64,000 nucleotides of DNA from Ectocarpus siliculosus. Its lineage: Eukaryota; Sar; Phaeophyceae; Ectocarpales; Ectocarpaceae. The position numbers and the translations under genes are program-made. This document shows positions 1 to 64,000 of the stretch, piece after piece. Within the stretch, counting starts at the first letter, position 1, and each line of letters opens with the position of its first letter. Location: NCBI GenBank assembly GCA_000310025.1, contig FN648564.1, forward strand, positions 434,316 to 498,315. Reading direction: 5' to 3'. The notes below the pieces were generated by a model. The model saw nothing but the letters and a program-made list of their open reading frames with translations, searched no databases and had not been told where the DNA came from.

Positions 1-89
1 AGCAAACACTTGAGATGCACCTGTTTTCTCTTACATGCAACACTCGCTCACACGGCCCCTACATTCAGGGATTTCGTTCGGCCGCTCAG

Positions 90-535
90 GTGCCCGCGTC
101 GTATTTCGAACGCCGAAAAAGAGTGCGGGTTCGAATAGCGCAGATTTCCGAAGCACCTGCAGCGCCTCCAACCTTCGACGGTCCTCCGAAAGACGGCCGT
201 GGTCGTATCGACGCTGCCGGAGTAGAAATCCTCACGGCCAGACCCAAGGGTACAGACGGTGGGTGGGACGACATGTCTACCCATAATTTTGTAGGTGGCG
301 TTTTTGAGAGACCGTTTTCCTGCCACCGAGGTATCGAAGTCCACGTTCGACGGCCAGTAGGCACACACCAATGAATGCACGAAGTCGATGCATCGTTGCG
401 TGTAGTATGTTTGTCCGCAACACCTCTGCAGATGCTTTGTTAGGCGTGGTGCTTGCATGTTTGAGCCGACGTATTTTGCCTATGCTGCTAGTTGTCAACG
501 GATGCACGTTTGTTATCGCGACTAATCGATTACGT

Positions 536-574
<39 letters not shown>

Positions 575-3426
575 CCACCAGACAGACCACAATCCCCGAG
601 AGTAGAGGAAGAGAACAATCGAATTACACACGGATCGATCCAACCGGCACAAGTGACTGTCGATCCTGAACAGGCAACACCGACACCACCTTTTCCAACC
701 CCCCCCCCCCCCACTAAAAAATTTACTGAAAAATGGAGATTGTCTGCCCACGTTAAAAAAAATGTGCCCTCCTGGTATACAACGAGGACAGGGAGGAACC
801 CGTAAAATACAGATGGGAATGGGGGATCGAGGAAATTGCGGTAGTGGACCAATACACATACCTCGGAGTAGAGATCGCAAAAGACTGCTCGTGTAATGCA
901 CACATGTCCAAGGTAGTGGAAAAGGGCAAAGCACGAGCAGGGAAGCTGCACCCAATACTCGCAAACCGGCACCTCGATACACGCATCAAATTGACGGTTT
1001 TGAAGAGCGTAATTGTACCGCCGCTAGAGTACGCCGGAGAATAATGGGAAGGAAGTAAGAAGGTAGTGAAAGAACTCACGGCGGCGCAGATGAAAGCAGC
1101 GAAAATCATCCTAGGATGCTCCAAGCCCACAAGTTATGCAGCCGTCAGGGCAGAAATGGGGATCCAATCCCTACGGTCGGGAAGAGACGCAAGGAAGCTG
1201 ACATGGCAGTATCGCATGTGCGGGATGGGAGAGGAGAGGTTGCCGAGAATAGTATGGGAGGCTAAGTGGGCAAACAAAAAGAGGGGTAGACAACCCACGG
1301 AATGGGTCAAGGTTGTAGAGGACGTATGGAAGGGGTTCGACATAGACGAAGATGAAACGCTGGAAACGGAGGGTCTACAGGGGTTCAAGGAGAATATATC
1401 TGTTGCTTGTGCCGAGAGAGAAGAACAGGATTTAAGAAAAGAAACCAAGGATAAGGAGGGTCTAGAAGTGTACGGAATGTTGCAAGAAGGAATAGGGTTC
1501 AAGGATTACCTACATGTACCAATGGATGCAGGGACAAAGCAAATTCAGGACCAGGGATATAGGCCTTCGAGAATGTCGACGAAGACATAGGACGGTAAAC
1601 GACGAAGACGACAGGTTCAAATGTGATTGCGGCTTCGAATGCGAAGACCGTGTTAATGTAGTCGCGGAATGTCGGCTGTACAATAAGGAGAGGGAAGTGT
1701 ACATGACTGAGCTGGAGAAAACACAAGGGAGGTTCAGGGGGATGTTTGAGGCATGGATTAGAGAGGAGAGGGCGGTAGCTGTCCTGGGGAATAGGAAATG
1801 GTTTGAAAAAGCGGGAAGATATATCGTTGGGATAGATAGACTAGGAAGACATTTTTGAGCCACCTTTGGCAAAGTAGGAAGGAACGATTGGCCATCGGTG
1901 ATCGGTCCTGTGGGAACAATGCTCCGTCCTCTCGAGGACGCGTGGTCAATGGTCTAGCCGCTAAGGCATGCAAAACATAAGAGTACCCCTCCCTCCCCCC
2001 CCCCCCCTGACTTCAATACCCCGCTTGCTTGGTGTCCTTGACCGCTTCCACTCCCTTCCTCAAAGTGCTGCTGCACGCGGAGCACATCACGCTCCCCCGG
2101 CGCCTCCTCCGCCTTCCGCCGCGGTCCCTTCTCCCGAGCGCTGGCGGCAGCGATGCTGCCACCTTTACCCTGAGGCTTTGCGGGGTTTCGGCGGAAAGTG
2201 AAGGCGTTCTGCTTGCACGAAAGGAGCTGGTGAAGCCTCTGGTGGGGGTTTACTGTGATGCCGAGCTTTTGTTTCGGGAGCAGAGGTCAGCGGCTTCTCC
2301 GAGCGCGACTTCTGGGGTGGGTTTCGGCATCGGAGCGACCGAACAGGTGACTGGAGAGACAGACCCTGTCCAATCGATACTGACGCCAGAAGTAGCAGAC
2401 TGGTGGACGTTTGGTGGGTATCAATGCACACCTGCAGAGCTGGCCACCCCTTTCCGTGGTCAGATTCTCACCCAGCCTTCGTGTCTAGTCTCTTGACCGG
2501 TTCACAGTCAGAGCCCCGGCCACTGTGCTTCACATTATGATATTCTCGAATACATTTTTGAGTTGGTTTTGTGCTTGCCCTGATGAACAATTCTGCTACC
2601 TTGTGTCTGTCGCATGCTGCCATGTTTGTTTACAAACAAAGCCCGTTTAGGCTTTTGATACCCGTCCCAGCGCCTGAATTTCTCTTGATTTCATGCTCGA
2701 GAATCCCGATGCTTCAGCTTTCGGAGATATTACCCGGTTGTTCGAGGCCACCTCCTTGTGTTGGACCTGGAGACCTGCAATCGGAAGACTAACGCATCGG
2801 CGCTCGTCCCAACGTCCCCCCGAGACCTGCCGCGTGGACCAGAATGTTGTCCAGTACACACCCTGTGCCTTCAAAAGTCGAACCATTCCTTTTGCGATAT
2901 TTGTGTGCAGGTTTCTGGGCCTGTAGCCGTATGTCACATCCACCGACGGAGGGGCGTGCTCTGGCGGGACATGCTACAGTCTCGAATCGACCCCAGGGCG
3001 GGGTTCGGAGAGTACATTATTTCCCAGGGCCTCGCGAGACTGCGCGAGGAACAGTGGTGGGCCGCGGCGGACTGCAATGGCCTCAACCCTGCCTCGGCAG
3101 CAGTGGCAGCAGCAGTAAGACCAGCAACGTCTGCCGCGAGCGCTCAAACGCATCGCCATCGGACCGGCGCTGCAAGCACGGGTTGGGGCGGGGACGATTC
3201 CGAGCAGCCTTTCCCCGCACTCAAACGCCTCCTGGAGGACCGCGAGATATTCGTTGCGGCTGAGGGAGACGCAAAGCGGGCGAGTAGAGGGCTTTGGGAT
3301 TTGCCGCAACGTGGGGAAGAGGGCGGTCGAAGAGACAGCCCAGCGGCGGGCAGGGCGAAGGGTTTGACCGATGGGGTGGCGGGCATTGCACGCGTATTAA
3401 CGGGTTTGTTTGGCCGGTGGCGATGA
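90..3426 (+). CDS. C3orf33-like protein with SNase-type fold (5' partial, 3 exons visible)
   Basis: Proposed exons are 90-249, 2066-2346 and 2911-3426 (TGA), with phases 1, 0 and end all consistent. A second donor at 259 is also phase-compatible with the first exon. The exons match, in order, the pattern I know from animal C3orf33: a 'VPASYFERRKRVRVRI' strand, then 'EHITLPRRLL', 'LRLCGVSAE', 'RKELVKPLVGVY', 'CHIHRRRGVLWRD', 'EYIISQGLARL' and 'AEGDAKRASRGLWDLP'. The last is the usual end of a staphylococcal-nuclease-like (OB-fold) domain. Nuclease catalytic residues are not evident, so enzymatic activity is not implied. The N-terminus, which in the family includes a membrane segment, must lie upstream of base 90, where a C/T-rich acceptor ends in CTCAG. 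The intron 250-2065 contains a microsatellite and a LINE remnant. The family match is from memory. Confidence 0.62.
541..573. repeat. (GA)n microsatellite
   Basis: About 33 bp of GA dinucleotides lie inside the first intron of the C3orf33-like gene. A run of about 14 C follows at 699-712. Confidence 0.95.
757..1857 (+). pseudogene. 5'-truncated non-LTR (LINE) reverse transcriptase remnant
   Basis: The conceptual product is the C-terminal part of a LINE ORF2. It reads 'ALLVYNEDREEPVKY', 'DQYTYLGVEIAKD', 'VLKSVIVPPLEYAGE', then 'LTAAQMKAAKIILGCS', 'RGRQPTEWVKVVEDVW', 'KFRTRDIGLRE' and the terminal Cys cluster 'CDCGFECEDRVNVVAEC'. This order (thumb region, then the C-terminal zinc-knuckle-like block) is standard for non-LTR retrotransposons. 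The copy is dead: there is an in-frame TAA at 1042-1044 and a +1-type frame change near 1514-1560. The His normally seen in the terminal Cys/His block is replaced by Asn. The catalytic RT motifs are missing because the copy begins after them. It sits in sense orientation in an intron of the C3orf33-like gene. Confidence 0.75.
1858..2065. other. LINE 3' flank and polypyrimidine tract before exon 2066
   Basis: About 120 bp of probable LINE 3' untranslated sequence is followed by a C-rich tract (about 1988-2008) and a C/T-rich stretch ending in CAAAG. That end is the proposed acceptor for the exon starting at 2066. Confidence 0.45.
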
Positions 3427-5065
3427 CGAGTCGTGATATCCTAGCCTGACCCCAAGGTGCTAAACAACTCGTGCGGATCATGCGCATATGCATCGCAACG
3501 GTACTTGCACAAACCCGTTTTGTTTTATTTTCACAGAGAACGAAGCCGTCAGGGCTCAACTAGGAATTTGTCCCTGCGGGTGGTTGAGCAGCTACGAATC
3601 GGTACTACGTGCTTTCGCTCCAATGCTCATTCTGCACTTGACACGGTTGGTGCAATGAAGAGGGATTGGTGGGTGCGCGTAAGTGTAAGGACTACGTTGC
3701 GTAGGTGCTGGTTACAAGGGGGTCGTTTTTTTGCTGCTTGGGTACGATAAAACAAGACGTCGCGGCGATTGCGTTTGGTGTAGGTCCTGACTAGAAGTAC
3801 ATTGTAAAGTAGTTCATGCAGCTGAGTAGATTCCCGACGGTGTCGAACTTTGCTAACGCGAGTGGGGGCAATAAGTCCGGTACTGTGCACGTACAGATGT
3901 ATTGACGCCAACGAAAAAGAGTAACCCAACGACGGAACAATTTATGTACTGTGTTGTATGATCGGGTTCTTGGTGTCTTCGGACGCATCCATTGCGGATT
4001 TACCCTACCAGCACGTAGTTTATTGTTGCATGGTGTTGCGTTTGCGCATACCGCGTTAGTCAGATGACCAAGCGTTAGTCAGATGACCAATGGAAGGACG
4101 TCGTTGCCCACGAGTATATAATCAGAAGGGCGGCCCACTGTGAAGCCTTTGACATGTGTATCCCCTTCAGGGTTTCTTAAGGGTTTTCGTTCTGTGACAA
4201 CCTTCTGCAGTAATTTTGTGCCCAACATCATATCTTGCTCAAGTGTTTGCTACACCTACGGGTAGAGATACTCCTGGCGCGGAGCTAGAGGCCACCTTGG
4301 CACTTTCCTTGTTCTTTTTCAGTAAAGTATCATTTAAGACTCCACTCCAGCGCCAAGATTAATTGAACGGTCGAAGTGCACGGATGGGGAAAGTCTTGCC
4401 GGCAATGTATTGAGCTCAGACGATCAGCGCGTGTATGGACCCTTTGTTTGGCACGTGTTTTTCGCCCCTTGGAGAAGAAACAAGGACGAAACAGTGATAC
4501 CGTAAGGCTTCACTTCACGGCTGCCGCGGTGCTACGAACAGGCCCACAGACACACGATCAACGATGGTGATACATGATAAATTACATGTGCACAGGCGGC
4601 CTAATTGGTACGAGCGGCGAGACGTTTGCACTCTCGATCACCTGCATGTACTGTACTTCTGTAGATCAAGGACAGTGAAGTCAGGACGAAAATTACACAC
4701 GCATGATCGCTTGGAGCTGAGCGACTTGAACAGGGCCCGTCGTTTGAAGCACAGGGTATCTTTTTCTGCAGGCGATATTGACAAACAGCTGCCAAATTCA
4801 GGATGAGAGTGTAATAGAGTCGGCAAATATTGCATGCGGCGGAATAGGTGTCGTTTGGTACGATCACCGATCCAGTCGGGTCGGCTGGTCTGTTGCGTGG
4901 GAGGTACGCGGCTGCTGTCGATACCGTGTGGTCAAGTCCCACTGGGGCTTCCCCAGCCATCACAGCAGTACGGTTTGGGGAATCTTGTCTGTATGCGACA
5001 TCTAGCCATGTCTTAGGTGCGTTGACGTTTTCACCTTTTCACTGCCGACATCTCTCTGCGCCGAC
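3427..5065. other. Intergenic region with a 19-bp tandem duplication and a TATA-like site
   Basis: No convincing coding exon was seen. A perfect 19-bp direct duplication occupies 4053-4071 and 4072-4090, and a TATATAA lies at 4115-4121, 25 bp further on. The latter could be promoter-like, but it is about 950 bp upstream of the next start codon. A long antisense open frame (5039-5719, minus) overlaps the next gene and looks like chance. Confidence 0.4.
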
Positions 5066-8000
5066 ATGGCGCAAGGACCGGCCGGCAACGGCTTCAGCTC
5101 CTTTAAAGGAGACAGCGATAATAAGCATGGTGCCGACAAGATTCTCACAGCGGGCCCGAGTACATGGCAGTCGGCCCAGACCAACTTGGTGAGTAGTCTT
5201 GTGACGAGAAAACGCCCTCAACAGTGAGCTGGTGTACTCGTTTGAGTCTATTGGAATGTACAATAGTCTAGAGTACATGTCGTGGTTGTCGTATGGTCGG
5301 AACCTGACAAAAAATTGGGATGTAAATGGCTGAATTGCTTTCACATCGAATGGTACGTGTCTTTGGTACATAATAACCGAGTTTGTATATTTGTAGGATG
5401 TTTTTGTAAGGTACTCGGCTGAGACTACTGTATGACCGTTGCAGTATGCGGCATTGATGAACGAGGTGATGCAGAACGCAACAATGTGCCGATTCAATAT
5501 GCGACTTTCCCCCTGACAAAGAAAATTCCCTGGCAGCGCTTTCTCAAATACACAATGTAGCCTGGTGTTCAATGCTGAAGCAATCAAATGGTCTCTCTCC
5601 GCTCCACCTATGCTTTCAAGGTGCATGAGCTGCGGTGTCTGGTGCATGCCAGGGATATGGCCCTTGCCGAACAGCGAGCGCGACATGTCAAAGAGTCGAT
5701 CCTTGTGCGGGAGCAGCAACGAACTTTGGCAACAGACGACCCTGTGTTTATTGGGAAAACGGCGAAGCTGCTTCGAGCTGCGGATGATGTCGCTGGCGGG
5801 CCAGCAATCAACTCGCCTCTTTCCGTCTCTCCGGTCACGTCACGGCCCGCCTCTCCCATCCTAACCGCCGCTAATCAAAACGCGGTTGACCATTCTCTGG
5901 AGGATAGCACCTGCTGCGCAAAAAGAGGCGATGGGTTGTCATCGGAACGTGACACAATGGCAGACACCAGTAAGCCTCCTGACACAGACGATCTAACCGA
6001 TTCGAACAACGGAAACGGGACAACTCTCGCCTTCACCGGGTGTAGAGGCGGAACGGCAAACGACAACAACTGGGAGTCTCGAAAGGGATCTCCTCCATCG
6101 CCATCTATCATTGCCGCCAAGAGCAATGAGGAGAGCACCGCGAGGACGTGCTCACGATGCGTTAAACTGCAGCACGAGCTTGTCACGGCACTGACGGATC
6201 GCACTCTAGTCGAAGCGGAGCTCGTTTCTTTGCGGAGAGCAAGTTCATGGGTTGATACGGGATGGGAAGGCGAGTCCGCTGGCGGTGCTGTCGATCGGAA
6301 GGAACTCGGTGATCTACACACGGGTGGACCAGGTGGAACTGTAAGGGTAGTCGACGACGCTGAAAACAATGCCCCGAGGTCACCCTGCGAAGAACTCGGC
6401 AACAATGACCAAGGTCTTGACCTTCACGTCGAAATAGAGCGTTTGGAAAGCCTGGTGTCCCGTGCCGACCAGGGTGCGCCTCTTTCCGATCTCGATGCAA
6501 TAGCCGTGGACAGCGAAGGGCTGCAGATGCAGGTGTGGCGTGTTTTGAAGCTGGTGGTTGCATCCAATTTGCTTGTTCGTGGGCGAGGCGCGTGTATCCA
6601 ACATTTTAATCACCTCTGAGATTGTGATTGGTAGTCATCCAATAGCTTTTGTGCTAAAACAGCGATCGAACATGCTTCTTTCAGCAGCGCCACCAAATAT
6701 TCTTGTCTTGGCGCGCCAGGAGTCCGTTCTGCACTCAGAAGAAGACGAAGATAGCAGCAGCAAACCGCCGGGCCTTGCCGCCTCGTTGTCGGCGACTATC
6801 GCGAGACGCGCTCGCCAATTCGAGGAACTGTCTCGGCGGCGCCTCTTGCGACTGGGAGCTGAGGCTGACCTTCGAGCAGCTCGTGCAAAGCTCGACATGC
6901 TCTTGCCCACGGCAACGATGCCGGCGCCCACGCCAGATATGGCGAAGGGTGACACGGAGCGGCAAGGGGCCGGGGTAACGCCTCTACAGCAAAATGGTAG
7001 TATCCACCGTGACGTCATCCAAGAAGAAACAGGGAGCGGAGCAGGTCAACATTGTGACACCAAACAAACTTCGAAAAAAGGGGGCGAGTTCCCACCAACA
7101 AACGCCGTTCCACCGAAAGGAGGTCAGGGTTCCTCGGCGATCGGACGGGGAAGACGTGGTCGAGGACGAAGCAGTGGCGGTCTGCAGTCTGAGCGTGGTG
7201 CCGTATCTAACCGCGAAAAACTCAGCGGTCGAGTCCAGGGTGTTGCTGGCCCTCCCAAGCAGGCGCTCGGCTCTCGAACTGCCGATGAAGGGACGACGAC
7301 AACGCGTAAGGCAACACCACGAACGCAAATTGAAGATGGTCGCCATCCTTCTCAAAAGGATGCTGGACCCAAGGCCAGGCTCACGAAGGGCAGTGGTAAG
7401 AAGACAGGGGGGCCGACGAATGACCGTCAAAAAATAGTTGTGGTAGAGAAGGAGGGCCAGGAAAAGCTGCGAAACTCTCCACCCCAGCCCGACACCAGTA
7501 GGCCACACGAACGCGATGATCCGAACAAAGTCACGGTCAACGACAACGCGAAGCGTTTAAGTGTTTCCTTAGTAGAGGGACAGCTGCAGGGGGAGGGAGA
7601 GGCTTCTAAGAGCTCCCTCACCAAAGATGGCAACCAAGCACCTGGAGGGGACGAAACGACAATACGAGAGGCCGAAAGCTCTTTGACTGGCGGAAATGGC
7701 TGCGCTAAGGCTGATCCTACGGTGGGAATCGTGGCGAATGCTTCAGAACCTCCCCCACCCACTGTGCCCACCGAGGTTAAGAACGATGTTGGAGACGGGA
7801 AAAGAGGGGCCATGACGCCCACGAAACACGGACGAGCTAAAGGGACAACGAAACAAGATCGCGGGAAAGCTGCACGTTCATCGCCCAGCAAACTTACAAA
7901 GGGTGCCGTTGTCCGAAAACCACCGAACCGGTTAACCGGAGAGAAAGCTAAGACAAAATCTGCTTCGACGGCTGAATCGGCGGCCCCTACGCGCAGCCTG

Positions 8001-8642
8001 ACGGCCACGGAGGAACAACAATTCTCCAGGGAGACTGCAACCGAAGATGCCACGGGCTCTTCGCTTCCGACGTCGGCCCCAGTAGACCCAGGCGTTACTG
8101 TAGAGGAGATGGAGGATGTGCAGAAACAGGAAGGGAGGGCTGAAAAACACGGCGACTCGCTTTGTGGGACACAGGAGGAGTTAACTTGCCTTGACACCAC
8201 GCACAAAACGGCCGGAGACGAGGGAGTCGAACAAGATGTAAGGGCGAGGGGTCCTATCGTCAACGAAGAAGGCGTGGACATACCGGCCACTGGGGCGTCA
8301 GCCCGAAGGGAATCCATTTCCCAGGAGAAGCGAAAGCTCGCAGGGCCGGCCGATGGAGGAGAGGCCGGAGACAACTTGGTCACAGAGGATGGAGATGGTA
8401 CAATAGAGGGATATTGTGGTGGTGGTGCCGTCGTTGTGTCGGAGGATGCAGATCCTGGCCGTACCGTCGGCGGTGCTGATCTCCATCTTCGGGGTGTTGT
8501 AGATCTGGCCGAGGTGCTGCGAGTTGAGGTCGACAAGCTGAGGTTGGAAAAGGCAGAGCTTGAGGATACCATAGCTCAACTTAACGTGGCAGCCGCTCAG
8601 CTGTACCTCGTGGAGTATGAGCAGATGAAGGTGCGGCATTAA
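5066..8642 (+). CDS. Large disordered / coiled-coil protein of unknown function (about 1004 aa, 3 exons)
   Basis: Exons are 5066-5188, 5621-6532 and 6663-8642 (TAA). All junctions are phase 0, with donors TTG|GTGAGT and CAG|GTGTGG and acceptors TTCAAG and AAACAG. The start MAQGPAGNGFSSFKG is the first ATG of the short exon 1. Exon 2 opens with a helical segment (VHELRCLVHARDMALAEQRA). The middle of the protein is low-complexity, rich in Ser, Thr, Gly, Lys and Glu. Two predicted coiled-coil stretches are visible: 'LSATIARRARQFEELSRRRL' early in exon 3, and 'LRVEVDKLRLEKAELEDTI' near the C-terminus. I see no catalytic motif and do not recognise a family. A scaffold or cytoskeletal role is possible but unproven. 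Confidence 0.6.
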
Positions 8643-9582
8643 GGATACTGATTTATCGCGGGATGTGCTAGGGGCCACCAAACAAGCATGGATATTGACA
8701 TGAGGCCGATATATTCATGTAATGTTTCACCCCATGTGCCCGACTTGTTCAAAGCGCGGGGGAAAGCGGAAAGGTAAAACTGTAGTAAGGAAAAATGATA
8801 TGCCTTCCATGACGGTTGGAGGGAGTTCACGCCTCTCCCCCCCGGTTCCGCGTAAAGTAGACGACAGCACGTATGATGCGCTAAACGATAAAATAATACC
8901 ATTTCTCACCCCTTAATCTGGCCACTGTTCACTCAGGCGAAGTGCCGTCAGCTGAAAAGGGTTGTTTTCGGGCCTGCTTCTAGACCGGCCAACGCGGAAT
9001 CGGCGTATGGCCACTCATGCCAAGAAGTAATGCACCGATTGAAGGTGATTGGCGTCAAGTTCTTCCGACGAAGGATTGGCGGCGTGATGGGAGAGAAGTT
9101 TTTCCCGGACGGTCTGGCCAGGGCGTTAACACTCATCGGTCGACCGCGGATGACGCAGGGGTCGCAAACGGCGCCCGTAGATCGACTTGGGCCACTCTCA
9201 CGAAATGGAGGCTCTCCAGGTTTACCCAGAAGCAGAGACGTTCACGTCCAGGTTGCCGGGGGTATCGACGTGGAAGACGAGCCTTTGATGGAACAGCAGG
9301 TCTGGCTGCTGTTTGGATCAACATCGTGTAGACCGTGGCTTGTACAAAAAAACAGGACGTGAATGTAGTCTGTAGCTTTGGGATGGGTCTTACCAGAAAT
9401 GAGGGGGTACCGTCGATGAGTGCCCATTCGCGATGATGCCTGATGCTCCGCGTTTATGGTATCTTCGTGGCGGCTTCTTCCGCACTACGGCAGAACCCCT
9501 CGCAGCTGTCGGTAATACGCTCCCTGGCATGTTGTCGTCTTGCAAAGTAGTCTAGGCCAAGCCCGAGAACGAGCGAGCAGTA
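8643..9582. other. Spacer between two same-strand genes
   Basis: No exon could be supported. Short open frames between 8950 and 9430 on both strands lack conserved motifs. Some may belong to the untranslated regions of the flanking genes. Confidence 0.4.
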
Positions 9583-12277
9583 ATGGCATCGACCCTAACG
9601 ATATGGCTATTTCAGCACAGCCTCCCCTCCGCATTCCTACTTCAACGAAGTCCTACCAAAACCCCAGTCCGATCGCAACGCACTCTAAAACATCGCCCGC
9701 ACCGCCAGGTGTACGGTCTGCTAGGCAAACTAGATCTCCTGCTGAAGCGACGCGAAGACGTGCTGTGGGCGTACCATCGAGAGGCAGAGGAAGGAGCCCG
9801 AGAGGCCAGGGCCCTCCTTGCTTCAGCTGCAGCTCAGCACCACCCAGGCCAAGCTTGGGGAGTGTCTCGCCCGCCAAATGTCCGACAACTTATCGGTGGA
9901 CGGGAGGGGTGAGTCCCGGCTCCTTCCGTGCTGTCGTCGTGCGAGCTTGCGGGGGAACGCGCTTGGAAGGAAGAACTGAGTATGCCACGCGAGAGATACG
10001 CTCTGTAGAAGTAGACCATGGGCTTCAGCCCCGCAGGATTCACGCTCATGCGCGAAGCACAGTAAACAATCAGCGTGACAGCCCTTCTCCCCCTCCCCGC
10101 CCCAAATCGCTTCGGTTCTTGACTTGTCTTGAACTACCCGTAAACCAGCCCGGCGGGAGCACCGCGACCAGCCATCAACCCAACGAACCTTCTCTTCACG
10201 GCCGCCGTAGTCCTTGACAGCGTGGCAGCAGCGGCCGCTGGACCCACCCCAGAACCTACCGTCTCATCAGCACCCACCCCAGAGAAAATTCCTTCAGCTA
10301 GTGGTGGCAGCGAGAGCCGTCGGCAGAGGTACTCGCCAGCAGAAAAGGCGCTTCTGGAGCTTGCAGACGAAGTAGTCGCTGCGCTCGACGTGGAGCAGCG
10401 GCGATCGGACGCTTCGGCCGAACGCCGACGCCTTGCGGTGGATAGGCATAACAACTCCGGGGACAGCCGATTTCAAGCACTGGGGCGGCCACCGCTAGGA
10501 GTGCCTCCTCTGATTTGGGCAATGGAGATCCACCTGGTAAGTGGGAGGCTGTCTTCGTTGTTGCCACCTTTCGTCATTTTCGGGCAACTTCGTTATAAAT
10601 AACTCTTTGACATGTATTCTCTGCACCTGCCCCTCCCCTCGACTTCGATAGGTGGGAAAGCTAGCCAGGGCGTTTAGGACCGCGGTTGAGGCGCGTGGAT
10701 TCGAGCGAGAGGTGGAAGACGCGAACTTGGTGGCGGCGGTCACGCTGGGACGATCGTCGCCACCCTCATCCAATGGCGGCAAAAACGATTCCGGTCCCCC
10801 CTGGCACCTGGAGCATCGTATGTTGTCCGTTCTTCGGGGAGACGAGGAAGAGGAGAGGGAGCGCCTACAACGGGCCCGGCGTGAATTTGAAAACACCGAA
10901 AGTTGCACGATGGCCGCCAACAACCAACGGGAGCAGCAGCGGTTCGGATGGGGTGCTGATACCTATTCCCCGCGCCGGATTTACCGTCCCATGACGGGCA
11001 ATGTTGGGACGGATGAAGGCCAACCGAAGTATGGCTCATCCCCGACAACCTCGCCGAGGAGGAAAGAGGGCCTCGCGCGAGGACAGCAGTCCAGACCTGA
11101 CTCGACAAAGGGTCGAACCGGTGTCCGAGACGGCCGTCACGCCTCCACCTTCAATCGGCCCGGGACCATGGCGCGTGGTTCTACCTTTGAATCCAAAGCT
11201 AAGCAGCAGTGCAGCAGCAGCAGGACCGTCGACGGAAACACTCGAGATCTCCAGAACCAAGATCAGCGTGAGCAGCAGCGACAAGACTCGGCCGCGGTTG
11301 CTCGCGTTGAGGCCGCAGTTTTCGACACTGTCAGGCCGTCCCGTCTGCACCCCAGGCCAGGCTCGGCATCGTTCGAGGGCCGTAGTGGCCGGGTCGGGTT
11401 CTACGAAGGGTGCAGCACCTTGGCGGCGACTGAACGCCTTCGTCCCCAAAGTGCGCGCCTACCCGAAGCGCATGACAAGTTTCTAGGTGAAGGAGGAAGA
11501 ACCACCGTTGGTGGCCACACGGGGGCTTCCCACGCCATGCCTTCGGATGCTCATCGCAGCGGGCGGCGGGCGTTCGAAGGCAACTCGACATCTGGACCAA
11601 ACGGGGAGGAGCGGCCGGTACGCACGACTATGACCACCGTCGCTCTCACCGCGAACACCACGGCCCGCCGTCCTGCCAGCGCTGGCGGGCGCGTTGTGGA
11701 CACACGCACCTGGTCTTCAAACAGCAATGTGGTCGAAGCAGGCACCGGCGTGTTTCGCTGCCGTCCAAACAAGACGACTCGTGCGGCTGTTCGGTTTGAA
11801 GCCTCTGCCACTGAAGGTGGCGTATCATCTTCGCAGCTCGTTCCGACGCATCCTGGGGCGGTCCCCCAGTTCCTGCTCCGGAAAGAACGGGAGTTGTTGG
11901 AGGCCCACCGGCATAAGCAGGCGGCGGTGAATGGGCGATTTGAGGTCGTCCCCGACCAGGGCGACGATATCGGTGGTTGTGGCGACGAGGGTGTTTCCGG
12001 ATATGCTGCTGGGGGCTCGGGGGGTGATATTAAATCAGATAGACGAGTTATGAATGCATCGGAGATTAGTGATCGGTGGGGTAGAGAGATAGGCGACACG
12101 CTTGAGCAAGGAGGTGACGGTGGTAGCGGCGCCTACGGCGGCAGGGTACTGTTGTCTTCCGTGAGGCTGGAGGATTCTATGGACGGGGAGGGATTGATGC
12201 CGGATGCCGGCGAGCAGGCTTTCTTTGACGCTTGGAAGCCGACGGGGTACGATATCGACCTCAGTCGGTACGACTGA
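9583..12277 (+). CDS. RPxSA-motif protein of unknown function (3 exons)
   Basis: Proposed exons are 9583-9908 (donor GTGAGT, phase 2), 10221-10536 (an acceptor giving a start at 10149 is also in phase) and 10652-12277 (TGA). The CTG|GTAAGT donor at 10536 and TCGATAG acceptor at 10651 are phase 0. The first exon could instead join at 9709, behind a CAG, from an unseen upstream exon. The protein has a short coiled coil (LLGKLDLLLKRREDVLWAYH), a helical block (SPAEKALLELADEVVAALDV), then 'KLARAFRTAVEARGFEREVE', and a long basic disordered region. That region carries three RPxSA-like motifs (RPGSASF, RPQSARL, RPASAGG). The C-terminus is Asp/Gly-rich and ends in DIDLSRYD. RPxSA motifs recur in axonemal and microtubule-associated proteins, which suggests a flagellar protein. 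That is inference only. Confidence 0.55.
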
Positions 12278-13185
12278 TGTGAATGCATTCTGAAAGTATG
12301 TCGTGGTTTTATGCTCATCGTCATGGTGGTGTTTGCTGCCACCTTTCTTTCGCGCCATATGGTGGCTCCGTTTCGCACGGTGGGTAGCACCTCCTATGTG
12401 AGACACGTACAATACCTTGCGCCTCGTACCAAGCGCAGATCCCCACCGTGTTGCGACCCTCTGCCCAAAAGGACAAGAGGGTAGGGACGTGCAACTAACT
12501 ACAGGCACGTTGTGCTCCTATTGCATGCCCACCCTTTATGCGGCTGTTCCATGCGGCAACTACTGCTTCAAAGTGTTTGTTACAATCAAATTGCAACGTA
12601 CATTTTCATGTCAACCTTCAAGCTGCGGTTCTCCCTGGTACCAAAAAAATAATAAAACTATTGTACTCACACAGAGTGCGTGGACTCCATCATGATGGCA
12701 CCCCGGCAAACATCCCCCGTCTTGGGGCTCCCTGTGACCCAGACCCTCTGTACAAAGAAAAGAACGGTAGTACTGTAAATACAGCAATCAGTAGTTAGTG
12801 CGTCCTCTCCTTGACGATAGGCAACCATATCCAAAGCACATTCATAGAGTTTTCTGCAAACAAACGAGGCTGACGCATGCTTCTTCCATATAATATATAT
12901 CCCATCGCCCATTCACGTGCGTTGAGCGCAGAAAGGACCATTGACGGACGCACACTGGGTACAGCCGATCTCGTCCACAGTCATGTCGGCTGCTGTGACA
13001 TGCAGCGCGGCGCAACTTCTTACCTTCTTGGATCGGTAACTTCTTGGATCGTGCCGGGTACTCCTGCTGCTGTATCATACGCGTACAACAATCGACGGAA
13101 CCCCCCGAAATCTCGCCGCGTCATTGGTGTCATGGTTGGATCCGCCGTGCATCATACACGCACACACACACGGAACGCTGGCACT
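12278..13185. other. Intergenic region upstream of the FAD monooxygenase gene
   Basis: Nothing coding was recognised. The sequence just before the start codon is open in the same frame back to an ATG at 13132, so the protein could start 18 residues earlier. Confidence 0.4.
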
Positions 13186-21844
<8,659 letters not shown>

Positions 21845-23067
21845 TTGATTCACGGCCGCTGTCTGATTGGCTCGATATGCCGCGCTGCGTCCTGTTGTCG
21901 ATGAATTTATGTTGCTTTGTTTCTCTGGGTAGCTCGCCTGGTGCTGCTTGATATTCGTTGTGGTTCGACATGCCTCCATGCGAAATGACTTGATTGGTGG
22001 CCCCTGCCGCTTGGTCTTCGCTTCGGTTAGAGATGCTCTACGCGAATCAGCGTTCCTTGTTACAGATGGTACTGGTATCAGGGGGTGCGAGTTCTGAAAT
22101 GATGAATGTATTTGTTTTGTTTTGGCACCTGCTGCAGGCTTGTTGCTGCTGTGTGAGCATATTGATTGCATCAGTATGTCCATGTATTGTTTCGGTTGTT
22201 CGTGTGTGAATTGTTGGGGGTTGTTATGCCGTTGCGCTGTCTCGTCGACCTATATCCCGCCGCAGCTCTGTCTTTTTTGTATTGTGCGGTCGTTTTCCTT
22301 CATAAGTGAATGTTTCGAAGTCCATGGATATGTAAGCAAGCATCAACGTCGGCGGAACGGATTAACTCGGTGTCCACTCATTAATTAGCTGTTGAACTTG
22401 ACGTCCAGTTGGCATCCGCTCTAGATCCAAGTCGCTAGGCTCGTGCCGCATTTTTTAGCAGCCCAGAGAGGCAGACACGGCAGAGGTGTGTAGCCTTGCA
22501 TGTACTGCCCCTACTCTGTCTCTCTCTCTCTCTCTACACGCGAGATGTGATGAAATACTTGTAGTTGTTTACTTTTTTTGTGCATGAATGTTTATTTCGT
22601 CTGTAATAAACATGAGCATTGGTGCAAACTTGGGCAAACTCTGCGTCTGTGTTTCTATGCATACGTTCAGGTTATTTTTCTTGACTTGTCTAGTCTCCGG
22701 GTTTCCTCGTCCTTTTTCGATGGAGACCGGATACTGTTCTGGTTGGCAAATCTGTACGGTATGTTTCGTTGCTTCGCTATAGGCCGATGGTGTGTACAGC
22801 AAACGGGTTTTGTGTGGTGTACGCGATCATCCGATTTGTTTTCGGCATCGATCTACACCTCCTCTCCTTAACTCTTTTATTTGCTTGGGTGTACCAGCCA
22901 GGGTCACACAAGAGATCTGAAGGATTCTGCCCCAAGCCCCCCCCTCGTCGAGTATCACAAACACCAACAGAGGACCATCGGCTCTCTGAACAAGACCTCC
23001 TATCACCACAGCCTACTGTTTGAATGCGATTGCGACATGGGGTGGACCCGAAGATCTTAGTGGAGTA
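21845..23067. other. Intergenic region, probable 3' flank of the FAD monooxygenase gene
   Basis: No exon or known element was seen. There is a small (TC)n run near 22515-22537. The region leads into the repeat-rich block beginning at 23068. Confidence 0.4.
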
Positions 23068-23314
23068 GGAGCTGTTTCGGCACACTTTGATTGGTTCTGG
23101 GCCTCAATCTAGTTGAGTGCGGAAGGGTGGCATAGAGGAGGGGGAATCACGCTCCCACCTTGTCTCGTCATACCGATCGAGTCCAACAACAAGGATCTTC
23201 ACGTATATTTGGTATGTGACACGAAGATGCCAAAGGCCGTCCTGCTAAGACGCCAACCAGATCATCGGGGCTCTTGCCTCGAGTATCGTCCAATGGATGT
23301 CACCTGCCTACCTG
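23068..23314 (+). repeat. Dispersed repeat X, copy 1 (copy 2 at 32873-33097)
   Basis: The two segments share order and long matching blocks, for example CTGGGCCTC, GTCTCGTCATACC versus CCTCGTCATACC, ACGCCAACCAGATC, and CGGGGCTCTTG. Identity is roughly three quarters by eye. They are in the same orientation and lie about 9.8 kb apart, on either side of the retroelement-like block. Confidence 0.7.
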
Positions 23315-23740
23315 ATTACTCTACCTTGTACAGCAGCAACACCGTTACGCATGGAGAAAAAAATAACCCCCCATGTCCACATCCAACTCCCGTCACACTA
23401 GCACACCCCAAGGAGACGTAGATACAGGGGGAATCATTCGAAGGGGGGGGTTATGATTCATCCTACATGGGATTTGCCAGGAATTTATCGAAGATGAGGC
23501 TCCTCACAACCCACCTCCACACGCCCCCCCTGTTGTGTCAACATCTGGTTGGCAAGAGGTTTATCAAAGTTGCCCACACATCAACCAAATTGTTGTGTAC
23601 GACTCTACTTGCTCGGTGGTCTTTTCCCCTGCGAAGTGTTGAGCATCAAGTCCTGGAAACCTTGCCACGCTCGTGTTAACCACTCCAATCTGTTTGGTGG
23701 GCTGTTGTTAGAAGCGCAGCGAGACAAGGTTGACCCCACG

Positions 23741-23906
23741 ACCTTGATATATACCAGAATTGGAGAGGAGAGTAGGGAGCAGGAAGAGAGAGCATGGAGC
23801 CCTGTGAGGGCTCCGTCTCCCAACTGCCCTACCAACACATATCCACGTACCCCCCAGGATCTCCGTGGATCTGTATCGAAAATCGAGTACCCCGAACGGC
23901 GTCCCT
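23741..23906 (+). repeat. Dispersed repeat Y, copy 1 (copy 2 at 30459-30629)
   Basis: Both copies contain TTGATATATAC, a GA-rich tract, CGTCTCCCAAC, and CCCTACCAACACATATCCACG, followed by a matching CCCCGAACGG-like end. Identity is about 75% by eye. The TATATA could be an old LTR promoter. The copies lie 6.7 kb apart in the same orientation and flank the minus-strand ORFs. Confidence 0.7.
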
Positions 23907-24522
23907 GCTCAGTACTCGATACGATCTAGGGAACTCTCCACACACATATCCCCGTAAAACCAACGGTCTAGACTATGTAAATAGTGCAGCAGAAAGGGTC
24001 CCGATGTCCCGATCATCGTTAGGTAGATGGTCAACACTCATCACAGCAAGCGAAGAGCCCTTGCTCCAAAGAAGGAGGCGCACTCGAACTCAACGCCGAT
24101 GAAGCTACCGCACGCGAAACAGCAGCCGAATTCCCAAGGTTAATCGAAGACACAGAAAAGAACTCTCTCCATTCACCTCAGGCATGTGTGCTATCACACG
24201 CTTGTCGAACGAGTCCCACATGTCGTCCAAGCAAGAGTCATGCCGCCCACACGGGGCCTCAATGGTGAGCTGCTCAACCTTATCAGCTGCCCAGACAAAA
24301 CCGGAAACTGCTTCAACATGGAGTCCCGAACAGCTGTTTGCACTTGCGCATTCAAAGACTTGAACGGGTGATGAGACCATGACAGTTTCAGTCAAGCCTT
24401 CCACTGACGAATGTACTCTCCGAAGGTTTCCCCGTTAGGCACTCAAAAACTACGAAGACGATCAATCCCCGAGCTCTTGTCTTGGGAGTCCCATGCGCCC
24501 CCAGTTTCTGGATGAAATATGT

Positions 24523-24983
24523 TTACGTCGAGGGTCCCTCTGGGTCCTTGTGCAGATGAGCTTCTACCTGCTGGAAGATGGCATTAAGAAATTCCATGGA
24601 GGTACGGTTGGTTGGTTGACCTTCAACGACAGTAGCACCGACACGTTTGCGCAACAACGGAAGCCATCCGTTGACCAAGGTGGTAGAATGGAAGTTATGT
24701 TGACGCTTGACATCGGTTTTGGTGAGGATTTCTGCGACGACGAGCTGGCAGCTAGACGCGAAACGAGCAAATTCGTCAGGATCGGGACCAAGGGGCAAAC
24801 GGTTAACACCATCAAGTTGTTCCGGCTTCAGCTTGTCCATCTTGTCTTGAATATGGATTATGTCTGCCTCTGCAACAGCGGCGTCCGCAGCATCCAGGGC
24901 GTCCTTCCTCGCTCTGGCGCCCGTGGAAGACCCTTGCTCGGCGATGTGACGGGGTTTCCTGCCGTTGAACTTGTGTCTGTCGC
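24523..24983 (-). pseudogene. Retroelement-like ORF fragment on the minus strand
   Basis: An open frame reads 'LCDRHKFNGRKPRH', then 'AEADIIHIQDKMDKLKPEQL', 'LGPDPDEFARF' and 'LRKRVGATVVEG' before stopping. The amino-acid composition and the small Cys/His cluster suggest a gag or nucleocapsid-adjacent region. No protease, RT or integrase motif follows. It is inferred to be part of the same decayed element as the larger minus-strand ORFs upstream of it (higher coordinates). Confidence 0.35.
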
Positions 24984-25005
24984 AAAGGACGTGCGCTGAA
25001 GGGTG

Positions 25006-25716
25006 CTAACGAAGGTTGTTGCAAAGAAGGCTAAGAGATGGTGAGGTTCCACCCGGGTGTTGTTCTGATGGAAAAGCACTGGCCGACGCTACCGGAAACG
25101 GAGACGACGACGCCCTCGAAGCAGGCTGCACGACCAAAGTCTGGACCGCTGGCGCTGGCGTCACCGCTGCTGATCCTACCGATGCGATAAGGCTGGCGCC
25201 TACGACACCGCTGCCGCCCCTGTATAGACACCACACGAGAGGCAGAAGCTCCAGAAGCACTCGAGGCTTTGTCGCGTGGCAATGCAGGATCCGGCCGTTC
25301 CGAAAACAAACGGGGCGCTGCACGCTAGGGGAGGGATTCTGGGGTGCGGTCGGTTGTGCATCCGTATCGGCAGTAGCATCCACAACATGGCGAGGTGTCT
25401 GTGTCCAAAAGAGAGTCAGAACTCCCTCCAACAGCATTTCAGTACGTGAGGCCCAAGGCGAAGTGTGCGATGCAGCTTGGCGCGGTGACTCAAGACGTTC
25501 ATCCGGAGTCAAGATAGGTGTGTGATGCCCATCGGCGACGTTTGTAGGGGCATGACTTTTCACAGAGGCTGAGTGTTCTCGCAGTTGCATGTTGGCAAGC
25601 CTTCGAGCCAAGGAACGCACAGATGGTTCTCCTACAGCAACAGGCTGGCGGGAAATAGGCGGTGGAGAATCGTGGAACCCTTCATCTGATCCGCCCTTTT
25701 CTTCACTCAAATACAT
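25006..25716 (-). pseudogene. Minus-strand open frame, possible continuation of a gag-like protein
   Basis: About 230 open residues follow directly downstream of the RS-tail ORF on the same strand. An early segment 'VRSLARRLANMQLREHSAS' looks like real coding sequence. The later part is less convincing, and other frames in the region are open too. No recognised domain. Confidence 0.25.
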
Positions 25717-25740
25717 ATGGCTATAAAATCTACTCGCCTG

Positions 25741-28227
25741 TCACCGTTGCTGTGCTTCCTCTTCCGACCGGTACCACCTTCCACTGCCACGGCAAGTGGC
25801 CATGCTGCGGTCCTCGGTCCGGTTCCTGCTCCGGCTGCGGTGGCATCTAGACGTAGACCTGTTAGTCCTGCTCCGATCCTTGCTCCGGCTCCTGCTCCGG
25901 TTGCGGCGACGTCCAGACGTAGACCTGTTAGCCCTGCTCCGATCCTCGCTCCGGCTCCTGCTCCAGCTGCGACGACGCCCTGGCGGAGACCTGTGGGTCC
26001 GGCTCCTACCGGCGCTCCGGCTTCTGCTCCTGCCGCGGCGACGTACGGGTGGAGACCTGTTGGACTGGCGACGATCCTCGTTCTCGCTGTTCCTACCGCC
26101 GCGATGACGCGCAGCCGTAGACCGGGTACTATCCGTCGGAGGCTGATCCCCCCAACGCTCGCTGCCGGGCTTCCTCGAAGGCGCAGCCGTAGACCGGGTA
26201 TTGTCCGTAGGAACTTGATCCCCCCAACGCTTGCTGTTGGGCTTCCTCGAAGGCGCAGCCGTAGTCCGGGTACTGTCCGTCGCAAGTTGATCCCCCCAAC
26301 GCTCGCTGTCGGGTTTCGTCGAAGGCGCAGCCGTAGACCGGGTGTTGTCCGTCGCAGTTTGATCCCCCCAACGCTCGCTGTTGGGTTTCCTCGAAGGCGC
26401 AGCCGTAGACTGGGTATTATCCGTCGCAGGTAGATCCCCCCGACGTTCGGTGCCGGGCTTTCTCGAAGGCGCCGTAGACTGGGTATTGTCCGTAGGAGGT
26501 AGATCCCCCCAACGCTCGCTGCGGGGCTTCCTCGAGGGCGCTGCCGTAGACTCGGTATTGTCCGTAGGAGGTAGATCCCCCCAACGCTCGCCGCGAGGCT
26601 TTCTACCCTTGACACCATCTCCGGAACCACGACCGGAGGCCGATTTATGACGCGTGGAATCCTCATCCGACGTAGAAGACGCCGGTGCCGCAAACTCCGA
26701 GTGGTTGCGCCCCTCGCCCAAGCCACTGCTCAAGTGAGAAGAATCCCGCTGGGGCGTATTGCCGTAGTTCGGGCAGGTGAAATCACTCTGGTTTGTGGTT
26801 GAGGCCGCGCGGTTGACAGGCGGCTGTAAACCACCACCCGGTGTGACCAGGGAAGATCCTTGAGGTCCATCGCGGAATGTAGCCCGTCGTAGAGCATGTG
26901 CAAGCCTGAAAACGTTCTGCTGCTGGAAGGGCGTGAGTTTCTTGATGAATCCTTTGTTGAAGAGGGTGCCGAAGGTAACCTGCGAGATGGGTGTGGGGCG
27001 AACGGCATCCAGGACGAATTGGCGACAGGCCCCCCAGGCAGTGTCCGCGTCGGGTTGGTCTTGGTCGTGGAACGTGACATCGCGAGAGGGCATCCCGACG
27101 CTGCGACGAAGGAACGCGATATCCGCCGACTGCCTGTCGTATGGCGCAAACACGTCCTCTTCGCGCACACCGTCGGGGTCCGGCCTGGAGGTTCCACCGA
27201 GAGTGACCGAAAACTGCGGGGCGTCTACGGCCCGCCCTGACTCCGTCGCACCTGTGCCCCTGCTAGAATCAACAGATGCTTGAGCGCGCGGCACACGAGG
27301 ATGCCCAACGGGACGAGGGTGGGGCGACGAGAGGGGCGGGCGCGGCGAGACAGCACTCGGAGAGGGCGAAACGGGGGAGGGAAACAGAGGTGGTGTACCA
27401 GGCTCCTCCGGAAGAACGCCCGCTCGTAGCCTGTTAGTTCTAGCCATGATAGCTTGCACCTGGCGAAGACGTTCTTCAAACTGCGCTTGTTCCGCAGCCG
27501 CTTTCTCCTCCACCGCTGCCGCCGTTGCTGTTGCATCCGCTTCCTCCGCCGCTGCTTGCTTCGCTGCCGCTTGCTTCGCCGCCGCTTGCTTCACCGCCGC
27601 TTGCTCCACAGCCACTCGCTCCGCCTCCGCTCTCGCCGCCGCTGTTGCCGCTGCTTCCTCTGCAGCCGCTTTCTCTGCCACCGCCTCCGCCTCCGTGTCA
27701 AGATCCTCCGTCAAATGCCCGTGCCAGTGTTCGCTGAGTTGGAGCAATGCGTCGTAGTCATCGGGGGGCAAGCGTGAAATTTCCTCCTGCGACATATCTA
27801 GGTCGAAGGGGGGAATGGAACGAGGGACATCGGACGACAAACACGTGGACACAATATCTCGAAGAGTGATGTCTCCGTCACGAAAGGCAGCAGACAGGTT
27901 CTCCGAAGACGCATCCTGAAGCAAGGCCTTCACCCCAGGCAGACGGGAACGGGGGCGGCGCCCAATCCTCGACTCGTCCTTCTCATCCTCCGAAGAGCTA
28001 CCCGAGCCTCCCGAGGACCGCTGGGGGCGCCGGTCTTGTTGCTGGTCCTTCTCGTGCTCGAAGTCCACCAATTCTTGTTCCTGGCCCGACATGCGCTCCT
28101 CTTTTTGTATGGGGACAGGGTCGGGGTTAGGGCAACCGCTATCGGCGGGAGAAGCAGCAGTAATGCCAGGAATAGCAGAAACAGGTACAGGCCCCAATGA
28201 AACTCGCAGAAATCCACGTGACAGCAT
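25741..28227 (-). CDS. Repeat-rich protein with RS-type tail, gag-like or host, function unknown
   Basis: One continuous frame runs from ATG 28227 (828 aa) or, more plausibly, ATG 28092 (MSGQEQELVDFEHEK, 783 aa). Its order is: an acidic N-terminus; 'LPPDDYDALLQLSEHWHGHL'; an Ala/Glu/Lys coiled coil (VKQAAAKQAAAKQ); a Pro-rich hinge; a small compact-looking domain (DRQSADIAFLRRSV to 'FQQQNVFRLAHALRRATF'); seven tandem 24-residue units with core KPxSERWGDxPPTDNT; and a C-terminus of about 22-residue RS units (RSRSRSKDRSRTNRS). The RS tail would bind RNA or SR-type partners. A retroelement gag with a basic nucleic-acid-binding end is my preferred reading, because repeats flank the block and other ORF fragments sit beside it. 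A host SR-like protein cannot be excluded. Confidence 0.5.
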   Translation of the reverse strand: MLSRGFLRVSLGPVPVSAIPGITAASPADSGCPNPDPVPIQKEERMSGQEQELVDFEHEKDQQQDRRPQRSSGGSGSSSEDEKDESRIGRRPRSRLPGVKALLQDASSENLSAAFRDGDITLRDIVSTCLSSDVPRSIPPFDLDMSQEEISRLPPDDYDALLQLSEHWHGHLTEDLDTEAEAVAEKAAAEEAAATAAARAEAERVAVEQAAVKQAAAKQAAAKQAAAEEADATATAAAVEEKAAAEQAQFEERLRQVQAIMARTNRLRAGVLPEEPGTPPLFPSPVSPSPSAVSPRPPLSSPHPRPVGHPRVPRAQASVDSSRGTGATESGRAVDAPQFSVTLGGTSRPDPDGVREEDVFAPYDRQSADIAFLRRSVGMPSRDVTFHDQDQPDADTAWGACRQFVLDAVRPTPISQVTFGTLFNKGFIKKLTPFQQQNVFRLAHALRRATFRDGPQGSSLVTPGGGLQPPVNRAASTTNQSDFTCPNYGNTPQRDSSHLSSGLGEGRNHSEFAAPASSTSDEDSTRHKSASGRGSGDGVKGRKPRGERWGDLPPTDNTESTAAPSRKPRSERWGDLPPTDNTQSTAPSRKPGTERRGDLPATDNTQSTAAPSRKPNSERWGDQTATDNTRSTAAPSTKPDSERWGDQLATDSTRTTAAPSRKPNSKRWGDQVPTDNTRSTAAPSRKPGSERWGDQPPTDSTRSTAARHRGGRNSENEDRRQSNRSPPVRRRGRSRSRSAGRSRTHRSPPGRRRSWSRSRSEDRSRANRSTSGRRRNRSRSRSKDRSRTNRSTSRCHRSRSRNRTEDRSMATCRGSGRWYRSEEEAQQR
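25790..26096 (-). repeat. Coding tandem repeat of RS units, about 66 bp each
   Basis: Four to five diverged units encode SRSRSxDRSRxNRSTSGRRR-like sequence at the C-terminus of the ORF. Confidence 0.75.
26112..26615 (-). repeat. Coding tandem repeat, seven units of about 72 bp
   Basis: The DNA unit encodes RKPxSERWGDxxPTDNTxST plus AAPS. Six units are 24 codons and one is 23. Units differ at a few codons, so the array is not brand new. Confidence 0.85.
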
Positions 28228-28272
28228 GCAGCCAGTGATAAAAGCTTGATGCACAAGGTGAAGCGGATCAAA

Positions 28273-28815
28273 TCAAGCAGCAAACGCATCCAAAATGACA
28301 CCGTGCCGCAAGCAAACGACCGTAGAGGCTAGCACAAAAGTACCCGTGTTGGACGGACATACGAGGTTGTCCGACCAAAAGGTGCGCAGCGCAGCACGCC
28401 GCTCTACAGTAACCATTGCCGAAGTGCGAGCACAAACTGGTGGGGGTTTACGTGGAAAAAGATTGACCAACTCATGGTCTTTGATGGTGAACGATTCTCC
28501 AAAAAAGAGTTCCAGGTAATAACGGAAAATGGAGGGAAGACGGGTGTCGTTTAGCACGCCAAATTTCCGCACGCACAGCGCCCGCCAACTCTGAGTAAGC
28601 GGAGTCAAATCTGAGAGCACTACAGGAGAATCCGCAGACATGGGCCGGTATGATGGCACAAAAGCAGTAGCAGTAGTAGATGCGGGAAGCATGCTGTCAT
28701 CTCTAGCACCACTACGCATGGCCAGCACCTGAGGCCGCTGTGTGCAAAGCTCGTCCGCCACTGCAATCACTTCATGCACCGATGAAACTGAGATAATAGC
28801 TCGAGAAGAACGGCG
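28273..28815 (-). CDS. Hypothetical minus-strand exon or ORF
   Basis: An open frame of about 180 residues contains 'LTPLTQSWRALCVRKFGVLN', 'LPSIFRYYLELFFGE' and 'KDHELVNLFPRKPPP', and ends in VILDAFAA. The composition looks like a folded protein rather than noise. There is no suitable ATG near the 5' end, but a CTCTTACAG acceptor at about 28817 would make it a 3' exon. It lies just upstream of the RS-tail ORF on the same strand and may be part of the same element. Family not recognised. Confidence 0.3.
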   Translation of the reverse strand, partial: RRSSRAIISVSSVHEVIAVADELCTQRPQVLAMRSGARDDSMLPASTTATAFVPSYRPMSADSPVVLSDLTPLTQSWRALCVRKFGVLNDTRLPSIFRYYLELFFGESFTIKDHELVNLFPRKPPPVCARTSAMVTVERRAALRTFWSDNLVCPSNTGTFVLASTVVCLRHGVILDAFAA

Positions 28816-30458
28816 ACTGTAAGAGAAGTCCCCTGCGACATCTCGACAACCTCCTATCGCGCATGCTTCGCGAGGTCCCAGTCTCGTAGAAGCTTGGCAA
28901 ATGCATCGAAAGTCGCCATCTCTACCAGAAGCGCAAAGAAGGAGAACGATGTGCCAAACCTAGTTTCTCGTGAAGTGGTGAGACCTCATAACAGGCGGCC
29001 AGCGGCTGCAGAGATGGGAGTCCAAGCGACAACGGCAGGGAGAGTCCTGCCTCCAGCACTCGCTTAGCGTTGATGCCGCTGACGCCAAATACTAAGGTGT
29101 ACCGATTCTGGTAAAAGTCAATCGACAGATACCCTGCGAATCGGGTCCGCTCTAACACTCTCCACCCACAGAATTTACCCTCAACTGGGAACCTCTTGTG
29201 GCCAGGACGGGTAAGTCGATTAAGTATCACAGAGTCTTTGTAGGATCGACTCCAAAAGAGGTGCTCTCAGGACTGACACACGTTGGTGTCCTTGGGAAAA
29301 ATGTCCCAAGTCAGGAGAAAATGTGCCCCCAAGGAGTTCAAACAAGTATCCTGCCGCTAACCCCAAATAAGGAGCACAAGCCGTAGATGGTAGCGTTGTC
29401 CTAGGGAACGGAAAAGGGAAATGTCTTGATGCTCTTACTCCACGGTCGTGTAGGATGGGAAAGGTGCTTGTTTTGCCGAGAGAAGGTCTGAGATGAAGTA
29501 AGGATCCAACTTCCATCCCAGGGGGCACGCATAGCGGACAATGCTGATGTGGTATGAGTACCATGGAGGTATACCTCCTGACCATCCCACATCCTATCCT
29601 AAATAAGATATACCCTGTTCATGTCAACAGCCACACTCCTTAACAACAGCCCCTCCTGCCGGGACATCCTCCCAGAACAACATGATCAGATCAAAACCCT
29701 CAAAGCAATGTTCTTCGGGTACAACAAGAAACCAAAGTCCAGACGCCAAACACCGACAAAATATATTGTAACGCCACAAACACTGCTTTACGTCGGCAGG
29801 AATCTATGGCAAGACATTCCCCCCCCATGATTGTCGATGGCAGTGCAACCAGCAGATGATGTCGCGCGACTTCCACGAATTATGCATACCTAATACTTCC
29901 AACCCATCAAAGCAAAAACAAGATGCAAGCAAAACGCCAAAACAACGGCGGAAATGAGCTGCCAGAAAAGAACAGAAGGAACACGAAAAATAGAGTACCC
30001 AACGCGGTCCGGTCAATACCGCCAGAAGTACAATACATCTTCCCTGGTAACGCCCCCCCTGCTAAACACAACAAAATGTGACGCATGCCCAAGAGAAAAA
30101 CCAACAACGATAGCCACGCTGCAGCTAGAAATGGGGGCAACCAACGTAGCGCCAAATATTTTCAACGCAAACTCATGACGAATTCGCCGCGGACGCGAAA
30201 AGTTTCTTTAGACAGAGACTTTGTCAGAAATCCGTTTGTTGAAGGCCTGATCGCACCTGAATTACCATTAATGCCCCCCGCACTACACGCTCTCGGACAA
30301 AATGGTGTCGATTGTCGATGTGTTGTGATTTCGGGGTAGTAGCCGCGATATTTCTCGCAAGTGAAAAGCCCCAACAATATCCTCGTGATCTAAAGATCGT
30401 GCTTGGAGGAGGACAGCTTGTTGTCACAAGCTCGGGAAGCAAACCGTTCATCCCAAGG
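28816..30458. other. Repeat-block DNA without an assignable gene
   Basis: Minus-strand open frames at 28922-29230 (containing GYLSIDFYQNRYTLVFGV) and 29220-29585 may be further fragments of the same element. I could not place them in a family. The plus strand shows nothing convincing. Confidence 0.3.
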
Positions 30459-30629
30459 ACGTTGATATATACATGGTAGTAGAAGAGAGAAGGGATTCGA
30501 GAGAGAGAGAGAGAGAGAGAGCGTGGAGCTCTGCTGGCGGGGTCGTCTCCCAACCGCCCTACCAACACATATCCACGGGACCCCCGAAAATCTCCGTAGA
30601 TCCGTATTGAATATCAAGTGCCCCAAACG
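30459..30629 (+). repeat. Dispersed repeat Y, copy 2
   Basis: Partner of 23741-23906. This copy contains a (GA)n run (30499-30519) where copy 1 has a mixed GA-rich tract. Confidence 0.7.
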
Positions 30630-30912
30630 GCTGAGTGTGTTGTGGGGCACCTGAGTCTGTCGGAGTCAATAGGGAGTTGTCCAAACATTTGTGAGAACCG
30701 CTGGTAATCACGGAGGTTGAAGGAAGGATAGGGGTGAAAAAATACAAGGGGTTTAGTCCATCCAGATGCCCAATCTCCGGTGGTGGCGCTGTACGCAAGA
30801 TCATCAGCCAATTCGGGGATAATTTACATCGTGTTTTTGAGGCTACAAGTATGAATCTATCTCCGAACGAAAAGGAGCTTGCCTGTGCTTGGAGCCCTTC
30901 GAAGTGCTGCGG

Positions 30913-31902
30913 CTAGTGTGAGGCCCACCGTGCACCGAGGCAGCGATGCTGTCGTTGCTGAACCTGCTGCTGGACCTGCGGCTGCGATGGTGGCCACGGG
31001 ACCGTGATAACTCCACCTCCAGGGGCTGCGGCCGCAGTTGCAGTGAGGTGGGGTGTGTTCCGTAGCGCGGGTGTTTCCTCCGCTACGACTGTGGGGTTTG
31101 TCTGCACGTTGGAGATCGTCTCCTTGGCGGTCGGTGTTGCGGGCCATGCGGCTCTTGGGAACTCGGCGATGTTCACCACACGTTTCTTCTTGGGGCGTCC
31201 GGAGGAGTCGCGTCGGATGCGTTTGTCACTCTTCCGTCCTGCCTCACCGCCCGAGAAGGTCGTTGTGAAGGACTGGCGGGCCCCGCGGGCTGCGCTGGGC
31301 GAACCGGTTGAGCTAGCGCTCCCTCTTTTCACGGCCGGGAGCGGAGCTGGAGCCCCGTCTCCCACGGTCGGAAGCGGAGCCACGTCGTCCCCTACGAGAA
31401 TCCCGTCGTCCTCGGGACGAAGCTAATTTGGCATCAGCGGCCGCGTGGGTTTCGGCGACAGCCGTACGGAATGAAAGGTGGCGCCGGCGTGATATTTTGG
31501 GAAGTATGTCCCATTCGGCTCGTGTCCAAATATGACCAACCAAAAGTGAGCAGTGAGCAGCGACGGGCTCGGACGGTGCTACCAGAGTTTCTTCGTGGGT
31601 CCGAATGCCCAACGGTTGCACCGGAGGGGGTCACTCGACGGCAAAGCCGGAGTAAGAGTTGGGACAATCGATCTCAACGGCGAAGCCGGAGGGGAACTGC
31701 TTGTGGTGCCGGCGTATGCGTCGCTTCCAGCGTTGTCTGCAAAGTCCGTCATAATGTCGACCAGCGGTTTGACGGCAGGCTCAGTCGGTGTTTGCGGGAG
31801 GTGTCCGGGCGTGAGGGATGGCGGTGCGCGTAGGTGAACATCACTAGCTGAAAAAGCAGCGAGAGAGGGTACAGCGGCAATCGTCACAGGAGGAACCAAC
31901 AT
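30913..31902 (-). pseudogene. Cluster of overlapping minus-strand frames, probable broken ORF
   Basis: Three frames take over from one another: MLVPPVTIAAVPSLAAF from ATG 31902, then 'HIWTRAEWDILPKISRRRHL', then 'RRDSSGRPKKKRVVNIAEF' with a basic patch. Together they look like one protein read through frameshifts, or like exons of one gene. They lie between repeats Y copy 2 and X copy 2. No domain recognised. Confidence 0.3.
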
Positions 31903-32872
31903 GGACACCGGTTGTGTGCCTACAACTACCAGTATAGCAGTATTATAGTGTGGCTGTCAACACGAAAGTGGGTGCGCGAGGTCCATTTCAGGGCGGGTTG
32001 CTGGCGGCTCCACAGAGCACGCCTTCAATGACGTTGCGCGTTGCTGGCGCTCAAGTGACTTCGTCAGCGGTGTGGGCTGTGTCACCGATTTATCATTTAT
32101 TGGTGGTAACTACTCTGTAATCCTGTAATCCCGCAACAAAAAAAGCATGGTCACGAGAGCAGGGGGGCATACCATCGTCGCCACAAACGTTGCGGCAGTG
32201 ACCGGTGATGGGCCCAAGTTTGCATGTTCTTCCGTGGCAACTTTTTGTGTGTGCCGGGGGCAACTTGCTGTGGGTATCTCTCTCAATCACATGGACGATC
32301 CCCTCAGAGAAGCATGCCCGGACAGGTTAATCGGGCTGTCCAGGCTCGATTTCCCTTGTGCTGCTGACAGCGGAGGGAGCGTGCCCAACGGATACTTTTG
32401 AGACGGTGTTGCTCAAGTCGGCAGAACCGGAGATTGGTGCACCCAGCACGTACCAAACGCGTTCTCAACGGCACGGCCGGAGTTGCGTTGGGGATCTCCT
32501 GCTTTTCACTGTGTGGACATGTGGCCGAGCTCATTTGAGCGTGCGGACCGCGGGGAGTGTCCGCAACCGAGGAGCTCGCACAGTTTAGGGAGGGCAATCA
32601 GCCGCGGATGTGCTGCATGCCTTGTCATCGGTGGCAATTTCCATGAAGGCAGGTGGCGACATATCATGGGTTGACAGCAGCGAAGCTGGGATCGGGTGGG
32701 AATCCACAACAACAGGAGTTTTTGCGACAAATGGTCAAAATTGGTGCCGCCTCGCCAAGCGGGTTGACTTGGTCGCAGCGCGAGCTAACAGGTCTAGTTG
32801 GGCTACCAGCAGTCTCGAAGCCGGAAACGACAAGCGCGGTAGGAAACGGCGAAGTCGAAGCAGAGCTGTTTT

Positions 32873-33097
32873 TGACTCACTTTAATTGGCACTGGGCCTC
32901 ATCTAGCTGAGCGCCGGAAGAGTGGCAGAAAGCAAGGGGGCTCGCGCTCCCCATCTCTGCCTCGTCATACCTATCAAGTCCAACAGTAATCTATGTACAT
33001 GCGACACGAATACGGCAAAGGTTGTCCTGGTGACAACGCCAACCAGATCCTCGGGGCTCTTGGCTAGTATCGTCCTATGGATGGTACCTGCTTACCT
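32873..33097 (+). repeat. Dispersed repeat X, copy 2
   Basis: Partner of 23068-23314, same orientation, roughly three-quarters identical by eye. Confidence 0.7.
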
Positions 33098-33361
33098 AAA
33101 ACAGCACCACACCATACGAGCAAAACCTTTCGAATCATGGACTACCGAGTTATCATGGACTTGTGAGTTAATTCACCACGATCAACAGCCCCAAACCTAA
33201 CACGAGCAGACAAGCAATGGCCTTCGCTTCAGCGTGCACCCGCAGAGCTCCGACATGGTCCTGCACTCGCTCCAACCGGCTGTTTCCATCCGTTGACAAG
33301 GCTCTCTTCGGCCCGTTGCGCTGCGGCCGCCGCTTACCAGTAGCAATCGACCACACACGAA

Positions 33362-33870
33362 TCAGTGAGACTTACCCGTGACGCCACTGCCAGTCGAGGT
33401 GCTGGTTCTTCCAGCAGCGGTCGCGCCCGCCGACGAGGAAGACCTCGCTCCGGCTAACTGCCTCGCTATCGCGGCCGAGTCATTTTTTATGAACTCCCTG
33501 ATGTCCCCGCCGCCGGTCTTCGAGGACGATGGCTGATACATGCTGATACGAGGTTTCGATGTTGGCAGTACTGCTGGTGCTGGTGCTGGTGCTGTTGCTG
33601 TTGCTGTTGCTGGTGCCGGTGCCGGTGCTGGTGCCGGTGCCGGTGCTGGTGCCGGTGCCGGTGCTCGTGCCGGTGCTTGAGCTGCTGGCGCTGCTGGTGC
33701 TCGGGTTGGCGGGGAAGGTTGTTGTGCTGTGGTGACGCTACGGTTGTTGCCGCCGTTCTTGTTGCCGCTGCTGCGTTTGGACCCTGGGGACAAGGATGTT
33801 TGCCGTTCACTTCGCTCGGCCGCGGCGCGCTCTTCCTCTGCTTTTGGAGCGGGAGCGAGACATTTTACGG
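33362..33870 (-). CDS. Putative 3' exon: Ala-Pro repeat protein (uncertain)
   Basis: The open frame begins in 'KCLAPAPKAEEERAAAERSE', passes a Ser/Asn-rich section, a long Ala-Pro dipeptide tract from a GGTGCC/GCTGGT-type repeat, then 'SKPRISMYQPSSSKTGGGDI' and 'REFIKNDSAAIARQLAGA', and stops. The last part resembles a genuine protein end. It could be the terminal exon of the minus-strand gene starting at 35563, but I could not connect the phases. Confidence 0.3.
33579..33690. repeat. Hexanucleotide/trinucleotide repeat (GGTGCC / GCTGGT / GTTGCT)
   Basis: A low-complexity run that encodes Ala-Pro and Ala-Thr dipeptides on the minus strand. Confidence 0.85.
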
Positions 33871-34189
33871 TGGACCGTCCGGTAAGAACGAGACGAGTTG
33901 TGACGCACATGTAGAACAAATGGTTCGCGTCTTGCTGCTGAGTACGCCCGGGAGCACTCTGGTGTGTACTTCTGGCGAGAAAATATGGTCCACTGCTTGC
34001 CTCCAGACGCTGCAAACGCCATAGATGAGAAAACCAGTTTTTGAGACGTACGTACCTTGTGTCTATTCGTTTTCAAACTGCAAAGCAAACAACCCTACGG
34101 CCGGACGGAGCGAGCGATCAAAAGTGCATCCCTCAAGCGACAAGAAAGTGAGGCCATGAGTGTGCTGCGGACCGTCACAAGGCGCCGCC

Positions 34190-34340
34190 CCCGCACCTTT
34201 CTTAACCTCGACGCGAAGTTTCTGCACCAACTCCCTTTCCTCCCTGAGGACGAAGCGCCTCCTCACCAGAATATACCTCCGTTTCTCGAGCTCGGCCTGG
34301 TTGTCGAACGAGATGAGGGAATATCGACAATGATACAAAA
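34190..34340 (-). CDS. Putative internal exon, charged helix
   Basis: The minus strand encodes 'RYSLISFDNQAELEKRRY', 'LVRRRFVLREERELVQKL' and RVEVKKGAG. The sequence is strongly helical and charged, unlike neighbouring noise frames, so an exon is plausible. Boundaries are not resolved. The best nearby acceptor does not fit the phase of the proposed first exon at 35563. Confidence 0.3.
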
Positions 34341-35040
34341 TTCTTGTTTGATGCACACGATACAACACGCGGTAGATAAAATCTCATACGGTTGAGCTTG
34401 AAATTGGCATGTGCCATACGACTAACTTCTCTATTGGCCTCCATGGGGCCAAGAGCACGCCGATTCACGCACGCGAAGAAAACCCACGTCTACCCAGACA
34501 ACACATGTACGTTAGACACACCATATGTGAAACACACGCACGAACACTGCAACGAAACACGTGTCTTGGTGCCCGCCAATAGCACACGCACAACACAGCA
34601 GGGACCGTCAGTGACGCCGTGGTATTGATGAAGAAATGGGAGGAGGGAAAGCGTAACACACTCTTGGCAGCAGCAGCAGCAACAGCACTCACGCGACCAC
34701 ATCAAGTCAATCGACGTGCATTTGGTTCGACAGACGCCGCACACACACATAGGATCATGACTTGGGGGACTGGTAGATTCGTTTAACCTGCTCCTACGGC
34801 GCAAGCGTCAACGTCTCGCACCATACGGCACCGCAAAGGGAGTTGCGCACACGCGTGAGAGTGGAGGGGAGGGACACACATCGTAATCTTGGAACACACG
34901 TAAAACGAGGGACCATGATGTCAGGGGCAGCAAAATTGCCTAAACGTTGGCATCAATACTCTCTGTTGTACAGGGAATTACTTTGTCAGGGTGAGTAAGG
35001 AATCAAACGTTTGTGCGTACGGCCACAGTACGTCCAACGC

Positions 35041-35101
35041 CATCTGCTGTTGCTGCTGTTGTTGCTGCTGCTGTTGTGCTGCTGCTGCTGCTGCTGCAGT
35101 T
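35041..35101. repeat. (CTG/TTG)n triplet repeat
   Basis: Mixed CTG and TTG triplets. No supported gene covers it. Confidence 0.85.
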
Positions 35102-35161
35102 GTTTATCGAGGCATGCTCTTAATGTTCCAGCGCGTCCGGCGTAGATTTTCTCACCTTGTC

Positions 35162-35563
35162 CACGATACCCAGGTACGTGCCTTCGTCGGCCAGGGCTCG
35201 GTCCACAGCCTTTAGCTCTAAAACGGCATCGCGCACCTTCTTCGCCAGCTCTTCATCAGAGGGCGTGGTTTCGAGGACCAACCGCATGTCACCCACACGG
35301 CGGGACGACGACGAAGAAGACGAAGAAGGAGGAGGATAGGACGGGGTCGTCGCGACCCTTTTCTTCCCACTCTCCCCCAGAGTGGCAACTCTTTTCTCAC
35401 CTCTCTCCCCCGGCGGGTGCGGCCTCTTCTTGTGGTACTGGGGGTGCTTGCTGCTGCTGCAGGGTTTGCCGCGCATATGGACATTGTGCGCATTCTTGCC
35501 CGGTTTCTTGCGCCTGGTCTTGTCCTTATGCTTGCCACTGTTTTTCCCCGTGCTCTCGTCCAT
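35162..35563 (-). CDS. Putative first exon of an unknown basic protein
   Basis: ATG at 35563 opens MDESTGKNSGKHKDKTRRKK, a Lys/Arg-rich start. It continues through a Ser tract to 'PSDEELAKKVRDAVLELKAV' and 'DRALADEGTYLGIVDK', where AAG|GTGAGA is a good donor. Without splicing the frame runs on only 11 residues to a stop at 35120. A nuclear protein is suggested by the basic N-terminus. The start is divergent from the pseudouridine gene at 36037, leaving about 470 bp of shared upstream DNA. Family not recognised; later exons are only guessed (34190-34340, 33362-33870). Confidence 0.4.
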
Positions 35564-36036
35564 ACTCCGCTGCCGAACCGTGTCTCAAACAACGAGTGTT
35601 GAGTGAAGTCGGGAAAGCCTGCGCTCCAGTTATTGAGGTTGCTGGCGAGCTTCGCGATGGGACCCCGCTTTTCTTTCAGGCTACCTAACACGCGCACCCT
35701 AAACGAATGCTGTGTAGGGCGTGGTTGTGGCTTGAGTGACGGGTCTGCTATGGGTGCGGCGGTGATGGCCTCGTAGCACTACTACTGCTGCAGCACCTAG
35801 AGTACCACATGTGTGTTGTAGAGCTGGAAAATGTTGTAGGGGGCCCGTGCGGTCAATATGCGGCGGATTTTGATGGTTCTCGTCAAACGTTTTTGGTTCA
35901 CATCCGGACCTTTGGGGATCTCGGTCAAAGTGGTACTGCTGTAGGTGTCGTGTCTTGGCAACCGGTGTGCTATGCTACAGCAGTTAACGATACGCTGACA
36001 CTGGGTGTAGCGTTAAGAGGTCTTAGCGCGTACACC

Positions 36037-39000
36037 ATGAACCGAGCGGCCGCAACGTTATTGCGCAAGGCCTCTGGGGGTCAATCGGCCTGTCTACGAC
36101 GTCGCGGGAGACACCTGCCCTTGCGTAGATGTCTTGCTGCTTGGGGTTCCACCTTGCAGATAGAGCCCGGGGTCCAACGTGCGTTGGAGGAGGGACGCCC
36201 GATCGTAGCCCTTGAATCCACCATCATATCTCACGGTATGCCCTATCCGGAAAATTTAGCTATGGCCAGGTGCGTATGCGGGAGGGAGCGAGGGAGGGAG
36301 GGAGAGACAGGCACACGCAGAAAGGTAGAGAGACGTGCATGCTGCAGACATTCAGCATATACAGAGTACAGAGTAGCCGTGCACAACCAAAATCATGCCG
36401 GAGTCTTGTTTGTGTCACCACCAGCACGAAGTCGTTCTTGTTGCGATGTTGTAAGATGATCTCTCGAATAGCGACCCCCTATTTGGCTTCACGTTGTAAC
36501 CAACGGAACCATTTTTTTGCCGGGGAGTACACGCAGCAGGTAGGTCAACACAGTACCGTAAGAGTCGGAGAGTTGGCACCGGGTGCGATCGTTTTTTTAA
36601 ATGTTTTTCCCTCAGTTTTTTTATCGCACCCCGGTGCCATCTCCGACCGGTACCATCTCTCCGACCGGTACCATCTCTCCGACCGGTACCATCTCTCCGA
36701 CCCCGGTGCAGAAATGCATTTAAATCATTTCGTTTAGAATTTTCAAGGCACCCCGGTGCGATCTGTCCGACCCGTGCGATCCCCGGTGAAATGCACACAG
36801 GTGTTGTATGCACGCACCCCGGTGCCATCTCCCTGACCGTGAATGTAGGTACTCACGCACGCACACGGTCTTCTGCACACACACGCATATATATCTGAGC
36901 AAAAAGGCGGCGAAATACACATACAACATACAGTCGTGGCTCCGTTACAAGAGGGTACCTTACAAGAGGGGGCTCCGATATCAGAGGGTCGAATCGGTTG
37001 TCACGGACTCGACTCGCTATAGTAGGGTTACCCTCTTGTACAGAGCCCGGACCCTTTATAGTGGGTCACCCCACTATCGAGGGGGTTACCGCACTATAAG
37101 GGGGCTTGTAAGTTAGGGACTGTCGCCTTTCACTCACAAAAACAAACGCACCTTCCTCGCAACAAACGCCGCAGGAAGAATAAACCAGAGAGGAGCTGCC
37201 AAGGAATAGTGAGTGGTGTTTTGGTGAAACTGGTGGCAAATGCAAGGAGGATGATGAAAAGATTATGAAAGCACTCCGAAACGAACACATGTGCAAAGTA
37301 GCAGCCTTGGGTAAACACGTGCAGCTCTCTTCTATTTTATTGCTACCGTCTATCTTTAATCTGGAGAGTAGCTTAGCCCCCCCCATTGCACCCCCTCATG
37401 GGGTCACAGACCTTGGCCTTTCGAAGCACTTTCTGTGTTAGCCGCACTGAGACTGACGTGTTTCCGTTGGTTAGCTGGTTAGCGCGGTCGATGCAAATAA
37501 TAAAGGTACAATAAAACACACACGAACACACACATCGCGGCGCTAAGTAGAAGCAGGGGGCTGTTTGTGCTAGGTTAGAATTTCGTTCCTTTAGCATACG
37601 GTTGAACACCTGCAGCGCAGACAGTCAAGTTCTCCTCTAAATAAATGTGGGCGATGTGTGTATGTTGGTGTGCGCCAGGGGCCAGGGGGGGGTAGATAGA
37701 CCGTGTGTTGGTGCAATACAACACTTACTTATACCGTGTGTACATGAAGTTTCTCATGGTCGGAGAGGTGTCCAGGAATTCTAGCATGTCGTTCAACTCT
37801 GTAGACTAAGCGTTTTAAATGCATGCATGAACATGCACTTTACCTCCTTGTCAAATGGCTGCGTCAACTTGGCTGCGAGGCAATTATTCTCTGGAGATGT
37901 TTCCACTCCATGAACTAAATACAAAACGGAAAGCGTTGGAAAGCGTTGCCGATACGATCACAATCACCCGGCTTGCTTTGGGCGTGTGAATTCGGGCAAT
38001 CAGCCCACCACACGTGCGTACACTCCACCACGCTTACATGCTTACACAACCTACACGGCATTGGTACGCTGTGCCGTAGTCAAAGTGCCTTTGCTGCTCG
38101 AGATTTCCCGGTTTTCCCTCTATAAGAGGGTACCCTATGGAGCACCCTCATACAAGAGGGTAACCCTCTTATACCGATACAAGAGGGTGGAGAGCCGTTG
38201 TCACACCACCCTCTTATAACGAAGCCACGACTGTACCCCGAAAAAAGCGGCGAACTAGCGCATCTGAGTTGGTACCAGTGCACACGGTATCAATTGGTTC
38301 CCCCTTTCGTTTGGGTCTTCTTCTACGGATACCAGTACGTACGCAGAAGTACAATAGCTTCGGGTTGTGTAAGGTAGGGTAGGGTGCGGCTTGTACGTTG
38401 TGTGCTTGGTTGAGTGTACGGTTGGCAACGCAACTTCCACACCAATAAAAATATGAAAACAACTGGCATACCGCGTGAACCGCGACCATCCAATCATATG
38501 TAAAGGAGTGGCGCTCCGCTGACTCCGTCCCCACGTGTAAAAGGTACGCACATGCACCTCATTCCGGCAGCTGAAAAGGAGTTCCATCTTGGATGTGGGG
38601 GTCGGAGAGATCGCACCGGGTGCGATTCCTCCGACCCCGGTGCGTAAATCGAATTAAATGTCTTTTTCTCGGGCTTTTTATCGCACCCTGGTGCCATCTG
38701 TCCGACCGGTGCCATCTCTCCGGCCCGTGCCAACTCTCCGACTCTTACGGTAGTACAGTAGTGTTCCTTCTCTACCCACGCCCCACCATCAAACCTCACA
38801 AACAGGGGGGTCGAGGATATCATCAGGGAGAGAGGGGCAGTCCCCGCTACGGTGGCCGTCTTGCAGGGTCGCCCGCACGTTGGGCTCACGGCGTCTCAAC
38901 TGGAGTCTCTTGCTGAGGCCGGGCCTCGCGCGAGGAAGTGCTCCCGGCGCGACCTCGCCGTTGCCCTCGCCCAGGTGCGCGGATGGGAGTCAATAAATCA

Positions 39001-42000
39001 CGAACGTCTGCACCAATCGCACATGCATGCAGTCTTGTCGGCACGGGCACAAGCTGATGTAGGTAGACAACCTGGTTATTTTGAGCGAGTACTCGTGAAA
39101 ATGAGGCATGGGTTCTTTCAGCGATCGTTTTAGGAGCGACCCTACACCAAAGGCAAGTACTCTTTATCAGCGTGTTGTGTACGATCACACCAACCCCTCC
39201 TGTGTGCCTTCCTTGCTCTCACGTCCGATTTTTTGTCTCACTACATTGCCAATGTTCTTTGTTCTCGCGCCTCTCTTGACGAAGGGGGTCGACGGGGCGA
39301 CGACCGTGGCCGCCACGTCCTACCTCGCGTCCCTGGCTGGCGTCAAGGTGTTCGTGACGGGAGGGATGGGGGGCGTCCACAGGGGGGCGGAGACGACGTT
39401 CGACGTGTCGGCCGACCTTGCCGAGCTAGCGCAGACGCCGATCGTCGTCGTGTGCGCCGGGGTGAAATCCATCCTCGATATCGAGAAGACTCTCGAGGTG
39501 AGTTGCGTTGAGGTTTGTTTTAAGGATTTTGTTGGCTTGCTGGGGAGCGACGCACTCTCGTGTGGTATCTCGCTCGCTGTGTAGGTATCACGGGCACGTC
39601 GCGTGGGGAACAGGGTTGGTGTGATCGCCCGTGGTACTGTCCCGACTTCCTCGCAGATGAAGGAAATGGATTTTTTCCGTTTCATGCCGATGTCCCAAAC
39701 ATACAAGGTAGGCCCAAAGCAACCTACTACCTAGCTGACGCCGTCGAACGAAAATGCTCCCTTGTTGTCCCGCATCCGGAGCAGTCGGACAAGGTGTATC
39801 ACACCCCGTCCCTCTCTACTCTCTACTTGGTCACCGAGAGGTTTGTTTTCTGTGCAGAGGATCGCTGTGCCCGCCTGTTCCGGCGGTATACCATCGACAG
39901 CAGCTTCTCGTCAACTTCTGTCGTTGCGTGAAAACCAGGTGCTAGAGACGAACGGGGTCCCCGTGGTCTCTTTAGGCACCGATGACTTTCCAGCTTTTTT
40001 CAGCCCGTCCAGCGGGGTGCCGTCCCCGCTTAGGCTGGATACGCCTTCTGAGGTGGCGGCCGCGGCAAAGGTGGGCGTGAAAGGGGCGATGGTTAGTTCT
40101 GTGGCGTTACATGAACATGTGGTTTCTTGTTGCGCGCTCCGTTTTGTGAGTGCGCGGGGGTTAGGTATTTAACATATGCCACAGCAGCGAATCTTCAGTG
40201 GCATTGCGGGTTTTGGTTTATATCAAGGCGGCTTTAGTAGGTCTGCCACCAACACGAAAGTACAGACGGGTCTTGTTCATACCTTCCCGACACCTGCCCT
40301 CAACACACACCGCAAACACGGCGTTGATGCTATCGCTCTTTGGGCCACGACTGGTGAAAAAATATTTTTAGACTAACACGATTAGCGTCGCTCCGCACGC
40401 CTTGTCGACTCCATTGATCCTCGGGTCGCGATTGCAAAGAACCTCACAGGTCTTTGCGCTCAAAGAAGCTGAGTTTTGTTGTGCATCCGTGTCCCTTACC
40501 CTCTGTCTCGCCGACCCTTTTTCATCCCCGCGAGAAAGGCCGGGTTTGACCTCGGCATGCGCAACGGCATGGTTGTCGCCGTACCCAACCCTGCCCCGAT
40601 GTCCGGAGGGGCCGGCATAGACGCAGCGATTCACGAGGCTCTGGAACAGGCGGAAGCGAGGGGGCTCAAGGGCCGCGACATCACCCCCTTCGTGCTTGCG
40701 AGCGTGAATGAGACCACCGGAGGGCACTCGCTGAAGAGCAACGTCGCTTTGGTGAGGAGAAAACGAGCACAGCACACGAGGGCAGCGTGCTACCGGGCTG
40801 CTGCGCTGCGAATTGTGGTAGACTGTGCGCGGTCTGGGCATACCTAGGCTGGTTAGGTTGGCCAGAGAGTACGGCGAGCTACGGGTTGTCGTACAACATG
40901 ACAGGTTACCAGGGAAAGTTTGATTGGACAGGCTTTGTAATGGACAGAACGCAGAACCCCGTTGAGTGTGTGTGCACGAGGAGAGACATCGATAGACGTC
41001 GTTCTCAAGTTCAGGACCACGTGGACCACGTGGAAGCATGCCAGTAAACAAGAACCCAAAAGCTGTTTGCGTCGAAAACTACCGTCCGCACCCACAGATC
41101 CGCCCTTGACAATTGCTCACTCCATGTGCAATCTCGTGCTCTCTTCGTTTTGCGATCGAATTGTGCCGAACGCCAAGAACATAACCCGAACAACGGCGTC
41201 ATTTCGTTTTCCAAGGTTCGACATAACGCCAAGGTTGGAGCCGACATCGCGGTGCAACTCGCCGCATTGACAGGCAGACCTACTGCCCCGGAGGCTTTCC
41301 TCGCCAGGCCGACGCCAACAGCAGCGCCGCCGCTCCGCGTGGCCGTCTTCGGCGGGGCCGTGGCCGACATCGTCTCGAAACCTCCCACGGGGACCGCGCT
41401 TACGCCCGGAACGTCTACCCCGGGAGAGACGCGGCAGAGCTTCGGTGGCGTGGGACGCAACGTGGCCGAGGGCGTCGCGAGGGTCTTGCTGGCGCGAAGG
41501 GGCGACAACGTCGCAATGGGCATTGACAGCAGCAGCGACGGCAGTGGCGCTGTCGTCACTCTCGCTTCCGTGGTGGGCGCGGACGAGCCGGGCAAGGGGC
41601 TCGTGGCGGGTTGCGAAGAGGCCGGAGTTAACGCGGAAGCGACGGTGGAGGTGGGGTGTTCGAGCGGTGCAGGCGACGATGGCGGCAGCGACAAAGCAGG
41701 GACTGCGAGCTACGTGGCCGTTCTTGGAGGCGACGGTGATTTGGTGGCAGCAGTAGCTGACATGCGCGTTTTGGAGAGGATGACAGCGGTGAGTGTCTCT
41801 GAGAAAGTAAGTTACTTTGGGCCGCTTGAACTTTCGTGCAATTGCCTCTTTTCGACGTGTCCGGTGCTTCGGAACATGTTTCTTCAGCGGCAGCGAATGG
41901 TTTCTCACGCTTCCTTCTCAGGGGCATGCAAGGGGCTCGTCGGTAAATTCTTGGGCACGCCCAGAGCTCGCCAGGCATCAGTGACATGAGGGCCCATCGC

Positions 42001-43966
42001 TACTGTCGCGCGCACACGCTAAGACACCTCGAGAAATAGACCAATTCCCCGCACATCTGGTATTTTAAGCAGAAGCCAGCTCCACCGAATGTTGAGATGC
42101 AGCATATACCGTGATAACACCGAGAATGCCGCCCCCGGGGGGTATGTCACCAATCCTCCGATTGGAGTTAAGTTTATGTCATGTTCGCCGTTATAGTGTG
42201 GATTGGAGGAGCTTTGTAACCTACCTCTTAGTAGTGATTGGCAAGTACGTCGCCGCAAACGAACGCTAACGCAAAGGCTGTGCCAAGCGGGGTCGTGAAA
42301 TCACCGCGGTGGGTGCCAGAGAGCTTGGGAATCGCCAATGAGGGGCTCGAGTTTTCGTGATTATTCTTTTGAAATCGATTGATGCTCAAACAAGGCGTAC
42401 CCTACCTTTCACAATGGCCCCCTTTCACGTATAGGCCGCACGATTCCGTCGCTGCGTATACAGGACTTCGTGGAGAGACACGCCAGCATTATCGACGGAG
42501 CGTCAGTGGTTATCGCCGATGGAAACCTTCCGCCGGAAGGGTTTGCGCGGGTATCGGGGCTGTGCGCGGAAAGGAACGTTCCCCTCGTGTTTGAACCCAC
42601 CTCGGTTGCGAAGTGCTCCGTCCCCTTCTCGGCTGAGGTAAACCGCACACAGCAGTGTAGGTGCTCCGCTCAAGAACGTTAGCAAAGTTGCTATGCATAG
42701 CTGTTATCTCGTTGTTCATGGTATGTAAGGCTACCTAGCTAGCTGGGCTGTTTTCCATCTTTGTGAGAAACGGGTGGTAGTGCTCGTTCGTCCTTGTGGC
42801 GCGGCAGAGACACGACGGCGTGGCCGCATCCAGTGTCGGGTCACGCCTACCCCGGACGGTTAAAAGGGCGTGCAGCAACCTTCAGCTCGGTGAGATAAAC
42901 ACGGCACGTCTCCCCCCCCCCCTTCCCTTCTTGTATACCCAAACAAGGCTGTAGGAGGAATTGCCTTGAGCACACCAAACCTGGACGAGCTCGCAGCCAT
43001 GTCTTCGGCTGCTTTGGGCTGGCGGAAGGCGGGAAGCGGGGGGCGGGCAGTGAGGGAAGGACACTCCCTGGCAACGGCCGCGCTAGCAGACGGAAAGCTG
43101 GTGGATGCCCGGCCGCTTGGGCCGGCACTAAAGGCGGTGCTGGAGGCTATGCTCGGCGACGTGGCGACGCCGATGGCTCTTCTCGACGGCGCGAGGCACG
43201 TGGTCGTCACCTTGGGCAGCGCCGGCGTAGTGCTAGCGTCTGCCAGGCCCTGCCAACCTCCAAACGGGGATCTGTTAAACGGAAGCGACAATGACAACCG
43301 GGGTGTGTTAGAGTCGCCACTGGGGTCCGGTCGGTGGTTTGCCTTGTCGGCAGAACACTATCCCGCACTCCCTCTCGAGCGCCCAGGACAGGCCGGCGGG
43401 GCGATGGTCGCTGATTGCACGGGGGCCGGCGACTGCTTGGTGGCGGGGTTGGTCGGCGGCCTTGCGTTGGGGTGGTCGGCGCGGGAGAGCACTTGCTTGG
43501 GTCTGGTGAGTCGGCGGTTTCGTGACCGCTCACACGTTGTGTTGGATTTATTTGTCGATGCATGTGTGGCGGCCGAAGTGATTGTGATCCTTTCGAGGGC
43601 TACCTCTCTCCGTTTGTTGCTCTGCAGGAGCATAATAACGACGATAAAGGTACTGTTGATCCTGGTACCTGGTGGTCCTGTGGTTGCGTCATGGCCGATT
43701 CACACTCTTTGATCTTATTCGCATCTGGTGGCTGTACCTCCGCCCGTCTCTCTCTCGTATGCACATGTATCCTGCGCGGACTACACCGACAGCTATGCGC
43801 TCGACAGAGCGTCTTGGCCGACAGGGCGGTTCCGGAGACACTTGGAGACATTTTCGGAAGCACAGATAACGTCTGCCCAGAGGGGGCAAGAAGTGTCCTT
43901 TCAGCCCTACCAGAGGGCTACGGGCCGAAGGAAGTCCATCCGTGGGCCGTTGCACAGCAGCAGTAG
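36037..43966 (+). CDS. Bifunctional pseudouridine-5'-phosphate glycosidase / PfkB-type pseudouridine kinase (812 aa, 9 exons)
   Basis: Exons: 36037-36269, 38806-38974, 39285-39497, 39939-40070, 40539-40751, 41216-41788, 42464-42637, 42948-43505, 43793-43966. They total 2439 nt with all phases matching. The N-terminal half is PsuG (indigoidine synthase A family): '[20 protein letters not shown]', '[20 protein letters not shown]', '[20 protein letters not shown]', '[20 protein letters not shown]', '[12 protein letters not shown]' and '[20 protein letters not shown]'. The C-terminal half is a PfkB kinase: '[15 protein letters not shown]', '[13 protein letters not shown]', '[16 protein letters not shown]' and the anion-hole/catalytic '[16 protein letters not shown]'. 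Together they convert pseudouridine to pseudouridine monophosphate and then to uracil and ribose 5-phosphate. The Arg-rich start ([20 protein letters not shown]) resembles a mitochondrial presequence. Intron 1 (2.5 kb) is filled by nested TIR elements. Confidence 0.9.
36281..36304. repeat. (GGGA)n repeat
   Basis: A short tetranucleotide run just after the donor of exon 1 of the pseudouridine gene. Confidence 0.8.
36642..36702. repeat. 18-bp tandem repeat in the left arm of TIR element 1
   Basis: Three to four consecutive units of TCTCCGACCGGTACCATC. Confidence 0.85.
36931..38233. mobile_element. TIR element 2, nested in element 1, TA target duplication
   Basis: The left end CAGTCGTGGCTCCGTTACAA plus GAGGGT is matched by the inverted right end ending at 38233, with 2 differences in 26 bp. 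A TA dinucleotide lies immediately outside both ends (36929-36930 and 38234-38235), as for Tc1/mariner-type insertion. Both arms repeat ACAAGAGGGT/ACCCTCTTAT in both orientations. No transposase was found in 1.3 kb. It also carries a copy of dispersed repeat R at 37390-37535. Confidence 0.75.
37390..37535 (+). repeat. Dispersed repeat R, copy 1 (copy 2 at 55671-55802)
   Basis: It shares CACTGAGACTG versus TACTGAGACTG, a GTTGGTTAGC/ATTGGTCAGC block, GCGGTCGATG, and an AAAATAACACGCACA-like tail with the second copy. Identity is about 70% by eye. A 22-bp core is also seen inverted near 61829. Confidence 0.55.
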
Positions 43967-45110
43967 TGCTTGGTATCCATGGTTCACGTCGCCGTGTGCT
44001 CCTATTTGATATGTACCTTGTTGTCTACCTCAAAACATGCGAATCTCAAGTTATGCACCAAGGTCTGCTTGTTGTTCGAATTCCAAGATAAAATGCAGTA
44101 AATGCAGAAGTCTCGCGTCCTCCATCTGTCACGGTGGGGATCGGTTGCCACGCAGCATGATGTGCTACCCAGGGCACTCGTATTCAAAACGTTGTGTTTC
44201 TCCTCTGGTGTTCTTGGGTTAATACAAGGAACAGGGGCGTCGCAGTCTGCTTTTGAAGCGCTGATTCCCGTATCAGCGTGTATTCTTGATGGGAAACCCT
44301 GCAGTAGTATGTTGCCTACCATTGGTCAAAACCAAACCAAGAACCGGGGAATGCTTCAGGGTAGCACCATCTGATGGATTTGGCGTGCGCTGTGCCCTTT
44401 GCCTTACCATTTCGCCCACAACGCACCAATGCTTTAGCAAAGATGTTCCCATCGGACGACTGTTGCGCCTAGGCCAAGCGGTGCAGCAGGACCAAGGGGT
44501 CAGCCGTATTTCGCTGTCGACGATGTGATGTTTCAACTGGCGGGTATATGGAGGCGTGAACAGCAAGCCGGCGGTTCACATTGCCGTAGAATCAGCATAG
44601 AATTCACAGGCAGTTCGGGTGGCGGTACAGTCTAAACAATGGTTGTATCGACAAGGTATTTCATGATGAAATAGAAATTTTCATCGCCGCCGTTGGATCG
44701 AAGTTTCCGCCCAAAATCTTGTCAACAGCTGAATCTTGGAATCGTTTTCCTGGCCTCGCAGCTTCCATGGGCCACGCCAACAAGCGATTGTAGACATCAT
44801 TACGGTTGTTGCCACGTGTCAACGTACCGACATCGTGCTCGCGAAGGAGAAATAACACTGGAGGAGCAACGTTGGGGGGAAACGATGGCGCTGGTGCGCT
44901 GGCGCCTGGGCGCGGGGCGCGTGGCCCTCCCAGAGGCGGAAAGCCAGAGGGTGGAACCAAAATGCGACATGCACCCTCTTGGCAACCCTTCGGGAACCGG
45001 CAGAGGTCGCACCGCGGAACCAACCACCTGAGAGAGGCGGAGACCAGGGAGAGAGGTGGAGGCAGGTGCAAGCAAATAGGACGCTAGAAGGGCGGGGTAG
45101 ACACCACCCC
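43967..45110. other. Spacer between the pseudouridine gene and the rRNA methyltransferase gene
   Basis: No exon could be supported. A minus-strand frame (44661-45071) contains 'NRNDVYNRLLAWPMEAARPG' and 'LGGNFDPTAAM', which might be a retroelement scrap. Its remainder is Pro-rich noise opposite the 5' flank of the next gene. Confidence 0.35.
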
Positions 45111-48100
45111 ATGAAAGAGCTCGTGTTGTTGAGTATTGCCCTATGCTGCCTTCCCCGGTCCCACCTTGCATTTCGTACGACCGGAGGACTTCATGCCGTT
45201 TTTGGCGAAGTTGGGGCAGTGAGCGCCAGCCCAAAGACATCATTGTCATGTGGCCGCTCACTGAAGCGACCGCGGACAGATATGATGGCTTCGGATTCCT
45301 TGGTGGCTGTGGAACAGCCTGTTGTCGATGAGGTGGACGGGCAGGCGACGTGGGCGAAGGACTTCGAGCTTGATTTTCACGGCAAGGTGAGGCGCTTCTC
45401 TGCGCCTGCAACAGCAGCAGTGGCGCTCGAATTTTGCTGGATTCCTGGTTGCGTTCATGAATGTTAGAATTTGCTGGACCCCTCCCTCATCCAGGGTCGT
45501 TCTGACGATACCTTGTTCGGAGCAAAGTGAGCTGTGCACCCCCATATATCCTGGACCGTGGCCGCCGAGTTTCGGGGCAATCGACCCTTGGAAAGCGCTT
45601 GAGAAAATATATTCTTCCGCTGCCGACAAAGGCCTTGCTATTTGGAGATGTTTCGTTTCCTGCAGGGACCGCAGCTTCCAAGCATGTATTTACTTTGGTT
45701 TGGTCGTTTTGACAGTGTCGAGTGCTTCCAGCTCGTGAAGTAGCTCCACTTGTCTCTCTCCCTGCCCCCCCCCTCGATTCTATCTCCTGACTTCCAGTTT
45801 CTACCTCGTCTCCACCTTCTTCCTCCCCTCTCCCCGTCTGTGGGTACCAAATGCGTGTGGCATGTTGCATGTTGATATGCTGCAACTGCTATATAGGTCA
45901 TGCTGAAGGGCCTTCTCTTCTCCGAGACCCAGCAGCTCATGGAGCGCCTTGGAGAGAAGGCGGGCAGGGCGGAAGTCCTCGCCGGATGGCTTTACCACGA
46001 CAGGTGCCTAGGCCAGGGAAACGCGGAAAGGGGTTGATTCGTTGGTGAACACATCGCGTAGTATTTTGCATACCGCAACATCGTAGTGCTACCCTGGAAC
46101 AATCGTAGGCTTGTTCTGTTGGAAGAAGTTGGTTACAACGCCCTGTTTTGTTATTTTTCGCCCGGTGTTGTTTGGCCAGATTATCAACTTCAGAACGCCA
46201 CTCTTGACGTCCGAGAGCCAGGCCGCCACTGTCACTTGCTGCAGACACTGCGGTTGTCGCTTCTGAAGTGTGCCCTACCCGAACATCCCCTCTCCTTCCC
46301 CCGTTGTTGCTGTTGCTCTTCATGATGATGATCATGTTTATGGCGTTGTTGCTGTCGGGTTCATACGGTGCCCTGCGTCCCTTGCTTACCAACCCCGTGT
46401 GAACCGCGTCAATTGCTGACCAGAGCTCATGTTGCGCCCCAGTCCTTCACAGGTAGACGAGGTAGAGACACTGCTGTCAACCATCGGGTAACGGGTCATC
46501 ATCTAAACCGAAACAGTAACACAACAAATGGCTCATTCCGTGGCTTTCTTTTGTGCCCGAAGCAGCCCCCCCCCTACGTTTGTTTTACAACGGCTTGTCC
46601 GTCCTATCTAAATAGACGCCTAATCCGAGACATTGCCGAGACCGCGGGTGGCGCCGGCAGCGCGGAGCCCGGGGGCGACGCCACGAACAGCAACACCAAC
46701 AGAAGCGGCAGTTTAGTGAGCTCCAAGAGCCGAATCGGGAAGAAGACAAGGGACGCCGTCCGAGAGGTCGCGACAGCTGATGGGGGCCTTGAGCTAGAGG
46801 TAGGTAGCATACACGTACATCTACATGCTCTGCGCACGATAGACCATGGACCTCCCCCCCTCGCCTTCCGGCTTAGTCCTACGCAGGGTTCTTTCTTGCT
46901 TGGCTCGTTTTGTTGGATTTCGTGTTTTTGTGGAAGAGGAGGCGTCAGGAAGAGCGAGCGGCGGTGTTCGGATCGACCTGTTGGGCATGTCGGGCCGGGG
47001 AGGCTTAGTCGAGCGTGAGGCAGAGGGAAACCCTGAAAGGCACATGCAGCCCCTTCGCGTCGGTATTAGCACTGAACAGCTTACACGTGATGGAGCGTGG
47101 GCTGCAAGCAAGCAGTGGATAGAGACAAAAGTGTTTTGAACCACAAAAATTATGCACTCCTCTGCGGAGACTTTTGCTCCTCTGTACGCCGAGAGGTCCG
47201 GTCTGTACTCGTGCGCTCGCCACTGAGGACAGGCGTGTACTTTGAACTATTAATAATGCGAGGAGTTGCCCTTTTCCCGACGACAATCTCCTTGCCTGGG
47301 CGCACCTGGGACGTGCAGGACGTGCAGCTGGCGGCAGACGGTACGCGCAAGCTGGTGTCGGTGCTCACGTCGGGGGAAGGGGCGGGGAAGAAGGTTGAGA
47401 CGGTCATCATCCCCATGCTCAGGTATGTCACGAAGCGTCCAATTGGACTGGTCTACTCAGAGCCCAGACGCTTTTTCGCCCTGTGTCGCTGTGATTCCAG
47501 TACAACCCCAGGGTAGATGGGTACAGCGTTCGATGTTTCTGCCTCCAGGTGGTTGGCGTACCATTGAACCCGTTGCCGCGACTGTTCACGATTAATTCGG
47601 CTTGCTCGTTGCTGGCGAATGGTGTTCTTAATCTTCACACCGTGTGCATGTGTGCCAACGCGCCTAACCCACTGCGTATTCGCCAGCTAAAAGCGGTATT
47701 ACCAGTGCGCATGCGTGCGCGTACTTACGCGTGCACACAAAGGGCTTACTTGACCGCGGTTGTTTGTCGCCGTGCGCGGCGCGCTTTTGTGTGTGCCGTG
47801 CGTGACGACGTGCGCAGAGGGCCTCAGAGGGAGCCGCGCTATACGGTGTGCGTGTCTTCCCAGGTCGGCTGCGCCATGAACTGCCAGTTCTGCTTCACGG
47901 GGAGGCTCGGGCTCATGGCCAACCTGCAGGCGGCACAGGCGGGTGACCTTCCTATTGGCAGACGCTTTACTCAGTAGGCGACCTCTTCTTCGAGAGTTTA
48001 CGTTCGTCGTTTTACAGTGTCCGTGGTTCGGGTGGTACTTTGGAGCATGGTCACTGTTGTATCTGCTTGGGAGTCTTGGTTGTTTGTCGTTTGTTTTGGT

Positions 48101-49275
48101 GGCTCCATAGAGAGGGTCAAGGTTGCCACGAGTAGCCGGGAAGGCTCGGCGTCGCGGCCAACCTGCAGGCTGGTCGGTGTGACAATGTGTCTCGTCGCAG
48201 CCATGTTTACAACCAACGTTCGCAAAGCGGTTGTCTAGCATACATCCCCGTAGAAACACGGTTCGAAATCTGCAGCTACAGGTGGTGAAAATTTCTACCA
48301 GGTCTTCTCCGAGAGCCTTTGCCGCGGCCAATAGCCTTCTTCCCTTACATGTCTTTCAGCCATTTCACGTGTTTCGTCTATTGATTTCGTCCGAATTTCT
48401 CCGACTCGCGGAACAGATCGTGGAGCAAGTCCTGGTGGCCAAGCGCTACCTCGAGACCGTAGGAGACCCTAGCCCGGTCACCGGGGTGGTCTTTATGGGC
48501 ATGGGCGAGCCTTTCGATAACTATGACAGGTGTGAGCACCGGCAGGGAGCAGCTGTCGCGTGTATCTACAAGATTTGTCCTTATCTCTCTTGGTTGTTGT
48601 AAAACAATCGTGATGGATCTGGCTGAAATAACCCTTTAAGCTGAGCTCGCAGCATTGTAGCAAATGTTAGCCTTCACTGACGATGTCACAAATGTCACCC
48701 TTCCCTGACAAGTGCGTGCGCCGGAGAGCAGTGGCGTGTGTCTGCAAGAGTTGTCCTTAGCTCTCTTGGTTGCTGTCGCGTGCACCGTGCCCTCTCGGTT
48801 GTTGCGCACTGATCGCGAGGGGTCTCGCTGAGTTTGTCCTTTAAGCTGAGCTCGCAGTATTGTACCTAACACGACCCTTCCCTGACCAATGATCGCCCAG
48901 GTCTTGTTTTCTACCACCCCTACACAACGCTGTTTGAGTGACTCCACCATGTGGTGCTGTATGGGTTCCTCCAGCGAACGTTTTGTGAACCGAATTGCGC
49001 GTTCAATCACTGGTGCGTGTGTAAATAGGATGCGTTCCGCATACTAAATGAATATTGGATGACGTCCACGTGTCTTCCTTGGGCCCCAGAGTGATGCGCG
49101 CGGTCAAAATCCTGACTGATCCTCGAGCCGGCGTGCGACTCAAGGCCAGCAGCGTCACGGTCTCCACGGTGGGGCTGGTCCCTCAGATCGAGAGGTTCTG
49201 CAAGGACCCCGCCAACGGGGCGAGCCTCGCGATTTCGCTCCACTCGGTCGTCGATGAAGTCAGGGATAAGGTTGG

Positions 49276-49343
<68 letters not shown>

Positions 49344-51109
49344 ATCTATCTCTGTGTGTGTTTGTGTGTCTTTCTGTGTCTCTCTCTCTTTCTCTCGCTC
49401 GCTGTCTCTGTTTCTCTCTATCGATCTCGTGTGTGTCCCTTTCTCGCTGTCTGTCTCTCTCTTTGTTCTTCTCGTTCTCTATGTCTGTCTCTTGCTTCTC
49501 TTTCTATCTCGCTCTTTCTCCATGGTGCCTTTTTTTTGTGAGGGCTGTTAACGACGTTTGTTTCGTTGTCCTCTTTCTTTTGTTTATCCGGAGCATGGAC
49601 AGAAGCAAAGGAAGGGCATCTGCCTGTACAGTATGTCTGCCCCCCCTCGTTGCCTTGTATCGCTGTTTGATTTATGTGTCCCCGGTGTCGTTCGTCGCTC
49701 GTTGGATGCGCAGGGTGGCATGCTGATCGCTCATTATAATGCCCTCATGCTAGACCCTTTGGTTTCTCGCTTTCCTCGAGGTAAAGCTAGGAAGCAACCA
49801 ATTATATTCACAACCTTCGCCCACCTGCTGCACGCCCCCCTCCCTCTGTCGTTGCGACGGCCGCCGCAAACCTTCGGCCTGCAGCTCATCCCAGTGAACC
49901 GGCGCTACCCGCTGGAACAACTTTCCGAGACGCTCAGGACGCACTTCCCCCGGAGTTCGAAGCCTGCGGCGGATGAGCCCACGGGAGTGGCTCTCGACCA
50001 CGCTTCGTCCGCGGCGGCTCCAGCACTAGGCCCGAAGGATGTCGCAACAGGTTCCGCTGAGAGAAAATCAATGGCAGGGCCTGGGAGGAAGTTGGAGCAG
50101 GAGACGAACCTGCTGGCACGAAGAGATGGCGCAGAGCGACGGCCCCCGTCGATCCCGACGGAGCCACAGCAGCGGCCACGATCACTGGCAGACGGCGGCG
50201 GGAGCAAGCGCGAGGGTCCTCAACGGAAGGGAAGGAGGAGAAGGCCACGGATCTTGGCCGTGGAGTACACCCTCCTCGGCGGCGTTAACGACTCCCTCGG
50301 GGACGCCGGGCGGCTGGCCGAGTGGCTGGAAGGGGTGGCCTGCGTGGTGAACCTGATAACCTTCAACGCCCACGCGGGGACGCCGTTCTCGCCTTCGTCC
50401 CCGGAGGCGGCGGAGGCGTTTCGGCGGGCGCTGGCGGCCCGGGGACAGCTGTGCACGTTCCGGGACAGCCGCGGGGATGACGGGATGGCGGCCTGCGGGT
50501 GAGTGTTCTACGCTTAAAGTGCTTGGGAACCGGCGTCTCCCTGATGGGGGGTAGGGTGGCTCGATCTCTCTGCCAGTCCTTCAACATTTTGCGTGCAATT
50601 GGTATTTGGTTGGGCGGTGACCGTAATTTCGCACGTGGGCGGGGGGAATTGTCATGTTTCGTTGAAGATTCGTATTGCGCACAGATGGTATGCATCGGGT
50701 TATGCGGTGTTTTTTTTTGTTTTTTGGGGATGGAGAAGGAATCGTAATGGTTGGTTGAAGAGAGGGGCATGGTGGCGATTATGAGACGGGCGATTCTTAC
50801 AAAGAACATTGCAGCAAGCTAGCTATGCCTCTCTCACCCCTCCGTGTCTTGGGGAGGAGAAATGACGGCAAAAAAAGAAAAAAGGAAGGGATGTTGAGTT
50901 GGTGTTTGGTCTTGACAATGACGTGCCGTGATGATGATCGCCCAGTTCGCCCCTCTCTTCTCTGTCCTCGTCGAAAACGCGCCCACCCTTGCATCCCCCC
51001 AACGCTTTGCAGGCAGCTAGGCGGCGAGTCCATGGCGGGGGGCGGGGATCGCGCGAGAAAGCCTGTCCCCGTCACGTGGAAGTCAACCGACACGCCCTCG
51101 ACAGCGTAG
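45111..51109 (+). CDS. rlmN: RlmN/Cfr-type radical SAM rRNA methyltransferase, plastid-type N-terminus (598 aa, 9 exons)
   Basis: Exons: 45111-45386, 45897-46003, 46616-46799, 47319-47422, 47818-47938, 48417-48529, 49090-49270, 49885-50498, 51013-51109. They total 1797 nt and all phases agree. Family landmarks: '[17 protein letters not shown]'; '[13 protein letters not shown]' and VETVIIP; the radical-SAM cluster '[20 protein letters not shown]' (CxxxCxxC); '[13 protein letters not shown]'; '[15 protein letters not shown]'; 'LAISLHSV'; '[13 protein letters not shown]'; '[12 protein letters not shown]'; '[16 protein letters not shown]'; and the methyl-carrying Cys in AACGQLGG. RlmN methylates C2 of A2503 in 23S rRNA and A37 of some tRNAs. 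The N-terminus [20 protein letters not shown] followed by F looks like a signal peptide with an A-F plastid step, suggesting plastid rRNA as target. Exon 8 carries an insertion of about 95 Pro/Arg/Ser-rich residues. Confidence 0.9.
48136..48170 (+). repeat. Relic duplicate of the 3' end of rlmN exon 5
   Basis: In the intron after exon 5, a stretch of about 35 bp resembles the last coding bases of that exon (47895-47931), including an exact GGCCAACCTGCAGGC. Elsewhere it carries substitutions and a one-base gap, so it cannot code in frame. Confidence 0.6.
49278..49341. repeat. (CT)n microsatellite
   Basis: It begins a few bases after the donor of rlmN exon 7 and continues as a degenerate CT-rich tract to about 49520. 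Confidence 0.95.
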
Positions 51110-52835
51110 CGCCTAAGCTTTGGAATATAGATTGCCGCGTGCCCACGGCTGCTTCCCGAGTTGTTGGGGTTTTTTTCATCCAGTGTGGGACCAGCAGCAA
51201 CAACAGTGTGCCCACAGCAGCGTGAGTGTCAACCGACACGCCCTCGACAGCGTAGTGCCCAAGCTTTGGAACATCGGTGTTCGAGAATGGGATCAGCCCG
51301 GCCGGGTAGAACCGTCAGCTGAAAGCACCGTATAGGTTTTTGCGGCCACAAGCAACGGTGAGGGTAGGGGTTGTACCCTGCTCTGCTGACTTTCTTTCCA
51401 GTGACTGTACTCACAAACAGTACCCGGAAGGCCTGCTGCTTGGTGGTCGCGAAAACGAGCGGACTTTTCCAAAGGAGTCTCTGTCGTGGTAAATCTGTAT
51501 GCGAACGTTGAAAAACTTGCTGCTGGGGTTAGTTGTGGTGTCGTTTCCAGGAAGTGAGAGGGTGCCAAACGTGTGGGTGGTTTTCTGCAGCGGGAAACTG
51601 TTCATGATGCGGCAGGGTCCCCAACACCTTGGAGCACTCTTTGACTTGCTGGTGCATGCGGCGCCAGGACCAGGGTCAAGAGTCGATGCGCAGAAAGTCG
51701 AAACCGAAGAACAACTTTGTAATGCAGCTTTCTCGTGCGCTTGTCAAGATCATGGTTGGCTTTACATCAGCGGTACAGGACGAGGTACTTGTTGTCATGT
51801 TGCCCTTCTTCCTAGTAGTACAGAGGGGCAGGCATACTTAAGAAGGCTCGCGAAACACGATAAACAAAAAGAAACGGAAGCCATATCAAGAAAAAATGGG
51901 AAGCGTATAAACATTTGAACTGACATGGACATTGCGCGGCCTGGGCCATGACAAAAAACGGTTCGGTGATACAGTACGTAATGTTTCCCTCTCAAATCTC
52001 CGATTCTGAACTACAATATGGTCCAACGTAAAAGGTGGCACGTCCGCTGGTTGTTGACGGACAGGTCCAATAAATATGCGTCCCTGGTACACAGGGTGAC
52101 CAACAGGGCTGACAAGGAAACGCTGCATGTAGGGGGACCATCTGCGCGCGAATTCTCGTCGCTACGGTACCCGCGCTCCCCCCCCCTGAATACAAACACC
52201 GCGTTCGGGAATCCACGGAAACCCGACAACTCGACACGGAACAAAAGCAAGCAGCAAACTGAACAATAATAACAAGGAGCAGACGGGACAAATATACAGG
52301 CTCTGTACACACGCGTTGACGTGATTCACGAACAGTAGAGGCACCGCAGAGCCGTCTAGACGGCAGCCTCAAGAAGCAGCACTTACTCAAGCGAGCTGGA
52401 AAAGCGTGGGAAGCAATAGTACTGCTGCTTGCAAGGGTTTGCTCGAGCGCAGATATGAATCATCTTCTGCTCATCCGTGCCATAGAATGCACGGAGCCCC
52501 CGGCTCTCTTTTTTTCCCCGTTGTATTCAAAGGAGAACGAAGCGCCTGGAGATGCAACCCTTTGCTCTAGGTCGATGACATGTGATCCCTGTCTTCGAAA
52601 CACCACCGACAGCACTTCGTCCCCTCTCGCACTGCCGAACCCAAAGCCTCTACGACAAGCAACAAAAAATGGGCGACTTTTCGTTCTCCCCTGATCAGCG
52701 CCTTCTACATACGGGCACCCACTTTCGAAGAAGGATGTACCCTTTGCGGTGCTTGATTGACAACCTGGCTCCGCGGTTCTCCCTTCGGATACGTCATGGA
52801 GGAGGGGTGTTTGCACGGTTCGGCGGCAGTAAAGA
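51110..52835. other. Convergent intergenic region between rlmN and the dehydrogenase gene
   Basis: It contains a 44-bp direct repeat: 51082-51125 (covering the last codons and stop of rlmN) reappears at 51228-51271 with two or three changes. Nothing else coding was recognised. Confidence 0.5.
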
Positions 52836-55800
52836 TCACCATGGGAGCTCGCAGAAGGGCCCGTAGCTTTCGGGGTCCTCGAGCGCGTAGACGCCCAGGC
52901 CTAGGCTCTTGCTTCCTTGGGGAGCGATGAATTTCCCCGTGGTCTCCAGAGTCAGGTCCTCCACGGCCTGCGCGCAACAAACAACGGGGCGATGGTGTCA
53001 CCGGTAGTAGGGGGAGGGAAGAGAGGGGGGAGAGATAGATAGACGTGTGCTGGCGGGCCTTGCTTGCCTCCAGGTCGCGGTGTCGCGACCTCTCGGCAAG
53101 AGGACATTCAAGGGAGGAAGAGGAGATCGAATGGGAGGTGTAGCCGACGGTCGTTGCTCGTTTGCGTTAACGTCGGACCATCACGACCGGTGACCGCTCC
53201 GCGAGGGAACAAGGAGCTTGATGGTGGCTGCTCCGGGTAAGACGACGAGACTATGCAAAACACCCACAGGCGCGTTACCGATGCTGGATGATACACCTCA
53301 TTGGGGGCACAAAACACCTACCACTTGCACTTCGTTGGAATCATCTTCCCACAACGCAACAAAACTCGGCTACCCCACAACAAAACCTCCAGCAAGCAGC
53401 ACAAAAGGTGTGTTTGAATTCAGTGTAAAACTGGACTCTTCCCGTAATTCTTTGTTATTGGGTACGCCATGTACGCCATCGAAAGAAAAAAAACTCTTCC
53501 CCAGGTGCACACCTTTACTATGCCGGGCGCTGCTTCTTCGGGCCCGATGGCACCCAGTTCGTCGTACTTGTCGGCGTATATCTCGGTCATGCTCGTCTTC
53601 ATGAAGCCGGGGTGGATGTTCACGATCGCCACACCGCGGGTCTTCACGTCCAGCGCGAAGAGCTTGCCCATCATGTTCTGAGCGCATTTACTCATGTGGT
53701 GCCTGCGGTGTTTTTTTTTTTTATTATTCGTCCGGTTCCCGTATGGCAACGTGTCGTAGGCGGAATAGAAGCCGGATCACCATTTACCGTGAAGAAGCGA
53801 GCCAACAACGCGGAGGGATTATTGTTATGACAAGAGAGTGATGAAAGCATGGTTGCACTGTTGCCAACCGACCAAAAACAAAAGACAAGAACGGGAGCAA
53901 GCAGACTGCCGAACAACCATTGCGTGCGTGTTGTTTGACAAGGCTTCGCCTTTTCTTCCTGTACCCCATGCATGTTTTAAGCAAAACGAGGATGCTCGTA
54001 GGAGAGAACACCTAAACGCTCTACCAAGCGAAAAACGAACCGCAAAGGCTACCGCTGTAGCGGCACCGCAGAAAATCCCTACCATTCTCGCCGTTGTGGA
54101 ACCCCCGACAACAAAAAAAAGAGGAAATACTGGGTAGTTAGTCTGTGACCACGGAAGGCACCAGCGTCAGTTGAATAGGTCCCGGTGTGTAAGAAAGACG
54201 CCGAGCAGAGACCAGACCGGTTCTTAGCGCAACGCGCAAACAGCAACAACGAGCGCCTCGGGGGTATCGACCCTTCCTCACCCGTAGTTGTTCCCCCCCT
54301 CTACCTCCGTTCGGAGGCCGACCGACCCGCCTTCCGACGTGATCATGCCGATGTTCGATCCCTTCCGCAACAGTCCTGACACTACTAGAGCCTGGAGGAC
54401 ACGGAGGGGTCCGAGCACGCAAACCTGCCGGGTTCCAAACGAAAATTGAGTGCAGAAACACGGGGAAAGGGTAGGGGCGGGGGACGCACAGAGAGAGAGA
54501 CATAAAAGAGAGGCAGAGAGACGCATAAGAGACACAGAGAGGGGGGTGCACGAGAAAGAGAAAGAGAGAGCAAAAGGAAGACAGACAGAGGGAGGCATAG
54601 AGAAAGAGAGAGAGAAGCAGAGACAGAGAGAGGGATGCAACAAACGCACCGGTGGCAAGGTTGGTGCTCGAGTTCATTCAATGTTCGAGCATGTATAACT
54701 TTGTGTGACGCGCCAAACACCACCATGTCGGCGAAATGCTGACCAGTCAACTGATCTCTCAGTACTTCAGGGCCATCGCCGTCGTCCAGGAGGCATGCAG
54801 AGAAGAAAGTGAGCACGTCTGTGTGTGTGCGGTAATGTTTTGCGGCAAGCCATCGCTGGGTGCCAAAAGTTGCCCCATCGCATACTTCCCTGTACATGTA
54901 CTCGTGAGGATAGAGGGGGGGCAGGAGGTTTGATCAGTTTTACCCTCGGGGGTAGCTCGAAGCACACACTTCCCCACTCGTAGCTAAATCTCTGCTAAAT
55001 TATCATGACCAGTCCAGCCCACATCCCATTGGGAGAAGATCGAGACAGAGAATTGCTTGTCGAGCCACTAGGGTTCGAGGGAAGTGAGTGGAAGGCAGCC
55101 AACTCAAAGAGGTAGGTGAGTGGGTAGCCCATGCGTACCTCGTACATCTTGACGGCCGCGTCGAACTCGGGGTCTTCGAACGTGTCGGGGATCAAAATTC
55201 TGTGCGTGAGAGGCACAATAGTGTGGGAGGGGGGACACGGAAGGGGAGGGGGTCATCAGGAGCAGATAATACAGCGGTGCGGCCGGCCGAATGTGAGACA
55301 ACTTGATAAACCAATACATATATTCGCGTCAGCTAAGCCCGAAACACTCGCTTGTACCCACTCAAGAACTCGCGCAATCGTTGTAGCATTGGGGGCCAGT
55401 CAAGATCCTTGGTGCCAACACAATCCGATACTCCTTGGATCCCTGCAATCGTGCTAAACAATGCTGACAGTGAACGCGCGTTTCGGACATGGTGCACATG
55501 AAGACAAGCAAGCGTGTATCGGTTGAGGTCGCACAGAGGGATGGATGTTACCCCTTCAGCTATCTTGCGAGCGAGGGGTGCAGCAAGTCCTTTCCCTCTT
55601 CCTCGCCCACAGTTGAAGCCCAACACTTCCACCCGCTACAAAACCGCAAGGGGGCAAACGGAAGCACACACACACGGGGTCCCACACCATGGTCTTTAGA
55701 AGCATTTCCTGTTTCAACCGTACTGAGACTGGCGTATTTTCATTGGTCAGCCGGTTGACGCGGTCGATGTCAATCGTAAAATAACACGCACAAGACACGC

Positions 55801-56682
55801 AGGACGCACCCAGCGTTGCATATGACGTAGTCGAGAGTGCCGCCCTCACCCAGCTCCTTCTGCACCGCCTCCACGAGCTTGGTCCCGGAGTCCTTGTCGG
55901 AGACGTCGATCCCCTCGAGCACGCTAACCCCGACAGCCTGTTTGGCGGCACCGATCAGTTAGCACATCACGCCACCCACGGCAAGAAAAGAAGAGCCCCA
56001 ATCATAATCTTCGAACGGGGAGTCTTTCGGTGTTGTTATGTTTTTACGCGCTTTTGTCCAAGAAACGAAGCTACGTTTCGGCGTGCTAAATAGGAGGAGC
56101 AAGGGGGGAAAGAAAGGAGGATGAGGAGGAGTTGGAGTCGTCTAGACGGCGGGTTGGGTCGGAGGAAGTCCCCGACCGGGCAGACGCACAAGACTTCCGT
56201 TGAAGTCTGATGAACACCACCACCAAGGGCCACGTTGAAGGTCATGCGGGGCGTGTGCGTTGTTGATGAACTTCGAGTTGCTCCTCTGGATGGATGTCGG
56301 CTTGATTGTGGGTTCTTGCGGCGAACGTTCGCATCGCTGGCTTCTGTTCGGGCGGTGTATCACGCACAGGATGGTTCCTCAAACGTACCATCGGTGCAAG
56401 GGCTAAACATGAAATCCGTTGAATTTTTTTTTCTTCGAGTGCAGATAGCCAAAAAAGAAAAAAAGAAGGGGGAGAGTCCGACCTCTTCATGCATCCTTGC
56501 CCAACTCGGTAAATTACCTCAAGATCGGCGTTGGTCGTCCTAGTGGTGGCCAGGACTGTACTCTCTCGCTTCTTCAGGTGTCGCACGACCTCCAACCCCA
56601 ACCCGCGGTTCCCGCCGATGACCAAGCAGTTTCCCGGGAGCGGCGATACGGGGGGAGTCTCGTTGGTCGAGGAGGACGCCAT
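52836..56682 (-). CDS. Short-chain dehydrogenase/reductase (272 aa, 6 exons)
   Basis: Minus-strand exons, in order: 56518-56682, 55810-55937, 55139-55199, 54282-54424, 53513-53702, 52836-52967. They total 819 nt with all phases matching. The start is MASSSTNETPPVSPLPG; an in-frame frame continues upstream but ATG 56682 gives normal family length. It has the cofactor motif 'LVIGGNRGLGLEVVRHL' (GxxxGxG), 'EGIDVSDKDSG', the 'VICNAGIL' NNAG-type strand, 'LGPLRVLQALVVSGLL', 'IGMITSEGGSVG', 'HHMSKCAQNMMGKLFALDVK', and 'VNIHPGFMKTSM' (PG motif). This is the C-factor-like, Rossmann-fold SDR type. The residue four before the catalytic Lys, normally Tyr, reads His; the nearest Tyr is six before. Substrate unknown. 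It is transcribed towards rlmN (convergent). Confidence 0.85.
54450..54640. repeat. AG-rich low-complexity tract
   Basis: A degenerate GAGA/CATAGAGA tract in intron 3 of the dehydrogenase gene. Read on the minus strand it gives Ser/Leu/Cys-rich nonsense frames. Confidence 0.8.
55671..55802 (+). repeat. Dispersed repeat R, copy 2
   Basis: Partner of 37390-37535. It lies in intron 2 of the dehydrogenase gene, ending 8 bp before the donor side of exon 55810-55937. Confidence 0.55.
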
Positions 56683-57058
56683 AGCCCTGCTGTGATTCGC
56701 ACGGGAGAACACGTACAGCAGCAGATGGCGTTGGGTATCTCGTGGATGCACTGAACGGTGCGCCAAGTCAACCAAGGCAGTGAGTGCCTGTCTGCCCTCC
56801 AGCCCGAAGATCGGACGACGATCATGCGCGCCTGACCATTGAAAAAGCTTTCATAAAGGGAGAATCTGTCTGGGTAAGTTGGTCTACTGCAGGAGCTTTC
56901 CCAGCAAGGGGTACGGGAAAATATCCGCGGTGATGTTCGTCGGTGGGTCCGAGTTATGGACGTCAGCGTATCGCCCGGCGTACTGCTGTAGTCATCACAC
57001 ACCCTTTGATATGACACACGAGTCTTCGTATTCCGCTAAACCACCCTTCTTTTCAGGA
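56683..57058. other. Upstream flank of the dehydrogenase gene
   Basis: Presumed promoter region on the minus strand. No clear TATA box or other motif was recognised. Confidence 0.35.
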
Positions 57059-57060
57059 TA

Positions 57061-58445
57061 CAGCAGTAGTGGTCCCGGTATAGTGCTGGTGCGGTCGAGA
57101 CGATGTCACCGGCATTATAGCAGGCCACCCGCATTATGTAAAGTTGGCCTGAATATTGTGCCGGTTCTGGCAATATTCAGGGTCCGCAATAGTGCCGGTA
57201 CCGGGGCTACTCAGGAAATCATCGAGTAATTCAGGACGAAAACATGATCGTACACCGGCGTATTGTACAAATACACTATGCATCACGTGAAAGGGAAGAA
57301 AGTGGATGCCGTAGCAGGAGGTTTGGTAAGCCTGTCGCGGTCGAGCATCATTCAGAGGCGCGTGCATCGATGGGCCGTGGCCCAACACTCATCATATCTT
57401 TGGGTGTGCTGCAGCACCTTTTGGTGTGTTGTACACAGCAGCGTTAGTGAAAAAACTCCTGTTGACGTGGTGTTCCACCCTAAGTTGTTACCTTGACCCG
57501 ATGCCTCTCCTTGACTCGCGAAAGTACACATGCGACAAAATAGACATGGCATATCGTAGCGCAAACATCGGGAAAGAAAACAAAGCAAAGACCCAACAAC
57601 ATCTATTTGAACACACTGACTCATTCTTGTAACTAGCAACATCCGGGAGACGTCCATCTGAATGAACCATTTTGCGAAACTGGTCCCGCCTACGTTACAT
57701 GCCCCCTCCAACCAGAATATTGACAAAGTTGTACTGTACCACACAATAACCGACGAATAGACAATGTCAGACTGCTGGTGTTGTCGTTCCATGAATAGGT
57801 GTTATCAGATTCGACACATCAAACAATACAACTCAAACACCATTTTTGGGACACAACCCGTACCTGGTACTGAAGCAAGAACATGACCGCGCACTACTGG
57901 TACTGAGCCATATTCAAACTTAGCAGCATTGCTCTGCGGCCCTTTATCAGATCTTGTCAAAGGAGCCGGCTATGTCTGCCTGTCGGGCTAGCATTGAGGC
58001 ATGACCTGCGATAATCGCCATCTTGGTCTTCTTGTTCGGCCGAGAAGTTGTGTGTGTTGTGTGTGTTGGTGTGCGCTGTGTGCGCGAGCAAATGGGTTAT
58101 ATATATTACTCATACTCATAAAATCGCAGAAAGACTAGGCTACTGTACATGTCGAGAGACAACCACAGTCGAAGGGGGGGTGTTGAAGTCTATGCAGTGA
58201 GTGGGAGAAAGACCGGCTGGATGCAGGCTTACTTTCAGTCCATTTAAGCCTTTACAACGTGAGATTTTTCTTGAAAACCGGCATCATTCACGGACCAGAG
58301 AACCCCCAAACCGGCACTACAGTGGCATTTGCCTCTATAATGCCGGTACCGGCATTATACCGGGCTACAGCCGGTCCAGCCGATTTCACCGGCATTTACC
58401 GGGCGACCGGCATTATTCGACCGGCATTATACCGGACCACTACTG
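57061..58445. mobile_element. TIR element 3, CCGGCATTAT-iterated arms
   Basis: The right end read inward is CAGTAGTGGTCCGGTATAAT plus GCCGG. The left end reads CAG, then CAGTAGTGGTCCCGGTATAG plus TGC, so the ends match over about 25 bp with a one-base gap and a few changes. TA lies immediately outside both ends (57059-57060 and 58446-58447). Both arms repeat CCGGCATTAT or ATAATGCCGG many times in both orientations. No transposase frame is present in 1.4 kb. The left end has an extra CAG. It shares overall design and the CAGT(A/C) start with elements 1 and 2 but not their sequence. Confidence 0.72.
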
Positions 58446-58447
58446 TA

Positions 58448-58900
58448 TGCATGTGTACTAGCATGCGAGTCAGATCGCACCAGCGTATGTACGCAGGATG
58501 ACAAGCAACACCCGTTGCAATTACTCTCTTCTTACGAATCTACCTGCTGACGAGGGATGGGCGGGATCTCAGCTGCTATGTGGTGGCATAAACGTATCTT
58601 GCTGCAATCGACTAACGAAGACGGGAGGAGAAACCGCCCACGATATCGGTCTACAACAAGGGCAGAGCGTCAGACTCCTCAATATCATGATCTCCAAAGC
58701 GGCCCCAGTTGTACCTACAATTGCCGACCATTGACAGGGTACACAAATGGACAGGTACTACTAGACAGGCAGCCGCACAACATGGAGCGCATTTGACTGC
58801 ATTCAGCGGGTCTCCCTATGGTGTAGCAGTAGTATCCTCGACGGACATGCAATCGACACGCTGAAAGATTACTGTATGCGGAAGTGCTGGCTCTATCTTG
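58448..58900. other. Spacer after TIR element 3
   Basis: Nothing recognised. If the minus-strand signal-peptide exon starting at 59149 belongs to a complete gene, its later exons should lie here, but none is convincing. Confidence 0.3.
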
Positions 58901-58943
58901 AGGTTCGACCTCTAACAACATGCCGGTGTTCACACGCTTGTGA

Positions 58944-59149
58944 CCCCACCTGGCACCCACCACCGCCGTCGAACCGATGCGTTCGGTCAAGCCAGGAGCC
59001 ATGGGTGTGCTGCTGGGGTGCTGCCCTCGAGGGTATGGAGTAAACGCGCCGGGGGCTGCAGCAGGGCTACTCCAAAGCACAAACGATGTTGAAAGCTGAG
59101 CGAAGGCCAAGACGACTACTACAGCACTCCGTAGGGCCGTGCGAGCCAT
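58944..59149 (-). CDS. Orphan first exon encoding a plastid-type signal (possible gene fragment)
   Basis: ATG at 59149 opens MARTALRSAVVVVLAFAQLS followed by TSFVLWSSP: a short basic start, a hydrophobic core and an S-F step, as in ochrophyte bipartite plastid signals. It continues for about 65 residues to a CAG|GTGGGG donor-like site near 58944. I found no downstream exon before the TIR element and the dehydrogenase gene. It is divergent from the DUF1997 gene, with 411 bp between the two start codons. Confidence 0.4.
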
Positions 59150-59560
59150 GATATACCCCCCAGATCTTGAAACGACTGCAGCCTATGTGCCTCGATAGCC
59201 GACTCACCCGGGTGGAGTGGAGAGGATGGTCGAGGGATTAGGGACGGAGGGGAGAAGTGATGAGAACACACTAACTGGCAAACTGCTGTAGACACGATGC
59301 GGTGGAATTGTTGAAATTGTTGGCAGACCCCGAAAAACGATTCCCCTCCGCTGGCCCCCCTCCAAGCAGATCTTTGTGCAGTTGAGCTGGCTGACACAAA
59401 CCAGCACACGAGCAACAATTGCCCGACCTGCTGCGTAGGACCACGCAGCAGCGACGACATACCTCTCCCTCTCGCACACGCCTCGCACAGCGGATTATTC
59501 TGCGTGCATCTGTTGTGCTCTCTGCGTGCGGCAAATAGTCGACAACAATCGCAGATCGCC
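59150..59560. promoter_or_regulatory. Shared upstream region between divergent starts
   Basis: This 411-bp stretch separates ATG 59149 (minus) and ATG 59561 (plus). Its right half belongs to the 234-bp duplicated segment. No TATA box is evident. The promoter role is inferred from position. Confidence 0.4.
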
Positions 59561-59602
59561 ATGAGAGCGAAGAAGGCAACCACACTGATTTCATTCCTCG
59601 CT
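59369..59602 (+). repeat. Copy 2 of the 234-bp duplication (5' flank, start and signal of the DUF1997 gene)
   Basis: Matches 13976-14209 gap-free with three mismatches. After base 59602 this copy reads CCTTCAGCGGCCT before TCAGCTT, whereas the other copy goes directly to TCAGCTT, consistent with a 13-bp deletion there. Confidence 0.9.
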
Positions 59603-62600
59603 CCTTCAGCGGCCTTCAGCTTCTGCGTTCTGCCTCATCGAAATGCTCAGCATGCTCAGCAGCAGCAGCAGCGATGCACCATGAGCATCTTCTCAGACCG
59701 GCCGACCCAGGGGTGCACTTGCTCCTCTGCCATCGACCCCAAACGCGGAGGAAGAGGGCGTGCGAGGTTGTCCGACAGCAGGCCATCTTGCAGTCAGCAC
59801 GTGGTCATGGCAGCGACTGCGGGCAAACCCGACACGGCAGCAGCGGCGGCGACGACAGGCGACACTCCTGCTGCGGCGGCGGCGGGCAGCAGCAGCAGGA
59901 GCAGGAACCCACGTCAGAGAGTTTCCAGGGCGATAAACCGCGCGCTAGGGAACGTCTTAGCCACGGGGGACATGTTCGGGAGCGTTAGCAACGGCGTGTC
60001 CAATGGTAAGAGACGGCGGCGGTGTCCTGTGAGCGATGAGACTGAATTTCTTTTTTCAAGTTGAACAGCAGCAGGAAACGAATCCCGACGGTTGATTGCA
60101 CTTCCAGCACCCTATGCGCACACCAGTACTACCAATGGCCCCGCCGCCGTTCGGCTGCGGTTTACAGCGTGCGCAGGGGGTAGCTGTAGCAGCAGCAGGA
60201 TCAATCGGACTGTTACCTGCAATTTGCGGACCAAAGCTTCGATGCGTTGTGTGGTTGAACCGTTTCATTCGGAAAACCAATCCATATTGAGCGTTACAAA
60301 CCAGCTGTTACAACACCTCATTTCCTTGCGCCCATAACCCACCACCGCCACTTGTCGCGTGCGTCCCTCTGGCGGTAGACAATCCTTTCGGAGGGCACTT
60401 CACTTCGGCCGTCGGCCAAGAGGATAAAGACGACGGCAGCACCGAGGAGGAGGAGGAGGAGGAGGAGGAGGAGGACATAGAAGAAGAAGGAGGGCACGGA
60501 GACGCGGAAGATCTGCCAGCAGCAGGGGGCAACGGACTCTCGCCCAGAAAATTCCGGCAAGAAGAACGATGGTATTCACGGCTGCTGCTGTTTTCAAAAT
60601 TACTTAGGTGTACCTCCGTTGCAGCAGGCCAGCAAAGCGGCTGTACACCGGAAACCCGCCGATCACGTGCACTTGGTCACTCGTGTCCAAGCCGGTCTCT
60701 CTCCCCCCCCCCCCCTCATCTCTCTGTCCGTCTCTTCCCTCTCTCTCTCTCGCTTTCTCTCTTTCTCGTCCTATGCCGTATCTGCTGTACCTCAACAATG
60801 TGCCATGCCACAACCATGATATGTACGGACACAGGAAAAGCAGCAGCAGCAGCAGCAGCGAGAACCGGCTCCTTCGAGCGAACACCGGGGCCTCGGCGGC
60901 CGTTGTGGTTGACGGGCCCTTCTCTGACCTGCAGGCGTACATGACTCTCCCCGTTTCGGAGTACAGCCTGCTCGACAGCAGCATCATACGGCGGGTTTCC
61001 GAGACTTCGTTTCGATTCCAGGTGCGTAGCCGAGAACGCGGTGAGATACCCATTCGCGACAAAATATGTCACACCCCGTAGACCAGACCGATTTTTAAGT
61101 TCTGTATAGTATCGGAGACCTTGCAGTTTATCCGAGCAGGAAGTAGGAGTACATGCGTACTGGTAAGACATGTTTCCTGCAGAAGAAAACTAAAGGTTGG
61201 GCTCAGGTGCCAATAGATTTGTTTTCTTGTGTATTGTATGCATAGTGCGGAAGGAATGACAGCAAATGCGGATGGCGCACTTTCCCTCTCCGCGCTTTCC
61301 CCGGACAGGGGGCCAGCAGCACGGATTGATGGAAAGTCTACGCCAAGCCATATGACTCACTCATCGATGGGCATATGGGCAGAGCATTCGTTCCGGGTCT
61401 TTGGTGACTGCTGTCTGTCGCAGCAGCTAAATGTCGCATTCTTTATTCTGTAATCTTGCGCCACCTTGCCGAGAAATGCGTTGAATGCAACGCGAGAACG
61501 TTGCTGCCACCCTTTCTGCCTCGCCGCCGCCGCTGCCGGTCGTGCTCCCTGGCGCTGGATCCCACTGGCCCCTTCCTGTCCCCGCACCTCTTTCCGATCC
61601 TCTTACCTCTGCGCGCGCTCCGCTTCCCGCCCATCAGATACCCCTGAAAGACTTTGTAGGCCTGGACTTTACGCCGACCATGGAGGTCGAGGTCGAGCTG
61701 GACCGCCCGGCCGGGGCTGTCGTCTTCCGGTCGACGCGCTCGACGCTGTACGGCAACGTGGGGAAGCCTGGCGAGGAAGGTGAGGGCATTTTTCTTGGAA
61801 TTTTGCGTCTGCTGCTGTCCCGTGGGCACCGGCTGACCAACGAAAATGCTTCGGTCTTGCACCGGGATAACAAACACGAGCAATCTGTGTGTGTCTTTGT
61901 GTCCAAGAGCCGTCTCACGTGGCACTGACCTCGTAAGCCGAGCTGCTGGACACGTTGATGAGCTCATGCTGGTAACCTCTGTTTTCCACCCACCGACCTT
62001 CTCTACCCCCACCACCAGCCAGCACCAACCCCTGGCCAGAGGCGGGGTCCAGCCAGGTGGAGTACTTTCGAGTCGGATTCGACGCGCGCCTTAGGTGGGT
62101 CGACGGGGATGCATCCCTAGCGCCTCGACGGCAGAGAGGCAGGGGGGGATTCGCCGGGACTTTCGCTCGCCGCCCACGGCCAGAGGCGGAGCCGGCACCG
62201 CCGCCTGCGGCAGCGGCGGCTGGACCGGGGGAGGACGCAGATGGCGGCGGAGAGGCGGCAGGGGGTGTTGGTGATTCCCGCGGCGGCGGTGGCGTAGTGG
62301 CTCCACCGGCGGTGCCCGCGGGCGAGGCGGAGGCCTCCTCGGTGGAGCCGCCAACGGACGGGGAGCTTGCGGCGGACGTGGAGCCGGCGACGGTGTTTTG
62401 CGACACGGAGATAAAGGTCCAGGTGCTGCTGCCGCCACCCTACAACACTTTGCTGCCGTGGCGGCTCGTTCGCGTCCTGCTGGGGAAGCTGCTGTCGACC
62501 ATCGTCGCCTACATCCTACCGAGGTTTTTGGAGGTGAGTTTAGTGGCTGGGGTGGGAAGAGAGGAGTGAGCAGAGGGCCCTGGTCAGTGCTGCAGTAGTG

Positions 62601-63661
62601 CAGGCAACTGATTGGGTACGGCGAACGCTACAATAGCAGTAGGATATGTAAGGTTGTGTCAGACCGACGCTTTGCCTCTGTTAAGCGCAATCCCTTTGAA
62701 TGGACGAGCGGTGTCGGATGTCGGATCTCCCCTTTTGGAAGGTTGGCATGTTCTTCTCCTCGCCCCTCGTTTCTTCATTTTTATCACCACCGGACATGGC
62801 CGCCGCCGCCGCTTTCGCTGCTTCTCTCGCAGCTGTTGAGTTGCTTGGTCGACCGCATGTGTTCGTTTTTCTTATCCTACTCTCTTCAAAACGGTTGTCA
62901 ACGACCGCTGCTTTTGTCCGCCCTCTTGCCGAACAAACCAGTTGCTTGCAGACGACTTCTACGGCTGGCAGTCGGGCACCCGGCGTGCGGCGGCCACGGC
63001 GGGCGAGACCGGCAGGACGCTCTTGGGCGGCACCGGCGGCGGCGGGATCGGAGGCGGGATCGGAGGCGGGATCGGTGCCCGAAGAACCTTCCCTGCGGTA
63101 GGGCAGCAAGCAGGCGCCCAGGGTAGTGCTGATGCTCCAGACCAGCAGCGAGCCAACGAAGGAGCAAGATGGCGTGGCGATGGTGGCGATAGCAACGAAA
63201 ATGCCAACAGCAGCAGCAACATTCGCAATCCGGTTGTCGGGGGGCTGCAGCGTCTCCGCAACGTTCGGGGGCCTGGCGGCGACCGAGGGAGAGGGAGGAG
63301 GCAGCAGACGCCGGGTGCGGAGGCGGCGTCGGTAGTAGGCGAGGATGCAGCCTCCGCGGCACCGGCATCGTCTGCCGCAACGATGCGACCACCGACAGCG
63401 GCCGCTTATGCGGACGGAGCCCCCCGTCCGGGAGAAGAAGGTTTTCCGGTGGAGTCGGTGGTCTCCTCTACTACTGGTTTGTCCGGGGATGAGTTCAACT
63501 TCGAGGTTAGCGTTCAGGAGGAGGAGGCGGGGGAGGGGGAGGGGGAGGGGGAACGAGGGGGTGGGCAGCAGGGCCGGCGACGCGGATGGAGGGGGGGCAG
63601 GAACCGGGATGTTGGTGGTGGTGATGGTGGTGGTGGTGGTTCGGTAAACTGGTGGGGTTAA
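59561..63661 (+). CDS. Plastid-targeted DUF1997 family protein (about 738 aa, 6 exons)
   Basis: Exons: 59561-60005, 60379-60607 (or to 60571, also in phase), 60835-61021, 61638-61779, 62040-62533, 62942-63661. The N-terminus MRAKKATTLISFLAPSAAFS has a hydrophobic signal and an A-A-F step, matching the ochrophyte ASAF-type plastid signal. The conserved domain is split over exons 3-6: 'LQAYMTLPVSEYSLLDSSII', 'SETSFRFQIPLKDF', 'MEVEVELDRPAGAVVFRSTR', 'YFRVGFDARL', 'TEIKVQVLLPPPYNTL', and 'LADDFYGWQ'. This follows the cyanobacterial and plant DUF1997 pattern; its function is not established. A Gly/Ala/Pro-rich insertion of about 80 residues interrupts the domain before 'TVFCDTEIKV'. A poly-Glu tract sits in exon 2, and the last exon adds about 220 Gly/Arg-rich residues beyond the usual family end. 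Confidence 0.82.
60444..60474. repeat. Coding (GAG)n repeat
   Basis: A triplet run encoding about ten Glu in exon 2 of the DUF1997 gene. Confidence 0.9.
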
Positions 63662-64000
63662 AGGTGTTGTGGTTGTCATCGTGTCCTTGTGTTGACTGTT
63701 CTTGGGGGGGGGGGCTCCGTGAGGGGGGGTTGGTTCTTGAAGACATCTCGGGTTGATTCCCGTGTGTCATTCTCTCCAAAACGCCCCCCCCCCCCCCCCC
63801 CCCCCGGACGGTCTTGCCTAGAGACCCCCACCTGCCCCCGAAGCTTGCTATCTTGTATTCGAGGATGAGCATGGACAACAACGAAGACGTCACGGGCCAC
63901 CCCCTGCCGTCCATCAACCCTGACCCTCCTGCTGCTAACGTCTTCGTCTATTCCAGATCTTCCTCTCCTGCCGGCGTTTCCTAACCGGAAGTTTTTCTCT
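63662..64000. other. 3' flank of the DUF1997 gene with a poly-C run
   Basis: There is a run of about 22 C at 63784-63806. A 39-codon frame starting at ATG 63865 (MSMDNNEDVTGHPLPSINPD) stops at 63984. A CTATTCCAG near 63957 could instead be an acceptor of a gene that continues outside the window. Too little is visible to decide. Confidence 0.3.

What the first reader, a model, noticed from the sequence alone, without database searches (positions are those of the whole stretch)
36551..58447. Three TIR elements that iterate their own terminal motif through both arms
Elements at 36551-38753, 36931-38233 and 57061-58445 share an architecture but almost no sequence. Each has inverted ends beginning CAGTA or CAGTC, each of the latter two is flanked by TA, and none has a transposase frame in 0.9-1.4 kb. 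In every case the subterminal DNA is made of many copies, in both orientations, of a short motif taken from the element's own end (CCGACCGGTGCC, ACAAGAGGGT or CCGGCATTAT). This looks like a family in which the terminal recognition motif diversifies and is amplified inside the element, perhaps as iterated transposase binding sites. I do not know a described family with this design.
Basis: partly seen in the sequence, partly recalled or inferred. Interest (0 to 1): 0.8.

Follow-up and report, generated by a model that had tools for sequence, protein, structure and literature searches.

The report
Pogo-type transposons with iterated arms
These are stripped-down jumping DNA pieces that land at TA sites and carry rows of a short repeated motif near each end; a gene-carrying relative of one of them has similar ends, so the pattern is probably a landing pad for the enzyme that moves them.

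Summary
The three elements are real, with corrections. A is 36556-38750 (ends CCGTAAG, not CAGTA); B (36931-38233) is nested inside A; C is 57064-58445. All are dispersed families in an unnamed 189 Mb genome: tip patterns match 439 (A), 133 (B) and 168 (C) times, reversed patterns 0, 1 and 0. TA flanks 37 of 38 A ends, and A copies without B show B's empty site. The arm motif is family-specific, far above chance, and absent outside the arms in 37 of 39 distinct copies. None encodes a transposase, but a partner exists for the C lineage: a 3.67 kb element with a DDE_1 (pogo-type) domain, related ends and an iterated 3' arm. Of 94 DDE_1 hits, 17 lie inside 16 pairs of that tip (0.05 expected; one defined the tip), against 0 of 75 hits of another transposase family. 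B shares C's tip backbone. A's enzyme was not found. Best reading: non-autonomous, probably pogo-superfamily elements whose iterated arms are transposase-binding sites (binding inferred). CACTA and hAT elements have comparable arms: a new variant of a known kind.

The parts
36554..36555 (.). TA target-site copy, left of element A
   Evidence: 19 of 19 left tips found among 21 A loci are preceded by TA
36556..38750 (+). Element A with B inserted; 2195 bp filled, 890 bp without B and one TA
   Evidence: ends compared across copies; tip pattern 439 vs 0 control
36556..36836 (.). A left arm: 15-nt motif sites starting at 36565, 36650, 36668, 36686, 36756 and 36822 (one +, five -)
   Evidence: positions converted to window coordinates
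38590..38750 (.). A right arm: motif sites starting at 38602, 38691, 38709 and 38727 (one +, three -)
   Evidence: converted; 18-bp tandem period also
36929..36930 (.). TA target-site copy, left of element B, inside A
   Evidence: empty site ATACAACATACCCCG in other A copies
36931..38233 (+). Element B, 1303 bp, TA|CAGTCGTGGCTCCG...CGAAGCCACGACTG|TA
36931..37110 (.). B left arm: 12-nt motif sites starting at 36945, 36960 and 37030
   Evidence: converted
38110..38233 (.). B right arm: motif sites starting at 38120, 38150, 38163, 38177 and 38208
   Evidence: converted
37150..37540 (+). B interior segment, part of which is shared with an element that has C-like ends (L036, C52) and with other dispersed places
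38234..38235 (.). TA target-site copy, right of B
38751..38752 (.). TA target-site copy, right of A
   Evidence: 18 of 19 right tips found are followed by TA
57059..57063 (.). TACAG: TA plus an extra CAG before C's left tip
57064..58445 (+). Element C, 1382 bp, CAGTAGTGGTCCCGG...CCGGACCACTACTG
57064..57199 (.). C left arm: 13-nt motif sites starting at 57078, 57108, 57127, 57153 and 57187
   Evidence: converted
58270..58445 (.). C right arm: motif sites starting at 58277, 58310, 58335, 58348, 58388, 58406 and 58420
   Evidence: converted
58446..58447 (.). TA target-site copy, right of C

Best explanation
A, B and C are non-autonomous cut-and-paste DNA transposons that insert at TA and duplicate it. 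B and C belong to one cloud of related families (tip backbone CAGT-GTGG-CCG-TATAA) that includes transposase-encoding members with a DDE_1 domain, the pogo-type domain (that equation is recalled, not from a call). A has the same architecture and target site but an unrelated tip, and its enzyme is unknown. The tip is taken to be the cleavage site. The motif first seen just inside the tip and repeated, mostly 3 to 6 times per arm and in both orientations, is most likely the binding site of the transposase's DNA-binding domain, arrayed so that several protomers load on each end and pair the ends before cutting. Shown: TA duplication for A and B, empty site of B, family structure, arm confinement of the motif, and a DDE_1-encoding relative with related ends and an iterated 3' arm. 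Inferred: mobilisation in trans, binding of protein to the motif, its role in pairing.
For: TA flanks 37 of 38 A ends. B's uninterrupted empty site with a single TA in 6 of 16 A loci without B, and uninterrupted with substitutions or 1-3 nt indels in 5 more. Five A copies with B at the same place have flanks without mutual similarity (9 flanks compared), so A stayed mobile with B aboard. Tip counts 439, 133 and 168 vs 0, 1 and 0 control. Motif sites outside the arms: 0 in 14 of 14 A copies, 0 in 12 of 13 distinct B, 0 in 11 of 12 distinct C. DDE_1 element at C16:3611661-3615334: tip CAGTGGGGGGCCCTCTATAGTGCCGGT and 5 motif sites (up to 3 mismatches) in the last 200 bp against a shuffle mean of 0.17 (max 2), with 0 in the 282 bp further in and 0 in the 366 bp beyond. 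17 of 94 DDE_1 hits lie inside 16 of 43 tip pairs, 0.05 expected (the tip was read from one of them, so 16 of the other 93 are independent of its choice); 10 of 10 pairs of 3.67-3.69 kb hold one; 0 of 75 DDE_Tnp_4 hits do. C tip vs P tip scores 15 and B vs C 12, each reached by 0 of 1000 shuffles.
Against: No DDE_1 hit lies inside a pair of A, B or C tips as defined by their own patterns, although only the first 100 tips of each list were visible; the link from the window's C to the DDE_1 element rests on tip and motif similarity through intermediate subfamilies. A's tip is unrelated to the DDE_1 element's tip. Motif columns in A arms are no better conserved than the rest of the arm (0.921 vs 0.905 left, 0.915 vs 0.922 right). 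77 of 94 DDE_1 hits lie in no listed P-tip pair. The 5' arm of the DDE_1 element, beyond the 29 bases of its tip, and its DNA-binding domain were not read. For Hermes, the paper's own heading calls a role in cells of extra transposases bound further inside the ends 'unlikely' (PMC10368747), so iterated sites need not all be used.
Confidence: 0.7

Rival explanations
1. The iterated motifs have no binding role: they are neutral local amplifications (slippage, gene conversion between inverted arms) of end sequence, kept because short forms made mostly of arms are copied well.
For: Motif columns are not more conserved than neighbouring arm columns in A; site number per arm varies (A left arm 2-6; C arms 0-7); A has an 18-bp tandem period and D has 42-bp tandem units in both arms.
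Against: Simple slippage does not explain motifs in both orientations in B and C arms, nor their absence from interiors in 37 of 39 distinct copies, nor their presence in the 3' arm of the transposase-encoding element.
Confidence: 0.2
2. A (and perhaps D) belongs to another TA-targeting superfamily, so the shared architecture is convergent and not inherited.
For: A and D tips score within the range of shuffles against B, C, P and C52 tips, apart from A against one C subfamily (9 of 1000 shuffles reach it). DDE_Tnp_4 transposases are also present, 75 hits.
Against: No DDE_Tnp_4 hit lies inside any of the 29 A pairs formed from the 100 listed of 439 tips. A published Ectocarpus library classes a 217-bp MITE and its 4.4 kb partner as Tc1-mariner (PMC12477816, passages read), and A's short forms here are 216-228 bp: a size match only.
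Confidence: 0.4
3. They are CACTA (En/Spm) derivatives, well-known owners of iterated subterminal motifs.
For: Same arm design: short conserved tip, diverging subterminal motif in direct and inverted orientation (PMC2613891, passages read).
Against: Ends are CCGTA or CAGT, not CACTA; duplication is TA, not 3 bp; the related encoding element carries DDE_1. Transposase_21 found nothing here, but nothing rang in the controls either, so that search is uninformative.
Confidence: 0.03

Closest known systems
pogo superfamily of IS630-Tc1-mariner (families Mover, Lemi, Passer and Fot-like occur in Chromista; PMC7386202, passages and section 8 read)
   Same: TA duplication; DDE_1 domain in the related encoding element (DDE_1 as pogo's domain is recalled); length 3.67 kb within the reported 1.2-5.2 kb; short TIR
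   Different: That paper's main text has no occurrence of 'subterminal', and iterated arms are not described in the passages read. DNA-binding domain, triad spacing and phylogeny were not tested here, so no pogo family is assigned
CACTA / En-Spm elements such as soybean Tgmt (PMC2613891, passages read)
   Same: Short conserved tip plus a subterminal motif in direct and inverted orientation whose sequence differs between families; TNPA binds it in Spm/En
   Different: CACTA ends, 3-bp duplication, different transposase
Hermes (hAT) subterminal repeats (PMC10368747, passages read)
   Same: Short motifs iterated near both tips; the ones nearest the left tip are bound by an N-terminal domain of the transposase
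   Different: Different superfamily; 4-nt motifs; a role for the inner ones in cells is called unlikely there
Sleeping Beauty IR/DR ends (Tc1/mariner; PMC7827188, passages read)
   Same: TA target, more than one transposase site per end needed for pairing
   Different: Two direct repeats per end (plus a half site on the left), TIRs of about 220 bp; here up to 7 sites per arm, in both orientations
Ectocarpus TcMar-N1_Ec32 (217 bp) and its partner TcMar-2_Ec32 (4.4 kb) (PMC12477816, passages read)
   Same: Tc1-mariner MITEs at high copy number mobilised by a longer partner; A short forms here are 216-228 bp
   Different: No sequence compared; host identity of this window not established

Membership tests
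pogo superfamily | TA target-site duplication | tested here: met
   A: 37 of 38 ends flanked by TA. B: empty site. C: right end flanked by TA, left end TACAG; no empty site of C was found or sought genome-wide
pogo superfamily | DDE_1 transposase encoded between the same ends | tested here: inconclusive
   Met for the P subfamily, whose ends resemble C's: 17 of 94 DDE_1 hits in 16 tip pairs. None between listed A, B or C tip pairs (100 tips listed of 439, 133 and 168)
pogo superfamily | CENP-B_N, HTH_Tnp_Tc5, HTH_psq or similar DNA-binding domain, and DDxD spacing | not tested
Tc1/mariner with DDE_3 transposase | DDE_3 domain present in the genome | tested here: not met
   0 hits from 11 candidates; the model rings in 3 of 14 control genomes, 2 over its cut-off. 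Mariner's Transposase_1 model (name recalled) was not searched
MITE (non-autonomous TIR element) | No coding capacity, short copies with shared TIRs | tested here: met
   No listed ORF of 180 aa or more. Short pairs: A 216-228 bp (9 of 29 pairs), B 160-201 bp (8 of 16), C 152-174 bp (4 of 16). Window copies are longer, 0.9-1.4 kb
CACTA / En-Spm | CACTA ends and 3-bp duplication | tested here: not met
CACTA / En-Spm | Transposase_21 transposase | tested here: inconclusive
   0 hits, but nothing rang in the 14 controls
Sleeping Beauty-type IR/DR | Two direct repeats per end | tested here: not met
   Sites per arm: A 2-6, B 1-6, C 0-7, mixed orientation

The most novel reading that the evidence does not exclude
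A clan of TA-inserting pogo elements in which the cleavage tip is held nearly constant while the iterated recognition motif is replaced throughout both arms, changing which transposase reads the element: B and the C52 element share about 270 bp of interior (78%) but carry different arm motifs (ACAAGAGGGT against TATAGTGCCGG). Non-autonomous families would arise and separate by such concerted motif switching, matched by changes in the DNA-binding domain of a transposase.
Probability: 0.2. Interest if true: 0.65.

Novelty: new variant of a known kind. Interest (0 to 1): 0.42.

Why it matters
Iterated subterminal motifs are described for CACTA and hAT elements; finding them in an encoding and in non-encoding members of a pogo-type, TA-targeting clan suggests that arrayed end sites evolved repeatedly. 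Families with a common tip backbone, different arm motifs and a partly shared interior make it possible to test how a transposon changes its recognition sequence in both arms at once, and whether that isolates it from its former enzyme.

Tried and rejected
CAGTA as the end of A was rejected: other copies start at TA|CCGTAAG. The 3.15 kb B copy on C110 looked like an encoding relative; its extra length is another element, D, without a convincing frame. Exact tip patterns in viral contigs gave 0, 1 and 2 matches; the 160 bases printed around each of the 3 matches show, by eye, no iterated arm. Pfam on nine window ORFs found nothing. An inverted-repeat scan of the whole window found 81 pairs; the 25 shown are simple repeats, so further elements of this kind in the window are not excluded. 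CACTA membership was rejected on ends and duplication. The extra CAG at some tips was considered as an excision trace and left open.
Full report
Observation. The sequence at both places was read and each element was searched in the window's own genome, 189,456,909 bases in 492 contigs, no name given (these searches score only the best 40 candidates, so copy lists are lower bounds). All three are dispersed repeats. For A, 20 of the places found were fetched. A is TA|CCGTAAGAGTCGGAGAG...CTCTTACGG|TA, 36556-38750: of the tips found among 21 A loci (20 fetched plus the window), 19 of 19 left and 18 of 19 right ones are bounded by TA, and the 14 bases printed beyond differ from copy to copy; five internal matches at 5-6 mismatches were set aside as not being tips. 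B is TA|CAGTCGTGGCTCCG...CCACGACTG|TA, 36931-38233, and lies within A. C is CAGTAGTGG...CCACTACTG, 57064-58445, with TACAG to its left and TA to its right. No listed ORF of 180 aa or more overlaps any of them.

Empty sites and order of events. Across B's position, 6 of 16 A loci without B read ATACAACATA directly into CCCCG with one TA; 5 more are uninterrupted with substitutions or 1-3 nt indels, 1 has an 11-bp insert and 4 could not be aligned there. So B inserted into A at a TA and duplicated it. Five A copies, the window's among them, carry B at this place; 9 of their 10 flanks were compared (one left tip was not found) and share nothing at E 0.001. A therefore went on moving with B inside. 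A B copy on contig C110 holds a further TA-flanked element, D, 1947 bp, whose two arms are arrays of a 42-bp unit. A search for D's empty site gave nothing clear: three B copies read CTGCAGC where CTGTAGC would be expected.

Iteration. In the window copies the site counts are A 10, B 8 and C 12, against means of 0.0, 0.13 and 0.23 in 60 dinucleotide shuffles; D has 20 against 0.03. Motifs of A, B and C do not occur in one another; the B motif scores 8 in D, whose unit contains a similar stretch. In copies with both ends found, counting the outer 300 bp (A) or 200 bp (B, C) as arms, sites elsewhere number 0 in 14 of 14 A, 0 in 12 of 13 distinct B and 0 in 11 of 12 distinct C. One of the 12 C is only 185 bp long, so it has no middle; the one C exception has 4 such sites and none in its right arm. 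Loci without both tips were dropped first (3 of 17 A without B, the window's included; B from 27 loci and C from 30 loci tried, several being one element under two ids); four of the 13 B sit inside A copies and share descent. Mean sites per arm are about 4.4 and 4.6 (A), 3.4 and 4.4 (B), 4.2 and 4.7 (C); the B and C means count the doubled ids twice. Against a binding role: in an alignment of 12 of the 14 A copies the motif columns are no better conserved than other arm columns (0.921 vs 0.905 left, 0.915 vs 0.922 right), although arms exceed the middle (0.877) and tips exceed both (0.98, 0.97).

Copy number. Tip patterns give A 439, B 133 and C 168 matches (up to 3, 2 and 3 mismatches); reversed controls give 0, 1 and 0. 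An earlier, too narrow C pattern gave 6 against 1. The C pattern also catches some tips of the P kind below. Of the first 100 places listed for each, convergent pairs show short forms of 216-228 bp (A, 9 of 29 pairs), 160-201 bp (B, 8 of 16) and 152-174 bp (C, 4 of 16), beside forms of 0.7-3.5 kb.

The enzyme. DDE_3 has no hit in this genome, DDE_1 has 94 and DDE_Tnp_4 has 75; that these Pfam models stand for Tc1-type, pogo-type and Harbinger-type transposases is recalled. Downstream of one DDE_1 hit (C16:3613376) two short stretches could be read. The second contains an element end, TA|CAGTGGGGGGCCCTCTATAGTGCCGGT read inwards. Its last 200 bp hold 5 motif sites at up to 3 mismatches, in both orientations, against a shuffle mean of 0.17; the 282 bp further in and the 366 bp beyond the end hold none. 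At the stricter threshold used for C there are 2. A pattern for this tip (P) gives 270 matches, 0 in the control. Of the first 100, 43 convergent pairs form, and 16 of them enclose 17 of the 94 DDE_1 hits, where 0.05 would be expected; one of the 17 is the hit from which the tip was read. They enclose 0 of 75 DDE_Tnp_4 hits. All 10 pairs of 3669-3689 bp hold a DDE_1 hit; pairs of 1778-1807 and 2336 bp hold none and look like internally deleted forms. By the same test no DDE_1 hit lies inside an A, B or C pair from the 100 tips listed of each.

Relation of the families. Tips of C, two of its subfamilies, P and the C52 element form a cloud (scores 13 to 22, 0 of 1000 shuffles each), and B joins it (B-C 12, 0 of 1000; B-P 6, 1 of 1000; B-C52 4, 7 of 1000). 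A and D do not, apart from A against one C subfamily (9 of 1000) (the tip strings are common forms that I read off the copies). The C52 element (L036) has ends and arm motifs of the C type, though its left end is not preceded by TA and its right end is partly duplicated; about 270 bp of its interior is 78% identical to B. Either the arms were replaced around a common interior, or the interior is an independent repeat that entered both; the segment also occurs elsewhere without the rest of B, so this is open.

Literature. Iterated subterminal motifs with a conserved tip are described for CACTA elements (PMC2613891, passages) and short ones for Hermes, where a role of the inner ones in cells is called unlikely (PMC10368747, passages); Sleeping Beauty needs two sites per end (PMC7827188, passages). 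Two surveys of pogo and Tc1/mariner contain no occurrence of 'subterminal' (PMC7386202 and PMC7325037). In nine paper searches I saw no title or opening of an abstract about a pogo family with iterated arms; the library holds only openly licensed papers and the listed papers were not read through. I recall, without a call, that Drosophila pogo transposase was reported to bind a 12-bp sequence repeated within its inverted repeats; if so, the principle is known there in small form. The Ectocarpus library has Tc1-mariner MITEs including one of 217 bp, and reports nested insertions carried by several copies of its giant transposons (PMC12477816, passages); A's short forms match in size, which hints at a brown-algal host, but no sequence was compared.

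Verdict. Ordinary in kind (non-autonomous DNA transposons), unusual in the regularity of the arms, with a pogo-type relative for one lineage found here. Binding of protein to the motif is inferred.

Noticed in passing
window 36556-38750; L069, L070, L071, L072: Five A copies carry B at the same place, with flanks that share nothing: a nested pair that moved as a unit.
   Followed up: yes
window 57059-57063; L021/L023, L026, L014, L018, C457: Some copies have an extra CAG (or CAGT) between TA and the tip at one end; among the first 100 tips listed for each, 2 B and 4 C matches begin AGCAGT. Possibly a trace of staggered cutting.
   Followed up: partly
L027/L029, contig C110 (D within the B copy): Element D, 1947 bp, TA-flanked, arms made of 42-bp tandem units, tip CAACTACTTTAGG; a fourth design of the same kind.
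   Followed up: partly
L036 1029-2299 (C52): Element with C-like ends and motifs, of whose interior about 270 bp (78%) matches B's interior.
   Followed up: partly
window 55664-55800: A fragment of 117-129 bp of the same interior repeat, 77-81% identical, with no such ends noticed around it.
   Followed up: no
G000 P-tip pairs: P pairs cluster at about 1.80, 2.26, 2.34 and 3.67-3.69 kb, many with exact tips, which suggests recent activity and a few recurrent internal deletions.
   Followed up: partly
G000 C2:1865710-1866756, C2:3750521-3751567, C461:137259-138307: Three pairs of nearly equal size (1043-1045 bp) with similar tips; possibly duplicated segments.
   Followed up: no
window 36631-36702 and 38690-38742: A's arms contain short 18-bp tandem arrays of the motif; in B and C most sites are scattered rather than in tandem.
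   Followed up: no
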